From NCBI RefSeq assembly GCF_000196675.2, contig NC_015312.1:2666001-2730000 (forward strand): 64,000 nucleotides of DNA. Reading direction: 5' to 3'. The position numbers were made by a program, and so were the translations under genes. Below the pieces are notes generated by a model, which had not been told where the DNA came from, did no database searches, and saw nothing but the letters and a program-made list of their open reading frames with translations. How positions within the stretch are numbered: the first letter of the stretch is position 1; every line of letters begins with the position of its first letter. Positions 1 through 64,000 of the stretch are shown piece by piece. The stretch is from Pseudonocardia benzenivorans CB1190 (GTDB lineage Bacteria; Actinomycetota; Actinomycetes; Mycobacteriales; Pseudonocardiaceae).

Positions 1-386
1 TGCGGGCTCTCCAGCCGGTCGACGTACACCGACTCCAGCCCGTCGAGGACCGCCAGCTGCACCGTCTCGCCGGTGGTCTGGCGCAGCACCGCCATCACCG
101 GCAGTGCGGCCTCCTGCAGGTCCGGCGTCGGGGCCACCGCGGCGCCCAGGTCGAACATGGCCAGCCCGAGCCGGTAGGAGCCCGGCGTCGCACCGCGGTC
201 GAGCAGCCGTTCGGCGGCCAGCGTCGCGAGCAGCCGGTGCACGGTGCTCGTCGCCAGGCCCAGCCGGCGCGCGAGCTCGGAGACGCCGAGCTCGCGGTCG
301 GTGCGGGAGAACTCCTTGAGCAGCCGCGCCGCGTTGCGCACCGACGTCAGCTCCCACGACGGCCTCTCCTGCCGGTTTCCCTCCAT
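1..386 (-). CDS. IclR-family transcriptional regulator (partial, N-terminal part)
   Basis: The reading frame starts at an ATG (386 to 384 on the minus strand) and runs off the left edge, leaving about 128 residues. The start MEGNRQERPSW is followed by a winged helix-turn-helix at about residues 14-60 (LTSVRNAARLLKEF, GVSELARRLGLATSTVHRLL) and the beginning of the IclR effector domain, ending in YVDRLESP. It resembles the regulator at 4343-5137, including the VYVDRLES segment. It is divergent from the Rieske oxygenase gene that starts 74 bases away, so it probably controls that gene and itself. The effector is unknown. The C-terminal ligand-binding half lies outside the window. Confidence 0.9.
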   Translation of the reverse strand, partial: MEGNRQERPSWELTSVRNAARLLKEFSRTDRELGVSELARRLGLATSTVHRLLATLAAERLLDRGATPGSYRLGLAMFDLGAAVAPTPDLQEAALPVMAVLRQTTGETVQLAVLDGLESVYVDRLESP

Positions 387-459
387 GCGGGAAGGATTCC
401 TTGTCGGTGCCCACCCCGCCACCTACCGTTCCGCCACCACCACGAGCAGGGGAGCGCGG

Positions 460-1716
460 ATGCTGACCGCCGAGCAGAACGACGAGCTGACCCAGGTCGA
501 CGCCGGTACGCCGATGGGGGAGGTGCTGCGGCGCTACTGGTACCCGGTGGCGTTCACCCGCGAGCTCGCCGAGTTCCCGGTCAAGCGCGTCGAGCTGCTG
601 GGGGAGTTCTTCGCGCTGTGGCGCTCGCCCAGCGGCCGGTACGGGATCGTCCCCGAGGCCTGCCCGCACCGGAAGGCGTCGATGGCCTACGGCGTCGTCG
701 AACCCGACGGCCTGCGCTGCCCGTACCACGGCTGGGTGTTCGACGAGTCCGGCGCGTGCATCGAACAGCCCGCCGAGCGCGACGACACCCGCTTCGGCGC
801 CCGCGTCTCCGCGAAGGCCGGCGTCGCCGAGGAGCTGGGAGGACTGGTGTGGGCCTACGTCGGCCCGGGCCCCGCGCCGCGACTGCCGCGCTTCGACGTC
901 TACGTCATGGAGGGCTTCCGCGACATCGGCTGGGCCGACCTGCCCTGCAACTACGTCCAGATCATGGAGAACGCCGTCGACCCGCACCACGTGGAGTGGC
1001 TGCACGGCCGGTACTTCTCGTTCATCGGCCGCCACGAGGGTTTCACCTCGCCGGCGTCGTTCGCGAAGAAGCACGTCAAGGTGGGGTTCACGCCGTTCGA
1101 GTGGGGCATCATCAAGCGCCGTGTGCTCGAGGGTGCGAGCGAGGAGAACGACGACTGGAAGGTCGGCCACCCGCTCGTCTTCCCGTACAACATGCGGGTC
1201 GGCGGGGGCGGGGTGCACCAGATGCAGATCCGCGTCCCGGTCAACCGGACGACGACCCGGTTCATGCTCTACACGGTGCACCGCCCCGACGAGGGCTACG
1301 AGCACGTCGAGCAGCCGATGGTGCCCGACTACCGGATCCCGGTGCTCGACGAGAACGGCCGCCACGTCGTCAACTACGTCGAGGGCCAGGACATCATGGC
1401 CTGGGTGACGCAGGGCGCGATCACCGACCGCACCACCGAGCACCTGGGCCGCTCCGACATCGGGGTGGCGATGCTGCGCAAGATGTTCCGCGAGCAGATG
1501 GACCGGGTCGCCCGCGGTGAGGATCCGATCGGCACGATCCGCGAGGAGCACGAGCGCATCGACCTGCCGTGCGAGAAGGACAAGTTCCACGCCGGCGCGC
1601 GGTTCGCGCTCGACTTCTGCGACATGGGCTCGACCCGGTTCTCCCCGATGCTCGACACGATCAAGAAGATCCACGTCAGCGCGGCCGAGCGGGTGGCGTC
1701 CGGGTCGGCGTCGTGA
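460..1716 (+). CDS. Rieske non-heme iron ring-hydroxylating oxygenase, alpha subunit
   Basis: This 418-residue protein should carry out dioxygenation or O-demethylation of an aromatic acid, using electrons from a separate reductase or ferredoxin. The Rieske 2Fe-2S motif is visible: CPHR (C68, H70) and CPYH (C87, H90). The catalytic-domain segment NYVQIMENAVDPHHVEWLHG (near residue 166-186) holds the expected 2-His iron site. The organisation resembles the phthalate 4,5-dioxygenase/phenoxybenzoate dioxygenase group of single-component alpha subunits, and no beta subunit follows. The ATG at 460 is chosen because AGGGGAG lies 6 bases upstream; a longer frame starting at 244 would overlap the divergent regulator. 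The stop overlaps the next gene (GTGA). The substrate cannot be deduced. Confidence 0.88.
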   Translation: MLTAEQNDELTQVDAGTPMGEVLRRYWYPVAFTRELAEFPVKRVELLGEFFALWRSPSGRYGIVPEACPHRKASMAYGVVEPDGLRCPYHGWVFDESGACIEQPAERDDTRFGARVSAKAGVAEELGGLVWAYVGPGPAPRLPRFDVYVMEGFRDIGWADLPCNYVQIMENAVDPHHVEWLHGRYFSFIGRHEGFTSPASFAKKHVKVGFTPFEWGIIKRRVLEGASEENDDWKVGHPLVFPYNMRVGGGGVHQMQIRVPVNRTTTRFMLYTVHRPDEGYEHVEQPMVPDYRIPVLDENGRHVVNYVEGQDIMAWVTQGAITDRTTEHLGRSDIGVAMLRKMFREQMDRVARGEDPIGTIREEHERIDLPCEKDKFHAGARFALDFCDMGSTRFSPMLDTIKKIHVSAAERVASGSAS

Positions 1717-1955
1717 GACCGGCGCCGCCGGGCCGGGTCGAGCGCGGACCCGACCGGCGCTTCGCCGCCGACGCCGCGGCCCACCGTCGCGACGTGCCGC
1801 GGCACTGCCCGCAGTGCGGTGCCCCGCCCGCGCTCGCGACCGAGTTCTGGGAGGGCTCCGCCCGCCGGTTCTACTGCTGGTGCTCGGCCTGCGGCTGGAC
1901 GGGCGAGATCACCCCGACGGGCGCGACGGCCGTCGGGCACGAACCGGAGCACTGA
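1713..1955 (+). CDS. Small zinc-ribbon protein
   Basis: An 80-residue frame begins with GTG at 1713, overlapping the stop codon of the Rieske oxygenase in the GTGA arrangement used throughout this window, so the two are translationally coupled. It has two CxxC knuckles, C32-C35 (CPQCG) and C57-C60 (CSACGW), in a typical zinc-ribbon spacing, with a short aromatic segment between them and a disordered, Arg-rich N-terminus. I do not recognise the family. Coupling suggests a role with the oxygenase, for example in assembly, but this is inference. No catalytic motif is seen. Confidence 0.6.
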   Translation: MRPAPPGRVERGPDRRFAADAAAHRRDVPRHCPQCGAPPALATEFWEGSARRFYCWCSACGWTGEITPTGATAVGHEPEH

Positions 1956-2001
1956 CACCCTCCTGCCCGCACCTGTGAGTGAGGGCAGCCGGCGCCCCGG
2001 C

Positions 2002-2049
2002 CGCAACCTCACGGTCGGGCGCGGGCCGCCGGAGGGCGGTGAGGTTGCG
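2002..2049. terminator. Inverted repeat between convergent genes
   Basis: The 11-nt arms CGCAACCTCAC (2002-2012) and GTGAGGTTGCG (2039-2049) are perfect complements with a 26-nt GC-rich loop. The repeat lies between the stop codons of convergent genes (1955 and 2061), so it may end transcription from both sides. It is different in sequence from the 40-nt palindromes at other convergent junctions in this window and lacks a T-run. Confidence 0.45.
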
Positions 2050-2060
2050 CGCGGGATGGC

Positions 2061-2477
2061 CTACCCCTGCGGGCGACGGCCCGGGTGCAGTGCCGTTCCC
2101 GGGTGCGGTCGGGGCAGCTCGCCGCGGGCGTGCGCGCGCAGGCGTTCGGACATCGACATCGCGACGGGCTCGTCCCCGACGTCGGCGACCCAACCGTCGT
2201 CGCGACGCAGCACCGGGTAGACGCCGAGGCGCAGGGCGGGTTGGGTCCGGCACTCGCCGGTCGCGAGGTCGAAGCGGTACCAGTGCCACGGGCAGCGGAC
2301 GACCCCGCCGTCGACCCGCCCCTCGGCCAGCGGCCCCCGGTTGTGCGGGCAGAGGGGGTCGGTGACCACGTAGGACCCGTCGACGACGAACACGGCGAAG
2401 GCGCGCCCGTCGTCGGCGCGCACGACGCGGGCCCCCTCGCCGGCGACGGGGTCGCCGCCGAGGGGGAGCAGCGTCAT
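2061..2477 (-). CDS. Rieske 2Fe-2S ferredoxin-like protein
   Basis: A 138-residue protein with a complete Rieske cluster motif, CPHN (C43, H45) and CPWH (C62, H65), in a fold of the size of bacterial Rieske ferredoxins and nitrite-reductase small subunits. Such proteins pass electrons from a reductase to the alpha subunit of a ring-hydroxylating oxygenase, so it is a plausible partner of the oxygenase at 460-1716, although it lies in the convergent operon. Its ATG at 2477 overlaps the stop of the tautomerase gene (ATGA). The tail from about residue 105 on is Arg/Pro-rich and probably unstructured. It is the last gene of the minus-strand meta-pathway operon. Confidence 0.85.
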   Translation of the reverse strand: MTLLPLGGDPVAGEGARVVRADDGRAFAVFVVDGSYVVTDPLCPHNRGPLAEGRVDGGVVRCPWHWYRFDLATGECRTQPALRLGVYPVLRRDDGWVADVGDEPVAMSMSERLRAHARGELPRPHPGTALHPGRRPQG

Positions 2478-2677
2478 CGGCGTCCGCTCGCCCGCAGGTC
2501 CGCGAGCGACTCGCCGCCGACGAACCAGTGCTCGGGTTCGCACTCGTTGACGACGACGCGCACGGTCTCCCGGGCCGCACCGATCGACTCCTCGACGGCG
2601 GCGGTGACCGCGGCGCCGAGCGCGGCGAGCTGCTCGGGGCTGCGGCCCCGGGCGAGGGTGATCTGGACGAGCGGCAT
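2474..2677 (-). CDS. 4-oxalocrotonate tautomerase family protein
   Basis: A 67-residue protein beginning MPLVQITLARGRSPEQ. Pro-1, exposed after removal of the initiator Met, is the catalytic base of this family, and the small size fits the 4-OT group. It should convert 2-hydroxymuconate to 2-oxo-3-hexenedioate (4-oxalocrotonate), feeding the decarboxylase encoded immediately upstream. The neighbourhood (decarboxylase, hydratase, two extradiol dioxygenases) supports this strongly. It overlaps the ferredoxin start by 4 bases, and an 18-base gap with GGGAGGTAAC-like SD sequence separates it from the decarboxylase gene. Confidence 0.9.
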   Translation of the reverse strand: MPLVQITLARGRSPEQLAALGAAVTAAVEESIGAARETVRVVVNECEPEHWFVGGESLADLRASGRR

Positions 2678-2695
2678 CGTTACCTCCCAGAGGGC

Positions 2696-3454
2696 TCAGC
2701 GGCAGCCGAGCTCGAGCGTGCCGATCCGGTCGATCGACGCGACGACCACGTCGCCCGGCGCGACGGGCACGGCGGCGGTGAGACCGCCGGAGAGCACGAC
2801 GTCGCCCGCGCGCAGGCCCTCGCCGTCGGCGGCCATCCGGCGCACCATCCAGGCCACCGCGGCGGCGGGGTGCCCGAGTGACGCGGCGCCCGAGGCCGTC
2901 GCGACGACCTCGCCGTCGTGCTCCAGCACCACTCCGACGACGCGCAGGTCGATCCCGGTGAGCGGCACCGGCGTGCCGACGACGAACCGGGCGGCGGAGG
3001 TGTTGTCGGCGACGACGTCGGCCATGGTGAACCGGTAGTCGCGGTACCGGGAGTCGAGCACCTCGATGCCGACGGCCACCCCGGACGACGCGGCGACGAC
3101 GTCGGCGGCGGTGACGTGCGGCCCCGCCAGGTCGCGGCCGAGGACGAAGACGATCTCGGGCTCGCAGCGCGGCTGGATGAGCTGTGCGGTGTCGAGGGGC
3201 TCGCCGACGTCGAGCGCGCCCGAGCCGGGCAGGAACCCGTAGACCGGCGCCGAGACCCCGACCTGTGCCTGCTTGGCCCGGGAGGTCACGCCGAGCTTCC
3301 ATCCGACGAGCGGGCCGGCCGACTCGCGCAGCACGCGCTGGACGGCGTAGCCGGCGTCGAGGTCGAGGTCGGGGAACTCGCCGCTCAGCGGCTCGATGGC
3401 GGTGCGCCCGGCGACGGCCTTCTGCAGCCGCGCCGCGAGCTCTGCGGTGTTCAC
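2696..3454 (-). CDS. 4-oxalocrotonate decarboxylase (XylI/DmpH-like)
   Basis: A 252-residue fumarylacetoacetate-hydrolase-superfamily protein. Of the two adjacent paralogues, this one matches what I remember of XylI/DmpH best: GWKLGVTSRAKQAQVGVSAP followed by VYGFL, VLDSRYRDYRFTMADVVADN, and GGLTAAVPVAPGD near the C-terminus. It should decarboxylate 2-oxo-3-hexenedioate to 2-hydroxypenta-2,4-dienoate with a divalent metal, the metal ligands lying in the PRCEPEIVFVLG segment. The GTG at 3454 is the start because it overlaps the upstream hydratase stop (GTGA). In the pathway these two enzymes usually form a complex, which fits the gene overlap. The hydratase role is the alternative assignment. 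Confidence 0.82.
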   Translation of the reverse strand: MNTAELAARLQKAVAGRTAIEPLSGEFPDLDLDAGYAVQRVLRESAGPLVGWKLGVTSRAKQAQVGVSAPVYGFLPGSGALDVGEPLDTAQLIQPRCEPEIVFVLGRDLAGPHVTAADVVAASSGVAVGIEVLDSRYRDYRFTMADVVADNTSAARFVVGTPVPLTGIDLRVVGVVLEHDGEVVATASGAASLGHPAAAVAWMVRRMAADGEGLRAGDVVLSGGLTAAVPVAPGDVVVASIDRIGTLELGCR

Positions 3455-4254
3455 GCTGTCGCCTCCCGTGGGTGGCCGACGCGGGCGGTCACCGCGCCGA
3501 GCCGGTCGAAGTCGGCGCGGAACACGTCGCCGGGCTGCATGGGGACCGCGGCGTGCAGCGCGCCCGTCATGACGATGTGGCCCGGCTCGAGTGCGACGCC
3601 CTTGCGCCCCAGCACGTTCGCGAGCCAGGCGACGACGGCGACCGGGTCGCCGAGTGCCGCGGCGCCCGCCCCGGTGTCGACGAGCTCGCCGTTGCGGGTG
3701 AGCGTCATCCCGATGAGCCGGGTGTCGACCCCCTCGATCGGCACGATCCGCGACGACGTCACCACGGCCCCGCACGAGGCGAGGTCGGCGACGGTGTCGG
3801 CGAGCTTGATGCGCCAGTCGGCGATGCGGGAGTCGACGATCTCGAAGCCGGCGACGGCCCCGGCGACGGCGCGGCGCGCGGCCGTGACGGTCACGCCCGG
3901 CCCGGCGAGCCGCTCACCCATGACGAAGACGATCTCCGCCTCGGCCTTGGGTGCGATGAACGCGTCGGGCGGGATGACCTCACCGTCGGCGAAGACGGTC
4001 GAGCCGAGCACCGGGGAGTGGTCCGGCGAGTCGACCCCGATCATGCGCTGCATTGGCTTGGACGTCAGCCCGACCTTGTGCCCGACGATCGTGTCGCCGT
4101 CGGCGAGCAGCAGCGGGACGAGCTCCTGCTGGATGGCGTAGCCGTCGTCCATCCTGAGGTCGGGCTCGGCGTCGGTGAACGGCGGGATCGGCACACGGGT
4201 GCGCCGGGCCTCGTAGAGCGCCCTGGCCTTGGCCGGCGCGTCCGTGACGGGCAT
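3451..4254 (-). CDS. 2-oxopent-4-enoate hydratase (2-hydroxypenta-2,4-dienoate hydratase)
   Basis: A 267-residue paralogue of the preceding decarboxylase. GHKVGLTSKPMQRMIGVDSP followed by DHSPVLG is the pattern of MhpD/BphH-type hydratases, and PKAEAEIVFVMG holds the predicted metal-binding acidic residues. It should add water to 2-hydroxypenta-2,4-dienoate to give 4-hydroxy-2-oxovalerate. The next enzymes of the pathway, the aldolase and the acylating acetaldehyde dehydrogenase, are not in the window. The ATG at 4254 follows GAGGAGG with a 3-base spacer. An 88-base gap separates it from the IclR gene upstream on the same strand. Confidence 0.82.
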   Translation of the reverse strand: MPVTDAPAKARALYEARRTRVPIPPFTDAEPDLRMDDGYAIQQELVPLLLADGDTIVGHKVGLTSKPMQRMIGVDSPDHSPVLGSTVFADGEVIPPDAFIAPKAEAEIVFVMGERLAGPGVTVTAARRAVAGAVAGFEIVDSRIADWRIKLADTVADLASCGAVVTSSRIVPIEGVDTRLIGMTLTRNGELVDTGAGAAALGDPVAVVAWLANVLGRKGVALEPGHIVMTGALHAAVPMQPGDVFRADFDRLGAVTARVGHPREATA

Positions 4255-4342
4255 GGTCCTCCTCGCACTCCCTCCCCGGGCCCGCAGCCCGGGGTACCGA
4301 TCGTCGTGGGCCGGGTTCGCGGTGTCAGCCCGGCCGTTCCAC

Positions 4343-5137
4343 TCAGCGGACCTGCGCGGCGGGCCGGCGTTCGGCCGTCGGAACCCAGCCGAGCCGGCGC
4401 GACACCGCCTCGCCCGCCTCGACGAGCAGCCGCGCGTAGCGGCGCCGCACCGCCGCGCCCAGCCGGGCCGACGGTGCACCGATGCTGATCGCGGCCACGA
4501 CCTCGTCGTGCACGTCGCGGATCGGCGCGGCGACCGAGGCGACCCCGATCTCCCGTTCGTCGACCGACCGGGCCCAGCCCTGCGCCCGGATGCTCGCGAG
4601 CTCGGCGCGCAGCGCGCCGGCGTCGGTGACGGTGTTGGGCGTGAAGCCCGGCAGGCCCGCCGCGAGCACCCGGTCGAGCGCGCTGTCGGGCAGGTGCGCG
4701 AGCAGGACCTTGCCCGAGCTCGTGGCATGTGCCGGGACGCGGCGTCCCGTCTCGGTGAACAGCCGCAGCGAGTAGGCGCTCTCCAGCCGGTCGACGTAGA
4801 CGACCTCGGCTCCGTCGAGCACCCCGACCTGCGACGACTCGCCGGTCTCCTCGCGCAGCCTGACGAGCACCGGCCCGGCCGCGGCGTGCAGGTCCAGGTG
4901 CACCTTGACGGCCTCGCCGAGCTCGTAGACGACGATCCCGAGCCGGTAGCCGCCCGTGCGCGGGTTCTGCTCGACGAGCCCCTCGGCGGCGAGCGTGGTG
5001 AGCAGCCGGTGCACCGCGGACTTGCCGAGCCCGAGCCGGCGGGCGAGCTCGGAGACCCCGATCGACTCCTCCCGGGTGAGGAACGCCTTGAGCAGCCGGG
5101 CGGCGTTGGTGACCGTGGACAGCGGCGCGTCGGTCAC
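4343..5137 (-). CDS. IclR-family transcriptional regulator of the meta-cleavage locus
   Basis: A full-length 264-residue IclR protein. The N-terminal winged helix (VTNAARLLKAFL, VSELARRLGLGKSAVHRLL at about 9-48) is followed by the effector domain with YVDRLESAYSLRLF, HATSSGKVLLAHL and DEREIGVASVAAPI, all hallmarks of the family. Its ATG overlaps the stop of the upstream hypothetical gene (ATGA), so both are transcribed from the intergenic region at 5848-5964. That region carries a palindrome of the type IclR proteins bind. It likely responds to an aromatic substrate or pathway intermediate and controls the divergent dioxygenase operon. Confidence 0.92.
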   Translation of the reverse strand: MTDAPLSTVTNAARLLKAFLTREESIGVSELARRLGLGKSAVHRLLTTLAAEGLVEQNPRTGGYRLGIVVYELGEAVKVHLDLHAAAGPVLVRLREETGESSQVGVLDGAEVVYVDRLESAYSLRLFTETGRRVPAHATSSGKVLLAHLPDSALDRVLAAGLPGFTPNTVTDAGALRAELASIRAQGWARSVDEREIGVASVAAPIRDVHDEVVAAISIGAPSARLGAAVRRRYARLLVEAGEAVSRRLGWVPTAERRPAAQVR

Positions 5138-5847
5138 GTGGTGGCCTCCGCGCCGGGCGGGCGTGGCGTCCAGTCGCGACGGCCGCCGACCGCCGTGACC
5201 AGGGCGCGCCTGATCGAGTCCGGGTCCAGGCCGTCGGCCGCGGCGGCGACCTCGGCGTTGTGCGGCGAGATCGCCTTGGCGAGCAACGCCTGTGCGTGCG
5301 GCAGGCCGGCGCTCGCGGCGCCCGCGAGCTCGTCCACGAGGTGCTCGCGGCCGCGGACCCGGCTGCGGATCGTCTCGAAGTCGCGGGCCGCGGCCGAGTG
5401 CCCGCTCGCCAGCCCGGACCCGACGTGCGCGGCGTGGTGCGGCGTCAGTCCCGACCCGGGCTGCGCGACGACGTGGTAGACGACCGTGCCCACGCCGAGC
5501 GCGGACCGGACGCCGTCGTAGGCCGGGCCGTCGGCCTCCTCCAGTAGCCCGAGTGCCGGAACGACGACGGGGTCGTAGAAGCGCACCGTCCAGTCGAGCC
5601 CCGGCAACGTGCCGGGCACCTCGACCTCCTGGCCGCGCAGCGGGCCCAGCCCCTCGCGGGTGGCCAGCAGGTGCAGGTTGCGCGCGCCGACGGCGGCGAC
5701 GGTGATCGGGGGCCCGGCGGCCAGCAACGGCATCGCGCCCCGGACCGCGGGCGGGAACGTGTCGGCCTGGGCCAGGTACGCACGGTGCAGCGCCGCCACG
5801 TACTCGGCGACCGCGGCGCGCATGTTCTCCGGACGGCTTCCCGTCAT
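5134..5847 (-). CDS. Conserved-looking protein of unknown function
   Basis: A 237-residue Ala-rich soluble protein starting MTGSRPENMRAAVAEYV; the ATG at 5847 is the natural start because a longer frame runs through the divergent dioxygenase gene. I do not recognise the family. The middle (YDPVVVPALGLLEEADGPAY, VGTVVYHVVAQPGSGLTPHH) and a histidine-containing segment (HHAAHVGSGLASGHS) suggest a folded alpha/beta domain, followed by a helical C-terminus. There is no signal peptide or membrane segment. It is the first gene of the minus-strand operon, translationally coupled to the IclR gene, and divergent from the extradiol dioxygenase. A role in aromatic metabolism or ligand handling is only inferred from position. 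Confidence 0.75.
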   Translation of the reverse strand: MTGSRPENMRAAVAEYVAALHRAYLAQADTFPPAVRGAMPLLAAGPPITVAAVGARNLHLLATREGLGPLRGQEVEVPGTLPGLDWTVRFYDPVVVPALGLLEEADGPAYDGVRSALGVGTVVYHVVAQPGSGLTPHHAAHVGSGLASGHSAAARDFETIRSRVRGREHLVDELAGAASAGLPHAQALLAKAISPHNAEVAAAADGLDPDSIRRALVTAVGGRRDWTPRPPGAEATT

Positions 5848-5866
5848 GACCTCACTCCGGGGACGA

Positions 5867-5905
5867 CGTTCCGATTTGCGGAACGACAAGGCTGTTCTCC
5901 GGAAC
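5867..5905. promoter_or_regulatory. Candidate IclR operator in divergent promoter region
   Basis: The palindrome CGTTCCG-ATTTG-CGGAACG occupies 5867-5885, and a second, imperfect one, GTTC-TCCG-GAAC, lies at 5894-5905. Both are between the divergent 5847 and 5965 starts, next to an IclR gene. IclR-family proteins commonly bind inverted repeats of this length as two dimers. The spacing of about 22 bases between centres fits two sites on nearly the same helix face. Confidence 0.6.
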
Positions 5906-5964
5906 GCTAGGACGGCTACCGTCGACCCGTCAAGACGCCCCGGCCACTCGAGGGAGCTCGCGCA

Positions 5965-6879
5965 GTGGGGATCCTGAGACTCGCGCACGTCGACGTCCGC
6001 ACGCCGGACCTCGACCTGTCCGCCGCCTACTACTCCGAGGTCATGGGTCTGCAGCAGGTGCTGCGCACCGACGACACCGCGTACTTCAAGTGCTGGGACG
6101 AGGAGGACCACCACTCGCTGCGGATGCGCTACCACCCGCGCACCGGGCTGGACTCCTTCACGTTCCGCGTCGAGGCCGAGGACGACCTGCACGACTTCGA
6201 GAAGCGCGTCGAGGCCTACGGGTGCCCGACGACGCGGGTCAGCCGCGGCGAGGCCGTCGGCCAGGGGGAGTCGCTGCGCTTCGAGGTCCCGTCGGGCCAG
6301 GTCATGGAGCTGGTCTGGGATCTGGAGAAGACGGGCGGCCTGCTGGGCAAGCACAACCCGGCACCGGTGCCGCCGCCCGACCTGCCCGGCATCGCGCCGC
6401 CGCGCATCGACCACCTGCTCGTCAACGCCGAGGAGGTCGCCGAGGCGGCCACATTCTTCACCGAGGTGCTGGGGCTGCGCATCACCGAGCAGGTCCTCGA
6501 CGGCAACGGCCACCAGCTCGGGGTGTGGCTCGCCGGCCGGACGAACTCGCCGCACGACATCGCGATCGTCAACGGCCCCAACGGCGCGCTGCACCACTGG
6601 GCCTACTGGCTCGACGACTGGGACCAGATCCGCAAGGCCGCGGACACGCTGGCCTACAACGGGGTGCAGATCGACCAGGGACCGACGCGCCACGGTGTCA
6701 CCCGCGGCAACACGATCTACTTCTTCGACCCGCTCGGGATCCGCAACGAGGTCTTCACCGGCGGCTACTGGGTCGATCCGGACAGCGAGATCATCACCTG
6801 GACCGAGCACGAGTTCGGCAAGGGCCTCTTCTACTACGAGAACGTCGTCAGCCAGCGCTTCCTGCGCATGCACACCTAG
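5965..6879 (+). CDS. Catechol 2,3-dioxygenase (type I extradiol), copy 1
   Basis: A 304-residue two-domain vicinal-oxygen-chelate protein. The iron ligands of the XylE type are visible in the C-terminal domain: H150 (PPRIDHLL), H211 (GALHHWAYW) and E262 (RNEVFTGGYW). The surrounding segments TRHGVTRGNTIYFFDP and GGYWVDPDSE are typical of the family. It cleaves a catechol next to the hydroxyl groups to a hydroxymuconic semialdehyde. The GTG start at 5965 has GAGGGAG about 8 bases upstream. It is the first gene of an operon with a second dioxygenase, a phosphatase-fold protein and an IclR regulator. Confidence 0.93.
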   Translation: MGILRLAHVDVRTPDLDLSAAYYSEVMGLQQVLRTDDTAYFKCWDEEDHHSLRMRYHPRTGLDSFTFRVEAEDDLHDFEKRVEAYGCPTTRVSRGEAVGQGESLRFEVPSGQVMELVWDLEKTGGLLGKHNPAPVPPPDLPGIAPPRIDHLLVNAEEVAEAATFFTEVLGLRITEQVLDGNGHQLGVWLAGRTNSPHDIAIVNGPNGALHHWAYWLDDWDQIRKAADTLAYNGVQIDQGPTRHGVTRGNTIYFFDPLGIRNEVFTGGYWVDPDSEIITWTEHEFGKGLFYYENVVSQRFLRMHT

Positions 6880-6949
6880 TTGACCCGCCCCGCCGGTTCC
6901 GCAGGCCCCACCGGCTTGCATCCCTCTCCCGGGCGAAGGAGCTCACCAC

Positions 6950-7879
6950 ATGCCCGACCGAATCCTGAGGCTGCAGCACGTCGAGGTCCGCGTGCCCGAT
7001 CTCGAGCTCTGCGCCGCCTACTACACCGAGGTCCTCGGCCTGATCGAGACCGCGCGCGACGTCCGCGACGGCGCCGAACGCGTCTTCCTCAAGTGCTGGG
7101 ACGAGCAGGAGCACCACTCCGTCGTCCTGCGCCAGGCGCCGACCTACGGCCTCGACCACATGTCGTTCAAGGTCGCCGAGGCCGCCGACCTCGACCATTT
7201 CACGACGAAGCTGGAGACCGCGGGCGTCGCGGTGAAGCGCTACGCCGCCCGCGAGCTGGGCCCGGGCTGGGGCGAGGCGATCCGCTTCGACGCCCCGTCG
7301 GGGCACCTCGTCGAGCTGGTGCACGGGATGGAGCGCGTCGGCAACATGTTGCCGATGACCAACCCACCGCCCCGGCCCCAGGACCTCGTCGGCATCGCGC
7401 CGCCGCGGCTGGACCACGTGTTCGTGATGGCCGAGGACGTGGAGGCGTTCACCGCGTTCTTCACGGGGCTGCTGGAGTTCCGGCTGACCGAGCAGATCCT
7501 CGCCAACGACGGCCACCAGCTGGCGACGTTCCTCGAGCGCAGCCACACCCCGCACGACGTCGCCGTCATCACCGGCCCGAACGGCGGCCTGCACCACTTC
7601 GCGTTCTGGATGGACGACTGGAACGGCATCCGGGAGGCGGCGGACACGCTGGCCTACCACGGGGTGCAGATCGACGTCGCGCCCACGCGCCACGGCGTCA
7701 CCCGCGGCTACACGACGTACTTCTTCGACCCCGTCGGCAACCGAAACGAGCTGTTCACCGGCGGCTACTGGGTCGACCCGGACTTCGAGCCGATCACGTG
7801 GACCGAGGAGGAGATGGGGCGCGCGATCTTCTACTACCACCGCGAGGTCAACGAGCGCTTCTTCACGGTGCACTCGTGA
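6950..7879 (+). CDS. Catechol 2,3-dioxygenase (type I extradiol), copy 2
   Basis: A 309-residue paralogue of the upstream enzyme with the same architecture. The Fe(II) ligands are H156 (PPRLDHVF), H216 (GGLHHFAFW) and E267 (RNELFTGGYW). The N-terminal domain has an extra stretch around RDVRDGAERVF that copy 1 lacks, and substrate-pocket segments differ, so the pair may cover two catecholic substrates or two steps. The ATG follows GAAGGAG with an 8-base spacer. The 70-base gap from copy 1 shows no hairpin. The stop codon overlaps the next gene (GTGA), tying it to the histidine phosphatase. Confidence 0.93.
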   Translation: MPDRILRLQHVEVRVPDLELCAAYYTEVLGLIETARDVRDGAERVFLKCWDEQEHHSVVLRQAPTYGLDHMSFKVAEAADLDHFTTKLETAGVAVKRYAARELGPGWGEAIRFDAPSGHLVELVHGMERVGNMLPMTNPPPRPQDLVGIAPPRLDHVFVMAEDVEAFTAFFTGLLEFRLTEQILANDGHQLATFLERSHTPHDVAVITGPNGGLHHFAFWMDDWNGIREAADTLAYHGVQIDVAPTRHGVTRGYTTYFFDPVGNRNELFTGGYWVDPDFEPITWTEEEMGRAIFYYHREVNERFFTVHS

Positions 7880-8928
7880 CCGGCCCCCGCAAGCTCGACC
7901 GGTACGAGGCGCCCAACTACCTCTCCCGCTACCGGGAACGCCGGGGGGCCCCGGCCGGGAGCGACGAGAACAACGGGACCGTCACGACGGACTCCACCCC
8001 GCTCTACCTGCGCCGCTTCCGGGATCGCACGGCCGCCGTTGGCGCCACCACGGACGCCGCCCCGGCCCCGTCGCCGACCGTCGAGTTCGAGGGCGCGAGG
8101 TTCACCCCCGCGCTGGCCGAGGCCACCCGCGGCAAGGAGATCGCCGCGCCGGTGGAACGCCGGTCGTCGGAGCGGATCGTCTGCGAGATCTCGATCATCC
8201 GGCACGGCATCACGCAGGGGTACTCGACCGACGCGGGCCTCACGCCGATGGGCGGCTGGCAGGCGCACCGCCGCGGGCACGAGCTGTCGCGGCGCTGGGA
8301 CTCCGGCGACAAGGTGCGGCTGGTGTGCGCGGCGACGAACCGGGCCCGGCAGACCGCCGAGCAGATCTACCGCGGTGCGACCGACGGGCTGCAGATGTGG
8401 GGCCACGACGTCGAGCTCTCCGAGCCCGAGGCGATCCCCGAGCTGCGCAACTTCGGCGTCTGGACCCCCGACGGGCTGCGGGACGTGACCTCGGCGTTCC
8501 GGCAGTACCAGGCGACGATGGAGAAGCTGGAGCGGATGGCCGTCGGCGACCGGCCGCGCTGGCTCGTGGAGATCGACCGCTTCTACCGGACGCAGCTGGG
8601 CGGCGCCGACCCGATCCAGATGTGGCTGACCATCCCGATGATGTACTTCGAGCCGCCCGCGCTGTGCGTGCGCCGGTTCTGGCGGGGCTTCCACCGGCTG
8701 ATGGCCGAGAGCCCCGGGCACCGGCGGATCGTCGCCGCGACGCACTCCGGGCCGATGCGCGCGTTCGCGACCTGGGCGCACGGCTACGACCCGGGCGAGC
8801 CGCTGAACACCGAGGAGATCCGGGTCAAGCTGCGCGAGGGTGGCCGGACGGCGTTCGTGTCCTACCGCAACCGCGTCACCGAGGTGCACGTCCCGCCTGC
8901 CGACGAGTTCCCCGCCTGGGAGGAGTGA
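7876..8928 (+). CDS. Histidine phosphatase (phosphoglycerate mutase-like) superfamily protein
   Basis: A 350-residue protein whose GTG overlaps the dioxygenase stop. The first ~95 residues look disordered and hold two similar basic stretches, NYLSRYRERRG (14-24) and LYLRRFRDRT (43-52). The phosphatase domain begins near 100: the RHG motif with the catalytic His (SIIRHGITQG, 109-111), LTPMGGWQAH, the Arg-rich TNRARQTAEQIY, and the second His (ATHSGPMRAF, H290). The catalytic motifs appear intact. A phosphatase is unexpected in a meta-cleavage operon; the N-terminal extension could anchor it to a partner or nucleic acid. Substrate and role are unknown. Confidence 0.85.
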   Translation: MTGPRKLDRYEAPNYLSRYRERRGAPAGSDENNGTVTTDSTPLYLRRFRDRTAAVGATTDAAPAPSPTVEFEGARFTPALAEATRGKEIAAPVERRSSERIVCEISIIRHGITQGYSTDAGLTPMGGWQAHRRGHELSRRWDSGDKVRLVCAATNRARQTAEQIYRGATDGLQMWGHDVELSEPEAIPELRNFGVWTPDGLRDVTSAFRQYQATMEKLERMAVGDRPRWLVEIDRFYRTQLGGADPIQMWLTIPMMYFEPPALCVRRFWRGFHRLMAESPGHRRIVAATHSGPMRAFATWAHGYDPGEPLNTEEIRVKLREGGRTAFVSYRNRVTEVHVPPADEFPAWEE

Positions 8929-8932
8929 GCCG

Positions 8933-9781
8933 ATGACCGTGCTCGACGGATCGCCGGTGACCGATCGGGTGCGGCCGCGGCCTGCCGCCGCGGAGCCCGC
9001 CGAGGACACGGACGCGGGGGAGGGACCGCTGCGGTCGGTGGCGATCGCGATGGCGGTGCTCGACTGCTTCGGCGAGGAGCCCGAGCTCGGCGCGACGAAG
9101 GTCGCGCAACGGCTGGGCGTCGCGAAGAGCACGGCGTGCCGGATGCTGGCCGCGCTGGCGTCGGGCGGGCTGCTCGAGCGCAGCGGCGCCGGCCGCTACC
9201 GGCTGGGACTGCGGCTGTTCGAGATGGGTCAGCTCGCCGTCGACCGGCTGATGCTGCGCGAGGTCGCGCTGCCGGTGCTCGGCGAGCTGCGCGACGTGCT
9301 GCGCGAGACCGCGCAGCTCGCCGTGCCGGTCGGGGCCGACGTGCTCTACGTGGACCGGCTGGAGAGCTCCGAGGTCGGCATCATGTTCCACACCGAGCTC
9401 TACCGACGGGGGCCGGGGCACTCGTCGAGCGCGGGCAAGGCGATGGCCGCGGTCAACCCGGCGATGGCCCGGGCCATCATGGAACGCGGGTTCGTGCGCC
9501 GCACGCCGTTCACGATCGTCGACCCGGTGCGGTACCGGCAGGTGATGCGCCAGGTCCGCGCCGACGGCTACGCGGTCTCGCGCGACGAGCACACGCTGGG
9601 CATGTCGTCGATCGCGGCGCCGGTCGTGCTCACCCGCGGCGACCGGCGCGTGGCGGTCGCGGCGATCTCCGTCGTCGGTCGGACGGCGAGCATCCTGGGC
9701 ACCCGCAAGATGGCCGTCGTGCAGAACGTGCGGCGGGCGGCGGCCGCGGTCTCCGCAGAGCTGGACCGCTCGACCCCGTGA
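8933..9781 (+). CDS. IclR-family transcriptional regulator
   Basis: A 282-residue regulator with a ~30-residue Pro/Ala-rich N-terminal extension before the winged helix (SVAIAMAVLDCFGE, VAQRLGVAKSTACRMLAAL) and an IclR effector domain (ADVLYVDRLESSEVG, SSSAGKAMAAV, SRDEHTLGMSSIAAPVVL). It is the last gene of the dioxygenase operon, starting 4 bases after the phosphatase stop, so it is co-expressed with the enzymes, unlike the divergent IclR genes. Its stop codon TGA lies inside the left arm of the palindrome at 9778. It may be a feedback regulator of this operon or serve a distal target. Confidence 0.92.
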   Translation: MTVLDGSPVTDRVRPRPAAAEPAEDTDAGEGPLRSVAIAMAVLDCFGEEPELGATKVAQRLGVAKSTACRMLAALASGGLLERSGAGRYRLGLRLFEMGQLAVDRLMLREVALPVLGELRDVLRETAQLAVPVGADVLYVDRLESSEVGIMFHTELYRRGPGHSSSAGKAMAAVNPAMARAIMERGFVRRTPFTIVDPVRYRQVMRQVRADGYAVSRDEHTLGMSSIAAPVVLTRGDRRVAVAAISVVGRTASILGTRKMAVVQNVRRAAAAVSAELDRSTP

Positions 9782-9832
9782 GCGGCGATGGGCGCTGGAA
9801 CCACAGTCGCTGGCGCCACCACCGCCGCTCAC
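9778..9832. repeat. Convergent-junction palindrome, copy 1 (divergent member)
   Basis: This 55-nt element starts GTGAGCGGCGATGG and ends CACCGCCGCTCAC; its outer arms match the 40-nt family found at six other convergent junctions, but the centre is longer and less regular. The left arm supplies the TGA stop of the IclR gene. It lies between convergent genes ending at 9781 and 9836, and it is probably a bidirectional terminator hairpin. Confidence 0.7.
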
Positions 9833-9835
9833 GAC

Positions 9836-10309
9836 TCAGCGGGCACGGTACGGGCGGAGCCGGACGAGCGTGATCCGTCGCCGCACCCCGGCCTGGTACT
9901 TGTCGTACATCCCGCCGATCGCGCGGAACCGCTGCCACAGCTCGTCGTGCTCGGCGTCCGGGACCGCCTCGGCCACGACCGCCCGGCGCTCGCCGCGGAT
10001 CTCGATCTCGGCGTAGGGGCTGTCCTGGAGGTTGAGCCACCACTGGGGCTCGGCGTCGACCCCGCCGTTGGACGCCGCGACCAGCACGTCCTCCCCGTCG
10101 CGCAGGTGCAGCAGCGGCACGGTGTACTGCCGGCCGCTGCGGCGGCCGGTGTGGGTGAGCAGCACGACGTCGCCGCCCCGGAAGCGCCACATCGCGCGGC
10201 CCCGCACGGCGCGCAGCAGCGCCGTGTGCACCGGTCCGACCCACCGCATGATCGCGGTCGCGCGGCGGTCCTTCGGGGTCATCCGAGCGGTGGGGGTCGC
10301 GGTCTCCAT
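9836..10309 (-). CDS. Deazaflavin (F420)-dependent nitroreductase-family protein
   Basis: A 157-residue protein of the Ddn/split-barrel family, recognised by VVLLTHTGRRSGRQYTVPL, the following DGEDVLVAASNGG, and the PQWWLNLQ segment. Family members use reduced F420 to reduce quinones, nitro compounds or aflatoxin-like lactones, mostly in actinobacteria. It is divergent from a TetR gene across a 61-base region with a palindromic operator candidate, the standard arrangement for TetR control of a detoxifying enzyme. Both genes end at palindromes. The substrate cannot be read from sequence. Confidence 0.88.
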   Translation of the reverse strand: METATPTARMTPKDRRATAIMRWVGPVHTALLRAVRGRAMWRFRGGDVVLLTHTGRRSGRQYTVPLLHLRDGEDVLVAASNGGVDAEPQWWLNLQDSPYAEIEIRGERRAVVAEAVPDAEHDELWQRFRAIGGMYDKYQAGVRRRITLVRLRPYRAR

Positions 10310-10327
10310 GGCTCCTCCTGAATTCGC

Positions 10328-10362
10328 TGTAGTTGCGACTCTATGAATTGAGTGCTGCTACA
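10328..10362. promoter_or_regulatory. Candidate TetR operator
   Basis: An imperfect palindrome with arms TGTAGTTGCGACTC (10328-10341) and GAGTGCTGCTACA (10350-10362) fills most of the 61-base gap between the divergent F420 protein and TetR genes. TetR regulators usually bind such a site to control both promoters. It ends 8 bases before the TetR start codon, so binding would also block TetR transcription. Confidence 0.6.
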
Positions 10363-10370
10363 GTCAAGGG

Positions 10371-10994
10371 GTGGCCACGCGTTCCTACAACTCCGCGCTG
10401 CGCGACGAGCAGGCGCGTCGCACCCGCGCCGCCGTGCTCGACGCCGCGGCCCGCTGCTTCGAGCGCGACGGGTACGCGGCCACGACGATGAAGGCGATCG
10501 CCGCCGAGGCGGGGGTGTCCGCGCAGACCGTCTTCACCCAGGGCGCCAAGGCCGCGTTGCTGCTCGCGGCGGTCGACCGCGGTTTCGTCGGCGACGACGA
10601 GGAGGTCCCGCTGCTCGCCCGGGAGGGCTTCCGCCGGTTCATCGAGGAGCGCGACCGGACCCGCAAGCTCGCCATGCTGCGCGAGCTGGCCGTCGGCTAC
10701 TACCGCGGGGCGCCTGCGATGCTGCGCGTCTTCCGCAACGCCGCCGGTGGCGACGCCGAGCTCGCCGCGGCCTGGGAGGAGTACGAGCGGCGTCGCTACC
10801 AGGACATCCGCACGATCACCGAGTCGTTCGTCCCGATGCTGCGCCTCGACGTCGACCGGGCCACCGACATCTACTGGTCGCTCGCCGGCCTGGAGCTCGC
10901 GGACAGCCTGATCCGCGTCCGCGGCTGGACCGTCGAGGAGTACGCGGACTGGATGGCCGACGCGATCGACCGCCTGCTCCTGACACCCCTGTGA
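10371..10994 (+). CDS. TetR-family transcriptional regulator
   Basis: A 207-residue protein with an N-terminal helix-turn-helix (AVLDAAARCFERDGYAATTM, then IAAEAGVSAQTVFTQGAKAALL) and an all-helical C-terminal ligand domain. The turn VSAQTVFTQGAKAALL differs from the usual YxHFxxKExL by replacing the Tyr/His with TVFTQG, a variant seen in other actinobacterial TetR proteins. It starts at GTG 10371 and is divergent from the F420 protein it probably represses. The stop codon is the TGA in the left arm of the palindrome at 10991. The ligand is unknown. Confidence 0.9.
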   Translation: MATRSYNSALRDEQARRTRAAVLDAAARCFERDGYAATTMKAIAAEAGVSAQTVFTQGAKAALLLAAVDRGFVGDDEEVPLLAREGFRRFIEERDRTRKLAMLRELAVGYYRGAPAMLRVFRNAAGGDAELAAAWEEYERRRYQDIRTITESFVPMLRLDVDRATDIYWSLAGLELADSLIRVRGWTVEEYADWMADAIDRLLLTPL

Positions 10995-11030
10995 GCGGCG
11001 ATGGTCGCCAGAGCGACCGTCGCCGCTCAC
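10991..11030. repeat. Convergent-junction palindrome, copy 2
   Basis: Forty bases beginning GTGAGCGGCGATGGTCGCCA and ending GAGCGACCGTCGCCGCTCAC. The arms pair over 18 positions with one G-U type change and a CAGA loop. The TetR stop codon is inside the left arm; the convergent MetE-like gene stops at 11035, just beyond the right arm. Probably a bidirectional terminator. Confidence 0.8.
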
Positions 11031-11034
11031 GACC

Positions 11035-12192
11035 TCAGTACATGCGCTCGGTCGCCAGCCGCGCGCCCTCGGCGAGGGCGCGGAACTTCTCCCACACGAC
11101 CGTCGGGTGGACCTCGGGATGGAACGACGCGCGCGAGGAGAACCCGCAGTCCGCGCCCGCGATGACGTTCTCCTTGCCCACGATGCCCGCGTACAGCTCG
11201 ATCGTGTCGGCGATCAGCTCCGGGTGCTCGACGTAGTTGCTCGCGTGCCCGAGCAGCCCCGGGATGAGGACCTTGCCCTCCGGGAGCGTCACGTCGCGCC
11301 AGATCTTCCACTCGTGCTGGTGGCGCGGGTTGGCGACCTCGAAGGAGTAGGCGCCCGCGTTCACCTTGAGCATGAGCGGCGCGATGTCGCGGAACGCCAG
11401 GTCGTGGATGCGCGGTCCGTGGTTGAGCCCGTAGCAGGTGTGCAGCCGGATCTTCTCCTGCGGGATGCCGCGCAGCGCGTGGTTGAGGATCTCGATGTGC
11501 TGCTCGGCGTCGCGGACGCGCTGCTCGGGCGTCGTCGCGGGGTTCTCCGAGAGGTACTCGATCAGCCACGGGTCGTCGACCTGCAGCAGGAACCCGGCGT
11601 CGACGATCGCCAGGTACTCCTCGCGCAACGCCTCGGCCACCGCCGTCAGGTAGTCGCCGTGCGAGGGGTAGTACTCGTTGCGGCCGAACCCGCTGGGGCT
11701 GGTCGACGGCAGGAAGGCCTCGGTCACCGGGCCCGCGGCGGCGATCGCGGCGCGCAGGTTCTCGACGTCGGTCCGCAGCTGCGCGTGCCCGTCGTAGCTG
11801 ACGGGTCCGGTGCAGACCATCGTCGTCATGGGGGAGACCTGGTCCTTGTACTTGCCGAGGTAGTCGGCGTAGTACTCCGGGAAGGCGTCGATCTCCACCT
11901 GCCACGACGGCGGCATCAGCTTCTCGCCGGTCCCGGTGTCGAAGCCGGTCAGCCGGTCCTTGACGTAGGTCAGGAAGCTGACCTTGCTCATCTCGCCGTC
12001 GGTGACCACGTCGATGCCCGCCGACACCTGCTCGCGGACGACCTCGTCCACGGCGGCGGTGACGCGCTTGGCGTACCCGTCGACGTCGTAGGGCCGGCCG
12101 TGCTCCTTCTCGCGCATCGCCTCGAGCAGGTCGCGCGGCCGCGCGAGGCTCCCGACGTGGGTGGTGAGGATCCGGTCGTCGCTGCGCTGCAT
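11035..12192 (-). CDS. Cobalamin-independent methionine synthase (MetE C-terminal)-like methyltransferase
   Basis: A 385-residue single-domain member of the MetE/UROD superfamily, half the size of bacterial MetE. The zinc-thiolate site is present: H251 and C253 (RLHTCYGLNHG) and C349 (IAGADCGFSS). The N-terminus ILTTHVGSLARP and the VSAGIDVVTDGEMSK segment are typical of the stand-alone group, which includes epoxyalkane:CoM transferase and proteins of unknown methyl donor. Without the MetE N-terminal domain, folate triglutamate specificity is doubtful. It is divergent from a TetR gene, implying induction by a compound, as expected for a catabolic thiol or methyl transferase rather than housekeeping methionine synthesis. 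Confidence 0.82.
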   Translation of the reverse strand: MQRSDDRILTTHVGSLARPRDLLEAMREKEHGRPYDVDGYAKRVTAAVDEVVREQVSAGIDVVTDGEMSKVSFLTYVKDRLTGFDTGTGEKLMPPSWQVEIDAFPEYYADYLGKYKDQVSPMTTMVCTGPVSYDGHAQLRTDVENLRAAIAAAGPVTEAFLPSTSPSGFGRNEYYPSHGDYLTAVAEALREEYLAIVDAGFLLQVDDPWLIEYLSENPATTPEQRVRDAEQHIEILNHALRGIPQEKIRLHTCYGLNHGPRIHDLAFRDIAPLMLKVNAGAYSFEVANPRHQHEWKIWRDVTLPEGKVLIPGLLGHASNYVEHPELIADTIELYAGIVGKENVIAGADCGFSSRASFHPEVHPTVVWEKFRALAEGARLATERMY

Positions 12193-12234
12193 GGCCCGGA
12201 CGGTAGGAGCGCGTCATCGGCCCGGCCAGTGCGA

Positions 12235-12253
12235 TGTTCCCCCGCAGGGAACA
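12235..12253. promoter_or_regulatory. Candidate TetR operator
   Basis: A perfect 19-nt palindrome, TGTTCCC-CCGCA-GGGAACA, sits in the 80-base gap between the divergent MetE-like (start 12192) and TetR (start 12273) genes. Its position 20 bases before the TetR start suggests autorepression together with control of the methyltransferase-like gene. Confidence 0.6.
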
Positions 12254-12272
12254 CGGGCCTTAGGCTGCCGAT

Positions 12273-12884
12273 GTGCCACGTCCCAGCCGTTGGTCGGAGA
12301 TCCTCGTCGCCGCGGGGGAGGAGTTCCGCGAGCGCGGCTACGACACCGCGACGCTGGAGAGCATCGGCGCGCGGGTCGGGATCCTCAAGGGCAGCATCTA
12401 CAACTACGTCGCCAGCAAGGAGGAGCTGCTGCTGGCGGTCGTCGAGCAGCCGGCCAAGCAGCTGCTCGCCGAGCTGGACCGGCTCAACCACGACTCCGGC
12501 AGCAGTGCAGCGGCGCGGCTGCGCGAGCTGATCCGCACCCAGGTCCGCATCTTCAGCGACTGCTACCCGGCTGCGTTCGTCTACCTGCAGCACATCCGGA
12601 TGAGCGGCGAGCGGTTCGACGAGTTCCGCGCGATGGACGCCCGCTACATGGCCGCCGTCGAGGAGCTGGTCGCCGACGGTGCGCGGTCGGGGGAGTTCTC
12701 GTTGGCCGCCGACGCCCGGACGACGGCACGCGCGATCGTCGGGATGCTCGACTGGATGCAGCACTGGTTCACCCCGCGCGGCGAGCAGGCCGACCGGGAG
12801 CTGGCCGACCAGCTGTTCGCGACGGCCCTCGGCGGCCTCGCCGCGGGCGGCGGGATGCACGCCATGGCCCGGGACCTGCCCTGA
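12273..12884 (+). CDS. TetR-family transcriptional regulator
   Basis: A 203-residue TetR protein: helix-turn-helix EILVAAGEEFRERGYDTATL and IGARVGILKGSIYNYVASKE at about 8-50, where the YNYVASKEELL turn is canonical. The C-terminal domain contains FSDCYPAAFVYLQHIRMSG and DWMQHWFTPRGEQA, a pattern of the TetR_C/KstR2-like helical domain. It starts at GTG 12273 and is divergent from the MetE-like gene, with a palindrome between them. It ends 5 bases before the convergent palindrome at 12889. Ligand unknown; an acyl-CoA is possible given the family resemblance but unproven. Confidence 0.9.
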   Translation: MPRPSRWSEILVAAGEEFRERGYDTATLESIGARVGILKGSIYNYVASKEELLLAVVEQPAKQLLAELDRLNHDSGSSAAARLRELIRTQVRIFSDCYPAAFVYLQHIRMSGERFDEFRAMDARYMAAVEELVADGARSGEFSLAADARTTARAIVGMLDWMQHWFTPRGEQADRELADQLFATALGGLAAGGGMHAMARDLP

Positions 12885-12888
12885 GGTC

Positions 12889-12930
12889 GTGAGCGGCGAT
12901 GGTCGCGCTGCAGCGACCATCGCCGCTCAC
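12889..12930. repeat. Convergent-junction palindrome, copy 3
   Basis: Forty-two bases with 18-nt perfect arms (GTGAGCGGCGATGGTCGC and its complement) and a GCTGCA centre. The right arm contains the stop codon of the minus-strand P450 gene (12927-12929), and the left arm begins 5 bases after the TetR stop. Probable bidirectional terminator of the same family as the other copies. Confidence 0.85.
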
Positions 12931-14135
12931 AGGGAGCGGAAGGTCACCGGCAGGCGGACGAGGCCACGGGAGAGCAGCACCGGGTGCCACCGCAGCGGCT
13001 CGTCGGCCAGAGCCATCCCCTGCAGTCGACGCACCGCAGCCGGGATCGCGACGGACCCCTCCAGCCGGGCCAGCGGCGCGCCCAGGCAGTAGTGCAGTCC
13101 GACGCCGAAGCCGAGCTGGCGGCCGGTGGCCCGGCCCGGATCGAAGCGGTCGGGGTCGTCGAACACGGCCGGGTCGCGGTTGGCCGCCGACGGGCACAGG
13201 AACACCCGGTCGCCGCGACGCAGCATCCGGCCCCTGACCTCGACGTCGGTGGCCATCAGCCGGGCGATGGTCTTGGCGGGGCCGTCGTAGCGCAGCACCT
13301 CCTCGACGAGGCCGTCCGCGGTCGCGGGCACGCCGGGATGGCGCAGCAGGGCGAGCAGACCGTTGCCGATGAGGTTCGTCGTCGTCTCGTGGCCGGCGAA
13401 CAACAGCAGCACCCCGGTGGACACGACCTCGTCGTGGGTGAGGGTGTCGCCGGCGTCGCGGGCCTGGATCAGGGCGGTCAGCAGGTCGTCGGCGGGCTCG
13501 CGCTCGTGGCGGGCGACGAGCTCGGTGAGATAGGCGGTCAGCTCGGCCATGCCGGCCGCGCCCGCGGAGTGTCGCTGCGGGTCGCCCATGCCGCCGAACA
13601 CCAGCCCGGCGATGGCGTCGGACCAGTCCTTGAAGACGTCGCGGTCCGCGCGCGGGACACCGAGCAGCTCGGCGACGACCGACGCCGTGAGCGGGTAGGC
13701 GAAGTCGCCGACGAGGTCGGCGTGGCCGCGGGGCGCGATCTCGGAGAGCAGCTCCTCGACCAGCTCGGCCACCCGCGGGCGCACCCGCTCGACGGCGCGC
13801 GGGGTGAACGCGCGCGACAGCAGCTTGCGCAGGCGGGTGTGGTCGGGCGGGTCCTTGAACACCATCCAGTCCTCGAGCACGCCGAACGCCGCGCGCACGG
13901 CGGGGTCGGCGTCGTCGCGCTCGAGTCGGGCCCGGCGGTAGGGGGCGATGCGGTCGGAGGAGAACCGCGGGTCGCGCAGCGCGGCGTCGACGTCGTCGTA
14001 GCGGGTGAGGAACCACGAGCGGTAGCGCTCGCTCCAGTGCACGGGATCGTGCTCGCGCAACGCCGCGAGCAGCGGATAGGGATTCTCGACGGCACCCGGG
14101 CCGAGCAGGTCGGCATCCGGGGGTGCGGTGGTCAC
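12927..14135 (-). CDS. Cytochrome P450
   Basis: A 402-residue soluble bacterial class I P450 with all hallmarks: I-helix AGHETT (247-252), K-helix ExxR (E279-R282), and the heme loop FGVGLHYCLG with the thiolate ligand C350. It needs a ferredoxin and reductase from elsewhere; none is adjacent. Its GTG at 14135 overlaps the stop of the thiolase gene, so it is the third gene of a DUF35-thiolase-P450 operon. That pairing suggests hydroxylation of a lipid-like or steroid-like substrate whose chain is then handled as a CoA thioester. Substrate not predictable. Confidence 0.92.
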   Translation of the reverse strand: MTTAPPDADLLGPGAVENPYPLLAALREHDPVHWSERYRSWFLTRYDDVDAALRDPRFSSDRIAPYRRARLERDDADPAVRAAFGVLEDWMVFKDPPDHTRLRKLLSRAFTPRAVERVRPRVAELVEELLSEIAPRGHADLVGDFAYPLTASVVAELLGVPRADRDVFKDWSDAIAGLVFGGMGDPQRHSAGAAGMAELTAYLTELVARHEREPADDLLTALIQARDAGDTLTHDEVVSTGVLLLFAGHETTTNLIGNGLLALLRHPGVPATADGLVEEVLRYDGPAKTIARLMATDVEVRGRMLRRGDRVFLCPSAANRDPAVFDDPDRFDPGRATGRQLGFGVGLHYCLGAPLARLEGSVAIPAAVRRLQGMALADEPLRWHPVLLSRGLVRLPVTFRSL

Positions 14136-15262
14136 GGTGCCTCCAGCACGGCGACCACGCAGGCGTTGCCGTCGAGGGCGCTGACGCCACCGCCCATGGT
14201 CTCGACGAGCCCGATCCGCGCGCCGTCGACCTGCCGCCCGCCGGCCTCGCCGCGCAGCTGCCACACGATCTCGGCGAGCTGGGCCAACCCGGTGGCGCCC
14301 AACGGGTGCCCGCGCGAGAGGAGTCCGCCCGACGGGTTGACCGGGTGCGCACCGCCGAGCGCGGTCACCCCGGTCTCGGCGGCCTTGCCGCCCTCGCCGG
14401 GGGCGACGAGGCCCAGGGCCTCGGTGGTGACGATCTCGCCGATGGTGAACGCGTCGTGCACCTCGACGACGTCGACGTCGGTGGCGGCGTGCAGGCCGGC
14501 GGCGGCGAGGGCGTCGGCGGCGGTCTCGGCGACGATGTCGTAGCCCCATACGTGCGGGGAGCGTCGGCCCCAGGGGGCGCCGGAACGCAGCGCGATCCCG
14601 CGGACGCCGACCTCGCGCGCGCCGCCGCGCGCCGGTCCGACGACCGCGGCGCCCGCCCCGTCGGAGGTGGGGCAGCACTGCAGCAACGTCAGCGGGTCGG
14701 CGATCATCCGCGAGGCCAGCACCTCGTCGACGGTGTAGCGGCCGGAGTACTGGGCGCGTGGGTTGTGCAGGGCGTGCGCGTGGTTCTTCACCGAGACGGC
14801 GGCGAGCTGGGCGGGGGTGACGGCGCCGTCGTGCAGGTAGCGGGTGGCGGCCATGGCGTAGAGGGCGGGGAGCGCGAGGCCGGTGGCGCCCTCCGGGTCG
14901 GTGTCCTCGGGGGTGATCGCGCCGTCGAACGCGGTGCTCATCTGCTCGATGCCCAGGGCGAGGACGCGGCCGTAGCGGCCGGTGCGGACGGCCTCGCATG
15001 CCTCGGCGAACGCGGTGGTGCCGCTGGCGCAGGCGTTCTCGACGGTCACGACGGGGACCCGGGTGATGCCCATGGCCCGCAGGACCCGCTGTGCCACCCC
15101 GGCCGGTGCGAACACGGTCCCGACCCAGACGGCGTCGATCGGCCCGGGACCGGCGTCGGCCAGCGCCTCGGACACCGCGGTCCAGGCGAGGGTGACGAGG
15201 TCGGTGCCGGGGGCGCGCCCGAAGTGCGAGGTCCCGACCCCGTGCACGGCGATGTCGCTCAT
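14132..15262 (-). CDS. Thiolase-like / lipid-transfer protein (SCP2-thiolase type)
   Basis: A 376-residue thiolase-fold protein of the SCP2/lipid-transfer group. The nucleophilic cysteine is kept (VTVENACASG, C78), as are VEVHDAF and the C-terminal GGLLSRGHPLGATG loop. The last stretch (ETMGGGVSALDGNACVVAVL) keeps a Cys in the second catalytic region. With Cys78 present it may be a real beta-ketothiolase, unlike the protein at 63354. It overlaps the DUF35 gene by 4 bases; such thiolase-DUF35 pairs form complexes in which the OB/zinc-ribbon protein gates the CoA substrate. Likely acts in side-chain beta-oxidation. Confidence 0.85.
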   Translation of the reverse strand: MSDIAVHGVGTSHFGRAPGTDLVTLAWTAVSEALADAGPGPIDAVWVGTVFAPAGVAQRVLRAMGITRVPVVTVENACASGTTAFAEACEAVRTGRYGRVLALGIEQMSTAFDGAITPEDTDPEGATGLALPALYAMAATRYLHDGAVTPAQLAAVSVKNHAHALHNPRAQYSGRYTVDEVLASRMIADPLTLLQCCPTSDGAGAAVVGPARGGAREVGVRGIALRSGAPWGRRSPHVWGYDIVAETAADALAAAGLHAATDVDVVEVHDAFTIGEIVTTEALGLVAPGEGGKAAETGVTALGGAHPVNPSGGLLSRGHPLGATGLAQLAEIVWQLRGEAGGRQVDGARIGLVETMGGGVSALDGNACVVAVLEAP

Positions 15263-15627
15263 CCGATGACCTCCACCTGCGGATCGGGTGCCCCGGCGCG
15301 CAGCCGGACCCGCGTGCCGACGGCCGGTGCCGTGTCACCATCTCCATCGACGACGACGTGGGCGAGCACACGGGGGCCGTCGTCGAGGTCGACGTAGGCC
15401 AACGCGTACGGGGGTGTGCGGCCGGCGACGGGGATGCGGACGACGGTCGCGCTCCACACCACGCCCTCGGGGCCGAACTCGGCCGCGACGACCGGGCCGC
15501 CGCACTCCGGGCACGCGGGCCAGGGGTAGGCGACCGGCTCGGCACACGCCTGACACCGGACTCCGGCGACATGCGGCGCGCCATCGGGCGCGACGACGAT
15601 GCGCGGGCGTGGATCGACGACGGTCAC
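15259..15627 (-). CDS. DUF35 OB-fold / zinc-ribbon protein, thiolase partner
   Basis: A 122-residue protein with two CxxC knuckles (CQACAEPVAYPWPACPECGG) followed by an OB-fold domain (VVWSATVVRIPV, PPYALAYVDLDDGPRVLAHV), the standard DUF35 layout. DUF35 proteins bind acyl-CoA and pair with thiolases or MaoC hydratases. The GTG at 15627 is my choice because the zinc ribbon then starts about 22 residues in. An upstream ATG at about 15675 is possible but would cover most of the promoter region. First gene of the operon leading into the thiolase and P450. Confidence 0.75.
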   Translation of the reverse strand: MTVVDPRPRIVVAPDGAPHVAGVRCQACAEPVAYPWPACPECGGPVVAAEFGPEGVVWSATVVRIPVAGRTPPYALAYVDLDDGPRVLAHVVVDGDGDTAPAVGTRVRLRAGAPDPQVEVIG

Positions 15628-15772
15628 ATCGACATGAAACCAAACCGCGGGTCGGCTATCAATGGCCAGCGGCATCTTCGCCCCTCGGGGCGACACCGCG
15701 TCGGAGCACGTTGATCGCGGAGTCTTGACACCCGGCAAGGGCTCGCGACACAGTGACGCGAAGCACCTTCAG

Positions 15773-15786
15773 CAAACCGGCGTTTG
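15773..15786. promoter_or_regulatory. Short palindrome in divergent promoter region
   Basis: CAAAC-CGGC-GTTTG lies in the 235-base region between the divergent DUF35 (15627) and LLM (15863) genes, the only AT-richer part nearby. A TTGACA hexamer is present at 15725-15730 on the plus strand and at 15785-15790 on the minus strand, but no convincing -10 is spaced from either. It may be an operator; no regulator gene is adjacent. Confidence 0.3.
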
Positions 15787-15862
15787 TCAAATTTCGTCGA
15801 CCGGTGCCGTCGGGTGACCACCCGAAGCCGGACGACCGGAGCCGTCGAAAGGACCCCGACCG

Positions 15863-16972
15863 ATGAAGTTCGGCTTCTTCACCATGCCCGAGCACCCGCC
15901 GCGCGAGAACTGGACGCTGTCCTACGACCGCGACATCGCGAACATCGTGGATGCCGAGCGGCTGGGCTTCCACGAGTTCTGGGTGGGCGAGCACCACACC
16001 GGCGGGTACGAGAACGTGCCGGTGCCCGAGTACATGATCGCCAAGGCGTCGGCCGTGACGCACCGGATCCGGCTGGGCACCGGTGTCATCAACCTGCCCT
16101 ACCAGGACCCGTTCATGGTCGCCGAGCGCATGGCGTTCCTCGACCACCTCACCCACGGCCGACTGGAGTACGGCTTCGGCGGCGGCGGGCTGCCGACCGA
16201 CAAGGAGCTGTTCGGGCTGGAGCCGTCGGAGGCCTCGCCGCGGACCAACGAGGCGCTGGAGATCATCTGGCAGCTGCTGACGTCGGACGACCCGGTCAGC
16301 TACGAGGGCCAGTACTGGAAGTACGAGAACCGCCAGCTGCAGGTCGGCCCCTACCAGGACGTCCCGCCCTTCGCGATCGCCGGCCTCACCGGCACCCACA
16401 ACTACGCCAAGTGCGGCGAGCGCGGCTGGAAGCCCCTGTCCGTGCACTTCGCCCCGATCGACAACGGCACCTACGAGCTCGCGCCCGACCTCAAGGCCAT
16501 GGGCAAGGCGATGCTCGACGCCGGAGCCGCCGCGGGCATCGACCCGGCCGTCACCCGCGACAACTGGCGCATCGTCCGCGAGGTCTACGTCACCGACGAC
16601 AAGAACCAGGCGCTCAAGGACATCCGTGAGGGCGTCAAGCTCTCCTACGACTACCTGTTCGGGCTGGGCCTCGGCGCGCTGATGAAGATCGGCGACGGGA
16701 TGGAGGACGCCGACCTGACCTTCGAGTGGATGGTCGACAACATCCCGTGGATCGTCGGCAGCCCGGAGGAGTGCACCCGCCAGCTCAAGGAGCTGGAGGA
16801 GGAGGTCGGCGGCTTCGGCACGCTGCTGATCAACGTCCGCGACTGGGTGACCACCGACAAGTGGAACCGGTCGAACGAGATGTTCGCCCGCTACGTCATG
16901 CCGCACTTCACCAAGCGTGAGCGGCTCGACCGGCGCCAGCGGCTCGCGAACCGCGCGCTGGGCATCGACTGA
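15863..16972 (+). CDS. LLM-class flavin-dependent monooxygenase (bacterial luciferase-like)
   Basis: A 369-residue TIM-barrel protein of the luciferase-like monooxygenase class: MKFGFFTMPEHPPRENW, FHEFWVGEHHTGGYENVP, THRIRLGTGVINLPYQDP and GRLEYGFGGGG are typical of FMN-dependent group C alkanal or heterocycle monooxygenases. It needs reduced flavin from a separate reductase; F420 use is less likely because of the luciferase-alpha-type N-terminus. AAAGGA lies about 11 bases before the ATG. The stop overlaps the SDR start (TGATG). It probably oxygenates the substrate that the SDR and CoA ligases downstream convert to a thioester. Confidence 0.9.
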   Translation: MKFGFFTMPEHPPRENWTLSYDRDIANIVDAERLGFHEFWVGEHHTGGYENVPVPEYMIAKASAVTHRIRLGTGVINLPYQDPFMVAERMAFLDHLTHGRLEYGFGGGGLPTDKELFGLEPSEASPRTNEALEIIWQLLTSDDPVSYEGQYWKYENRQLQVGPYQDVPPFAIAGLTGTHNYAKCGERGWKPLSVHFAPIDNGTYELAPDLKAMGKAMLDAGAAAGIDPAVTRDNWRIVREVYVTDDKNQALKDIREGVKLSYDYLFGLGLGALMKIGDGMEDADLTFEWMVDNIPWIVGSPEECTRQLKELEEEVGGFGTLLINVRDWVTTDKWNRSNEMFARYVMPHFTKRERLDRRQRLANRALGID

Positions 16973-17805
16973 TGGAGGCCGGGCTGTCCTCGCCGGTCCC
17001 GGAGCTCGACGGCCGGACGGTCGTGGTGACCGGCGGGGGCAGCGGCATCGGCAAAGGCATCGCCGCGGCCCTGCTGGAGAAGGGCGCCAACGTCGTCGTC
17101 CTGGAGATCGAGCCCGCCAACATCAAGTCGGCGTCCGAGGAACTCGGCGGCGGCGATCGGATCGCCTGGCACGAGGGCTCGGTGTCGGTCGCGGCCGACG
17201 TCGAGGCCGCGTTCGCGCTGGCCGCCGAGCGGTACGGCCAGGTCCACCACCTCGTCAACAACGCCGGGACGGCGTCGTTGTCACTGGTGGAGGACACGAC
17301 GGAGGAGGACTGGGACCTCATCGTCGACACCCTGCTCAAGGGCACGTTCCTGTGCACGCGGGCGTTCGCCCGGCAGGCGGCCGACGACGGGGAGCCCCGC
17401 TCGATCGTCAACATCTCGTCGTTGAACGCGATCGCGGCGACCGACGGCCTCGGCCACTACTGCGCGGCCAAGGCCGGCGTCATGCAGTTCACCCAGACCT
17501 GTGCGGGTGAGCTGGGCCGGCGCGGGATCCGGGTCAACGCCATCGGCCCCGGCACGGTGAACACCCCGCTCGGCGCGGGCTTCACCGTCGGGCAGATCGG
17601 CAAGGAGTTCCTCGACCGGACGCTCGTCGAGAAGCGGCACCAGGACCCGTCGGACATCGCCGACGTGGCGCTGTTCCTGATGTCGCCCGCGGCGCAGCGG
17701 ATCACCGGTCACTTCGTCCCGGTCGACGGTGGGCAGCACGTCCGCGGCCTGCACTCGTACTGGGACGTGGCGCTCGAACAGGGCCTGGTCGAGAGGCCGT
17801 CCTGA
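16972..17805 (+). CDS. Short-chain dehydrogenase/reductase
   Basis: A 277-residue classical SDR with the cofactor motif TGGGSGIG (20-27), NNAG (97-99 region), the catalytic Ser149/150 in IVNISS, and YCAAK (Y163, K167). The 20-residue C-terminal extension after VPVDGGQHV is a little longer than usual. Acidic residues after beta-2 (VVVLEIEPAN) favour NAD+. It is translationally coupled to the LLM monooxygenase, and likely oxidises or reduces the hydroxylated product before activation by the ligase that follows. Confidence 0.9.
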   Translation: MEAGLSSPVPELDGRTVVVTGGGSGIGKGIAAALLEKGANVVVLEIEPANIKSASEELGGGDRIAWHEGSVSVAADVEAAFALAAERYGQVHHLVNNAGTASLSLVEDTTEEDWDLIVDTLLKGTFLCTRAFARQAADDGEPRSIVNISSLNAIAATDGLGHYCAAKAGVMQFTQTCAGELGRRGIRVNAIGPGTVNTPLGAGFTVGQIGKEFLDRTLVEKRHQDPSDIADVALFLMSPAAQRITGHFVPVDGGQHVRGLHSYWDVALEQGLVERPS

Positions 17806-17808
17806 GAG

Positions 17809-19350
17809 GTGCGCACGACTCTGCGTGAGGAGTTCGACCACGCGCTCCGGCGGTACCGGGCGCGGGTCGCGGTGGAGCACGCCGGCCGGCGATGGACGTA
17901 CCACGACGTCGACCGCTGGTCGGCGGCCGTCGCCGTGCAGCTCGCCGACCACGGCGTGCGCGCGGGCGACGCCGTCGCACTGCACATGGGCAACTGCGTC
18001 GAGTTCCTGGTCGCCGACGTCGCGGTGGCCCGGCTCGGCGCGGTGAAGGTGCCGGTCAACCCGTTGCTGCCACCGTCGACGGTCGAGCACGTGCTGCGCG
18101 CGTCGAAGGCCCGCGTGGTCGTCCGGGGTACGAGCCTGCCCACGACGGCCGGCGTACCGTCGCTGGTCGTCGACGACGGGGGAGGGCGGCCCCGCGCGCG
18201 CGACGAGGTCCTCGTCCCCTCACCGCCACCCGGACGGCCGCCACCCGGACTGGCCCCGGCGCCGCCCGATCCCGGTATCGGCGCAGGTGACCGGGCCGCG
18301 ATCTACTTCACCGGCGGCACGACCGGGCTGCCGAAGGGCGTCGTCCACACGCAGGCGTCGGCGGTCGCGGTGCACCGGGCGCAGCTGCTCGAAGCGGAGA
18401 TCACCGCCGACGACCGGCTGCTGCTCACCACCCCGCTCGCCCACGCCGCCGGGCTGTTCGCCCAGAGTGCGCTGATCCGCGGCGCGACGTCGGTGATCGA
18501 GTCCGGCTTCGACGCGTCGTCTGTGCTGCACCAGTTGCGCGACAACGGGATCACCTGGACCTTCCTGGTGCCGACGATGATCTACCGGCTCCTCGACGCC
18601 GCCGGCGGATCGGCGGCCCACGTGCTGCGGACCGTCGTCTATGGTGCAGCACCCATCGCGCCGAGCCGCCTCGCCGCCGCGCTGGAGGTGTTCGGGCCGG
18701 TGTTCGTGCAGCTCTACGGACAGACCGAGTGCCCGAACTGGGGCACCCGCCTCGCCAAGTCCGACCACGACCCCGCCCGGCCCGACCGCCTCGGCTCGGC
18801 CGGGCAGGCCTCGATCGACGCGGACGTGCAGGTCGTGTCCGACGCCGGTGCCCCACTGCCCGCGGGCGAGACCGGGGAGATCTGCCTGCGCTCGCCGTAC
18901 ACGCTGGAGTGCTACCTCGACGACCCCGGGGCCACCGCCGCGAAGTTCCTGCCCGGCGGGTGGATCCGCACCGGCGACGTCGGGTTCCTCGACGACGACG
19001 GCTACCTCCACCTGCGCGACCGCACGTCGGACATGGTCATCTCCGGTGGCATGAACGTCTACTGCCGCGAGGTCGAGGACACGCTGGTCAGGCACCCCGC
19101 GGTCGCCCGCGTCGCCGTCATCGGCGTGCCGCACGACGACTGGGGCGAGGCCGTGCACGCCGTCGTCGTGCCCGGCCCGGGGTTCGACGCCGCCGCACTG
19201 CTGGAATGGGCCCGCGGCGAGCTCGCCGGCTACGCCCGCCCGAAGACCGTCGAGATCGTCGACGCCCTGCCGGAGACCCCGTTCGGCAAGATCGATAAGA
19301 AGGTCCTGCGGGCCCCGCACTGGGCGGGCCGGGACCGCGCGATCGGATAG
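17809..19350 (+). CDS. AMP-dependent acyl-CoA synthetase
   Basis: A 513-residue member of the ANL superfamily. The phosphate-binding loop FTGGTTGLPKGV starts at residue 167, followed by YGQTE, the hinge region GWIRTGDVG, and the C-terminal catalytic lysine motif GKIDKKVLR. The N-terminal third has a Pro/Arg-rich linker (SPPPGRPPPGLAPAPP) not common in the family. It should activate a carboxylic acid made by the monooxygenase and dehydrogenase to a CoA thioester. GTG 17809 starts 3 bases after the SDR stop, in a tight operon. Confidence 0.9.
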   Translation: MRTTLREEFDHALRRYRARVAVEHAGRRWTYHDVDRWSAAVAVQLADHGVRAGDAVALHMGNCVEFLVADVAVARLGAVKVPVNPLLPPSTVEHVLRASKARVVVRGTSLPTTAGVPSLVVDDGGGRPRARDEVLVPSPPPGRPPPGLAPAPPDPGIGAGDRAAIYFTGGTTGLPKGVVHTQASAVAVHRAQLLEAEITADDRLLLTTPLAHAAGLFAQSALIRGATSVIESGFDASSVLHQLRDNGITWTFLVPTMIYRLLDAAGGSAAHVLRTVVYGAAPIAPSRLAAALEVFGPVFVQLYGQTECPNWGTRLAKSDHDPARPDRLGSAGQASIDADVQVVSDAGAPLPAGETGEICLRSPYTLECYLDDPGATAAKFLPGGWIRTGDVGFLDDDGYLHLRDRTSDMVISGGMNVYCREVEDTLVRHPAVARVAVIGVPHDDWGEAVHAVVVPGPGFDAAALLEWARGELAGYARPKTVEIVDALPETPFGKIDKKVLRAPHWAGRDRAIG

Positions 19351-19358
19351 GAGCCCCA

Positions 19359-20720
19359 GTGTCGCAACCCCGCTCGGTCGCCCCGAGATCGACCTCCACG
19401 GACGCCCGCGGCTACCCGCGGTTCTGGGACGAGGAGCGCGAGACCCTCGACCCCGCGAAGCGCGACGCGCTGATCCTCGACCGGATCCACCACCAGCTCG
19501 CCTACGCGTGGGCCGAGCTGCCGTTCTACCGGCGGCACTGGCAGGCCCACGGCTTCCACCCCGACCAGGTGCGCTCGCTCGAGGACTTCACGACGAAGGT
19601 CCCGGTGATCACGAAGAAGATGCTCGTCGCCGACCAGGCCGAGCATCCGCCGTTCGGCAGCTACGCCCGTGCCCTGCCGCCCGGCGGCATCGCGCGCATC
19701 CACGGCTCGTCGGGGACGTCGGGCACGCCGACGATGTACGCGGTCTCGAAGACCGACTGGGAGCGCGCGGGCGAGGTGCACGCGATGGCGCAGTGGTGCG
19801 CCGGTGTGCGGCCGGACGACATCGTCCAGGTGGGCTTCCCGTTCGGGCTGTTCTTCGGCGGCTGGGGTGTCGTGCAGGGCGCGGAGCGGATCGGCGCCAC
19901 GCTCTTCCCGCTCGGCGTCACCGACTCGCAGCGGCACCTCGAGCTCATCGAGCGACTGGGCTCGACGGTGTTCAGCGCGACGCCGTCGTACTGCATCCAT
20001 CTGTTGTCGGTGGCCGAGAACCTCGGCGTCGACCTGCGCGCCTCGACGGTCCGGCACCTGCTCGTCGGCGGGGAGCCGGGCGGCTCGCTGCCGGGCACCC
20101 GCGCGATCATCGAGCAGGGCTGGGACGCCGTCGTCGCCGACGCCGGTTCGACCTCGGAGATGTACCCGTTCCAGACGAGCGTCGGCTGCGAGGCCGGCAC
20201 GGGCACCCACCTCTACACCGACGAGGTCTACACCGAGGTCGTCGACGGCACCGACCCCAACGTGCCGATCCCGGCCGGCCGGCGCGGCGCTGTCGTCTAC
20301 ACCCACCTCTGGCGGGACTCCCAACCGATGATCCGGTTCGCGCCCGGCGACGAGACGTACCTGGCGACGGACCCCTGCCCGTGCGGGCGCACCTACCCGC
20401 GGCTGCCCGAGGGCGTGCTCGGCCGGCTCGACGACATGCTCGTCATCCGGGGCGCCAACGTGTTCCCCAGCGCGGTGGAGACCGCGTTGCGCAGCGTCCC
20501 GGAGCTGGGCCCGGAGTTCCGCATCCGGGTCCACAAGCGTGGGGCGCTGGACGAGCTGACCGTCGAGGCCGAGGCGGAGCCCGCCGACGACGCCCTGCGC
20601 GCCCGCACCGAGGAGGCGCTGCTGCGGGTCCTGGGCATCCGGGCAGGCGTCACGCTGCTCGCGCCGGGCACCCTGCCGGAGACGACGTTCAAGGCCCGCC
20701 GGGTCGTCGACGAACGCTGA
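19359..20720 (+). CDS. Phenylacetate-CoA ligase (PaaK)-like enzyme
   Basis: A 453-residue ANL-superfamily enzyme of the PaaK type: a short N-terminus with AYAWAELPFYRRHWQAHG, the P-loop HGSSGTSGTPT (from residue 115), FPFGLFFGGWGVVQG, PMIRFAPGDETYL, and CPCGRTYPRL near the C-terminal domain, where PaaK enzymes also have a CxCGR sequence. It lies 8 bases after another CoA ligase, so the operon makes two acid-activating enzymes of different subfamilies. They may act on aromatic and aliphatic acids respectively, or at different pathway steps. Not the housekeeping phenylacetate pathway, since no paa genes are near. Confidence 0.88.
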   Translation: MSQPRSVAPRSTSTDARGYPRFWDEERETLDPAKRDALILDRIHHQLAYAWAELPFYRRHWQAHGFHPDQVRSLEDFTTKVPVITKKMLVADQAEHPPFGSYARALPPGGIARIHGSSGTSGTPTMYAVSKTDWERAGEVHAMAQWCAGVRPDDIVQVGFPFGLFFGGWGVVQGAERIGATLFPLGVTDSQRHLELIERLGSTVFSATPSYCIHLLSVAENLGVDLRASTVRHLLVGGEPGGSLPGTRAIIEQGWDAVVADAGSTSEMYPFQTSVGCEAGTGTHLYTDEVYTEVVDGTDPNVPIPAGRRGAVVYTHLWRDSQPMIRFAPGDETYLATDPCPCGRTYPRLPEGVLGRLDDMLVIRGANVFPSAVETALRSVPELGPEFRIRVHKRGALDELTVEAEAEPADDALRARTEEALLRVLGIRAGVTLLAPGTLPETTFKARRVVDER

Positions 20721-20777
20721 GCGGCGCACGACGGCTGCGTCGCCGCACCCTGCGGCCGGCGGTACGCCGCGGATGTC

Positions 20778-20817
20778 GTGAGCGGCGATGGTCGCCATGG
20801 CGACCATCGCCGCTCAC
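20778..20817. repeat. Convergent-junction palindrome, copy 4 (perfect)
   Basis: A perfect 40-nt palindrome with half-site GTGAGCGGCGATGGTCGCCA. The minus-strand dipeptidase stop (20814-20816) is in the right arm; the plus-strand ligase stops 58 bases upstream. Each arm also contains a small palindrome of its own (GGCGA-TGG-TCGCC), so two mini-hairpins or one long hairpin could form. Confidence 0.88.
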
Positions 20818-22049
20818 GGCCAGAGGGGGGCCGTGGCGACGCACTCGGCCTCGTGCAGCACGCGCAGGACGTTGCGCCCGGTCAAGGCCTCGAGGTCCGG
20901 TTGCGACCAGCCGCGGCGGGCGAGCTCGGCGAGCAGCCGCGGGTAGCCGGAGACGTCCTCGAGACCGACGGGCTGGATGTCGACGCCGTCGTAGTCCCCG
21001 CCGATCCCGACGTGCTCGACGCCCGCCACCTCGCGCACGTGCTCGACGTGGTCGGCGACCCGGGCCACGGTGACGGGCGGGCGGGGGTTGCGGGCGAGCC
21101 AGTCGGCGAACCCGGCGTGGACGGTGCCCTTCGTCGCGGCGCGGTACTCGGCGGCGACGTCGGCGGCCGACTCGCCGGGCCGCGGCGCGCGCGGCCACCA
21201 CGACAGCGAGTCCGGCACGCCCAGCCGCGCGCGTTCGGCGTCGGCCGCCCGGTCCCAGGCGTCGACCTCGGCGGAGAGGAAGTACGGCACGAACGTCACC
21301 TGCACGACGCCGCCGTTGCCGGGGACGCGGGCCAGCACGTCGTCGGCGACGTTGCGCGGATGGTCGCACAGCGCCCGTGCCGACGAGTGGCTGAACAGCA
21401 CGGGTGCGGTCGCGACGTCGAGCGCGGCGTGCATGGTCGTCGCCGCGACGTGGGAGAGGTCGACGAGGATGCCGAGGCGGGTCATCTCGGCGACGACGGC
21501 GCGGCCCGTGTCGTCGAGCCCGCCGACGCCGGGCTCGTCGGTCGCCGAGTCGGCCCAAGGCGTGTTGTCGTTGTGCGTCAACGTCATGTACCGGACACCG
21601 AGGCGCGCGAGCGCGCGCAGCACGCCCGGGGACGAGGCGATGCTGTGGCCGCCCTCCAGTCCGATCAGGGAGGCGATGCGACCCTCGCGCCACGCCGCGC
21701 GGACCATCTCGGCGGTGTAGGCGATCGCGAGCGTCCTGCGGTGCCGTTCGACCATCCGGTACACGGCGTCGATCTGTTCGAGCGTGGCGACGACGGCCTC
21801 GGGCTCGGGCAGCGACGAGGGCACGTAGGCCGACCAGAACTGCGCGCCGACACCGCCGGCGCGCAGCCGCGGGAGGTCGGTGTGCAGCTCGGGGCAGGGC
21901 CCGTCGAGGCCGTCGACGGCGTAGCCGGTGGTGGCCCGCAGCGCGGACGCGAGGTCGTTGTGCCCGTCGACGACCGGCACGGCGCGCAGCACCGCCGCGA
22001 CCAGCGCCTCGACGGCTGACCCGGGTGCGCCGGTCGCCACGTCCGTCAT
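20814..22049 (-). CDS. Membrane dipeptidase-family metallohydrolase (peptidase M19)
   Basis: A 411-residue M19 renal-dipeptidase-like enzyme. The zinc-binding pattern is visible: HxD (H30, D32 in VVDGHNDLA), the bridging E132 ([10 protein letters not shown]), H200 (VDLSHVA) and H221 ([10 protein letters not shown]), then [11 protein letters not shown] with the conserved Asp. The TIM-barrel amidohydrolase cleaves dipeptides, in some members D-amino-acid dipeptides or beta-lactams. There is no signal peptide, so it is cytoplasmic. It stands alone; the ATG at 22047-22049 is the only good start, and the stop lies in the palindrome at 20778. Confidence 0.9.
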
Positions 22050-22253
22050 CCGCCGTCCCCGGTCCGGTGCCGGCGCCACCGCCGGCTCTCCCGACGACCG
22101 TCCCACAGCGGCCGCGCGAGCCGGACACCGACCCGGGTCGCCGCGGCGACCTCGAAGCTGCTCTCCACTTCGCGTGGGCTGGGGCCGCCGCCTGACGCGA
22201 CGTGGTCGGTCCTGCTCCTGCCCGCGGCGATACTGCTCGCCGTCGCCTCGATC

Positions 22254-22520
22254 ATGGGCTGGCAGCTGTGGCACATCGCGACCACGGTGTCCGTTGGCGT
22301 GGACGGCACCGTGGTGATCCGGCGCCCGCTGGGCGAGCTGCGCACCCGCGCCCACGCCGTACGACAGGTGCGCCCTTCGGCTTTCGTGTCGGGGCGGAAC
22401 ACGCCCACCGTCGTCGAGACCCCGGACGGATGGGCCCACCTCGTTCGTGCTCGGACCGAGAAGGAGGCGGTGGTCGCAGCGATCCTCGCGTTCAACCCGA
22501 GCCTCCGTATCGAGATCTGA
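22254..22520 (+). CDS. Small membrane-associated PH-like protein or fragment
   Basis: Eighty-eight residues from the ATG ([20 protein letters not shown], then [19 protein letters not shown]). In the same frame upstream, without any start codon, the sequence reads [16 protein letters not shown], which would form a transmembrane helix continuous with this ORF. The C-terminal part looks like a small beta-rich bacterial PH-like domain. Either the true start is an unusual codon, or the gene has lost its 5' end. It lies between the divergent dipeptidase start and the convergent amidotransferase gene. Function unknown; it could also be non-coding. Confidence 0.4.
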
Positions 22521-22645
22521 TCGAGGGACCCCCGGCCGGGCCGCGGTGCAGACGAAGGGTTCAGGGTGTCGATCGTCGCGAGCTCGGGCTCGGCGGCTAC
22601 CGACCCGCTCAGGCGCTCGGTCGTGGGCCGGCACGGCCTCCCTCG

Positions 22646-23359
22646 TCAGCCCACCCCGAAGAACCGGGCATACAGGCGATGTGCAGCGGCGATCGCATCG
22701 GGCAGCTGCTTCGCCGTGTCGGCGAGCAGCTCTGCCCGCTCCCCGCCTGCCTCGACGAGCAGCCGAAGCCGCCGGTCGCTGTCCATCCACTGGACGAGTT
22801 GCGTCTCGGTCACCTCGGGATGGAACTGCACACCCAGGTGGCCGTCCTGGCGGAACGCCTGGACGCAGCTACCGCGCGCGATGACCGACGCCGTCCCCGG
22901 CGCGGTGATCTCGTCGCCGTGCCACTCGAACCACGTCGCGTCGACGAGGTCGGCCCAGTCATCGGCCGGGTCGTCCGGGGACGCGTCGACGCACGGGGCG
23001 ATGGGGATCCAGCCGCGCTCGATCGTCGCCGCCTGCTGCACGGTCCCGCCCAGCAGACCCGCGAGGAGCTGGGCGCCGAAGCAGATGCCGAACACCGGGG
23101 TGCCCAGCGCCATCGTCTCGCGGACGAACTCCTTCTCCGCCGAGAGCCACGGGACGCTCTCGTCGTACGCGGCCTCCCGGCTGCCGAGGACGACGAGCGC
23201 GCGAAACCGTTGCGGCACACCCAGACCGTCGGTCGACGCGTCGACCAGCTCCCACGACAGGGAGTTGGCGGTCAGCCACTCCCCGAGGTTGCCAGGGCCG
23301 GCGTCGTCCTGGTGCTGGATGACGAGGATCGTGTCCCGACTCGATGCGCGGTCAGTCAC
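22646..23359 (-). CDS. Class I glutamine amidotransferase-like hydrolase
   Basis: A 237-residue GATase1 domain protein with the nucleophile elbow [10 protein letters not shown] (C93) and the C-terminal GVQFHPEV (H180, E182) of the catalytic triad. There is no synthetase domain, so it may act alone as a gamma-glutamyl amide hydrolase, similar in role to PuuD or IpuF. It is last in the DUF1097-GS-nitrilase operon and overlaps the nitrilase stop by 8 bases. With the glutamine synthetase-like ligase this would close a gamma-glutamylation cycle: ligation to glutamate, conversion, then hydrolysis. Confidence 0.88.
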
Positions 23360-24401
23360 GGCTCGCCTCGCACTCCTTCGTGTCGACGAACCGCGCTGCT
23401 TCCCGTCGCGTCCGGTCGACGGTGACGGAGAAGATGTCGGGCCGGCTGTAGTGGCCGGTCGGGTCGAACGTCAGCCGCTCGCGGCCGACGGCTCGCAGGT
23501 CGAGGTCCGCCACGATGACGCCCTCCTCCCCGGTCACGGGCTCGACCAGCCAGGTCCCGTCCGGCGCCGCGATCCCGGAACCGCCGTCGAACGGCATCTC
23601 CGACGAGTTCTCGCGCAGCTCACGGAACAATGGGAAGTCCTCCGGGACGTCGTCGAGGGTGAGGATGCCCGACGCCGAGACGGCGAAGACGCGGCCCTCC
23701 TGCGCGGTGAAGCGGGTGATGTCGGCGTTGATCGAGCTCGCGCCCGGCCACGTCCCGACGTGTACCTGCTCGCCGTCTGCGTAGAGGGCGTGTCGCGCCT
23801 GGGGCATCCAGTTCTCCCAGCAGTTCAGCCCGCCGACCCGCGCCGGGCCGACGGCGTGGGTCCGCAGGCCGGCGCCGTCGCCCTGGGCCCAGACGAGGCG
23901 CTCGTCGTAGGTCGGCACGAGCTTGCGGTGGTGGCCGACGAGCCCGTCGCCGGGCCTGATCGCCAGGAGCGTGCAGTAGGTCGAACCGCTGGCCGGCCCG
24001 CGACCGCGCTCCGTGACGCCGACGAAGAGAGTCAGGCCGAGGTCGGTCGCGAGCGCCTCGAGTTCGCGCTGCTCCGGCCCGCCGACCTCGATCGCGGAGT
24101 CGAGGTAGTAGGCATAGCACTCCTTCTGGGCGGCGTCGTCGAAGTTGGCGCCGTGCGTGCGGGTGAGCCAGAACGGATAACCGGACAGGTAGGTCTCGGG
24201 GAAGGCGAGCATCTGGACCCCCGCGGAGGCGGCCACGTGGGCCGCCTCCGCGAGGCGCTTCATGCGCGCGCCGACATCGAGCCACCGTCCGCCGAGCTGG
24301 GCGGCCGCGACCGTGAGGGTCGATCGCGGGTCCGGGTCCGGGAGGCGGGAGGCGGCCAGGACACGAAGTTCCGGTACTCCCGCGCCGGCGTCGTCGATCA
24401 C
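23352..24401 (-). CDS. Nitrilase (carbon-nitrogen hydrolase)
   Basis: A 349-residue nitrilase-superfamily enzyme with the complete Glu-Lys-Cys triad: E69 (LAFPETYLSGYPFW), K160 (HHRKLVPTYDERLVW) and C194 (GGLNCWENWMP). The NCWENWMP and FPETYLSGYP signatures fit branch-1 true nitrilases (nitrile to acid plus ammonia) rather than amidases. The ~28-residue N-terminal extension is unusual and might be removed with a later start. It starts 1 base after the GS-like gene stop; released ammonia could be captured by that enzyme. Confidence 0.9.
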   Translation of the reverse strand: MIDDAGAGVPELRVLAASRLPDPDPRSTLTVAAAQLGGRWLDVGARMKRLAEAAHVAASAGVQMLAFPETYLSGYPFWLTRTHGANFDDAAQKECYAYYLDSAIEVGGPEQRELEALATDLGLTLFVGVTERGRGPASGSTYCTLLAIRPGDGLVGHHRKLVPTYDERLVWAQGDGAGLRTHAVGPARVGGLNCWENWMPQARHALYADGEQVHVGTWPGASSINADITRFTAQEGRVFAVSASGILTLDDVPEDFPLFRELRENSSEMPFDGGSGIAAPDGTWLVEPVTGEEGVIVADLDLRAVGRERLTFDPTGHYSRPDIFSVTVDRTRREAARFVDTKECEASRD

Positions 24402-24402
24402 G

Positions 24403-25836
24403 TCAGTAGACCTCGAAGTACTCGCGCTGCTCCCAGTCGGTCACCGCGGCGTTGAAGCGCTTGACCTCGCTGCCCTTGACCGTCGACAGGTACTCGACGA
24501 ACGGGTCCCCGAGCTCGGCGCGGAGCAGGCTGCTGGAGGTGAAGAGCTGCACCGCCTCCTCGAGCGAGCCCGGGAGACGCTCGGCCTCGGTCAGATACGG
24601 CTCGTCGGCCGAGGGGCCGGGGTCGAGCTTGTTGCGCAGGCCGTCGCGACCCGAGATGACCTGCGACGCGAGGTACAGGTAGGGGTTGGCCGCGGGCTCG
24701 CCGACGCGGTTCTCGAGGTGGGTGTTCTCGTCGCCGCGGCCGCCGGCGACACGGACGAGCGCGCCGCGGTTCTCCTCGGCCCATGCGATGCGGTCCGGGG
24801 CGAAGGAGTCGGGCAGGTAGCGCTTGTAGCCGTTGACGGTCGGGGTGCTGAGCAGCGAGCACGAGCGGGCGTGCTCGAGCAGGCCTCCCATCCAATGCCG
24901 CCCGGTGTCGGAGAGGACCTCGTCGGCACCGCCCGCGAAGGTGTTCTCGACGTCGGCGCTGCTCAACGACTGGTGCAGGTGCCAGCCGCTGGAGAAGGCG
25001 TTCGGCAGGGCGGGCCGGGACATGAACGTCGCGTGGTAGCCGTTGCGACGGCAGAGCTGCTTGATGGCGCTGCGCAGCAGGATCGCGGAGTCGGCGGCTC
25101 GCAGGCCCTCCATCACGTCGAACGTGAACTCGGTCTGACCGGGGCCCCACTCGTCTTCGATGGTGGCGAGCGGCAGGCCGAGGGCCACGACGTTGTCGCG
25201 CAGGATGTCGAGGATCCCGGTGATCTCGTCGCCGCGGTTCTCGGTGAGGTACTGGAAGCCGTGCGAGACGGCGGTGACCCGCGGCGGATCGGGCGGGTAG
25301 CCGCTGGACTCGAACGACAGGCACGGGTCCTCGAGCTTGGTGATGTAGAACTCGAGCTCGATGCCGGCGACGAAGCCGTACCCCTCATTCGAGAGCTGGG
25401 ACAGCTGTGACTGCAGGATGCCGCGGGTGTCGAAGGGGACGACCTCGCCGGAGCGGTAGTGCAGGTTGCAGAGCACCCAGCCGGTCCGGTCCAGCCACGG
25501 CAGCACGCGGAACGTCGACGGGTCGGGCACGAGGACGCCGTCGGGCAGGCCCGTCATGCGCGGGTCGCCGAAGCCGTCGGCCGCGAAGGGCGGTACGGCG
25601 GGGTTGTTGGTGGTGTCGAAGATCAGGGTCGCGGTCTGGAAGTCCTTGCCGTTGCGCAGCACGGACTGGAAGTGACCGGCCTCGAGCGTCTTGCCGCGCA
25701 GGATGCCGTGCTGGTCGCCCCAGGCCACGCGGACCTGGCGCAGGCCCTGCTCGGTGACCTGGGCCGCGATACGGTCGGCCTGTTCCTGCTGCTCAGCGGT
25801 CCACAAGCCGTGGCGCTGGATGAAGGTGGAACCCAT
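24403..25836 (-). CDS. Glutamine synthetase-family ligase (probable gamma-glutamyl-amine synthetase)
   Basis: A 477-residue GlnA-fold protein. The metal-binding GIELEFYI (158-165), SGWHLHQSL, NGYKRYLPDSFAPDR and RGDENTHLENRVGEPAANP regions are recognisable. It lacks the adenylylated Tyr loop of housekeeping GlnA, and the first 100 residues are diverged, as in PuuA/GlnT/IpuC-type enzymes that ligate glutamate to an amine. The surrounding nitrilase and amidotransferase genes support amine or nitrile nitrogen assimilation. A GntR-type operator lies 23 bases upstream of the ATG. Whether it also makes glutamine is not shown. Confidence 0.88.
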   Translation of the reverse strand: MGSTFIQRHGLWTAEQQEQADRIAAQVTEQGLRQVRVAWGDQHGILRGKTLEAGHFQSVLRNGKDFQTATLIFDTTNNPAVPPFAADGFGDPRMTGLPDGVLVPDPSTFRVLPWLDRTGWVLCNLHYRSGEVVPFDTRGILQSQLSQLSNEGYGFVAGIELEFYITKLEDPCLSFESSGYPPDPPRVTAVSHGFQYLTENRGDEITGILDILRDNVVALGLPLATIEDEWGPGQTEFTFDVMEGLRAADSAILLRSAIKQLCRRNGYHATFMSRPALPNAFSSGWHLHQSLSSADVENTFAGGADEVLSDTGRHWMGGLLEHARSCSLLSTPTVNGYKRYLPDSFAPDRIAWAEENRGALVRVAGGRGDENTHLENRVGEPAANPYLYLASQVISGRDGLRNKLDPGPSADEPYLTEAERLPGSLEEAVQLFTSSSLLRAELGDPFVEYLSTVKGSEVKRFNAAVTDWEQREYFEVY

Positions 25837-25858
25837 CGACTACTCCTTACAGGTCGGG

Positions 25859-25869
25859 TGGTCAGACCA
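25859..25869. promoter_or_regulatory. GntR/FadR-type operator upstream of the GS-like gene
   Basis: TGGTCAGACCA matches the TnGTnnnACnA pattern of FadR-subfamily GntR proteins. It is identical to the site at 26438-26448 and lies 23 bases before the GS-like start codon, suggesting an internal regulated promoter. Confidence 0.7.
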
Positions 25870-25886
25870 ATTCGAGAAGGAAGAAA

Positions 25887-26363
25887 TCAGGCCTGCGCCG
25901 GCGACGCGGATGGCGCCGGCTCCTTCTTGGTGATCGCAGCGGCCGACCACTCGGAAACATAGCCGAGGGCGACGCCGACCACGATGCAGATCGCGGTCGT
26001 CCAGACGTTGAGCTCGTTGCCGAACAGGCACGCGGCACCGATGAAGGCGCCAGGGATGAACGACAGGTGCACCCAGTTGGCCTGGACGCACATCAGGAAG
26101 GCGATCACGGCGACCGCGACGGGCAGCGCACCCGTCCACCCGGCGAGCAGGCCGGCGCCGAGGACGGCGAGCCAGCCCCACACCACGCCGACCAGCCCGG
26201 ACAGGCCCATCTTCACCACGCCGGCGGCCTTGCCGCCGGCCGCGAAGAAGCCGGCCCAGGCGATCACGGCCACCCACGGCGGGAGGCCGACCATTCCGCT
26301 CACCCAGATCCAAAGGCCGGCGAGCACACCCACCGTGAGACCGGTGGCCGTCAATGCGCGCAC
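25887..26363 (-). CDS. DUF1097-family integral membrane protein
   Basis: A 158-residue hydrophobic protein with about five membrane segments (GLTVGVLAGLWIWVSGMVGL, VAVIAWAGFFAAGG, VWGWLAVLGAGLLAG, AVAVIAFLMCVQA, TAICIVVGVALGYV). This layout and the YcdZ-like residues place it in DUF1097. GTG 26363 is chosen because AGGAG lies 7 bases upstream; the longer frame to 26417 has no SD. First gene of the nitrogen operon, it may move the substrate (an amine, nitrile or amide) or ammonium, but no transport function is known for the family. Confidence 0.78.
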   Translation of the reverse strand: MRALTATGLTVGVLAGLWIWVSGMVGLPPWVAVIAWAGFFAAGGKAAGVVKMGLSGLVGVVWGWLAVLGAGLLAGWTGALPVAVAVIAFLMCVQANWVHLSFIPGAFIGAACLFGNELNVWTTAICIVVGVALGYVSEWSAAAITKKEPAPSASPAQA

Positions 26364-26437
26364 GTCACATCTCCTCGCTGTCGTCGTGCAGGGGAGGGAG
26401 AAAATCCACCATCGCATCGCTTGGCAGGGTCATCAGG

Positions 26438-26448
26438 TGGTCAGACCA
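26438..26448. promoter_or_regulatory. GntR/FadR-type operator upstream of DUF1097
   Basis: A second exact copy of TGGTCAGACCA, 75 bases upstream of the DUF1097 start and within the divergent promoter region shared with the GntR gene. Likely the main operator of the DUF1097-GS-nitrilase-amidotransferase operon. Confidence 0.72.
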
Positions 26449-26635
26449 GTTTGGCGTCGGGGGGACGATGTGTCAACCGTCTCATCGTCGGTATCGTGCC
26501 CGTGACATCCCGTTCACACGGGCCCTGACCAGCCCCGATGGCTCGACGTACCGGAACCGTCCGCGCCTGCTGCTCCGCGCCCACGGGCGTCGTCGCGTCG
26601 TAGGCGCGGGACGGGGACGCACCGTCGTCCGCGTA

Positions 26636-26646
26636 TGCTCAGACCA
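26636..26646. promoter_or_regulatory. Imperfect GntR operator in front of gntR
   Basis: TGCTCAGACCA differs by one base from the two upstream sites and lies 49 bases before the GntR start codon, next to TATGCT, which could be its -10 box. Suggests autorepression. Confidence 0.55.
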
Positions 26647-26694
26647 GCAGACCACCGCGTTCGAGGCGGTCGGATCGCCGTCGTGGGGGTTGTC

Positions 26695-27435
26695 ATGAGT
26701 GAGGACCGACGGGGTATCTCGCCCATCCGACCCGTGGACCGCAGGCCGCTGTACGAGCAGGTCAGCGACCGTCTCCGCGAGTTCATCGACATCAACCAGC
26801 TCCAGCCCGGCGACCGGCTGATGACCGAGCGGGACCTCGCGCGCCAGCTCTCGGTCGGGCGCTCCTCGATCCGCGAGGCGATCACCGCGCTGCGCGCCCG
26901 CGGCGAGGTCGAGGTGCGCCACGGCGACGGCATCTACCTCGTCCGCAAGCCCGAGGACCTGATCTCGTCACTGGCCGCCGAGCTCGTCGAGACCCACCTC
27001 GACCACCCCGCGATCTGGGAGACGCGCCAGGCCCTGGAGACGCAGTGCGCTCGGCTCGCCGCGCACCGGGCGACGGCCGAGGATCTCGCCGAGCTCGGTA
27101 CGGCGCTCGACGACATGGCACGGGAGGTCGACGCCGGCGAGCCGGGCCTGGTCGGCGACCGGCGGTTCCACCTCGGCATCGCGACGGCGTCACACAACCC
27201 GATCCTGATCCGGCTGCTCGAAAGCATGCGCCAGGCCCTCGATCGGACGTCGGCGACGTCGCTGACGCGCAGCGGTCAGCCGGCCACCTCGCTCGCGGAC
27301 CACCGGCGCATCTATGACGCGATCCGCGCAGGCGACGCCCCGGGCGCCGCCGACGCGATGCTCGACCACCTGGTGAGCACGACCGACTCGCTCGTCATGG
27401 AGGGCCAGGTCAAGGAGATCAGCCCCGGCCGCTGA
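26695..27435 (+). CDS. FadR-subfamily GntR transcriptional regulator
   Basis: A 246-residue GntR protein: winged helix at about 18-80 (YEQVSDRLREFID, GDRLMTERDLARQLSVGRSS, IREAITALRARG) and an all-helical FCD effector domain (IWETRQALETQCARLAAHRA, RRFHLGIATASHNPILIRLL, DHRRIYDAIRAGDA) whose Asp and His residues usually hold a metal. The ATG at 26695 has GGGGG a few bases upstream. Divergent from the nitrogen operon and flanked by three matching operator sites, it almost surely regulates that operon and itself. The effector is perhaps a carboxylate such as glutamate derivative. Confidence 0.92.
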   Translation: MSEDRRGISPIRPVDRRPLYEQVSDRLREFIDINQLQPGDRLMTERDLARQLSVGRSSIREAITALRARGEVEVRHGDGIYLVRKPEDLISSLAAELVETHLDHPAIWETRQALETQCARLAAHRATAEDLAELGTALDDMAREVDAGEPGLVGDRRFHLGIATASHNPILIRLLESMRQALDRTSATSLTRSGQPATSLADHRRIYDAIRAGDAPGAADAMLDHLVSTTDSLVMEGQVKEISPGR

Positions 27436-27451
27436 CCGCGCCGCGGCCGGG
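27424..27451. terminator. GC-rich hairpin between convergent genes
   Basis: CCCGGCCGC (27424-27432) and GCGGCCGGG (27443-27451) form a 9-bp stem with a 10-nt loop that overlaps the GntR stop codon and ends 4 bases before the convergent sdaA stop. It is followed by TCCTTC rather than a T-run. A probable terminator for both genes, unrelated in sequence to the 40-nt palindrome family. Confidence 0.55.
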
Positions 27452-27455
27452 TCCT

Positions 27456-28838
27456 TCAGCACTCGACGACGTTCACCGGGATGGTGAGCGCCAGCCCGCC
27501 GCGCGAGGTCTCCTTGTACTTGTCGCTCATGTCTCGGCCCGTCTCGCGCATCGTCGTGATGACCTGGTCGAGCGAGACGCGGTGTCGGCCGTCGCCACGC
27601 AGCGCCATCCGGGCGGCGTTGACCGCCTTACCTGCGGAGATGGCGTTGCGCTCGATGCAGGGGATCTGGACGAGCCCGCCGATCGGGTCGCACGTCAGTC
27701 CGAGGCTGTGCTCCATGGCGATCTCGGCGGCGTTCTCCACCTGGGCGGGCGTGCCGCCGAGCACCTCCGCGAGCCCGGCCGCCGCCATCGACGCCGCCGA
27801 CCCGACCTCGCCCTGACACCCCACCTCCGCACCGGATATCGACGCGCGTTCCTTGTAGAGCGAGCCGATGGCGCCGGCCGTGAGCAGGAAGCACACGGCC
27901 GTCTCATCAGGGTCGCTCGGACCCAGTGGGGTGTAGTGCGTCGCGTAGTGCAGCACCGCTGGGACGATCCCCGCGGCGCCGTTCGTCGGCGCCGTGACGA
28001 TGCGCCCACCGGCCGCGTTCTCCTCGTTCACCGCCATCGCGACGAGGTTGACCCAGTCGAGGGCGTAGGCGGGCTCGCGCTGCGGGTCCTCGATGCGCAG
28101 CCGCTCGTACCAGCTGCGGGCGCGCCGCTCCACGGACAAGCCGCCGGGCAACTCACCGTCCTGCGTGATGCCCCGGCCCACGCACTCCCACATGACGTCG
28201 CGGATCTCGAGGAGGCCCTTCCGCACGTCAGCCTCGGATCGCGACCGGCACTCGAAGGCGAGCATGACGTCGCTGATGGAGGAGCCCGAGTCGGCGCAGC
28301 GTTCGAGCAGCTCCTGCGCCGTCCGGAACGGGCTGCCGGGCCCGTCGTCGACGGTGGCCACGTCGACCTCGTCATTCTCGACGACGAAACCGCCGCCGAC
28401 CGAGAAGTAGGTCTTCTCGCGCAGGGTCGTGCCTGCACCGTTGCGGACGGTGAGGGTCAGACCGTTGGGGTGTTCGGGCAGAACGGTGTGGGGCCGCAGC
28501 ACGATGTCGTCGATCCGCTGCGGCACCTCGCGGACGCCGCCGAGCCGGATGTGCCCGCAGTCGGCGATCTCCGCGGCTCGGGTCCGGACCCGGTCACCGC
28601 TGATCCGCTCGGGATGGCGTCCCTCCAAGCCGAGCAGCACCGCCGGGAGCGTGCCGTGCCCGGCGCCGGTCGCGGCAAGCGAGCCGTAGAGCACCACCTC
28701 GAGCTCCGCGACCTCGTCGAGCACACCGTCCGCGCACAGCTCCTCGGCGAACCGGGCGCCGGCCCGCATCGGACCGACCGTGTGCGAGCTCGACGGCCCG
28801 ATACCGATCGAGAACAGCTCGAAGACGCTCACCGTCAT
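27456..28838 (-). CDS. sdaA: L-serine dehydratase (L-serine ammonia-lyase), single-chain
   Basis: A 460-residue iron-sulfur L-serine dehydratase with the beta domain first ([20 protein letters not shown]) and the catalytic alpha domain after about residue 185 ([15 protein letters not shown]). The 4Fe-4S cysteines C341 ([12 protein letters not shown]), C383 (LTCDPIGG) and C394 ([11 protein letters not shown]) are all present. It deaminates serine to pyruvate. It is the last gene after glyA, 6 bases apart, so serine made from glycine by GcvPTH and GlyA is degraded to pyruvate. No sign of damage. Confidence 0.96.
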
Positions 28839-28844
28839 CGCTGC

Positions 28845-30143
28845 TCACCCCGCTGGGTAGAGCGGGTGGGCACGGGCGAGCGACCGGACCTGGTCGCGCA
28901 ACCCGCTGATCGCCTCGTCGTGGACGGGGAGGTCGGCGGGCAGCAGCAGGGCGCGGGCGATCACGTCGGCGACTGCTGTGAACGCCTCGGTGCCGAACCC
29001 GCGGGTGGCGAGCGCGGCTGACCCGATCCGCAAGCCGGACGTCACCATCGGCGGGCGGGTGTCGAACGGCACCGCGTTGCGGTTCACGGTGATCTCGACT
29101 GCCGCGAGCCGGTCCTCGGCCTGGCGGCCGTCCATGCCTTCGGCACCCAGGTCGACCAGCACGAGATGGACGTCGGTGCCGCCGCTGACGACGCCGATAC
29201 CTGCCTCGGCGACGTCGGGGCGGGTGAGCCGCTCGGCCAGGATGCGCGCGCCCTCGAGTGTGCGCCGCTGGCGGTCGGCGAACTCCGCGGTGGCAGCCAT
29301 CTTGAACGCGGCCGCCTTGGCGGCGATGACGTGTTCGAGCGGCCCGCCCTGCTGTCCGGGGAACACCGCCGAGTTGATCCTCTTGGCGATCGCGGGGTCG
29401 TTGGTGAGGATGAGGCCACCGCGCGGTCCGCCGAGGGTCTTGTGTGTTGTCGACGTCGTGACGTGCGCGTGCGGCACCGGTGAGGGGTGGAGTTTGGTGG
29501 CGACGAGCCCGGCGAAGTGCGCCATGTCCACCATGAGGTAGGCGCCGGCCTCGTCGGCGATCTCGCGGAACCGGGCGAAGTCCAGGTGCCGCGGGTAGGC
29601 AGACCAGCCCGCGATGATCAGCTGGGGTCGGTGCTCCTCGGCCAGCCGCGCGACCTCGTCCAGGTCGATCCGGAAGTCGTACGGGGAGACCTCGTAGGCG
29701 GCGACGTCGTAGAGCAGGCCGGAGAAGTTGATCCGCATGCCGTGGGTCAAGTGCCCGCCGTGGGCCAGCGAAAGCCCGAGGATGGTGTCGCCCGGCTTGA
29801 TCAGGGCCTGCATGGCTGCCGCGTTGGCCTGCGCGCCGGAGTGCGGCTGCACGTTGGCGAACCCGGCGCCGAACAGGGTCTTGACGCGGTCCAGCGCGAG
29901 CGTCTCGATCTCGTCGACGAACTCGCAGCCGCCGTAGTACCGGCGACCCGGGTACCCCTCGGCGTACTTGTTGGTCAGGACCGACCCTTGGGCCTGCATC
30001 ACCGCGAGCGGGGCGTGGTTCTCCGATGCGATCATTTCCAGCCCGTCCTGCTGGCGGGAGAGCTCGCGGCCGATCAGCGCGGCAACCTCGGGGTCGAACT
30101 CCGCGAGGGGCTGGTCGAGGACGGTCTCGGACACGTCGGTCAC
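28845..30143 (-). CDS. glyA: Serine hydroxymethyltransferase
   Basis: A 432-residue SHMT: substrate and cofactor segments [40 protein letters not shown], and the PLP lysine K235 in [15 protein letters not shown]. It interconverts glycine plus 5,10-methylene-THF and serine. GTG 30143 overlaps the gcvH stop (GTGA); a second GTG at 30134 is an alternative. Being in the glycine cleavage operon it probably is a dedicated catabolic copy, and the biosynthetic glyA would be elsewhere. The methylene-THF it consumes is supplied by the cleavage system. Confidence 0.95.
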
Positions 30144-30538
30144 CCCTCGTTCCGGGCGCGGTATGCGGCCGCATCGAGGACCTCGCCCAGCGACGCGACC
30201 TCGACGGTGAACAGCCAGCCCTCGCCGTAGGGGTCCTCGCCCACGAGCGCGGGGTTGTCGGCGAGCGCCTCGTTGACCGAGACGACCGTGCCGTCGGCCG
30301 GGCTGACCAGCTCGGAGACGGACTTGGTCGACTCGATCTCGCCACAGGCCTCGCCCGCGGTCAGCTCGGTGCCGACGGCCGGCAGGTCGACGAACACGAT
30401 CTCGCCGAGCGCCTCGGTGGCGACGGCAGACAGGCCGACCCGGACCTCGCCGGACGCGGTGGCGCCCGGCTCGACGGCGATCCACTCGTGGTCGGAGGTG
30501 TAGCTGAGGTTCGCGGGGACGAGATCGGGAGAAGTCAT
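30140..30538 (-). CDS. gcvH: Glycine cleavage system H protein
   Basis: A 132-residue lipoyl carrier, with the lipoylated lysine K72 in [12 protein letters not shown] and the usual HEWI (17-20) start of the lipoyl-like domain. It shuttles the aminomethyl group between GcvP, GcvT and the lipoamide dehydrogenase. It lies between gcvT and glyA with a 33-base gap upstream and a GTGA overlap downstream. Length and motifs are normal. Confidence 0.96.
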
Positions 30539-30571
30539 CGGGGGGTCCTCTCGGGACTGATGCCGGACGGT

Positions 30572-31684
30572 TCAGGCGCGCTGGTAGAAGGGCAGAGACG
30601 AGACGGTGTAGGGCTGGCTGCGGCCGCGGACGTCGACGCGTAGCTCGGTGCCCACCTCCGACAGCCCGCGGTCGATGTAGGCCAGCGCGATCGGCACGCC
30701 CAGCGTGGGGGACAGGACACCGGAGGTGACGACGCCGACGGGCGCGTCGTCCGCGCCGAGCACCGTCGCCCCCGCCCGGCCCGCGCGGCGGCCAGTGCCG
30801 GTGAGGCCGGCGAGGACCCGGGCGGGCTCGTCCTCGGCCAGAGCGGCGAGCGTGTCGCGACCGACGAACTCCTTGTCGAGGGCGACGACGCGGCGCAGCC
30901 CGGCGGCGAACGGGTTGGTCTCGGCGGTGAGCTCGTGGCCGTAGAGGGCCATCCCGGCCTCCAGCCGCAGGGTGTCGCGGCAGGCGAGGCCTGCGGGGTG
31001 CAGTGCGTGCTGTCCCCCCGCGGCGAGCAGGGTGTTCCACAGGGCCGGCGCGTGTTCGTCGGGGACGTAGAGCTCGAAACCGTCCTCACCGGTGTAACCG
31101 GTGCGGGCCAGCAGGACGTCGATGCCGCCGATCGTCGCGGGCTCCGACGCGTAGTAGCGCAGGCCCTCGAGGATCGACGCGACGCCGGGCTCGGCGCTGC
31201 GCAGCACGTCGGGCGAGCGCGGGCCCTGCACGGCGATCAGCGCGGTCTCGGCTGCGCGGTCGGTGACGTCGACATCGAAACCCTTGGCGCGCGAGATCAG
31301 CTCGGCGGCGTCCTGCGCGGCGTTGGACGCGTTGACGACGACGAGGAAGCGGTCGTCGGCGAGGCGGTAGACGACGAGGTCGTCGAGCACGCCGCCGTCG
31401 GGCGCGCAGAGCAGCGAGTACTTGGCGCGGCCGACCTGCACCGCCGACAGCTTCCCGGCGAGCGCGTGGTCGAGCGCCTCGGCGGCCTGCGGGCCGACGA
31501 ACTCCACCTCGCCCATGTGGGACAGGTCGAACAGGCCGGCCGAGTTGCGGACGGCGTGGTGCTCGGCGAGGTCGCTGTCGTAGCGGACCGGCATCCGCCA
31601 ACCGGCGAAGTCGGTGAACGTCGCTCCCAGGCGCTCGTGCTCGGCGTCCAGCGGGGTGCGGACGAGGTCGTCGTTCGCGGTCAT
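30572..31684 (-). CDS. gcvT: Aminomethyltransferase (glycine cleavage T protein)
   Basis: A 370-residue GcvT of normal length. Recognisable segments include [37 protein letters not shown], and [14 protein letters not shown] of the folate-binding domain, with the C-terminal barrel from about residue 280. It releases ammonia and forms 5,10-methylene-THF from the H-protein-bound intermediate. Its ATG overlaps the gcvP stop by 4 bases, so the two are coupled. Confidence 0.96.
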
Positions 31685-34524
31685 GACGTCTCCAGGGCAG
31701 GGGCGGCGAAGGCCTCGGGCAAGGGGCAGGAGCAGACCAGGTTGCGGTCGCCCTTGGCGCCGTCGATGCGGCCGATCGGCGGCCAGTACTTCGCGCGGCG
31801 CAGCTCGGGAACCGGGAACACCGCTTGCTCACGGGTGTACGGACGGGTCCAGTTCTCGACGAGGACCACGTCGGCGGTGTGCGGCGCGTTGCGCAGCGGG
31901 CTGTCCTCGAGCGGCCAGGTGCCGTCGTCGACCTTGTCGATCTCGCCCTTGATGGCGATCATCGCGTCGATGAAGCGGTCGATCTCGGCCAGCGACTCCG
32001 ACTCCGTCGGCTCGATCATCAGCGTGCCCGCGACGGGGAACGACAGCGTCGGCGCGTGGAAGCCGTAGTCGATGAGGCGCTTGGCGACGTCCTCGGCGGT
32101 GACGCCGGTCTGCTTGGTGATCGCGCGCAGGTCGAGGATGCACTCGTGCGCGACCAGCCCGCCCGGGCCGGTGTAGAGCACGGGGTAGTGCTCGTCGAGG
32201 CGCCGCGCCAGGTAGTTGGCCGACAGGACGGCCGACGCGGTCGCCTTCGTGAGGCCGTCCGGGCCCATCATCGCGATGTAGGCGTAGGTGATCGGCAGGA
32301 TGCCGGCCGAGCCGTACGCGGCCGCGGAGACGGCGCCGCGCTTCGGATCGAGCGGGTCACCGGGCAGGAACGGCGCGAGGTGCGAGCGCACCGCGACCGG
32401 GCCGACGCCGGGGCCGCCACCACCGTGCGGGATGCAGAACGTCTTGTGCAGGTTCAGGTGCGAGACGTCGCCGCCGAACTCGCCCGGCTTGGCCAGCCCG
32501 ACGAGCGCGTTGAGGTTGGCGCCGTCGATGTAGACCTGGCCGCCCTCGGCGTGGACCAGCTCGCAGACGGTGCGGACCTCGGTCTCGTAGACGCCGTGCG
32601 TCGACGGGTAGGTCAGCATGATCGCGGCGATGCGGCCGCTGTTGGCCTCGAGCTTGGCGCGCAGGTCGTCGAGCTCGATGCTGCCGTCGGGCGCGGTGGC
32701 CACGACGACGACGCTCATGCCGGCGAGGACGGCCGACGCGGCGTTGGTGCCGTGCGCCGACGACGGGATGACGCAGACGGTGCGCTGGTCGTCGCCACGG
32801 CTGCGGTGGTAGTCGCGGATCGCGAGCAGACCGGCGAGCTCACCCTGCGAGCCGGCGTTGGGCTGCAGCGACACCTTGGCGTAGCCGGTGATCTCGGCGA
32901 GCCAGTTCTCGAGCGTGTCGGTCAGCTCGGCGTAGCCGCGGGTCTGGTCGGCCGGGGCGAACGGGTGCAGCGAGGCGAAGCCGGGCTTGCTGATCGGCTC
33001 CATCTCAGCGGTCGCGTTCAGCTTCATGGTGCAGGAGCCGAGCGGGATCATCGTGCGGTCGAGCGCGAGGTCGCGGTCGGACAGCAGCCGCAGGTAGCGC
33101 AGCATCGAGGTCTCGGAGCGGTGCGCCGAGAAGACCGGGTGCGACAGGTACGGGCTGGTGCGTTTCTCCGAGGCGGGCAGCGCGGCCGCCGCGTCCGCGA
33201 CGGCCGAGGCGCCGAACGCGGTGAGCACGCGGGCGACGATCGCGTCGGTGGTGACCTCGTCGCAGGCGACCGCGACGTGGTCGGAGTCGATGTGACGCAG
33301 GTTGATCCCGTCGGCGGCGGCGGCCTCGACGACCGCGAGCGCGCGGCCGGGGACCTTCGCGGTGACGGTGTCGAAGAACTCGCCGTGCACGACCTCGACG
33401 CCCGCGGCGCGCAGACCGGCGGCGACCGCGGCGGCGTGCGCGTGGACGCGCTCCGCGATCTCCCGCAGGCCCTCGGGGCCGTGGTAGACGGCGTACATCG
33501 ACGCGACGTTGGCCAGCAGCGCCTGTGCGGTGCAGATGTTGCTCGTCGCCTTCTCGCGACGGATGTGCTGCTCACGGGTCTGCAGCGCCAGGTGGTAGCC
33601 GGGGCGGCCCGCGGCGTCCTGCGAGACACCGACGAGGCGGCCGGGCAGCATCCGCTCGAGTCCACTGCGGACGGACATGTAGCCGGCGTGCGGGCCGCCG
33701 AAGAACAGCGGGACGCCGAAGCGCTGGGTCGAGCCCACCGCGATGTCCGCACCGAGCTCGCCGGGCGGGGTGAGCAGGGTCAGCGACAGCAGATCGGCGG
33801 AGACGGTGATGAGCGCGCCCTTGTCCTTGGCCGCCGCGATGATCGGGCGCAGGTCACGGACGACGCCGGAGGCGCCGGGGGCCTGCAGGACGATTCCGAA
33901 CACGTCGCCCTCGGCCAGCGAGGCGAGCGCCTCGGGGCTGGAGAGGTCGACGACGTCGACCGGGATGCCGACCGGCTCGGTCCGGGTGTGCAGGACCGAC
34001 AGCGTCTGCGGCAGGGTCTCGGAGTCGACGACGATCCGCGCGCCGGCCGGGGCGGCCTTGTTCGCGCGGTTCATCAGCAGCACGGCCTCGACGACGGCGG
34101 TGGCCTCGTCGAGCAGCGACGCGCCGGCGACCGGGAGGGCGGTGAGGTCCTCGACCATGGTCTGGAAGTTGATCAGCGCCTCGAGGCGGCCCTGGGAGAT
34201 CTCCGGCTGGTACGGCGTGTAGGCCGTGTACCAGGCGGGCGACTCCAACATGTTGCGGCGCAACACCGGCGGGGTGACCGTGTCGCTGTGGCCCAGGCCG
34301 ATCATCTGCACCATGGTGCGGTTGCGCCCGGCGATGCCGTCAAGGGCCGCGAGGGCGTCCTGCTCGCTCAGCGCAGCCGGCAGCTTCAGCGACTGGGACG
34401 CGCGGATGCCCTGCGGCACGGCGGCGTCGACGAGCGAATCCAGGTCGGCGTGACCGACCACCTCGAGCATCTTCTGCTCGGCGTCGGGGTCGGGACCGAT
34501 GTGACGGTCGGCGAAGATCGACAT
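31681..34524 (-). CDS. gcvP: Glycine dehydrogenase (decarboxylating), P protein
   Basis: A 947-residue single-chain P protein, both halves fused as in most actinobacteria. [20 protein letters not shown] opens the N-terminal half and the PLP-binding lysine is K694 ([19 protein letters not shown]). It decarboxylates glycine and passes the aminomethyl group to GcvH. The start ATG at 34524 is taken from homology with [10 protein letters not shown]; longer frames run into the riboswitch. First gene of the gcvP-gcvT-gcvH-glyA-sdaA operon, controlled by the glycine riboswitch in its leader. Confidence 0.96.
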
Positions 34525-34570
34525 ACGCTCACTCCGAGGTCGGGGGGACAGATGGCACCTGTCGTGCACC

Positions 34571-34764
34571 GTCTCCCCGCTCTGTCTTCGGACCTGAGAG
34601 ATTTCGTGAGGGTGACCCCACTTGCCCCGTCGGTGGTCCACCCGGGATTCCGGGAGGAACGCTTTCCAGAGTTGCCTCGTCACAGCGGTACGGCAGCCTG
34701 AGAGATTCCCGGGGAGGATTGCTCCTACGGCTCTGGAACGGACCAGATCTCCCGCTGTGATTCG
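34571..34764 (-). promoter_or_regulatory. Tandem glycine riboswitch upstream of gcvP
   Basis: On the minus strand the leader reads as two glycine aptamers in a row. Aptamer 1: GCGGGAGA, GCCGTAGGAGCAA, GGAATCTCTCAGGC, ACCGC and CTCTGGAAAG. Aptamer 2: CACCGACGGGGCAAG, GAAATCTCTCAGGTC, GACAGAGCGGGGAGA. These are the conserved elements of the known type, in the known order, 47 bases upstream of the gcvP start. When glycine binds, such riboswitches turn on the cleavage operon. No clear terminator or anti-terminator follows, so control may be at translation initiation. Confidence 0.93.
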
Positions 34765-34791
34765 AGCAGCGTATGCAGTTCTGTGGCGCAC

Positions 34792-34822
34792 ACTATACGC
34801 ACACTCGGCGGAAACCCGGCAA
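34792..34822 (-). promoter_or_regulatory. Candidate promoter of the gcv operon
   Basis: On the minus strand TATAGT (34797-34792) is a good -10 about 27 bases before the first riboswitch element, and TTGCCG (34822-34817) is a possible -35 with a 19-base spacer, longer than ideal. The region is AT-richer than its surroundings. The start would be near 34785. Confidence 0.5.
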
Positions 34823-35321
34823 GAGCGTGCCCCCAGAGCGGGCACTCGAACGCCGGTCCAGGCAGGTCAGCCCTGTGTACGCAGGGACCCGAACGGGCGG
34901 CGTCGGGCTCAGCTCCGACATCATGCGTGACCGTCGGCCACCACCGCTGCGTCCTACCCGCGCGGCGCGTCGCGCATCCGGTGAATTGTCCCGGTGAATT
35001 GTCGTGGACAGGTTTCTACCGAGCACCCCGGATGGTCGAAAATTGCACCTGCAACGCATGTATCACCCGCAGCGGGTTATCGCGCTGCCCGTGGGCATTC
35101 GCCCGCGGCCGTCCCCGCCTTCCTGGCCCTTTCCGCGACGCCCCCTCTCGGCTGCCGCCCCGTGCCCGACGGTCAGATGATCGCCATGCCGACCGACACC
35201 GCGGCGACAGCCGGGGCAGACAGGGCAACGACACCCGGCCCGGCGACACCCCTGTCCGGCGACGTCCGGTCCGACGACACCGGCCCGGGGAGCGCGCCGC
35301 GCCGCCCGGGCCGGGACCGCC
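34823..35321. other. Intergenic region without recognised content
   Basis: About 500 bases between the gcv promoter and the ABC transporter stop. The short open frames here have no codon bias or recognisable protein, and I see no RNA gene or strong hairpin. Local GC is lower than in coding regions. Confidence 0.5.
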
Positions 35322-37172
35322 TCATTCGGACAGGAAGCCGCCGGACTGCCGCTCCCACAGCCGCGCGTAGCCGCCGCCGCGCGCGAGGAGCTCGGCGTGC
35401 GTGCCCTCCTCGACCACACGGCCCTGGTCGAGCACGATCAGCCGGTCCATGCCTGCGACGGTGCTCAGCCGGTGTGCGACCGCGATCGCGGTCCGGCCCT
35501 CCATCAGCCGCCACAGCGCCTGCTGGATCAAGGCCTCGCTCTCCGAGTCCAGCGCACTCGTCGCCTCGTCGAGCAGCAGGATCGGCGCGTCGCGCAGGAT
35601 CGCCCGCGCGATCGCGACCCGCTGCCGCTGCCCGCCGGAGAGCTTCACGCCGCGCTCGCCGACGAGCGTGTCGAACCCGTCGGGGAGTCCCTCGACGAAC
35701 TCCAGCACGTGCGCCGCGCGGGCCGCGTCGTGGATCTCCCGGTCGGTCGCGTCCGGGCGGCCGAACGCGATGTTCTCCCGCAGCGTGCGGTGGAACATCA
35801 CCGGGTCCTGCGGCACCGACGCGATCAGTCCGCGCAGGTCGGCCTGCGACAGCCGCGTGACGTCCTGCCCGCCGACCAGGATCCGGCCGCCCTGCACGTC
35901 CATCAGCCGCAGCAGCAGCCGCGCGATCGTCGTCTTGCCGCCGCCGGAACGGCCGACGAGCCCCACCCGCTCCCCGGGTGCGACCACCAGGTCGAGCCCG
36001 TCGAACAGCGGCGCGTCCTGGCCGGCGTGGGTGAACCGGACGCGGTCGAAGGTCACGCCCGCGGGCCCGCCCGCGACCGGTTCCGGATCGGGGTCGTCGA
36101 CCACCGTCGGATCGTCGAGCAGCAGCTCGGCGAACTGGGCGGCCTCGGTCAGCGACCGTTCGAGGTGCCGGTAGGTCTGGTTGAACTCGAACAGGATCCG
36201 GGTGGTCTGGGTGAAGTACGCGACCGTCACGACGACCGCGCCGACTCCAGGACCGCCCTCGCGCAGCGCCACCAGCAGCGCCAGCACCAGGCCGGCGACG
36301 TTGGTGAGCACCGACATCGGCGCGACCAGGGTGTCGATCCGCAGGTTGTTGTAGTCCCAGGCGCGCAGCGTCAGCCGCTTGTGCTCGGCCACCCGCCGCC
36401 GGTGCTCGGCGGCCTCGCGCAGCTCGGAGGCGTAGGCGCGCACCGCGTCCATGTTGGTCAGGGTGTCGGCGACGTGCCCGGACAGCCGCGTCCACGACAC
36501 CTCGCGGGCGTCGACGAGCGCCTGCCGGCGCCGGATCAGCGGCACGACGACGACCGCGGTCACGACGATCATGCCCACCAGCACCACGACCAGCCACGGG
36601 TCGTAGCGCCAGAGCACCACCGACGCGAACGTCAGCGGCAGCAGCTGCGCCACGATCTGGAAGGCCAGGGTGTCGACGAAGTCCTCGTACTGCGACGCGA
36701 AGCTCAGCACGCGCTTGGTCAGCGACCCGGAGAAGTTCTCGTGGAAGAACGCCGCGTCCCTGGCCAGCAGCGCGTCCATGCCGTCGACGTAGAGGTGCTC
36801 GATGCCCCCGGCGTCGGCCCGGTTGAGGCAGTGGACACCGACGCGCCAGAACGCCTGGCCGACGAGCAGCGACGCGAAGAAGCCGAGCACCAGCGGCAGC
36901 ACGGTCGCCGTGGTGAAGGCCTCGCCCGCGGCGAGCTTGTCGACCAGGGCCGCGACGGCCAGCGGCGGGAGGTAGGACAGTGCGATGTTGCCCATCGCCG
37001 GCAGCAGGAGCGCGGAGCCGGTGAGCAACTTGTGGCGAGCGAGCTCGCGTCCATAGATTCGGGTGGCCAGGCGCAGCGCAGCCGCACGGCGCGACCGGAC
37101 CTCCGGCCCGGCGGGGATGCCGGTCGGTGGTGCGGGCGCTGCCGCGGGGCGTGCTTCGGCCGGAGCGGACAC
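35322..37172 (-). CDS. ABC exporter half-transporter (fused permease-ATPase)
   Basis: A 616-residue type IV ABC protein. The N-terminal six-helix domain (segments such as LLTGSALLLPAMGNIALSYL, LVLGFFASLLVGQAF, VVVLVGMIVVTAVVVVPLI) is followed by the ATPase: Walker A GRSGGGKTT, Q-loop SVPQDPVMFHRTL, signature LSGGQRQR, Walker B ILLLDEATS and H-loop AHRLS. All catalytic residues are intact, so a homodimer could work. GTG 37172 is the start, with GAGGAG 7 bases upstream; the frame to 37238 has no such site. Substrate unknown; it stands alone, divergent from the CMD gene. Confidence 0.9.
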   Translation of the reverse strand: MSAPAEARPAAAPAPPTGIPAGPEVRSRRAAALRLATRIYGRELARHKLLTGSALLLPAMGNIALSYLPPLAVAALVDKLAAGEAFTTATVLPLVLGFFASLLVGQAFWRVGVHCLNRADAGGIEHLYVDGMDALLARDAAFFHENFSGSLTKRVLSFASQYEDFVDTLAFQIVAQLLPLTFASVVLWRYDPWLVVVLVGMIVVTAVVVVPLIRRRQALVDAREVSWTRLSGHVADTLTNMDAVRAYASELREAAEHRRRVAEHKRLTLRAWDYNNLRIDTLVAPMSVLTNVAGLVLALLVALREGGPGVGAVVVTVAYFTQTTRILFEFNQTYRHLERSLTEAAQFAELLLDDPTVVDDPDPEPVAGGPAGVTFDRVRFTHAGQDAPLFDGLDLVVAPGERVGLVGRSGGGKTTIARLLLRLMDVQGGRILVGGQDVTRLSQADLRGLIASVPQDPVMFHRTLRENIAFGRPDATDREIHDAARAAHVLEFVEGLPDGFDTLVGERGVKLSGGQRQRVAIARAILRDAPILLLDEATSALDSESEALIQQALWRLMEGRTAIAVAHRLSTVAGMDRLIVLDQGRVVEEGTHAELLARGGGYARLWERQSGGFLSE

Positions 37173-37341
37173 AGGTCTCCTCACAGACGGTGGATGGGGG
37201 AACCGGAAATCCTCCGCTTCCGGCGCGGCCGGGTCCACCGAGTTTCACGACGACGTCGCGGCCGGGTGCCGGACGGCGCCGAACGGACCGCGACGTCGGC
37301 GCCCGGCACGGTGTACACGACGAACGGTGGAGTCTAGGGTC

Positions 37342-37352
37342 ATCGTTATCAG
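37342..37352. promoter_or_regulatory. Island promoter/operator motif, copy a
   Basis: ATCGTTATCAG, 49 bases before the CMD-family gene start, identical over 11 bases to the element at 52377-52387 and one base different from the one at 44725-44735. In this GC-rich context the shared AT-rich string stands out as a possible operator or -10 region. Confidence 0.5.
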
Positions 37353-37400
37353 TCATTCAGTCGACGAGGACTGAAGCGAGACGCGACGAGGAGGCACCGC

Positions 37401-38021
37401 GTGGCTCGGATCCGGATGTTGTCCGCCGAGGAGTTCCCCGAGGACCTGCGCGACCTGGCGGAGTCGCGGACCCCGCTCGAGCTGGGCAACCTGCGGTTCT
37501 ACGCACACCGCCCCGAGCTGGCCCGCGCCTACGCCACCTACATGGCCGAGCTGCGCCGGCCCGGCCTGCTGTCGCGGCGGCTGGTCGAGCTGCTGCGGCT
37601 GCGGGTGGCGTTCCACAACCAGTGCCGCAGCTGCATGGCCGTGCGCTATGCCGACGGCGCGGCCGAGGGCGTCGACGAGAACCTGGTCTGCCAGCTGGCG
37701 AGCCCCGACGACCCGACCGCCGCGCCCGACCTCACCGACGCCGAACGCGCCGCCCTGCGCTTCGCCGACCTCCTGGCGACCAACCACCTCGCCATCGACG
37801 ACGCCGCGATCGCCGACCTGCGCGCGCACTTCTCCGAGGCGGAGGTCGTCGAGATCGGGATGAACGTCGCCGCGTTCGTCGGCTACGGCCGGCTGTCGAT
37901 GGCCCTGCACATGGTCGACGAGCTGCCGGAACGGTTCCGGTCGGCATCGGGAGCGGTGGTCACACCGTGGAGCACCGACGGCGAGGACGACGCCGTCCTC
38001 ATCGGGGGAGCAAAGGCATGA
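37401..38021 (+). CDS. Carboxymuconolactone decarboxylase/AhpD-family protein
   Basis: A 206-residue helical protein with one CMD domain and a redox CxxC (C75, C78 in FHNQCRSCMAVRYADG), as in AhpD-like alkylhydroperoxidases; true gamma-carboxymuconolactone decarboxylases lack this pair. GAGGAGG precedes the GTG start by about 7 bases. It is the first gene of an operon with an SDR and a BKACE enzyme, under an ATCGTTATCAG element. It may detoxify peroxides or have a decarboxylase-like role; the cysteines favour the former. Confidence 0.87.
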   Translation: MARIRMLSAEEFPEDLRDLAESRTPLELGNLRFYAHRPELARAYATYMAELRRPGLLSRRLVELLRLRVAFHNQCRSCMAVRYADGAAEGVDENLVCQLASPDDPTAAPDLTDAERAALRFADLLATNHLAIDDAAIADLRAHFSEAEVVEIGMNVAAFVGYGRLSMALHMVDELPERFRSASGAVVTPWSTDGEDDAVLIGGAKA

Positions 38022-38818
38022 GCGCAGCGCAGATCGACCTCACCGGCCGCGTCGTCGTCGTGACCGGGGCGGGTCAGGGACTGGGGGAGTCCACGGCACA
38101 CGTCTGTGCCGGGCTGGGCGCGTCGGTCGTCGTCCTCGACGTCGACGGGGCCGCGGCGAAGCGCGTCGCCGGCGAGATCGGGGACGCGGCGCTGGCCGTC
38201 GAGGCCGACGTCGCCGACGAGGACCAGATGGCCGCGGCCGCCGCCGCGACCGTCGCGCGCTTCGGGACGGTGCACGGGCTGGTCGCCAACGCGGGCGTCA
38301 TCAGCTGGACGCCGATCGAGGACCTCGACGTCGCCGAGTGGGACCGGGTCATGGCCGTCAACGCGCGCGGGCTCTTCCTGGGCGCCAAGCACTTCGGCCC
38401 GCCGATGCTCGCACAGCGCGCCGGCAGCATCGTGACGATCAGCTCGGTCGCGGGGACCGTGCCCGAGGCCCGGGCGGGCGCGTACGCGCCGAGCAAGGCC
38501 GCCGCGATCATGTTCGCCCGCCAGCTCGCCGTCGAGTGGGGCCCGCGGGGGGTGCGCAGCAACTGCGTGAGCCCCGGGATCATGCGCACCCCGATGTCGG
38601 AGAAGTTCAACTCCGACCCCGACGCCCTGCGTCGCCGGCTGGAGATGATCGCGAGCCGGCGCATCGGGGACCCGTCCGAGGTGGCCGCCGTGATCGCGTT
38701 CCTGCTCTCGGACGCGTCGAGCTTCGTCAACGCCCAGAACCTCGAGGTCGACGGCGGGATGATGCAGATGCTCATCGACGTCCTGCCGCGGCCGGGTGTG
38801 CCGGAGACGAAGTCGTGA
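38018..38818 (+). CDS. Short-chain dehydrogenase/reductase
   Basis: A 266-residue classical SDR with TGAGQGLG (16-23), VANAGVI, the Ser of TISSVAGT, and YAPSKAA holding catalytic Tyr and Lys. Asp after beta-2 (VVLDVDGAA) favours NAD(H). The C-terminus with MMQMLIDVLPRPG is longer than average. It overlaps the CMD gene (ATGA) and the BKACE gene (GTGA), so the three are translated as a unit. Likely oxidises a beta-hydroxy intermediate to the beta-keto acid that the BKACE enzyme cleaves. Confidence 0.9.
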   Translation: MSAAQIDLTGRVVVVTGAGQGLGESTAHVCAGLGASVVVLDVDGAAAKRVAGEIGDAALAVEADVADEDQMAAAAAATVARFGTVHGLVANAGVISWTPIEDLDVAEWDRVMAVNARGLFLGAKHFGPPMLAQRAGSIVTISSVAGTVPEARAGAYAPSKAAAIMFARQLAVEWGPRGVRSNCVSPGIMRTPMSEKFNSDPDALRRRLEMIASRRIGDPSEVAAVIAFLLSDASSFVNAQNLEVDGGMMQMLIDVLPRPGVPETKS

Positions 38819-39741
38819 CCCCGGCGATGACCGACAGCCCGCTGTTCATCGAGGTCCGCTGCAACGAGTCGACGATGCGCGGGGCCAACCCGCACCTGCC
38901 GTACTCGACCGAGGAGATCGTCCGCGAGGCCGTCCGCGCCCACGACGCGGGAGCGGCGATCATCCACTGGCACGGCCGCGACCCTGACACGGGCGGCCCG
39001 GACAACAGCGTCGAGACCTACCGGGCGGCCAGCGAGGGCATCCGCGGCGCGACCGACCTGATCACCAAGCCGACGCTGGGCTACATCAGCCAGACCGGCG
39101 TGGAGGACCGGGTCAAGCACCTCCGCGCCCTGGCCGACGACCCGTGGCTGCGCTTCGACGCCGCCGCCGTCGACTTCGGGTCGCTCAACATCGACACCTG
39201 GGACGGGCAGCGGTTCACCCCCGGCGACGGGGTGTACGTCAACAGCCGCAACGACATCGAGGCCGTGCTGCGGATCCTCGACGACATCGACACCTACCTG
39301 ACGACGGTCGTCTGGGACATCGGCCAGATCCGCACGGCGAAGTGCTTCCGGGAGATGGGGCTCGCCCAGGCACCGACGTTCTGGGAGCTCGTGTTCACCG
39401 GCGACTCCCGGCCGTCGGGCGCGGGGACGAACCTGCTGGCGCTGCAGGCGATGGTCGCGGAGCTGCCGCCGGGGGAGCCGTGGCAGCTGATGTGTTACGG
39501 CGGCGACGTGCTCCCGCTCGCCGCAGCGGCGATCGTGCTGGGCGGGCACGTCGCGATCGGGCTGGGGGACCACGACTACGCCCGCTTCGGCACCCCGCAC
39601 AACGGTGAGCTGGTGGCGAAGGTGGTGGCGCTGGCGGAGACGATCGGCCGGCCGGTCGCGACCCCGGCGCAGGCCCGTGAGCTCCTGGGGATGCGCCCGC
39701 TGCCCGCACGCCCCGGAGCCGCGGCCCTGTCGCACCCTTGA
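38815..39741 (+). CDS. BKACE-family beta-keto acid cleavage enzyme (DUF849)
   Basis: A 308-residue TIM-barrel zinc enzyme of the BKACE family, whose characterised member Kce splits 3-keto-5-aminohexanoate with acetyl-CoA. The zinc residues H51 and H53 are in IIHWHGRDP, and the GLGDHDY and GELVAKVV segments are typical. The GTG overlaps the SDR stop and has GGAG upstream; an ATG 12 bases later is possible. It should convert a beta-keto acid plus acetyl-CoA to acetoacetate and a new CoA ester. Substrate unknown. Confidence 0.88.
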   Translation: MTPAMTDSPLFIEVRCNESTMRGANPHLPYSTEEIVREAVRAHDAGAAIIHWHGRDPDTGGPDNSVETYRAASEGIRGATDLITKPTLGYISQTGVEDRVKHLRALADDPWLRFDAAAVDFGSLNIDTWDGQRFTPGDGVYVNSRNDIEAVLRILDDIDTYLTTVVWDIGQIRTAKCFREMGLAQAPTFWELVFTGDSRPSGAGTNLLALQAMVAELPPGEPWQLMCYGGDVLPLAAAAIVLGGHVAIGLGDHDYARFGTPHNGELVAKVVALAETIGRPVATPAQARELLGMRPLPARPGAAALSHP

Positions 39742-39779
39742 ACCCTGTCGCACCCCTGAAGCACTGCCGCACCCGTGAG
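39727..39779. repeat. Short degenerate tandem repeat at gene end
   Basis: Nearly three copies of an 18-19 base unit beginning CTGTCGCACCC (39727, 39745, and a variant CTGCCGCACCC at 39764) run across the BKACE stop codon into the palindrome at 39775. Probably recent slippage; no function seen. Confidence 0.5.
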
Positions 39780-39814
39780 TGGTGATGGTCGCCATGGCGA
39801 CCATCACCACTCAC
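39775..39814. repeat. Convergent-junction palindrome, copy 5 (perfect, covarying)
   Basis: A perfect 40-nt palindrome with half-site GTGAGTGGTGATGGTCGCCA. Compared with copy 4 it has two C-to-T changes in the left arm and the two matching G-to-A changes in the right arm, so base pairing is kept while sequence changes. It lies between the convergent BKACE and P450 genes. Confidence 0.88.
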
Positions 39815-39875
39815 GGGCCCGCGGGCACGTTCCCGGCGGCGCACCAGGCGCTGCCCGGGTGCGGGGACTGCCGGC

Positions 39876-40946
39876 TCACGCTCCGCGGTTCTCCGACGAC
39901 GCCAGCAGCACCGGGTAGCTGTCGTGGCGGCGCTGGGCCGTCGGGGCGAAGACGGGCGGGCGGTCCGGGTCGGGCCGCACGCCCAGCTCCCGCAGCCGCG
40001 CCAGGATCCGCAGGTGCACGCCCGGGGTCACGGCCGTGCCCGTCACGACGGCCCGGCCCAGGCACAGGTGCGGCCCGCTGCCGAACGTCAGCCCCCACGG
40101 CCGGGCGCGCTCCGCCACCGCGCGGCCGGGCCGGAACTCCTCGGCGTCGGCCCCGAAGACCGCAGGGTCGCGGTTGGCGGCGTGCAGGTCGACGGCGACG
40201 TGCTCGCCCGCGCGGACGAGCCTGCCGTCGCGCAGGGTCACGTCGGTGAGCGCACGGCGCAGGAGCGCGACCGTCGGCGGGTAGAGCCGCAGGGTCTCGG
40301 CGAGTGCGGCGGGGAGCACGTCGTCGGGCACCGGCCGGCGCGACAGCTCGTCGACCACGTGGACCAGCAGCGCCGCGTTGTTCAGGGTGGACGCCGCGAG
40401 GAACAGCACGACCTCGCGGACGGCCGCCTCGTCGTCCCACTCGTCGGGACGGCCGGCCATCAGCGTGGCGAGAGTGCCGGCGGCGCCGGGCAGCGCCGGG
40501 AACTGCGTGACGAGCGCGTCGCGCGCCGCCAGCCCCTCGGCGAGCACGACCGCGTGGTCGCGTGTCGACCACTCGACGGTCACCGCCTCCAGCAGCGGAC
40601 CGAGCAGCGCGAGCAGCCGGGGCGTGCGCGCGCCCAGGTCACCCAGCCCGATCATCGATGCCGCGAGCTGCAGGAACACCGACCGCCCCAGCGGGACGAG
40701 GTCGTCGCCCTGCGCGCGGATGCACTCGTCGAGGGTCCTGGCGACGACGTCGTCGTAGGCCGCCAGCGCCGTCCGCGACATCAAGGGGGCCAGCAGCCGG
40801 CGTCGACGCAGGTGGGCGGGGCCGTCCATGACCAGGACGGTCCCGCCCACGAGCGGCGCGCTCTCGTGCTTGGACTCCTGCGCGAACCGGCGCGACGTCA
40901 GGATCTCGTCGGCCTCGGCGTAGGAGGTGATGCGCGCGAGTGTCAC
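39876..40946 (-). CDS. Atypical short cytochrome P450
   Basis: A 356-residue P450, about 40 residues shorter than usual at the N-terminus. The heme loop FGSGPHLCLG (Cys 295) and K-helix ExxR (E217-R220) are intact, but the I-helix reads LFLAASTLNNAALLV (181-195), with no AGxET: the acid-alcohol pair used for oxygen activation is missing. It could be a P450 using peroxide, or with altered chemistry. GTG 40946 overlaps the stop of the molybdenum hydroxylase large subunit, the last position of that operon. Confidence 0.85.
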   Translation of the reverse strand: MTLARITSYAEADEILTSRRFAQESKHESAPLVGGTVLVMDGPAHLRRRRLLAPLMSRTALAAYDDVVARTLDECIRAQGDDLVPLGRSVFLQLAASMIGLGDLGARTPRLLALLGPLLEAVTVEWSTRDHAVVLAEGLAARDALVTQFPALPGAAGTLATLMAGRPDEWDDEAAVREVVLFLAASTLNNAALLVHVVDELSRRPVPDDVLPAALAETLRLYPPTVALLRRALTDVTLRDGRLVRAGEHVAVDLHAANRDPAVFGADAEEFRPGRAVAERARPWGLTFGSGPHLCLGRAVVTGTAVTPGVHLRILARLRELGVRPDPDRPPVFAPTAQRRHDSYPVLLASSENRGA

Positions 40947-43300
40947 TCCTTCTCGATCACACCCAGCAGCTCGAGCATCCGGGTCGGGGTCACCGGCGTC
41001 TCGGTCACCCGCTCGCGGCCGACCTGCGCGAGCGCGTCGTCGATCGCGTTGAGCAGCGCGGCCGGGGCGAGCACCGTGCCGCCCTCGCCGACACCGCGCG
41101 AGCCGACGACCTTGTCGGACTCGAACTCCAGGTGCTCGATCTCGATCTCGGGCAGCTCCGGGGCCGAGGGCATCAGGTAGTCCATGAACGTCGCGGCGAG
41201 GTACTGCCCGTCGTCGGCGTACGCGGAGTGCTCCAGCAGCATGCCGCCGACGCCCATCGCGATCCCGCCGATGACCTGGCCCTCCACGACGGCCGGGTTG
41301 ATCATCTTGCCGCAGTCCTCGACGACGAGGAAGCGCTTGATCTCGATCTTCCCGGTCTGCTGGTCCACCTCGATCCAGCACGCGTGGCTGGCCTGGGAGA
41401 ACCCGCCGCCCTCGCCGTCGTAGTTGGCGACGAACTCCATCTCGGTGTTGGTGCCCGGGGGCATCTGCTCCGGCGCGAGCCAGCAGCCCATGGCGATCTG
41501 GGCGATCGGCACCGACGCGCCCGGGGCCCCCTTGACCGAGACGACGCCGTCGGCGATGTCCAGGTCGTCCACGCTGGCCTCCAGGATGTGCGAGGCGATC
41601 TCCAGCAGCCGCTTGCGCAGCTCGCGCGAGCCGTAGACGACCGCGCCGCTGGCCATCGTCGCGGCCCGGCTGCCTCCCGTGCCGAGCATGGAGAACGGCG
41701 TGGCGTCGGTGTCGCCGTAGACGATGCGGATGTCGTCGAAGCCGACGCCGAGCTCGTCGGCGATCAGCTGCGACAGCGTGGTCTCGTGGCTCTGCCCGTG
41801 CGGGGTCTGCGGGGTGAACGCGGTGACCTTGCCGTCGATCTCGATCCGGATGCGGCACGGCTCCGAGCCGAACGGGAAGCCGACGGCCGCCCAGAACTCC
41901 TGCGTGCCCGGCGCCGGCTCGATGAACGTCCCGACGCCGAAGCCGAGGAGCCGGCCCTCGGCACGGGCGGCCTCCTGCTCGCGGCGCACCGCGTCCAGGT
42001 CGACCATCTCCACCAGCTTCTGGAACGTCTCGGCCGCGGTGACGTTCTCCAGCGTCACGTTGGTGATCATCTTCGTGGGCTGGTCGTCGAGCGTGATCAG
42101 GTTGCGGTTGCGCACCTCGACGGGCGAGATCCCGCAGGTGTGCGCGATCTTGTCCATCAGCCGCTCGCGCACCAGCGTCTCGACCGCCCACGGCCCGCGC
42201 AGCGAGATGTAGGACGCCTTGTTGGTCGCGACGATGTGGTGCCGGAACTGGTAGGCGGGCAGCTTGTAGGGGCCCGGCAGGGTCGTGCGGACGAGCCCCG
42301 CGTAGACGGTCGCGGGCGGGTTGATCGGGTAGGCGCCCGCGTCGAGCTTCATGGTGACGCGCAGGCCGAGCAGGGTGCCGTCGGCCTTCACCGCGGCCTC
42401 GAGCGTCAGCTGCTCCTCGCGTGCGGCGCCTGCCGCGACGAGGTGCTCGTTGCGGTCCTCCACCCACTTGACGGTGCCGCCGATGGCCTTGGCCGCCGCA
42501 CAGACGGCGACGTCCTCGCGGTACGCGGAGAACTTCAGCCCGAACCCGCCGCCGATGTTGTTCGCGGTGACCCGGAACTGGTGGATGGGGTGGCGGATCC
42601 AGCCGGCGAGCAGGAACCGCAGCGTGTGCGTGGTCTGGGTGGAGGCCTCGTAGGTGAGCTGGCCGCTGCCCGTCTCGTAGGTGGCGACGCCGCCCCGGGT
42701 CTCCATCGGGTTGCACGCCCAGCGGTGCTGGTCCAGGGACTGGGTGACGACGTGGTCGGCCTGGGCGAACGCGGCCTCGATGTCGCCGAAGAGCTGCTCG
42801 TCGGTGTGCACGACGTTGCCTGGCACGTCGTCGAACAGCTGTGTGGCACCCTCGGCGAGCCCGGCGGCGGTACTCATGACCGGCTCGAGCAGGTCGTACT
42901 CGATCTCGATCAGCGCTGCCGCGTCCTCGGCGATGTAGCGGCTCTCGGCGACGACCAGCGCCACCGGCTCGCCGACGAACCGCACGACGTCGCGGGCGAT
43001 CGCGGGGTAGGAGGGGCTGTTCAGGCCCGGGATGGGCTGGGCGAAGCTCAGGTCCTCGGTGATCGCGCTCATGTCGGCGCCGGTGAAGACCCGCACCACG
43101 CCCTCGACCTCGCGGGCCGCGGACACGTCGATCGACGTGATCCGCCCGTGCGCGACGGTGCTGCGCAGGAAGTGGCAGTGCAGCATGCCGCGTTCCTGCA
43201 CGTCGTCGATGTAGCGACCGGTGCCGGTCAGGATCGTGCGGTCCTCCTTGCGGTGGACCCGCGCCCCGACGAGCCCGGAGATCGCGCTGCCGCCGGCCAT
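40943..43300 (-). CDS. Molybdenum hydroxylase large subunit (xanthine dehydrogenase family)
   Basis: A 785-residue Mo-cytosine/molybdopterin-binding subunit. It starts GARVHRKEDRTILTGTGRYI, the opening of CoxL/large-subunit proteins, and has the cofactor loop IGGGFGLKFSAYRED, GTGGSRAATMASG, and the catalytic Glu motif GVGEGGTVLAP near the C-terminus. The active-site CoxL selenyl-Cys loop is absent, so it is not form I CO dehydrogenase. It should hydroxylate a heteroaromatic ring or aldehyde with water as oxygen source. ATG overlap links it to the 2Fe-2S subunit. Confidence 0.92.
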   Translation of the reverse strand: MAGGSAISGLVGARVHRKEDRTILTGTGRYIDDVQERGMLHCHFLRSTVAHGRITSIDVSAAREVEGVVRVFTGADMSAITEDLSFAQPIPGLNSPSYPAIARDVVRFVGEPVALVVAESRYIAEDAAALIEIEYDLLEPVMSTAAGLAEGATQLFDDVPGNVVHTDEQLFGDIEAAFAQADHVVTQSLDQHRWACNPMETRGGVATYETGSGQLTYEASTQTTHTLRFLLAGWIRHPIHQFRVTANNIGGGFGLKFSAYREDVAVCAAAKAIGGTVKWVEDRNEHLVAAGAAREEQLTLEAAVKADGTLLGLRVTMKLDAGAYPINPPATVYAGLVRTTLPGPYKLPAYQFRHHIVATNKASYISLRGPWAVETLVRERLMDKIAHTCGISPVEVRNRNLITLDDQPTKMITNVTLENVTAAETFQKLVEMVDLDAVRREQEAARAEGRLLGFGVGTFIEPAPGTQEFWAAVGFPFGSEPCRIRIEIDGKVTAFTPQTPHGQSHETTLSQLIADELGVGFDDIRIVYGDTDATPFSMLGTGGSRAATMASGAVVYGSRELRKRLLEIASHILEASVDDLDIADGVVSVKGAPGASVPIAQIAMGCWLAPEQMPPGTNTEMEFVANYDGEGGGFSQASHACWIEVDQQTGKIEIKRFLVVEDCGKMINPAVVEGQVIGGIAMGVGGMLLEHSAYADDGQYLAATFMDYLMPSAPELPEIEIEHLEFESDKVVGSRGVGEGGTVLAPAALLNAIDDALAQVGRERVTETPVTPTRMLELLGVIEKE

Positions 43301-43809
43301 CAGGCGTCCTTCCCCGTGTCGGAACCGGCGCCGGCCAGTGCGGCCTCGGCGCCGTCGACGATCGACTGGTAGCCGGTGCACCGGCAGATGTTGCCCGACA
43401 GCTCCTCGCGGATCGCGGCGCGCGAGCACGGCACGGACCGGCCGGCCTTCTTCTCCTCGCACATCCCGTAGATCGACATGACGAAACCGGGGGTGCAGAA
43501 GCCGCACTGGAACGAGTGGTTGTCGCGCAGGGCCTGCTGCACGGGGTGCAGCTCCCCGTCGGGGCCGGCGAGACCCTCGACGGTGGTGATCTCGCGGCCG
43601 TCGGCCTGGACGGCGAGCTGCGTGCACGAGCGCTCGGTGTGCCCGTCGACGACGACGGTGCACGCCCCGCACACCCCGTGCTCGCAGCCCAGGTGCGTCG
43701 CGGTCAGGCCGAGGTCCTCGCGCAGGAAGTCGGCGAGCGTACGCCGGACCTCGACGGTGACGGTGCGCTTGCGGCCGTTGACGGTGACGGTGATCTCTCG
43801 GGTTTTCAT
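43300..43809 (-). CDS. Molybdenum hydroxylase small (2Fe-2S) subunit
   Basis: A 169-residue subunit with both iron-sulfur sites: plant-type C42, C47, C50, C62 (LGCEHGVCGACTVVVDG) and the four-helix C102, C105, C142, C144 (QCGFCTPGFV, ICRCTGYQ). It relays electrons from the molybdenum site to FAD. The C-terminal ~15 residues are an acidic, Ala-rich tail. It overlaps the FAD subunit and large subunit genes by a few bases each; the gene order FAD-FeS-Mo in the operon is typical. Confidence 0.95.
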   Translation of the reverse strand: MKTREITVTVNGRKRTVTVEVRRTLADFLREDLGLTATHLGCEHGVCGACTVVVDGHTERSCTQLAVQADGREITTVEGLAGPDGELHPVQQALRDNHSFQCGFCTPGFVMSIYGMCEEKKAGRSVPCSRAAIREELSGNICRCTGYQSIVDGAEAALAGAGSDTGKDA

Positions 43810-44681
43810 CGGGCCTCCCGGGCGCGCGCCGCCGCGGCGGCGACGGCCTTGCGGATCAGCACGCCCGCGACGTGCTTGCGGTACGCGGCGGACCCGTGCA
43901 GGTCCGACGAGGGGGACAGGTCGGCGACGGCGGCGTCGGCCGCCTCGTCGAGGATCGAGTCGTCGACGGTCCGGCCGGCCAGCGCGGCCTCGGCCTTGGT
44001 CGCCCGCACGGGTGCGAGGTCGACCCCCGAGATCGCGATCCGCGCCTCGGCGACGGTGTCGCCGTCGAGCCGGACCTGGGCGGCGACGCCGGCCATCGCG
44101 AAGTCGCCGTGCCGGCGGGCGACCTCCTCGTAGGCGGCGCCGGTGGCCGGCCCGACCGAGCGGACCCGCACCGCGGTGAGGATCTCGTCCTCGGCGAGCG
44201 CGGTGGTGAAGAACCCGGTGAAGAAGTCCGCCGCGGGGATCGTCCGCTCGCCGCCCGGACCGCGCGCGACGAGCTCGGCGTCCAGGCACGCGGCGACGGT
44301 CGGCAGCTCGGCCGCGGGGTCGGCGTGGGCGATGCTGCCGCCCACCGTCCCGCGGTTGCGGATCGCCGTGTGCCCGATCAGCGGGATCGCCTCGTGCAGC
44401 AGCGGGCACGCGGTGCGCACGACGTCGGACAGCTCGGCCTCGCGCTGCCGCACGAGCGCGCCGACGGTCAGGTATCCGGCCTCCTCGGTGATGCCGGTCA
44501 GCTCGTCGAGACCGTTGATGTCGACGATGAGGCCGGGCTGGGAGAGCCGCAGGTTGAGCAACGGGACGAGGCTCTGTCCGCCCGCCAGCACCTTGACGTC
44601 GCCGTCGTCGGGCGCGGACAGGGCCTGGATGGCCTCCTCCAGCGTCGCGGGTGACACATAGTCGAAGACGGGGGGCTTCAT
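43806..44681 (-). CDS. Molybdenum hydroxylase medium (FAD-binding) subunit
   Basis: A 291-residue subunit of the FAD-binding PCMH family: MKPPVFDYVSPATLEEAIQA, the FAD loop VLAGGQSLVPLLNLRL, and TAIRNRGTVGGSIAHADPAA are standard. It transfers electrons from the 2Fe-2S subunit to an acceptor (NAD or quinone). First gene of the four-gene operon with the small and large subunits and the P450. An ATTGTTATCAG element lies 44 bases upstream of its ATG. Length and motifs are normal. Confidence 0.95.
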   Translation of the reverse strand: MKPPVFDYVSPATLEEAIQALSAPDDGDVKVLAGGQSLVPLLNLRLSQPGLIVDINGLDELTGITEEAGYLTVGALVRQREAELSDVVRTACPLLHEAIPLIGHTAIRNRGTVGGSIAHADPAAELPTVAACLDAELVARGPGGERTIPAADFFTGFFTTALAEDEILTAVRVRSVGPATGAAYEEVARRHGDFAMAGVAAQVRLDGDTVAEARIAISGVDLAPVRATKAEAALAGRTVDDSILDEAADAAVADLSPSSDLHGSAAYRKHVAGVLIRKAVAAAAARAREAR

Positions 44682-44724
44682 CGGCGCCCTCACCTCTCTG
44701 TGAGATCGACCGCTCTGAGGGGAT

Positions 44725-44742
44725 ATTGTTATCAGAGATTGG
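44725..44742. promoter_or_regulatory. Island promoter/operator motif, copy b
   Basis: ATTGTTATCAG with GAGATTG after it, in the 190-base gap between the divergent molybdenum hydroxylase operon and the two-repeat protein gene. CAGAGATT is also found in the leader of the paralogous gene at 62070. Confidence 0.5.
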
Positions 44743-44871
44743 TGACGGTGGACAGCACCGGGTCCCGATTCCGACGATGCGGGCCGAGCCGAGGAGGCGG
44801 TCCGCACCTGCGGGGTGTGGCGTGCCCGGCCGTCACCGGCAGGCCGTTCGTGCGAGGGGACGTGGTCGACA

Positions 44872-45720
44872 GTGGACGAGGTGCAGGACCTGCAGACGGT
44901 CGTCGCGGGCGACGAGTCGGGGCGGGTGGTCGCGATCGACTCCGCCTACCACGTCGACGAGCGCAACACCGGACGCGACGTCGTCGTCTCCGCCTCGTAC
45001 TCCGGCGTGCTGCCGGCTCGGTTCGTGGCCGACCGCCGCCCGCGCGCCGCGATCGGGCTCGACTGCGCGATCGGCCCCGAGGGCGCCGGGATCGCGGGCC
45101 TGTGGTTCTACGAGGCCCTCGGCATCCCCGCCGCGACCGCCGACGTCCGCGACGTCCTGCTCGGCGACGGCGTCGACGTGCACCGCAACGGGGTGATCAG
45201 CCGCGTGAACGCCGTCGCGGCCGCGTGCGGCGTCGTCCCCGGGATGACGGTCGCCGACGCGGCCGCGCTGCTCCTGCGTGCCGAGCCGGTCACCCGCGCG
45301 CCCGACGAGATCACCAACCGGACCGTGATGGAGTCCGGTCCCGACGGGCGGGCCGTCGTCTGCACCGACTCGATCGCCTTCGGCACCCCGGCCGACCGCG
45401 ACACGAACGTGCTGGTCACCGCCGGACACACGGGCCGGTCGAGCGTGCCGTACCTGCGCGAGTTCCGGCCGTGGGGGTTCATCTGTTCCGACGGCGGCCG
45501 GGGCCGCGACGACTCCGGCATCGCCGGTCTCGCGATCGTCGAGGGCGACGGGCTCGCCGGCGCCACCGTCGACGCCCGCAGCGCGATGATGGGCGACGGG
45601 CTCTCCAGCTACCGCGACGGCGTCATCAGCGCCCGCAACGCCCTCGCCGCGGCGTGCGGCGTGGAGATCGGGATGTCCGCGCGCGAGGCCGCGCACCGGC
45701 TGCTGCACCGCGCGCCGTGA
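44872..45720 (+). CDS. Two-repeat protein of unknown function, paralogue 1
   Basis: A 282-residue cytoplasmic protein made of two similar halves, about residues 37-136 and 180-278. Each half has a hydrophobic opening (VVVSASYSGVL; VLVTAGHTGRS), a G/S-rich loop with GAGIAGL or DSGIAGL, and ends GDG...RNGVISRVNAVAAACGV or GDG...RDGVISARNALAAACGV followed by GMTVADAA or GMSAREAA. It is closely similar to the protein at 62070-62939. GTG 44872 is chosen by alignment with that protein. No known motif is recognised. It is co-transcribed with an EthD protein; a role in CoA-ester catabolism is inferred from context only. Confidence 0.85.
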   Translation: MDEVQDLQTVVAGDESGRVVAIDSAYHVDERNTGRDVVVSASYSGVLPARFVADRRPRAAIGLDCAIGPEGAGIAGLWFYEALGIPAATADVRDVLLGDGVDVHRNGVISRVNAVAAACGVVPGMTVADAAALLLRAEPVTRAPDEITNRTVMESGPDGRAVVCTDSIAFGTPADRDTNVLVTAGHTGRSSVPYLREFRPWGFICSDGGRGRDDSGIAGLAIVEGDGLAGATVDARSAMMGDGLSSYRDGVISARNALAAACGVEIGMSAREAAHRLLHRAP

Positions 45721-46376
45721 TCACCCGGTTCGGGCTCGCGCCCCGCAGGGCGGGCTGCACCGTCGCGCGGTTCCAGCAGCACTGGCGCGACCGGCACGGC
45801 CCTGTCATCGGCGCCCTGCCCGGCCTGCGGCGGTACTGGCAGAACCACGCGGTCGCCGGGTCCCCGCTGCCGTGGCCGGGTTTCGATGCCTGCTCGGAGA
45901 TGGACGCCGACGACGTCGCCGCGTTCGACGCGGTCTTCGCCCACCCGCACTACCTCGACGCCGGACGCGCCGACGAGCGCCGGTTCGTCGACCGTTCGCG
46001 CGGCGGGGCCGTGCTGACCGAGCGGGTGTCCGGGGCTGCGCCCGCGGCCGTCACCGGTGTGCGGGTGCTGACGTTGTTGCGCACGGCACCGGGAGTCGGG
46101 CCCGGTGAGCTCGCCGCGGTCCTGCGCCTGCCGGGCCGCGGTGGTCACGCGGCCGCGGTCGAGGCGTTCGTCCGGCTTCCCGAGCTGCCCGGGGTGGTCG
46201 ACGGCGTCGAGGCGCTGTGGTTCCCCGACAGCGCCGCCGCGCTCGCCCACCTGGGCTCGGCCGCGGCGGAGGCCGACCGGCGGGCTCTCGCCGGGATCGT
46301 CGTCGCCACCGAGCGCGTCCTCGCGGCGGTGCACGTGGTGGCGCTCGACGGGGGTCAGGCGCGGGCGCGCTCGTAG
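45717..46376 (+). CDS. EthD-domain protein
   Basis: A 219-residue protein with an N-terminal EthD-type ferredoxin-like barrel, shown by RFGLAPRRAGCTVARFQQHW, RDRHGPVIGALPGLRRYWQ and PWPGFDACSEMDADD, and a second, weaker EthD-like half after residue 110. EthD proteins accompany P450s in ether degradation and may act as accessory or dehalogenase-like proteins. The GTG overlaps the upstream stop. Its last 22 bases overlap the convergent SnoaL-like gene. Confidence 0.72.
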   Translation: MITRFGLAPRRAGCTVARFQQHWRDRHGPVIGALPGLRRYWQNHAVAGSPLPWPGFDACSEMDADDVAAFDAVFAHPHYLDAGRADERRFVDRSRGGAVLTERVSGAAPAAVTGVRVLTLLRTAPGVGPGELAAVLRLPGRGGHAAAVEAFVRLPELPGVVDGVEALWFPDSAAALAHLGSAAAEADRRALAGIVVATERVLAAVHVVALDGGQARARS

Positions 46377-46900
46377 GCCTGCCAGGTGGGCAGCGACTCC
46401 GGGATGTCGGCCGTGGCCGGCTCCGTCCCCGGCCAGCGCCGGCGCAGGGTCCCGGCCAGCACGTCGGGCAGCTCGGCCAGGGGAGCGGCGTAGAGCTGCA
46501 GCGCCCGGCGGGACACGAACCGCCAGCACCCGTCCTCGCGGCGGTAGACGTCGAGATAGCGCAGCGCGACGACGAACGGCGTCGGCAGGATCGCGAGCTC
46601 GGCGTGCGCGGACACGACGCCCGTCGCGTCGTCGGGCCCGGTGAACTCGATCGTGTGGCTGTGCGGGTAGTGGTAGGTCATGCCGTAGCGGTCGAGCTGG
46701 CGCCGGTAGTAGCCCATCACCGCGTCCCGGCCGGTCATCGGGCCGTCGGTGGAGTCGAAGACGGCGTCGGCGGTGTAGAGCGCGGCGAGCCCGTCGACGT
46801 CGCGGTCGTCGAGCAGCCGGCCGTAGCGGGCGACGAGCTCGCCCAGCTCGGCGCGGTCCTCCAGACGCCGGATGCGTGCCTCGAGGTCCTCGTCCCGCAT
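46355..46900 (-). CDS. SnoaL-like / NTF2-fold protein
   Basis: A 181-residue protein with the NTF2-like fold: LVARYGRLLDDRDVDGLAAL, YTADAVFDSTDGPMTGRDAV, and the C-terminal VVALRYLDVYRREDGCWRFV form the usual SnoaL_4 pattern, Asp/Tyr residues marking a small-molecule pocket. It may be a hydratase, isomerase or cyclase; similar proteins occur in steroid and aromatic catabolism. It is divergent from the BadI-like gene across a 52-base gap and convergent with, and overlapping, the EthD gene. Confidence 0.82.
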   Translation of the reverse strand: MRDEDLEARIRRLEDRAELGELVARYGRLLDDRDVDGLAALYTADAVFDSTDGPMTGRDAVMGYYRRQLDRYGMTYHYPHSHTIEFTGPDDATGVVSAHAELAILPTPFVVALRYLDVYRREDGCWRFVSRRALQLYAAPLAELPDVLAGTLRRRWPGTEPATADIPESLPTWQAYERARA

Positions 46901-46938
46901 TGCTGCCCCGCTTTCGTTGTCCGGTCGAATCCAGGGTG

Positions 46939-46949
46939 ATAGTAATCAT
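46939..46949. promoter_or_regulatory. Island promoter/operator motif, copy c
   Basis: ATAGTAATCAT begins 14 bases before the BadI-like start codon. TAGTAAT would serve as a -10 with transcription starting about at the ATG, i.e. a leaderless mRNA, since no SD sequence is present. It is also a TGAT-N4-ATCA palindrome. Confidence 0.45.
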
Positions 46950-46952
46950 TGT

Positions 46953-47729
46953 ATGGCGGAGGATTCCGAGGATGTGACGGTCGAGCGGCGCGGCGACGTG
47001 GCGTGGGTCCGGCTCAACAGGCCGGACCGGATGAACGCCTACGACGCGGCGATGGGCCGGGCGCTCACCGACGCGGTGCGTGGCGCGGCCGACGCGGGGG
47101 TGATCGTGCTGACCGGGACCGGTCGCGCCTTCTGTGCGGGCGGCTACCTGGCCAACCTCGCCGATCCCGATCCCGAGGAGCTGCGGGGCATGTTCTTCGC
47201 CTCGCTCGAATTGTTCGACGTCATCCGCACCTCGCCGCGGCCGGTGATCGCCGCCGTCAACGGCGCCGCGGCGGGCGGCGGCAACGAGCTCGTCGTGGCC
47301 TGCGACCTCGCGATCGCCGCGCGCAGCGCGAAGCTCGGCCAAACCGGTCCGCGCGTCGGCAGCGCGCCGGTGCTGGGCGGGACGAACCTGCTCGCGATCT
47401 CGGTGGGGGAGAAGCGGGCCAAGGAGATCTCGATGATGTGCCGGCGCTACACCGCCGAGCAGGCCCTGCAGCTGGGGTGGCTCAACGCCGTCGTCGACGA
47501 CGACGACCTGGAGGCGGAGGTGACCCGCTGGGCCGACGAGCTGCTCGCCCTCTCGCCGCGCTACCTGGAGATCGCGAAGATCAGCTCCAACGTGTGGTGG
47601 AACGCCTGTCGTGACAGCTACGTCTCCGGGCTCGGGATGCTGGTGCAGGCCATCGGGTCCGACGACATGCGCGAGGGCGCGGCCGCCTTCATGGAGAAGC
47701 GGGCGCCGCGGTTCCGGGACCCGCGATGA
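46953..47729 (+). CDS. BadI-like 2-ketocyclohexanecarboxyl-CoA hydrolase / enoyl-CoA hydratase family
   Basis: A 258-residue crotonase-fold protein. Beyond the CoA-binding GTGRAFCAGG and the oxyanion region VNGAAAGGGNELVVACDLAI, it has the MenB/BadI-type features GQTGPRVGSAPVLGGTNLLA, GEKRAKEISMMCRRYTAEQA, LGWLNAVV and a C-terminal AFMEKRAPRF. BadI opens an alicyclic ring by hydrolysing a 2-keto CoA ester, so ring fission of a cyclohexane-type acid is likely. It is coupled to the CoA ligase downstream (ATGA). Alternative: a plain enoyl-CoA hydratase. Confidence 0.85.
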   Translation: MAEDSEDVTVERRGDVAWVRLNRPDRMNAYDAAMGRALTDAVRGAADAGVIVLTGTGRAFCAGGYLANLADPDPEELRGMFFASLELFDVIRTSPRPVIAAVNGAAAGGGNELVVACDLAIAARSAKLGQTGPRVGSAPVLGGTNLLAISVGEKRAKEISMMCRRYTAEQALQLGWLNAVVDDDDLEAEVTRWADELLALSPRYLEIAKISSNVWWNACRDSYVSGLGMLVQAIGSDDMREGAAAFMEKRAPRFRDPR

Positions 47730-49357
47730 GGACCTACCGCGACCTGCGCCCGACCTTCCCCGACCGCGCGACCTGGACGCTGCCCGCGGTGCTGCGCCAC
47801 CGGGCCGCGACCCACGCCGATGCCGTCTTCCTCGACGTCCCGTTCCAGGGCACGCAGCTGACCTACGCCGAGACGCTCGACGCGGCCGAACGCGTCGGCG
47901 GGGCGCTGCTCGCGGACGGCTGCACGCAGGGCGACCGGGTCCTGATCATGGGGGCCAACAGCGTCGAGTACCTGCTCGCGTGGCTCGGTGCCTCGGTGGC
48001 CGGGCTCGTCGAGGTCCCGATCAACACCGCGTACCGCGGCACGTTCCTGGAACACCAGGTGCGCACCGTGGCGCCGCGCGCGGCGGTGGTCGACCCCGAG
48101 TTCGTCGACCACTTCCTGCCGCTCGACGCCGCTCGCGCCATCAAGACCTTCTACGTCACCGGAGCCGCCGACGCGGCGATCGCGGCACTGCGCGCCGCCG
48201 GCTGGGAGGCACACCCCTACGCGGCCCTCACCGGTGCCGACCGCCCGGGGTCGCTTCCCGACGTCGCCGCCTCCGACCTGGCGGCGATCCTGTTCACCAG
48301 CGGCACGACCGGTCTGTCCAAGGGCGTGATGATGCCGCACGCCCACTTCCACTTCTTCGCCGACGAGTGCGTCTCGCTCTGCCGGCTCACCGACGCCGAC
48401 GCCCACATGGCCGTCGGCCCGCTCTTCCACGGCAACGCGCAGTTCCTCGCGTGCTATCCGGCGATGATCGTCGGCGCCCGGTTCGTGCTGCAGCAGCGCT
48501 TCAGCGCCTCACGCTGGGTCGACCAGCTGCGCGAGTCCGGCGTGACCGTCACGAACTTCATCGGCGTGATGATGGACTGGGTGTACAAGCAGCCCCGCCG
48601 TCCCGACGACGCCGACAACCCGCTGCGCTGCCTCTACGCCGTCCCGCTCGCCACGTCGATCGCCGCGGACTTCAAGGCGCGCTTCGGGATCGAGGCGTTC
48701 GTCGAGAACTTCGGGCTCACCGAGATCGCGATGCCGATCCTCACCCCCTACGGCGAGGAGCGCCCGCCGGGCGCGGCCGGCCTGCTCGTCGACGAGTACT
48801 TCGACGTGCGGCTGGTCGACCCGGAGACCGACGAGGAGGTGCCCGTCGGGGAGGTCGGCGAGCTGGTCGTGCGTGCCCACCTGCCGTTCACGATGACGAC
48901 GGGCTACTACGGCATGCCCGAGCGCACCGTCGAGGCCCAGCGCAACCTGTGGTTCCACACCGGCGACGGGCTGCGCCGCGACGCCGAGGGCTGGTACTAC
49001 TTCGTCGACCGGCTCAAGGACGCGTTGCGCCGGCGCGGGGAGAACATCAGCTCCTTCGAGGTCGAGCAGCCGGTCCTCGCCCACCCGGGCGTCCTGGACT
49101 GCGCGGTCGTCGGCGTCCCGGCCGACGCCGAGGCGGGTGAGGACGAGCTGCTGCTCGTCGTCGTCCCGGAGGCGGGCGTGCCGCTGACCGCGGCGGACAT
49201 CTGGGAGTGGTGCGAACCGCGGCTGCCCGCCTTCGCCGTCCCGCGCTACGTCCGCATCGCCGACGCCCTGCCGATGACCCCGTCGGGCAAGGTCCGCAAG
49301 CTGGAGCTGCGCGAGACGGGTGTCGACGCCGCGACCGCCGACCGCGAGTCCCCGTGA
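47726..49357 (+). CDS. AMP-dependent acyl-CoA ligase (CaiC/crotonobetaine-ligase-like)
   Basis: A 543-residue ANL enzyme with P-loop FTSGTTGLSKGV (from residue 190), ENFGLTEIA, WFHTGDGLRRDAEGWYYFVD, and the C-terminal lysine motif PSGKVRKLELRE. Segments such as MMPHAHFHFFADECVSLCRL are closer to the CaiC/ATP-dependent crotonobetaine ligase group. It supplies the CoA ester used by the BadI-like enzyme coupled to it. Its stop codon TGA is the one within the left arm of the palindrome at 49354. Confidence 0.9.
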   Translation: MRTYRDLRPTFPDRATWTLPAVLRHRAATHADAVFLDVPFQGTQLTYAETLDAAERVGGALLADGCTQGDRVLIMGANSVEYLLAWLGASVAGLVEVPINTAYRGTFLEHQVRTVAPRAAVVDPEFVDHFLPLDAARAIKTFYVTGAADAAIAALRAAGWEAHPYAALTGADRPGSLPDVAASDLAAILFTSGTTGLSKGVMMPHAHFHFFADECVSLCRLTDADAHMAVGPLFHGNAQFLACYPAMIVGARFVLQQRFSASRWVDQLRESGVTVTNFIGVMMDWVYKQPRRPDDADNPLRCLYAVPLATSIAADFKARFGIEAFVENFGLTEIAMPILTPYGEERPPGAAGLLVDEYFDVRLVDPETDEEVPVGEVGELVVRAHLPFTMTTGYYGMPERTVEAQRNLWFHTGDGLRRDAEGWYYFVDRLKDALRRRGENISSFEVEQPVLAHPGVLDCAVVGVPADAEAGEDELLLVVVPEAGVPLTAADIWEWCEPRLPAFAVPRYVRIADALPMTPSGKVRKLELRETGVDAATADRESP

Positions 49358-49393
49358 GCGGCGATGGTCGCCATGGCGACCATCGCCACTCAC
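49354..49393. repeat. Convergent-junction palindrome, copy 6
   Basis: Forty bases with half-site GTGAGCGGCGATGGTCGCCA, imperfect at one pair (C against A in plus-strand RNA, a U-G wobble in minus-strand RNA). The left arm holds the CoA ligase stop codon. Lies between convergent genes. Confidence 0.85.
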
Positions 49394-49432
49394 CGGGTCC
49401 CGGCGCGCGGCGGCCTCCCTACCGGGAGCAAC

Positions 49433-51019
49433 TCACAGCCGCTCGGCCACCAACAGCCCCAGCGTGATCGCGCGGCTGAGCGAGAAGCCGCTGTTGTAGG
49501 CGGTGCCCGACGACGTGAACGCCGCCGCGGCGCCCGCCGCGTGCAGGCCGGCGACGGGTGCGCCGTCGGCGGTGAGGACCTGGCCGTCGGGGTCGACGGC
49601 GATGCCGGTGAGCCCGATCCCGGTGCTGACCATCGTCAGCCGCATCCCGAAGAACGGCGGCTCGTCGACCGGGCCGAGGTTGGGGTGCGGCTGCTGCGTG
49701 GGATCGCCCTGGAAGCGCTGCCACGTCGTGTTGGTGCCGCGGCCGAACTCGGGGTCGTGGCCGCTCGCGACGGCGGCGCTGAACCGGGCGGCGGTGGCGG
49801 CGAGGGCCTCGCCGTCGATGCCCAGCACGGTGCCCAGCTCCCGCAGCGTCGGCGCCGACGACACCACCTCCGGCGGGTAGGTGCCGCCGGGCGGGGTGGG
49901 GCCGAGCCCGTAGCGCCGGTGGTGGCGGGAGTCCCAGATCATGAAGCAGGGCAGGTGCGGGCTGCCCGGCTGCAGCGTCTTCTTGACGATCTCCCAGTAC
50001 ACCGCGTCGTCGCAGAACCGCCGTCCCGACCGGTCGACGACGAACGTGTGCGGCAACGAGTGCTCCCGCGCGACCTGGAACCCGGGGTAGCCGTCGACCG
50101 GGTAGCCCACCTGGACCGGCACCCGGTTCGCCGGGATCTCGACGACGGCGCCGCCGGCCTGCCGGGCCAGCCGGATGCCGTCACCGGTCAGCGTGCGGGG
50201 CGCGACGCTGCCGCGGTCGGCGGGCTTGAGGCCGAGGAAGTCGTGGGCGAGCTCGTCGTCCCAGTCGTAGCCGCTGGTCGCGATGACGACGTCGCCGTCG
50301 AGGATGCGCCGCGCCCCGTCCGGGTTCTGCGCGACGACACCGGTGACGTGACCGTCGTCGACGCAGAGCTCCACCGCCGCGTGCTCGAGCAGGATGTCGA
50401 CGCCGCGCTCGACGGCCGCGGCGAGGAACCCGGCGACGACGCCGGTGCCGAAGGTGAGGCGGTCCTCGCGGGACAGATCGTCGGCCTCGCGGGCGGCGCC
50501 GAACGCCGACGCCCGCAGGCCCGCGCCGAGGATCTCGGCGTAGGTGGTGCCCACCGGGAAGTGCGGCGAGACCCGCAGCCGCTCGCGCCACGGGCCCAGC
50601 CTGCGGGCGTCGTAGGCGGCGGTGAGGTAGCGGCCGGTGGGGCGCGACCCGGGCGCGTCCTGGTAGTAGTCGGGGTAGTCCGGGATGATCTCCCAGGTCA
50701 CCGCGCCGGCGTCCTCGAAGTACCGCGCGGCCCGCGGGGCCTCGGTGAGCCAGCGGTGCAGGGCGGCGTCGTCGATCAGTTCCGGGTGCGAGGCGCCGAC
50801 GGCCCTGACGTAGCGCTCGGCGTCGCCGAGGTCGTCCTGGATGCCTTGTGCCGCTTCGAGATGGTTGGCCGCGACCCACACCTGGCCGCCGGAGAAGGAC
50901 GCCGCGCCACCCGCGAGGTCGCCCTTCTCCAGCACGGTCACCGCGACGCCGCGGTCGGCGGCGGCGACCGCCGTCGCGAGGCCGGCGAGGCCGGCCCCGA
51001 CGACGACGGCACGGCGCAT
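49433..51019 (-). CDS. FAD-dependent 3-ketosteroid dehydrogenase/fumarate reductase-like flavoprotein
   Basis: A 528-residue flavoprotein of the KSTD/fumarate-reductase group: dinucleotide fold VVVGAGLAGLATAVAAADRG (4-24), GGAASFSGGQVWVAAN, HTFVVDRSGRRFCDD, and the C-terminal GLHAAGAAAAFTSSGTAYNS then SRAITLG. ATG 51019 is preferred over 51046 because GGGAGGT lies 9 bases before it, and the earlier start would overlap the binding-protein gene. It probably introduces a double bond into a ring ketone. Same direction as the ABC binding protein 17 bases upstream. Confidence 0.87.
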   Translation of the reverse strand: MRRAVVVGAGLAGLATAVAAADRGVAVTVLEKGDLAGGAASFSGGQVWVAANHLEAAQGIQDDLGDAERYVRAVGASHPELIDDAALHRWLTEAPRAARYFEDAGAVTWEIIPDYPDYYQDAPGSRPTGRYLTAAYDARRLGPWRERLRVSPHFPVGTTYAEILGAGLRASAFGAAREADDLSREDRLTFGTGVVAGFLAAAVERGVDILLEHAAVELCVDDGHVTGVVAQNPDGARRILDGDVVIATSGYDWDDELAHDFLGLKPADRGSVAPRTLTGDGIRLARQAGGAVVEIPANRVPVQVGYPVDGYPGFQVAREHSLPHTFVVDRSGRRFCDDAVYWEIVKKTLQPGSPHLPCFMIWDSRHHRRYGLGPTPPGGTYPPEVVSSAPTLRELGTVLGIDGEALAATAARFSAAVASGHDPEFGRGTNTTWQRFQGDPTQQPHPNLGPVDEPPFFGMRLTMVSTGIGLTGIAVDPDGQVLTADGAPVAGLHAAGAAAAFTSSGTAYNSGFSLSRAITLGLLVAERL

Positions 51020-51036
51020 GCCGCGGTGACCTCCCG

Positions 51037-52242
51037 TCACTGGCACGTGGGATCGCCCTCGGCGCGGAACACGCCCTGGGTGACCTTCGCCAGCACGATG
51101 CAGGTGCTCGCGGTGCGGTCCTGCGCGGTCAGCGTGATCGGCGGCATGATGCCGCCCACCTGCAGGTCCTTCGTCTGCTGCAGCGCGGCGAGGAACGAGT
51201 CACGGGTGAGGTCCTTGCCCGCCCGCTGCAGCGCGTCGACGATGATCTTGCCGCCGACCCAGCTGTTGAGCGCGTACATGCTCTGCGACTTCCCGGGCTC
51301 GTACTTGTCCATCGCCGCGCGGAACTCGTTGGTGCCCGGCAGGTCGCTCTGCGGCGGGGCGTACGGGTTCACGGTGATGACGCCCTCGGCGAGCGGGCCG
51401 ACGAGCTTGGCGAGGTCGGGGCTCGTGTTGCCCAGCGAGCTGTACCAGGTGGGCTTGTAGCCGACCTGGTCGGCCTCCTTGAGCGCCACCGAGATCTGGT
51501 TGACGTTGCCGATGAAGACGAGGTCGCTGACGCCGTCGGCCTGCAGCTTCTGCAGCTGCGGGGCGTAGGTCGTGGCGCTGCGCTCGAAGCTGACGTTGTC
51601 GGTCAGTACCGTCTTGCCCTTCTTGAAGCCCTCGGCGACCTCCGACGACGTGCCGTCGTTCTGGTAGAGGATGCCCCACTTCCCGGCCGCCAGTTCCGGC
51701 TGCCCGGCGGCGTAGTTCGACAGCAGCTCGAACTGCGACGACAGCGGCAGCATCGAGGCGAACGACCGGTCGTAGGTGGCCAGCTGCGTGCTCAGCGCCA
51801 TCGGGAACAGCAGCGGCACGCCCGCGGCCTGCAGGGTCGGCATCCCGGCGAGGGTCGTCGCCGTGCCGTTGTTGCCCCAGATCCCCAGCACCGGCTGCTG
51901 CGTGGCGAAGTAGCGCGCCCCGGCGACGGCCTGCTTCGGGTCGTACTGGTCGTCCTGGACCGAGAGCGCGAGCTTGCGGCCGTTGATGCCGCCCGCCGCA
52001 TTGACGGTCTGGATGAGCGCGTCCGCGCCGGCCTGGCCGTCGACTCCCAGTGCCGCGAACGGGCCCGTCATCGGCGTCACCATCCCCAGGGTGATGGTGT
52101 CGGCCGTGATGCCCGGCGCGTCGGCGCCGCCACCACCGCCCCCCGAGTCGGACGAGGCCACCGTGGCCCCGCCACACCCTGCGATCACGGTCGCTGCAAC
52201 GGCCGCGACGGCCACACCCAGAACTCGACGTGCACGACGCAT
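51037..52242 (-). CDS. Branched-chain-type ABC transporter substrate-binding lipoprotein
   Basis: A 401-residue periplasmic-binding-fold lipoprotein: signal peptide RVLGVAVAAVAATVIAGC with lipobox IAGC (C23), a Gly/Ser linker (SSDSGGGGGGADAPG), then a Leu/Ile/Val-binding domain (TITLGMVTPMTGPFAALGVD, GINGRKLALSVQDDQYDP). It should capture the substrate for the Liv-type permeases and ATPases at 52478-55945, divergent from it. Cargo is more likely a carboxylate degraded by this island than an amino acid, but that is inference. Confidence 0.92.
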   Translation of the reverse strand: MRRARRVLGVAVAAVAATVIAGCGGATVASSDSGGGGGGADAPGITADTITLGMVTPMTGPFAALGVDGQAGADALIQTVNAAGGINGRKLALSVQDDQYDPKQAVAGARYFATQQPVLGIWGNNGTATTLAGMPTLQAAGVPLLFPMALSTQLATYDRSFASMLPLSSQFELLSNYAAGQPELAAGKWGILYQNDGTSSEVAEGFKKGKTVLTDNVSFERSATTYAPQLQKLQADGVSDLVFIGNVNQISVALKEADQVGYKPTWYSSLGNTSPDLAKLVGPLAEGVITVNPYAPPQSDLPGTNEFRAAMDKYEPGKSQSMYALNSWVGGKIIVDALQRAGKDLTRDSFLAALQQTKDLQVGGIMPPITLTAQDRTASTCIVLAKVTQGVFRAEGDPTCQ

Positions 52243-52288
52243 CGGTCGTCCCTCCCCGGCGGCGTCGCTGCCGCCTCAGGCCAGGAAT

Positions 52289-52313
52289 CTATGTTAATAG
52301 TAGACGTAGACTA
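52289..52313. promoter_or_regulatory. Palindromes upstream of the substrate-binding gene
   Basis: CTAT-GTTA-ATAG (52289-52300) is followed by TAGT-AG-ACGT-AG-ACTA (52298-52313), an imperfect inverted repeat. Both are AT-rich and 47-71 bases upstream of the minus-strand start, so they could be promoter or operator elements. Confidence 0.4.
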
Positions 52314-52376
52314 GGAGCGCCCGAGTGGCCTGCGCAAGATGCCGGGCCGGGCTTTCGTCGCGCCCAATCCATGTAT

Positions 52377-52387
52377 ATCGTTATCAG
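52377..52387. promoter_or_regulatory. Island promoter/operator motif, copy e
   Basis: ATCGTTATCAG, identical to the element at 37342-37352, 91 bases upstream of the LivH-type permease start in the divergent region. Confidence 0.5.
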
Positions 52388-52477
52388 CCGAATCGGGCGG
52401 CGTGTCTCGTCGCCGGAGGACGGGAGGTCGACGATGACCCGATGCGTCAGCCCCGGGTGGGCTCGCCGGGGGTCGCG

Positions 52478-53353
52478 GTGAGCACGCTGCTGCAGGCGAT
52501 CGTCAACGGGCTGATGACGGGCAGTGTCTACGCCCTGCTCGCCCTGTCGATCGCGCTGATCTTCAAGACGATGGACACGGTGAACTTCGCCACGGCGTCG
52601 ATGGGCGCCTTCTGCGCCTTCCTGTTCTTCCAGGTCGGCACCGTGCTCGGGCTCGGCTGGGGTGCGGGCCTCGCCGTCGCCGCGGCGGGGGCGGTCGTGC
52701 TGGGCTGGGCCGTCGAGCGCGGCATCGTCCGGCCGCTGGGCTCGGGCGACCTCTTCCGGCTCGTGCTCGCGACGATGGGACTGGACATCGTCCTCAACAA
52801 CGCGACGCAGATCTTCTTCGGCTCGGGTGTGCAGAACATCAACGCGCCGCTGCCCAGCGGCGGGCTGAACGTCGGCGGGGTCAACGTCGACCTCGCCCGG
52901 CTGGTCATCCTCGGTGTCGCGGTCGCCGGGGCAGTCGTCCTCGCGCTCGTGCTGCGCTACACCAACCTCGGGGTCGGCATGCGTGCCTATGCGCAGGACC
53001 CGCAGGCGGCGACGCTCATGGGCGTCCCCGCCAGGACCGTCTCGCGCTGGACGTGGATCATCTCCAGCCTGCTCGGGCTGATCGCCGCGATCATGGTCGC
53101 GTCGGTCTCGGTGCTGTCGGTCGGCTTCCTGCAGGGCACGTTCATCTCCGCGTTCACCGCGGCCGTGCTCGGCGGGCTGTCGAGCCTGCCGGGCGCCGTC
53201 GCGGGCGGGTTCGTGCTCGGGGTGCTGGAGGCGCTCTCGATCGCCTACGCCCCGCGGGCGGTCACGATCGCCCTGCCGGTGCTGATCATCCTGGTGGTGC
53301 TGATGATCCGGCCCGCCGGACTGTTCGGCCGACTGTCGGCGACCCGGGCATGA
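52478..53353 (+). CDS. LivH-type branched-chain ABC permease
   Basis: A 291-residue membrane protein with about eight hydrophobic segments (AIVNGLMTGSVYALLALSIA, LIFKTMDTVNFATASMGAF, FTAAVLGGLSSLPGAVAGGF, ALPVLIILVVLMIRPAGLF), typical of LivH. GTG 52478 has a GGGG run upstream and gives the usual MSTLLQAIVNGL start; frames from 52325 are too long. The stop overlaps the fused LivM-LivG gene (ATGA). Together they form the membrane channel for the substrate held by the divergent binding lipoprotein. Confidence 0.9.
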   Translation: MSTLLQAIVNGLMTGSVYALLALSIALIFKTMDTVNFATASMGAFCAFLFFQVGTVLGLGWGAGLAVAAAGAVVLGWAVERGIVRPLGSGDLFRLVLATMGLDIVLNNATQIFFGSGVQNINAPLPSGGLNVGGVNVDLARLVILGVAVAGAVVLALVLRYTNLGVGMRAYAQDPQAATLMGVPARTVSRWTWIISSLLGLIAAIMVASVSVLSVGFLQGTFISAFTAAVLGGLSSLPGAVAGGFVLGVLEALSIAYAPRAVTIALPVLIILVVLMIRPAGLFGRLSATRA

Positions 53354-55230
53354 GCGCCCCCGACACGCGGCAGGAGGCGGCGACCCGGCCCGGTGGCCGC
53401 TCGCCGATCGCGTTGCTGCGCAGGCTGCCCGGCCGTGACGTGCTCGTCGCGCTGCTCGCGATCCTCGTCGTCCTCGCGCTGTCCGGCTCGCTCACCGGGT
53501 ACCAGGCCTACGTCGTGACGGTCGTCGTGATCTTCACGATCATCGGCGCCAGCCACACCCTCCTGTTCGGTGCGGCGGGCCAGCCGTCGGTCGGGCACGC
53601 GGCCCTGCTCGGGGCCGGTGTCTACGCCGGGATCGCGGTGTCGCGGCACACGACGTTCGGGATGGAGGGCGAGTTCGTCGCGGCGATCGTGGTCGGCGCG
53701 CTGATCGGGGTCGTCATCGGCCTGCCGTCGCTGCGGATCGGCAGCCTCTACCTGGCGATCGCGACGCTGGCGCTCTGCATCGTCGCCCAGCAGATCTTCT
53801 TCGAGTGGACCGACCTCACCGGCGGCGGTGCGGGGACCCAGGTGAGCCCGCCGAAGCTCTTCGGCGCCGTCTACACCCCGCTCGGACTGCTCTACATCGC
53901 GCTCGTGGTCATGGGCATCGCGCTGCTGTTCGCCCGCAACCTGTTGCGCGGCAGGCAGGGCCGGGCGTGGAACGCGGTGCGCACGAGCCCGCTCGCCGCG
54001 TCGAGCCTGGGCATCTCGCTGGGCTGGCAGAAGGTCGGCGCGTTCGGCGTCTCGGGGGCGATGGTCGGTTGCGCCGGCGTGCTCTACGCGCACGCGGTCA
54101 ACTACGTCTCCCCGTCGGACTTCTCCCTCGAACTCTCGATCGTCACGCTGGTCATCGCGATCATCGGCGGCCAGCGCTACCTGTGGGGCGCCGCGCTCGG
54201 GGCGATCTTCGTCGAGGGCCTGCCGGAGATGCTGCGGACGGCGGGCGAGTTCCGCTACGTCATCTACGGCGCGGTCTTCGTCGTCGTGATGATCTTCTTC
54301 CCCGAGGGCTTCGCCGGCGGGATCGCCGCGCTGTGGCGGCGGTTCGGCCCGCGCCGCTCGGCCCCGCCACCGGGCCCGGTCGAGCTGGAACCCACCGCGA
54401 CGCTCGTCGAGGCCGAGCTCGCGAGGAGCGTCGCGGCCGAGCCGGCGCCGGCCGCCGCGGCGGAGCGCGGCGGCGTCGGGCTGACCGTCCGGGACGTGCG
54501 GGTCGAGTTCGGCGGGGTGACGGCCGTCGACGGCGTGACCCTCGACGTCGCGCCGGGCACGGTCGTCGGGCTGGTCGGGCCCAACGGAGCGGGCAAGACG
54601 ACGCTGCTCAACGCGGTGTCCGGGTTCGTCCCGGTGACCGGCGGGGAGATCCGGGTGGGGGAGCACCTGCTCGCTCCGCGCCGTCCCGCGCAGCGGCGCG
54701 CCCTCGGCGTCGGGCGGACCTTCCAGAACCTCAGCCTGCACGAGGGCATGACGGTGCTCGAGCACCTGCTGATCGGGCAGCACGCGGTCGCGGGCTACGG
54801 CCCGGTCGGGCAGTTGTTCCGGATGCCCGCGTACGTGCGCGGCGAGCGGCTGCTGCGGCAGAACGCGCTCGAGACCGCCGAGCTGCTGGGCCTCGCCGAC
54901 CTCGTCGACGAGCGGGTGGAGAACCTCGCCTACGGCGTGCAGAAGCGCGTCGACGTGGCGCGGGCCGTCGTCGCCCGGCCGCGGCTGCTGCTGCTCGACG
55001 AGCCCGCCGCGGGCCTCACCCCCGACGAGGGCGACGACCTCGTCGGCCGGGTGCTGGTGCACAGCCGTCACGTCGGGGCCACCGTCGTGCTCGTCGAGCA
55101 CAACATCGAGCTCGTCATGCGGGTGGCAGACCGGGTCGTCGCGCTGAACTTCGGCCGGGTCATCGCCGACGACGTACCCGACGTCGTGCGGCGCCAGGAC
55201 GACTTCGTGGAGGCCTACCTTGGCGGCTGA
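53350..55230 (+). CDS. Fused LivM permease and LivG ATPase
   Basis: A 626-residue fusion. Residues ~30-335 are a LivM-type permease (VVVIFTIIGASHTLLFGAAG, YLAIATLALCIVAQQIFFEW, RTSPLAASSLGIS); a ~40-residue Pro/Ala/Glu-rich linker follows; from about residue 375 a LivG-type ATPase is complete: Walker A GPNGAGKTT, Q-loop RTFQNLSLHE, signature LAYGVQKRVDVARA, Walker B LLLLDEPAAGL, H-loop VEHNIE. The fusion makes one chain of what are two genes in E. coli. It overlaps livH and the LivF gene. Confidence 0.92.
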   Translation: MSAPDTRQEAATRPGGRSPIALLRRLPGRDVLVALLAILVVLALSGSLTGYQAYVVTVVVIFTIIGASHTLLFGAAGQPSVGHAALLGAGVYAGIAVSRHTTFGMEGEFVAAIVVGALIGVVIGLPSLRIGSLYLAIATLALCIVAQQIFFEWTDLTGGGAGTQVSPPKLFGAVYTPLGLLYIALVVMGIALLFARNLLRGRQGRAWNAVRTSPLAASSLGISLGWQKVGAFGVSGAMVGCAGVLYAHAVNYVSPSDFSLELSIVTLVIAIIGGQRYLWGAALGAIFVEGLPEMLRTAGEFRYVIYGAVFVVVMIFFPEGFAGGIAALWRRFGPRRSAPPPGPVELEPTATLVEAELARSVAAEPAPAAAAERGGVGLTVRDVRVEFGGVTAVDGVTLDVAPGTVVGLVGPNGAGKTTLLNAVSGFVPVTGGEIRVGEHLLAPRRPAQRRALGVGRTFQNLSLHEGMTVLEHLLIGQHAVAGYGPVGQLFRMPAYVRGERLLRQNALETAELLGLADLVDERVENLAYGVQKRVDVARAVVARPRLLLLDEPAAGLTPDEGDDLVGRVLVHSRHVGATVVLVEHNIELVMRVADRVVALNFGRVIADDVPDVVRRQDDFVEAYLGG

Positions 55231-55945
55231 CGAGAGCGGCGGCCTGTCCCTGAGGGGCGTCACCGCGGGGTACGGGCGCTCGACAGTGTTGCACGGCATC
55301 GACATCGAGGTCCGCCCCGGTCAGAAGGTCGCGATCCTCGGCCCCAACGGCGCCGGCAAGACGACGGTGCTGCGCGCGGTGTCCGGCCTGGTCGGGGTGC
55401 GTTCCGGGACGATCACGCTCGGCGGCGCCGCGCTGACCGGGCGGCGGCCCGACGAGATCGTCAAGCGTGGTGTCGCCCATGTCCCGCAGGGCCGCCGGGT
55501 GTTCCCCGACTTCACCGTCGAGGAGAACCTGCGCGCCGCGGCCTACTCCCGCGGCGGGCGCGACGTCGACGACGACGTCGCCCGGGTGCTCGACGCCTTC
55601 CCGCGGCTGCGCGACCGCTTCGGGGTGCGCGCGGGGTTCCTCTCCGGTGGCGAGCAGCAGATGCTCGCGATCGGGCGAGCCGTCGTGCAGCGGCCGCGGA
55701 TCGTGCTCATCGACGAGATGTCGCTCGGCCTGGCGCCCATCCTGATCAAGGAGCTGTACGGGCGGTTCGACCGGCTCTTCGCCGACGTGCCGGCGGTGAT
55801 CGTCGAGCAGAACCCCAGCGTCGCGCTGGAGCACTGCTCCTACGTCTACGTGCTGAGCAACGGCGAGGTGAAGGCGTCGGGCCCGGCGTCGGAGTTCACC
55901 TCCCACGAACGACTGATGCAGGCCTACGCGGGCGCCGCGGACTGA
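55220..55945 (+). CDS. LivF-type ABC ATPase
   Basis: A 241-residue ATPase with Walker A GPNGAGKTTVLRAVSG, Q-loop [16 protein letters not shown], signature LSGGEQQMLAIGRA, Walker B VLIDEMSLGLAP and H-loop EQNPSVAL, where the family's His is replaced by Asn, which is usual in LivF. TTG at 55220 is the likely start: GGAGG lies about 6 bases upstream and no ATG/GTG gives a full N-terminus. It overlaps the fused LivMG gene by 11 bases and pairs with its LivG domain. Confidence 0.9.
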   Translation: MAADESGGLSLRGVTAGYGRSTVLHGIDIEVRPGQKVAILGPNGAGKTTVLRAVSGLVGVRSGTITLGGAALTGRRPDEIVKRGVAHVPQGRRVFPDFTVEENLRAAAYSRGGRDVDDDVARVLDAFPRLRDRFGVRAGFLSGGEQQMLAIGRAVVQRPRIVLIDEMSLGLAPILIKELYGRFDRLFADVPAVIVEQNPSVALEHCSYVYVLSNGEVKASGPASEFTSHERLMQAYAGAAD

Positions 55946-56027
55946 CGGCGCGGGGCGAGGCGGACGGGTGCACCCGCGCCGCGGCCGGGCCCCGCGACAC
56001 ACACCGAACCGACGAGAGGGGGAACGC

Positions 56028-57209
56028 ATGGACGAGCCGTTCGTGATCGACGCCGTGCGCTCGCCGATGGGCAGGGGCAAACCCGGTGGCGCGCTGTCGG
56101 GCGTGCACGCCGTCGACCTGCTGGCGGCGACGGTCGCGGCACTGCTGGAGCGGACCGGGGTCGACCCGGGCCGGATCGACGACGTCGTCACCGGTTGTGT
56201 GAGCCAGGCCGGCGAGCAGTCCGGCAACGTCGGGCGCATGGCGTGGCTCGCGGCCGGGTTCCCCGAGCACGTGCCGTCGGTGACGGTGGAGCGCAAGTGC
56301 GGGTCGAGCCAGCAGGCCGTGCACTTCGCCGCGCAGGGGATCCTGGCTGGCGCCTACGACCTCGTCGTCGTCGCCGGGGTGGAGTCGATGAGCCGGGTGC
56401 CGATGGGGTCCGCGCGGCTGGGCGCAGACCCGTACGGTCCCTCCGTGGCCGCCCGCTACGCGCCGGGACTCGTCGCGCAGGGCGTGTCGGCCGAGCTGGT
56501 CGCCGCGCGCTGGAAGCTCTCCCGCGAGCAGCTCGACGACTACGCCGCCCGCTCGCACGCGCGGGCCGCCGCCGCGGCCGACTCCGGCGGGTTCGACCGC
56601 GAGATCGTGCCGATCCCGCTGCCCGACGGCGGCGCCGTCACCGCCGACGAGTCCATCCGCCGCGGCACCACGCCGGCGAAGCTGGCCACGCTGGCCCCCG
56701 CCTTCGCCGACGACGCCACGGCGGCGCGGTTCCCCGAGATCCGCTGGTCGATCACGGCGGGCAACTCCTCGCAGATCACCGACGGGGCCTCGGCGATGCT
56801 GCTGGCGAGCGGGCGCGCCGCGGCCGAGCTGGGGCTCACCCCGCGGGCCCGGTTCCGCGGCTTCGCCGTCTGCGGCGACGACCCCGTCGAGATGCTGACC
56901 GCGCCGATCCCCGCCACGCGGCGCCTGCTCGACCGCGCCGGGCTGACGATCGCCGACGTCGACCTGTACGAGGTCAACGAGGCGTTCGCGTCGGTTCCCC
57001 TGGCGTGGCAGGCGGCGTTCGACGCCGACCCCGACCGGCTCAACGTCCGCGGCGGTGCGATCGCGCTGGGCCATCCGCTCGGGGCGTCGGGCGCCCGGGT
57101 GGCGACGACGTTGCTCGGGGCGCTGGAGGCGCGCGGCGGCGGGCTGGGCCTGCAGACGATGTGCGAGGCGGGTGGCATGGCCAACGCGATGCTGCTCGAG
57201 ACGGTCTGA
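56028..57209 (+). CDS. Acetyl-CoA C-acyltransferase (thiolase)
   Basis: A 393-residue type II thiolase with full catalytic set: nucleophile C91 (VERKCGSSQQAVH), NEAFASVP, GGAIALGHPLGASGAR with the active-site His, and the second Cys in LQTMCEAGGMANAM. It should cleave a beta-ketoacyl-CoA to acetyl-CoA and a shortened ester. ATG 56028 has GAGAGGGGG upstream. It starts 82 bases after LivF, and is followed by an SDR and an enoyl-CoA hydratase, so the three make a beta-oxidation set. Confidence 0.94.
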   Translation: MDEPFVIDAVRSPMGRGKPGGALSGVHAVDLLAATVAALLERTGVDPGRIDDVVTGCVSQAGEQSGNVGRMAWLAAGFPEHVPSVTVERKCGSSQQAVHFAAQGILAGAYDLVVVAGVESMSRVPMGSARLGADPYGPSVAARYAPGLVAQGVSAELVAARWKLSREQLDDYAARSHARAAAAADSGGFDREIVPIPLPDGGAVTADESIRRGTTPAKLATLAPAFADDATAARFPEIRWSITAGNSSQITDGASAMLLASGRAAAELGLTPRARFRGFAVCGDDPVEMLTAPIPATRRLLDRAGLTIADVDLYEVNEAFASVPLAWQAAFDADPDRLNVRGGAIALGHPLGASGARVATTLLGALEARGGGLGLQTMCEAGGMANAMLLETV

Positions 57210-57222
57210 CCGGAGGAATCAC

Positions 57223-57987
57223 GTGGACATCGCAGGCATCTCGGCGCTCGTCACGGGCGGCGCCTCCGGGCTGGGGCTGGCCACCGCGCGGCGGCTGGTG
57301 AAGGCGGGCGCGAGCGTCGTGCTGCTCGACCTGGAGTCCTCGGGGGGTGCCGCCGCCGCGGCGGAGCTCGGGGACCAGGCCCGTTTCGTCCCCGGTGACG
57401 TGCGGACCGAGGAGGGCGTGGCTCCCGCGCTCGACGCCGCCGAGGAGCTCGGGCCGTTGCGCGCCGTCGTGCACTGCGCGGGGCGCGGGCACGCGATGCG
57501 CGTCCTCCAGCGCGACGGCAGCCCCGGATCGCTCGCGGACTACTCCGCGATCATCGAGCTCAACCTGATCGGCTCGTTCAACGTGCTGCGACTCGCCGCC
57601 GCGCGGATCGCCACGACCGAGCCCGTCGACGGCGAGCGCGGCGCGATCGTGCTGACGGCGTCGGTCGCGGCGTGGGAGGGCCAGATCGGCCAGATCCCGT
57701 ACGCGTCGTCGAAGGCGGGCATCGTCGGCATGACGATCGTCGCGGCCCGCGACCTCGCGTCCAAGCAGATCCGGGTGGCGACGATCGCGCCCGGCATCTT
57801 CGACACGCCGCTGCTCGGGCGCCTTCCCCAGGAGGTGCGCGACTCGCTCGGCAAGATGGTGCCGCACCCCAGCCGGCTCGGGGTCCCCGACGAGTTCGGC
57901 GCCCTCGCGACGCACATCCTGGAGAACCCGATGATCAACGGCGAGACCATCCGCCTCGACGGCGGCATCCGGATGGCGCCCAGATGA
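57223..57987 (+). CDS. SDR, HSD10-like 3-hydroxyacyl-CoA dehydrogenase
   Basis: A 254-residue SDR: cofactor loop TGGASGLG (about 10-17), Asp after beta-2 ([12 protein letters not shown] preference), [25 protein letters not shown] with catalytic Ser, Tyr and Lys, and [11 protein letters not shown]. The insert around [16 protein letters not shown] and the C-terminal end fit the HSD10/type II 3-hydroxyacyl-CoA dehydrogenase group. GGAGGA lies 6 bases before GTG 57223. Next to a thiolase and an enoyl-CoA hydratase, it probably performs the middle step of beta-oxidation. Confidence 0.9.
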
Positions 57988-58790
57988 CCGGCGTGCACCC
58001 GAACGGAGCCGCTCCCACGCCGACCGCGCCGGGGCTGCTCGTCGAGCGCGACGGGCCGGTGCTGGTGCTGACGATCGACCGGCCCCGGCGGCGCAACGCC
58101 GTCGACCTCGCGACGGCCCGGCTGATCAGCGCGGCGCTCGACGAGCTCGACTCCGACCCGGAGCTGCGGGTCGGCGTGCTGACCGGGTCGTCGGGCTTCT
58201 TCTCGGCGGGCATGGACCTCGCCGCGTACTCGGCCACGGGCGAGCGGCCCGTCGACGAGCGGCGCGGCGGGTTCGGGATCGTCGGCAGGCCGCCGGAGAA
58301 GCCGATCGTCGCCGCGGTCGAGGGCCCCGCGCTGGGCGGCGGGTTCGAGATCGCGCTCGCCTGCGACCTGGTCGTGGCGGGCGAGGGAGCGACGTTCGGG
58401 CTGCCCGAGGTCAAGCGCGGGCTCGTCGCCGCGGGCGGCGGGGTGCTGCGGCTGCCGCGGCTCGTGCCGCGCAACGTCGCGAACGAGGCCGTGCTGACCG
58501 GTCGCCCGTTGACCGCGGCCCGCTGCGCCGAGCTGGGCCTGGTCAGCCGTGTCGTCGCCGACGGCGGTGCGCTGGCGGCCGCCCGCGAGCTCGCCGCCGA
58601 GATCGCGGGGAACGCCCCGCTGGCGGTACGGGCGTCGAAGGCCGTGATGACGGAGTCGGCCCTGTGGCCGCACGACGAGCTGTTCACCCGCCAGGAGCCG
58701 CTGCTCGCAACGGTCCGGACGTCGGAGGACGCCAAGGAGGGAGCGCGCGCGTTCGTCGAGAAGCGGGCGCCGCGCTGGACCGGCCGCTGA
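57984..58790 (+). CDS. Enoyl-CoA hydratase/isomerase family protein
   Basis: A 268-residue crotonase-fold enzyme with CoA-binding [15 protein letters not shown], the oxyanion region [20 protein letters not shown], and [19 protein letters not shown] where the hydratase Glu residues lie. The C-terminus [12 protein letters not shown] is the usual end. The ~17-residue Pro/Ala N-terminal extension is not conserved in the family. ATG overlaps the SDR stop (ATGA). Last gene of the thiolase-SDR-hydratase operon, ending 4 bases before a palindrome. Confidence 0.9.
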
Positions 58791-58794
58791 CCCC

Positions 58795-58834
58795 GTGGGC
58801 GGCGATGGTCGCCCCGGCGACCATCGCCGCCCAC
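58795..58834. repeat. Convergent-junction palindrome, copy 7 (covarying)
   Basis: Forty bases with 19-nt perfect arms starting GTGGGCGGCGATGGTCGCC. The A-to-G change at position 4 is matched by T-to-C in the other arm relative to copy 4, keeping pairing. Between convergent enoyl-CoA hydratase and acyl-CoA dehydrogenase genes. Confidence 0.87.
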
Positions 58835-58842
58835 GAGGAGGG

Positions 58843-59985
58843 TCAGACCTCGTCGCAGAGCGTCTTCGCGATCCCGAGCTTGAGGACCTCCGACGCGCCC
58901 TCGTACACGCGCATCGGGCGGGCCTGCCGGTAGTAGCGCTCGATCGGGCTGTTCGCGATCAGCCCCCAGCGGCCCATGACCTGCACGCACCGGTCGACGA
59001 CGCGGCTCGCCGCCTCGGTCGCGGCGACCTTGGCCATCGACGAGCGGTTGAGCGCGGCCGCCGCGTCGGACCGCGCCGCCGCGGCGGCCTGGTAGGTGAG
59101 CAGGCGCGCCATCTCGACGTCGTTCCACGAGTCCGCGAGCAGCTGCGCGACGGGCCCGTGCTTGAGCAGCGGGCGGCCGAACTGCTCGCGGGTGCGCGCG
59201 TGCCGGGCGGCCTCGGTGAGAGCGCCGGCGGCGAGCCCGCACGCGGCCCCGGCGACCGACACACGGAACACCGCGAGGGTGGACAGGACCAGCCGCATCG
59301 CCTTGCCGGGGGCACCGAGCCTGGCCTCCGGCGGGAGCGCGACGTCGTCGAACGTGACCTCGCCCAGCACGTGCGGGGCGATCAGCTCGGGACTCGGGGC
59401 GACCGAGACGCCGGGGGCGTCGGCCGGGACGAGCACCAGCGACAGCCCCGCGTCCTCGGTGACGAGCGTGACGTAGAAGTCGGCGGCGCCGGCGTTGGAG
59501 ATGAACGACTTGGCGCCGCGCAGCAGGAGCCCACCGTCCTTCTCCACGACGGTCGTCGCGACGTTCTTGAGGTCGGACCCGGCCTGCTCCTCGGTCAGCG
59601 CGAGCGCGGCGAGCACCTCCAGCGACGCGACCCGCGGCAGCCACTGCGCACGCTGCTCGTCGGTGCCGCCCACGGTGATCGCGTAGCTGCCGATGCCCTG
59701 CAGCGCGAACATCGAGTCCAGGTGCGACGAGGCGCGCATGAACACCTCGCGGACCAGGCAGACGGCCAGCGGATCGACGCTCTCGGGGCGGCCGCCGTAT
59801 GCGGCGGGGACCATGAGCGCGGACAGCCCGCTGGCCCGCAACGCCTCGCGGATGCCGGGATGGATCTCGCTCATCGCGTCGGCCTCGGCGGCGATGTCGG
59901 CTACCGACGCGGCGACCGCGCGTGCCTCCTCCTGCAGCGCGCGCTCCGCCGGGCCGAGGCCGAACCACATCTCGGGGGAGTCCAT
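58843..59985 (-). CDS. Acyl-CoA dehydrogenase
   Basis: A 380-residue acyl-CoA dehydrogenase: [20 protein letters not shown] (FAD and substrate contact), [33 protein letters not shown], and catalytic Glu362 in [17 protein letters not shown], an arrangement near short/branched-chain enzymes. It introduces the alpha,beta double bond. It is divergent from a CMD-like gene; a TATCAT box 7 bases upstream of the ATG and no SD sequence suggest leaderless translation. It is the first step for the thiolase operon on the other side of the palindrome. Confidence 0.93.
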
Positions 59986-59990
59986 GAATA

Positions 59991-60002
59991 CTATGATACT
60001 TT
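59991..60002 (-). promoter_or_regulatory. Promoter -10 / island motif, copy f
   Basis: On the minus strand AAAGTATCATAG lies 6 bases before the acyl-CoA dehydrogenase ATG. TATCAT matches a -10 hexamer; with about 7 bases to the start site, transcription would begin at the ATG itself. It also resembles the ATnGTTATCA element in this island. Confidence 0.45.
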
Positions 60003-60100
60003 ATTGCAGAGCTGTTCGACAGCGGCCCCGGTCCGATGGTCGCCCGGGGCGCCGATGTCGGCAGCGTCGACGGATCATGACTCGACGGGGAGCTGGTCAC

Positions 60101-60859
60101 ATGGCGGACACGGTCACGACGTCGGGCGGTCGGCGGACCGCCGAGCTGATCCCGCAGCCGGCATGGCTCCCGCGGCTGGAGGTGTCGACGCCGAAGTTCG
60201 TCGAGGGCCTCGCCCGCGTCGCCGACGTGATCACCACCGACGGCGAGCTGCCCGCCGGACTGAAGTACGTCTTCGCCGCCGCGATCTGCGCGGTCAAGCG
60301 CGACGCCCCGCTCGTCGACCACTTCCTCGCCGCCGCGGCCAAGGCCGGTGTCGCGCGCGAGCACGTCGAGGGCGCGTCCGTCGGGTTGCTGATCTCGCGC
60401 GGTGTCGTCCCGCACGGGCTGTTCGTCGCCGCGACCGACGCGGCCTACGGGCCGGCCGACGGAGCGCCCGCGGACGCCGGCGCCACCGACGGCTTCACCG
60501 CCGACGTGCCCGGTGCCTACGCCTACTTCGAACGCTACTTCGGCTTCGTGCCCGACTACGTCGAGCTGCTCGGCGACCGCGTCGGGGCGGGGCTGGAGGG
60601 TTACTTCCTGATGCGCGAGTCGTCGCTGGGGGAGACCCCGCTGCCGCCGCGCGACATGGAGCTGCTGCTCTGCGCGGTCAACGCCGCCGAGTACCAGCCA
60701 CGATTCGTCGCCATCCACGCCCGCGGCGCCCGGCGCGCGGGAGCCACCGAGGAACAGCTCGTCGAGGCGACGCTCGTCGCGATGCCGCTCGCGGGCGTCG
60801 CGAGCTGGCTCCCGGCGGCGCAGGGGGTCATCGACTCGCGCGACGTGCTCGACGGCTGA
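60101..60859 (+). CDS. Carboxymuconolactone decarboxylase-like protein without CxxC
   Basis: A 252-residue helical protein with two CMD-like halves (PAGLKYVFAAAICAVKRDAP and DMELLLCAVNAAEYQPRFVA). The peroxidase CxxC is absent from both, unlike the CMD protein at 37401, so an enzymatic role as alkylhydroperoxidase is unlikely. It could be a decarboxylase-type or regulatory subunit. GGGGAG lies ~9 bases before ATG 60101. Divergent from the acyl-CoA dehydrogenase, sharing its promoter region. Confidence 0.75.
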   Translation: MADTVTTSGGRRTAELIPQPAWLPRLEVSTPKFVEGLARVADVITTDGELPAGLKYVFAAAICAVKRDAPLVDHFLAAAAKAGVAREHVEGASVGLLISRGVVPHGLFVAATDAAYGPADGAPADAGATDGFTADVPGAYAYFERYFGFVPDYVELLGDRVGAGLEGYFLMRESSLGETPLPPRDMELLLCAVNAAEYQPRFVAIHARGARRAGATEEQLVEATLVAMPLAGVASWLPAAQGVIDSRDVLDG

Positions 60860-61075
60860 GGTGCGCGCCGCTGTCGTCGACGACCTGCGGGATACGTGGT
60901 CACCCGACGGCGCCGGGTGGGTGCGCGGCCGGGGACCGAGTGGTCGGCGAGGTGCCAGGTAGCGTCTGCCGGACCGCCCGGCGCCACAAGGTCGGTGCGG
61001 GTGTTTTGCTGAGTATGATCGTCACGAAATCGCCGGTGGTCAGCTGCCGGCCCGGTGTTCGCCGTAGGGGGTCGC

Positions 61076-61849
61076 ATGTCCGTCGCGCGCAGGGACGTGA
61101 CGCCGCGTTCGGTGCCGTCCGGCATGCCTCCCAAGCGGGCCACCGTGATCGCGCAGCGCATCGTCAAGGAGATCAAGGACCGCAACCTGCAGCCGGGCAG
61201 CCACCTGCCGCCCGAGCGGGAGATGCTCGAGACCTACAACGTCGGTCGCAACACGCTGCGCGAGGCGCTGCGGGTGCTGGAGCTGCAGGGCGTGCTGACC
61301 ATCCGGCCGGGTCCCGGCGGCGGGCCCGTCATCACCTCGCCGGACTCGCGGCACCTGGCCAGCACGCTCGCGCTGCTCATGCAGTTCGCCGACACCCCGT
61401 TCCGGGCGGTGATCGAGACCCGTCAGCTGCTCGAGCCGCTGACGGCGCGGCTGTGCGCCGAGCGCGGCGACGCGGGCCTGCTCGCCGACCTGCGGGCCTC
61501 GGTCGACCGCATGGGCTCGAGCCTCGACGACCGCGACGCGTTCCTCGACGAGAACCGCCGCTTCCACGACCTCGTGGCGTGGGGCTCGGAGAACCCGCTG
61601 TTCGGCTACTGCATCAACTCGCTGCACTGGATCACCGACGGCACGGTCCTCGGCGTCGACTACCCGCGCCGGTTCCGCAAGCTCGTCTGGCAGGCCCACG
61701 ACGAGGTCTGCGTCGGCATCGAGTCCGGCGAGGGCGAGAAGGCCGAGCTCGCCATGCGCAAGCACATGGACGACACGCTCGCCTACTTCGAGCGCCACTA
61801 CCAGCGGCAGATGGACGAGGTCCTCAGCTGGGAGATGTACGGGACCTGA
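61076..61849 (+). CDS. FadR-subfamily GntR transcriptional regulator
   Basis: A 257-residue regulator: wHTH at about 20-85 (AQRIVKEIKDRNLQPGSHLP, PEREMLETYNVGRNTLREAL, RVLELQGVLTIRPG) and FCD domain (VIETRQLLEPLTARLCAERG, LDENRRFHDLVAWGSENPLF, LVWQAHDEVCVGIESGEGEK). ATG 61076 has GTAGGGGG 6 bases upstream. It is the only regulator in the 37-64 kb island, and so the likeliest one to bind the repeated ATnGTTATCA element, perhaps responding to an acyl-CoA or carboxylate. No such site is clear in its own leader apart from GTATGATCG. Confidence 0.9.
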   Translation: MSVARRDVTPRSVPSGMPPKRATVIAQRIVKEIKDRNLQPGSHLPPEREMLETYNVGRNTLREALRVLELQGVLTIRPGPGGGPVITSPDSRHLASTLALLMQFADTPFRAVIETRQLLEPLTARLCAERGDAGLLADLRASVDRMGSSLDDRDAFLDENRRFHDLVAWGSENPLFGYCINSLHWITDGTVLGVDYPRRFRKLVWQAHDEVCVGIESGEGEKAELAMRKHMDDTLAYFERHYQRQMDEVLSWEMYGT

Positions 61850-62008
61850 GCCGTCCCCCGAGACCGGCCGCACGGCGCCGCCACCCGCCTCCCGGGTCGC
61901 GGCGCCGTCTCGTCACGGGCCCGGCCGCGGGTGTGGCCCTGGTCTCCCCGTCCGGCGGCCGACGCTCTCTGGCGATGCGCCGCATTGCCGGATAGGATCG
62001 TGCCACCT

Positions 62009-62029
62009 GTTAATCATATCCAGAGATTC
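62009..62029. promoter_or_regulatory. Island promoter/operator motif, copy g
   Basis: GTTAATCATATC followed by CAGAGATTC, 41-61 bases upstream of the two-repeat protein. The string CAGAGATT(G/C)G also occurs in the leader of the paralogue at 44872. Confidence 0.45.
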
Positions 62030-62069
62030 GTACCGTCACCCGGTACCGACGACGACGTCAGGATCGCGC

Positions 62070-62939
62070 ATGGATGGCAAGACGCTGCTGGAGCGGGAGC
62101 AGGACCACCCGCAGGAGATCGTGGTCGAACGCGATGGCAGGCGCATCTGCACGATGGACTCCGCCCGCTACGTCGATGCCCGCAACACGGGGAAGGACGT
62201 CGTCGTCCCGGCGTCCTACGTCGGCGTCCTGCCCGCGCGGATGATGGCGATCCACCGCCCGCGCGGCGTGATCGGGCACGACGCGTGCGTCGGCAAGGAC
62301 GGGGCCGGGATCGCGGGGCTCTGGTACCTGGAGGCGCTCGGCATCGCCGCCGCCACCGCCGACGGGCTGACCGCCGAGATGGGCAACGGCGAGGACCTGT
62401 ACCGCAACGGCGTCGTCAAGCACGTCAACTACGTGGCCGAGACCTGTGGCGTCAAGCCCGGCATGCCCGTGTCCGAGGCCGCCGAGATCCTGCTGCTCAA
62501 CGACCCGACCGACGTCGAGGTCGGCAACAAGGTCCGCCGCGAGATCGCCGAGACCCACCCCAGCGGGCGGCGCGTCGTCGTCACCGACTCGATCGTGTGG
62601 GCCTACCCCGAGGACGAGAACACCAGCGTCCTCGTCACCGCCGGGCACACCGGGCGCAGCGGCGCCAAGTTCCTCCTCGAGGCCAAGCCGTGGGGCTTCA
62701 TCTGCCACGACGGGGGCATGAGCAAGAACCGCTCCGGCATCTCCGGGCTCGTCACCGCCGACGAGGCGGGGCTGGCCGGGGCCTGTATCGACGGCACCAC
62801 GGCCCCGATCGGCGACGCGTTCCTCGGCTACTCCCAGGGGCTGATCAGCGCGCACAACGAGGCCGCCGCGGCGCGGGGCGTCGCGGTCGGGATGACGGTC
62901 AAGGAGGCCGCGCACCGGCTGCTCGTCGGCGGGGAGTGA
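62070..62939 (+). CDS. Two-repeat protein of unknown function, paralogue 2
   Basis: A 289-residue paralogue of the 44872 protein. The two halves are residues ~43-142 (VVVPASYVGVLPARMMAIHR ... GAGIAGLWYLEALGIAAA ... YRNGVVKHVNYVAETCGVKP) and ~187-285 (VLVTAGHTGRSGAKFL ... RSGISGLVTADEAGLAGA ... GYSQGLISAHNEAAAARGV). The linker VVVTDSIVWAYP is also shared with paralogue 1. The frame starts MDGKTLLEREQDHP. No motif is recognised. It is followed 4 bases later by a DUF35-lipid-transfer pair, which suggests activity on the same CoA substrates. Unknown enzyme or scaffold. Confidence 0.87.
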   Translation: MDGKTLLEREQDHPQEIVVERDGRRICTMDSARYVDARNTGKDVVVPASYVGVLPARMMAIHRPRGVIGHDACVGKDGAGIAGLWYLEALGIAAATADGLTAEMGNGEDLYRNGVVKHVNYVAETCGVKPGMPVSEAAEILLLNDPTDVEVGNKVRREIAETHPSGRRVVVTDSIVWAYPEDENTSVLVTAGHTGRSGAKFLLEAKPWGFICHDGGMSKNRSGISGLVTADEAGLAGACIDGTTAPIGDAFLGYSQGLISAHNEAAAARGVAVGMTVKEAAHRLLVGGE

Positions 62940-62943
62940 GGGT

Positions 62944-63357
62944 GTGGGTGTCGACGCCGCGCTGACCGGTCCGGCCGCCGGGCTGACCGACGCCTTCTGG
63001 GCGGCGGCCGGCCGTCGTGAGCTGGTCCGCCCGGTCTGCCGCGCCTGCGGGCGCAGCTTCTTCACCCCGCAGATCGCCTGCCCCGGCTGCCTGTCGGAGA
63101 ACTGGGCCTACGAGCCGAGCACCGGCCGCGGCCGCGTCTACAGCGCGACGGTCGTCCACAAGCCGCCGAGCCCGGGGTTCGTGGTGCCGTTCCGGCTGGG
63201 GATCGTCGACCTCGACGAGGGCTGGAGCATGCTCGCCGAGCTGGTCGGCGGTCCGGACGGCAGGCTGCCCGCGATCGACGCCCCGGTCCGCGTCACCTGG
63301 ACCGAGCGCGACGGCCGGGTCCTGCCCGCGTTCACCGAGGACGGGGTCACGTCATGA
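62944..63357 (+). CDS. DUF35 OB-fold / zinc-ribbon protein
   Basis: A 137-residue DUF35 protein: zinc ribbon CRACGRSFFTPQIACPGCLS followed by the OB fold (GRVYSATVVHKPPSPGF, VVPFRLGIVDLDEGWSMLAE). The N-terminal helix AFWAAAGRRELVRPVCRACG is standard. GTG 62944 lies 4 bases after the upstream stop. It is translationally coupled to the thiolase-like gene after it; such pairs (as in ChsH2-Ltp2) form a complex in which DUF35 binds CoA and the partner performs carbon-carbon bond cleavage. Confidence 0.9.
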   Translation: MGVDAALTGPAAGLTDAFWAAAGRRELVRPVCRACGRSFFTPQIACPGCLSENWAYEPSTGRGRVYSATVVHKPPSPGFVVPFRLGIVDLDEGWSMLAELVGGPDGRLPAIDAPVRVTWTERDGRVLPAFTEDGVTS

Positions 63358-64000
63358 GGCTCGACGAGATCGCGATCGTCGGGGTCGGGGTCACCCCGCA
63401 GCTCAAGCGGTCCGACCGCAACTCGCTGCAGGTCGCCCTCGACGCGGCCAAGCTCGCGCTGGCCGACGCCGGGCTGGCCCACACCGACGTCGACGGCATC
63501 GCCGCGCGCTGGCCCGGCCCCGGCGGAACGGTCCTCGCGCCCGGCTCGGCCGACTGGTCGACACTGCTCGGCATCCCGCTCGGCTGGATCGGCGACTCCT
63601 ATCCGCAGGGCATCCCCGCGCTGGTCGACGCCGCCGGCGCGATCCTGACCGGCCAGGCGACGACGGTGCTGATCACGGGCGGGCAGGCGGGGGTGCTGGG
63701 CGGGGGCCGCGTCGCCGCGTACACCCAGCCCGGCAACGAGTTCGTCGAGCCGTTCGGGGCGTTCACCGCGGCGCACTTCGCGCTGGTGGCGCAGCGTCAC
63801 CTCGCGCGGTATCCGCATGCGCGGCAGGGGATGGCCGAGATCGCGGCCACGATCCGCACCGTCGGATCGGCCAACCCCGACGCCGTCATGGCCGGGCGCG
63901 GCCCCTACACCGCCCAGGACGTTCTCGACGCGCCGCCCGTCGTCGACCCGTTCACGTTGCTCGACCTGTGCCTGGCGTCCGAGGGCGGTGCCGCCGTCGT
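63354..64000 (+). CDS. Thiolase-like lipid-transfer protein lacking the nucleophilic Cys (partial)
   Basis: The first ~215 residues of an SCP2-thiolase-type protein, truncated by the window end. The N-terminus MRLDEIAIVGVGVTPQLKRS and GQATTVLITGGQAGVLGGG fit the family, but where catalytic members have CASG there is GWIGDSYPQG, so the nucleophile is missing. Ltp2, a steroid side-chain retro-aldolase, similarly lacks it and works with a DUF35 partner, which is exactly the gene overlapped here (ATGA). A retro-aldolase role is a reasonable inference; the C-terminal catalytic Tyr residues cannot be checked. Confidence 0.85.
   Translation, partial: MRLDEIAIVGVGVTPQLKRSDRNSLQVALDAAKLALADAGLAHTDVDGIAARWPGPGGTVLAPGSADWSTLLGIPLGWIGDSYPQGIPALVDAAGAILTGQATTVLITGGQAGVLGGGRVAAYTQPGNEFVEPFGAFTAAHFALVAQRHLARYPHARQGMAEIAATIRTVGSANPDAVMAGRGPYTAQDVLDAPPVVDPFTLLDLCLASEGGAAV

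Follow-up and report, generated by a model that had tools for sequence, protein, structure and literature searches.

A REP-like palindromic repeat at gene 3' ends in Pseudonocardia and relatives: a candidate U-less hairpin of transcript ends

Why does one short palindrome recur between genes that run towards each other? The question arises from a 64-kb window, i.e. the whole stretch of DNA analysed here, for which a sequence-only reading had described seven 40-nt palindromes restricted to convergent gene junctions. A search of this window with the half-site (at most three mismatches) returned 13 matches compared with 0.06 expected from shuffled sequences, and the seven elements are real. Their placement was reproduced with our own gene caller: all seven lie between convergent genes and occupy 7 of the 11 convergent junctions, or 7/9 of those offering at least 36 nt of room. 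The copies are listed below, a copy being called polar if TC stands outside one end and CC or CT outside the other.

9778..9832, + strand: degenerate 55-nt copy with an imperfect fold spanning 9778-9831; the + strand gene 8933-9781 takes its stop codon from the TGA of this copy.
10991..11030, + strand: 40-nt copy with polarity towards + (CCCT..GACC), whose TGA terminates the + strand gene 10371-10994; 40-nt copies also occupy this junction in the relatives G058, G032 and G037.
12889..12930, - strand: 42-nt copy, polar towards - (GGTC on the left, AGGG on the right), providing the stop codon of the - strand gene 12927-14135; copies of identical polarity occur at this junction in G058, G032 and G037.
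20778..20817, - strand: perfect 40-nt copy, polar towards -, providing the stop codon of the - strand gene 20814-22049; the matching place was found in G032 and lacks the copy.
39775..39814, no strand assigned: perfect 40-nt copy with two paired changes and CC on both sides, which makes it non-polar; the stop codons of the two genes lie 33 and 61 nt away; G058 and G032 have copies at the same junction.
49354..49393, + strand: 40-nt copy with one unpaired position; its flanks, CC and CG, do not qualify it as polar; it contributes the TGA stop codon of the + strand gene 47726-49357; the palindromic core at this junction in G032 is unrelated in sequence.
58795..58834, + strand: 40-nt copy (GTGGGCGG..CCGCCCAC) with a paired change at position 4, polar towards +, beginning 4 nt past the stop codon of the + strand gene 57984-58790; several relatives have lost or replaced this copy.

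The length of 40 nt applies to five copies, those at 9778 and 12889 being degenerate with 55 nt and 42 nt long, respectively. As had been proposed, the TGA of the outer GTGA serves as a called stop codon, namely at five of the seven copies (9778, 10991 and 49354 on the + strand, 12889 and 20778 on the - strand), and the matching arm changes at 39775 and 58795 are present. The absence of a T-run was likewise borne out: a hairpin followed by a T-run, as in a classic intrinsic terminator, was seen at none of the window copies (four scanned within 9000-22000, the other three by eye). The small hairpin noted in each arm belongs to the inner sequence of this genome, but many equally palindromic copies of relatives do without it (by eye).

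Beyond the window, the half-site occurs 132 times in forward and 124 times in reverse orientation across the whole genome, compared with 2 and 1 for the reversed control. For junction analysis we used a sample of 2,064,000 of the 7,440,794 bases in five blocks, with genes called by our own script independently of the annotation. Here, the supposed restriction to convergent junctions did not hold: the 62 sampled elements split into 27 copies at convergent junctions, 23 at same-strand ones and 3 at divergent ones, the remaining 9 lying within called genes. Defined by the half-site instead (n = 68), the counts are 28, 31, 4 and 5. Scored by orientation, same-strand copies are thus nearly as common as convergent ones, and it is the divergent junctions that are avoided; among junctions that offer 36 nt or more, an element is present at 27/170 convergent, 23/662 same-strand and 3/311 divergent ones. 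The elements mark gene 3' ends, and as palindromes of 20-40 bp with many copies outside genes they are REPs in the broad sense. Some of the nine in-gene copies look like overlaps with gene ends, others like chance matches in coding sequence. Neither an element nor another strong inverted repeat was found at 87 of 196 convergent junctions.

The contact with genes is close. Of 77 gene ends next to an element, 17 use the element's own TGA as their stop codon (offset -4), and a further 26 show offsets of +2 to +9; for other inverted repeats, the corresponding values are 3/429 and 53/429. An offset of -4 is also the commonest one in each of five other locus sets.

The sequence-only reading had overlooked one property of the unit, its polarity. 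This was evaluated for 150 of 211 elements, i.e. 40-nt copies from Pseudonocardia-type loci with at most two end mismatches and at most five unpaired positions, away from locus ends and with duplicates removed; some represent one junction across species and are not all independent. Polar flanks were found in 107/150 copies (about 65 expected), and polarity is evident in the majority of the Pseudonocardia genomes studied. The CC/CT end of copies at same-strand junctions points towards the stop codon in 32 cases and away from it in 9. An additional non-overlapping count gave 5 versus 2, the latter two coming from genomes with mostly symmetric units. Few copies follow the rule in G002 (10/260) and G006 (25/87). 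The tags of the 107 polar copies are GGTC (55), CCTC (23), CGTC (6), TGTC (4) or other (19), TC being the only constant part and fixed by the definition of polar; their tails are AGG (48), GGG (36), GGC (11) or others (12).

The stem comprises 18 bp starting with G-C and T-A, and the 20778 copy gives a stable fold of -38.4 kcal/mol. Across species, arm covariation reaches a score of 0.496, compared with 0.144 for shuffled and at most 0.143 for slid arms. The earlier reading had taken the matching changes as direct evidence of selected pairing; covariation is indeed strong, but compensatory change is not by itself such evidence because template-switch repair of palindromes could also yield it. 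A REP-like element with maintained arm pairing is supported. Selection at the RNA level, as judged by tolerance of G.U, is not: the sense strand at same-strand junctions showed no clear excess of G.U over A.C (15 vs 12), and the 107 polar copies trend slightly and non-significantly the opposite way (32 vs 45, p = 0.17). A conserved downstream tract standing in for the U-tract was rejected, since both ends decay equally at same-strand junctions (9 vs 7 mismatches). In other genera, some copies keep their ends with poorly paired arms.

The reading that we favour, at roughly even odds (about 0.5), is that of a dispersed REP-like repeat of Pseudonocardia and its relatives, probably maintained as a hairpin without a U-tract by which mRNA 3' ends are formed or protected. 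The typical sense unit is CCY-GTGAGYGG-(24-nt inner hairpin)-CCRCTCAC-GA, placed at or right after a gene's stop codon. Transcribed copies can form a hairpin of 18 bp, closed by a 4-nt loop, at the mRNA end. Most likely, this hairpin would act as an I-shaped, U-lacking terminator or hold back 3' exonucleases; between convergent genes, it may also limit read-through into the opposite gene. RNA 3' ends would then lie at the copies, the cell would presumably benefit, and the copies would have spread by some copying process. We count in favour of this reading the preference for 3' ends, the stop offsets, the 32:9 orientation, the fold and the covariation, together with the unrelated inverted repeats at the 58795 junction and the U-poor transcript ends described for S. 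clavuligerus (PMC8269248). Counted against it are the lacking G.U excess, the equal end decay, the copies with poorly paired arms in other genera, the 87/196 bare convergent junctions and the few polar copies in G002 and G006; moreover, a trailing ribosome could block a hairpin that touches the stop codon.

The comparison with relatives bears on how the repeat changes and spreads. The ends GTGAGYGG/CCRCTCAC persist, and one junction shows that the entire inner 24 nt can be replaced, as seen on comparing relatives that are about 92% identical; end conservation is partly built in for relatives fetched by pattern, the copies located via flanking genes being free of this bias. The conservation of the ends exceeds what pairing requires. 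Related palindromes fill other genera, and three relatives that lack the element carry an unrelated inverted repeat at the 58795 junction (by eye). Most of 74 rows scored as absent were excluded, owing to a false in-gene element (L271), a weak copy (L282) and GTGCGCGG-type copies (L240, L256). One plasmid search gave no matches and the other only weak ones from other phyla (E of at least 0.07 among the best 20 of 25).

Alternatively, the copies could be a selfish REP- or MITE-like repeat without host function, whose enzyme copies a tagged hairpin beside stop codons; only insertions at gene ends would survive, and polarity would stem from the insertion reaction rather than from transcription. 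The variable copy number (0 to 315 across the genus, with as many as 371 in the family), the many identical copies within one genome (G113), a one-sided tag as typical of REPs (PMC3733652, as far as the accessible text goes), the polarity kept at the 12889 junction in four species and mismatch types that do not favour an RNA role all suit this possibility. However, a search for the Y1_Tnp (IS200/RAYT) transposase family was negative in the own genome (0/1) and in 12 high-copy genomes (0/12) and positive in 5/14 control genomes, by which mobilisation of the RAYT/IS200 type was rejected. Furthermore, no precise empty site, target duplication or clean insertion footprint was found among the sites compared, two empty sites in close relatives (L173, L236) resembling imprecise deletions with a GTGAG remnant, and copies stay at shared junctions in several species with their pairing kept. 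We regard a purely selfish repeat as possible, if rather unlikely. Less probable still would be a new kind of mobile gene-end cassette, in which a non-Y1 enzyme reads the GTGAGYGG ends and the TC tag, places oriented 44-bp hairpins against stop codons and exchanges the inner 24 bp in place. Such an exchange would give one junction an unrelated and again self-complementary core while its surroundings stay about 92% identical.

The original proposal of a symmetric bidirectional terminator serving both genes of a convergent pair draws on the 27/62 copies at convergent junctions, on a convergent rate per gene 3' end that is 2.4 times the same-strand rate (p = 0.003) and on the symmetric units, with TC..GA at both ends, of G113 and G229 from two other genera. 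Same-strand copies are almost as many, however, and Pseudonocardia-type copies show polar flanks, with tight contact limited to the stop codon of one gene (within -4 to +5 in 52/80 vs 14/57). As most such copies are polar and tight on one stop codon, they seem to belong to one gene each, even at convergent junctions. The REP-like character that had been proposed thus stands, but a symmetric element confined to convergent junctions does not, and we consider such a terminator very doubtful.

A site acting at the DNA level, such as a binding place for a nucleoid protein, gyrase or another protein at the conserved ends, or a cruciform that relaxes supercoiling between convergent genes, has a similarly slight chance. 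Ends conserved beyond the needs of pairing, the sense strand without G.U excess, an inner spacing of exactly 24 nt in 96-99% of the copies of seven genomes and the copies with conserved ends but unpaired arms would agree with it. The spacing is not fixed, however: 26-nt forms make up 7/11 matches in G003, and three 25-nt forms occur in the own-genome sample, which weakens a strictly fixed protein-binding distance; neither stop-codon contact nor gene-relative orientation would be expected. Finally, a DNA uptake signal, suggested by a short motif that stands in inverted pairs at gene ends and by such pairs reported for uptake sequences (work cited in PMC2267715, consulted in part), is scarcely credible and was rejected, as the single 8-mers are not in excess outside the elements (24 vs 24.9 and 185 vs 163.0 expected).

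If the hairpins end transcripts, they would provide 3' ends that can be recognised from sequence, with no U-tract at the copies examined, in an actinobacterial lineage of high GC content. Their polar and symmetric natural variants, numbering in the hundreds, would allow U-less termination or 3'-end protection to be studied. The stop-codon contact bears on how closely ribosomes trail RNA polymerase in actinobacteria. If the repeat is mobile, it would represent a REP-like system for which no Y1_Tnp gene was found in the genomes searched. Either way, inner-arm replacement at a constant position is an uncommon form of change and accessible to direct tracking.

Compared with known systems, the repeat resembles REPs, yet it has its own build and its own mode of change. 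It shares with the GTAG REPs, REPINs and BIMEs associated with RAYT the nature of dispersed, high-copy extragenic palindromes at gene 3' ends, and differs from them in the GTAG tag (0/150 copies) and in the Y1_Tnp family, not found in the own and 12 further genomes. With the CGTC-tagged REPs of Di Nocera et al. 2013, it shares, according to the accessible part of that paper (PMC3733652), the form of a short palindrome with a one-sided tag, whose TC ending belongs here to the definition of polar (CGTC, TGTC or CCTC there; predominantly GGTC and CCTC in this repeat), located at gene 3' ends of convergent and same-strand junctions and without a dedicated transposase. Their stems, however, measure 8-9 bp with A-T in the first and second position and are followed by the tail CCA, whereas the stem here has 18 bp with G-C then T-A and the tail is mostly AGG or GGG; the present repeat further differs in its conserved ends, in inner arms that can be replaced and in the symmetric form seen in other genera. 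Actinobacteria are not mentioned for CGTC-tagged REPs in that part of the source, and the repeat is not described in titles or abstracts among the literature matches listed, a search that mostly left subscription papers outside. At the RNA level, Streptomyces clavuligerus commonly has U-poor, highly structured transcript ends (353/1,427; PMC8269248, seen in part), where strong GC-rich hairpins without U-tracts likewise occur in a GC-rich actinobacterium; those ends were mapped as RNA, whereas the present ones are predicted hairpins of a single sequence family. Similarly, the stem-loops described for convergent spaces (PMC1590033, in the part available) favour convergent over divergent junctions and the region right after stop codons, but constitute a general trend, whereas here the pattern is that of one repeat family.

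In the 64-kb window, which covers bases 2,666,001-2,730,000 of the main contig, the half-site of the palindrome gave 13 matches at up to 3 mismatches, with 0.06 expected, and the whole own genome (7.44 Mb) contained 256 matches compared to 3 for the reversed control; the recurrence noted in the sequence-only reading is thus reproduced. Genes were called with a purpose-written codon-usage gene caller, and all seven copies of the window (named by their starts 9778, 10991, 12889, 20778, 39775, 49354 and 58795) indeed lie between convergent genes. The same reading had described seven 40-nt palindromes. Five have this length; the other two are longer, with 42 nt for the 12889 copy and a degenerate form of 55 nt at 9778. 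Stop codons supplied by the element, likewise proposed, were recovered at 5/7 copies, where the called stop of a flanking gene comes from the element. A single feature of the window matched Rfam:

34676-34764, - strand, glycine riboswitch (55.6 bits)

The claimed restriction to convergent junctions, however, is a property of the window. We analyzed an own-genome sample of 2,064,000 bases, defining elements by their conserved ends (GTGAGYGG/CCRCTCAC) and by arm pairing. Of the resulting 62 elements, 27 lie between convergent genes, 23 between same-strand genes and 3 between divergent ones, and 9 fall within called genes. With the half-site definition (n = 68), 28 were convergent, 31 same-strand, 4 divergent and 5 in genes, relative to 316 convergent, 1,263 same-strand and 314 divergent junctions in total. 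When junctions offering 36 nt or more were counted, an element was present at 27/170 convergent, 23/662 same-strand and 3/311 divergent ones. This corresponds to 0.079 elements per gene 3' end at convergent and 0.035 at same-strand junctions (p = 0.003), with many of the same-strand gene ends in this comparison probably lying inside operons. Based on these junction counts and rates, the palindrome is a gene 3'-end element with a remaining enrichment at convergent junctions. Loci of named Pseudonocardia (n = 40) agree with the own genome, with 18 elements at convergent junctions, 19 at same-strand ones, 1 at a divergent one and 2 in a gene. Other inverted repeats were found at 81/168 element-free convergent junctions compared to 34/196 after shuffling.

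The contact with stop codons is close. The stop codon is part of the element (its G-TGA, offset -4) in 17/77 adjoining gene ends and lies at +2 to +9 in 26/77; the corresponding counts for other inverted repeats are 3/429 and 53/429. Offset -4 was the most frequent in each of the five other locus sets. Three 25-nt forms on contig C1 of the own genome (near 1484495, 4499436 and 5429742) look as though the 40-nt form had lost internal sequence. This genome also contains a second family of repeated palindromes, AGGAACGGCACTTTCCCGCA-loop-TGCGGGAAAGTGCCGTTCCT, which occurs at 10 places in the 2.06-Mb sample:

Second palindrome family, positions on C1 of the own genome
645277, 709837, 903186, 1646243, 2980524, 4504666: convergent junctions (6)
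1525596, 1548889, 5431674, 5620767: same-strand junctions (4)

Next to position, we assessed arm pairing in 45 copies from several genera (44 distinct rows). Here, 95.6% of cells pair, both sides change in some copy at 12/18 pairs, and the covariation score was 0.496 versus 0.144 for shuffled and 0.027-0.143 for slid alignments. Across 175 copies, inner mismatches averaged 0.89 when both arms came from one element, against 3.34 when arms of different elements from all loci were combined (0.91 versus 2.06 in the own genome only). Six end pairs are invariant in the 44 distinct rows, most of which were fetched with the ends fixed; in copies located via flanking genes, the ends are almost as well kept. 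As RNA, the 20778 copy is predicted to fold into an 18-bp stem (-38.4 kcal/mol).

In addition, the element has a direction. The two bases outside each end, read into the element, are nearly always pyrimidines, and the two sides are unlike: complementary flanks occur in 7/55 own-genome copies, with 17.3 +- 3.2 expected. In a set of 150 non-redundant Pseudonocardia-type copies, 107 were polar, having a TC side and an opposite CC or CT side (about 65 expected if the sides were independent); the remainder had TC on both sides (4), CC/CT on both sides (20) or other bases (19). Between same-strand genes, it is the CC/CT side that points to the upstream stop codon in 32 cases and the TC side in 9 (p = 0.0004; own genome alone 13:4). 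A further set contributed just 5:2 new copies, the 2 being from genomes with mostly symmetric units (TC..GA at both ends). The stop codon falls within -4..+5 for 52/80 genes on the CC/CT side and for 14/57 on the TC side. Exact searches of 17 whole genomes showed that one form usually dominates:

Polar versus TC..GA copies per genome (polar:TC..GA)
Polar-dominated: G000 48:2, G058 231:3, G032 136:9, G037 51:0, G024 75:1, G014 74:0, G010 46:1, G023 59:1
Symmetric-dominated, other genera: G113 1:165, G196 1:168, G143 1:98, G229 0:359, G087 0:66
Mixed: G097 61:16
Exceptions, of all copies: G002 10:1 of 260, G006 25:5 of 87, G209 1:2 of 42

In a named genome collection, all 35 stretches with an exact match to the palindrome's long form were from Pseudonocardia, which suggests this genus for the window as well. 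The pattern GTGAGYGG-N(6-30)-CCRCTCAC matched 53/62 genus genomes (0-315 copies each) and 198/249 family genomes (up to 371 copies), with 1-3 matches per genome being about the reversed-control level; at least 10 matches were present in 28/62 genus genomes. Exactly 24 nt separate the ends in 96-99% of matches in seven genomes, while G003 has 26 nt in 7/11. The inner arms are specific to each lineage and subfamily, and in some copies (e.g. in G113 and G209) the ends are kept while the inner arms barely pair. Copies from other genera, including loci L315, L321, L325, L327, L329 and L330, combine conserved ends with arms seemingly from two different subfamilies and look as if halves had been swapped at the centre.

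The same junctions were then compared between relatives. At 10991, G058 and G037 carry near variants, and in G032 the same ends enclose an unrelated core that likewise forms a near-perfect palindrome; at 49354, too, the core of the G032 copy is unrelated, and its type is common in that genome. Identity between G058 and G032 is 90-94% over the compared regions (mostly about 92%). All four species have a copy of identical polarity at the 12889 junction. Visual inspection of the 58795 junction showed unrelated inverted repeats in G060, G041 and G025, none in G033, a remnant in G058 and, in G032 (locus L295), an insertion of about 1 kb where the window has its copy. Precise excisions were not seen at the inspected empty sites, which resemble deletions.

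A hairpin at the mRNA 3' end would fit position, stop-codon contact and orientation. A hairpin without U-tract is credible as a 3' end in this phylum, as 353/1,427 transcript ends in a mapped Streptomyces transcriptome are described as U-poor and highly structured (PMC8269248). Stem-loops are reported to generally favour convergent over divergent spaces (PMC1590033). Since overlapping transcripts of convergent genes are reported to be common in Streptomyces (PMC3765725), limiting such overlap is a plausible benefit to the cell. Three observations count against an mRNA-3'-end hairpin: sense-strand mismatches at same-strand junctions (G.U 15, A.C 12), those in the 107 polar copies (G.U 32, A.C 45; p = 0.17) and equal decay at both element ends (9 versus 7). 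These mismatch types and the equal decay leave room for a role of the element at the DNA level, for a selfish repeat and for template-switch repair that maintains the palindrome. Terminators very near stop codons have served as an indication that RNA polymerase outruns ribosomes. Six runaway phyla, with Actinobacteria not among them, are named in a 2026 paper that classes phyla in this manner (PMC13323073).

No description of the Pseudonocardia palindrome family was found in the literature searched. The following appear to be new: the repeat family itself in Pseudonocardia and relatives, its polar and symmetric forms, each dominating whole genomes, stop codons provided by the element's own TGA, and inner arms being replaced while the site stays fixed. 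In a broad sense, the element is REP-like; a RAYT system was ruled out for it by Y1 and GTAG tests. The nearest described group are the CGTC-tagged REPs, which, as outlined in PMC3733652, share the one-sided TC-ending tag, adjoin gene 3' ends and have no dedicated transposase. However, the stem is of another length and begins with other pairs, and the tail is not the one outlined there; we therefore do not file the element among them.
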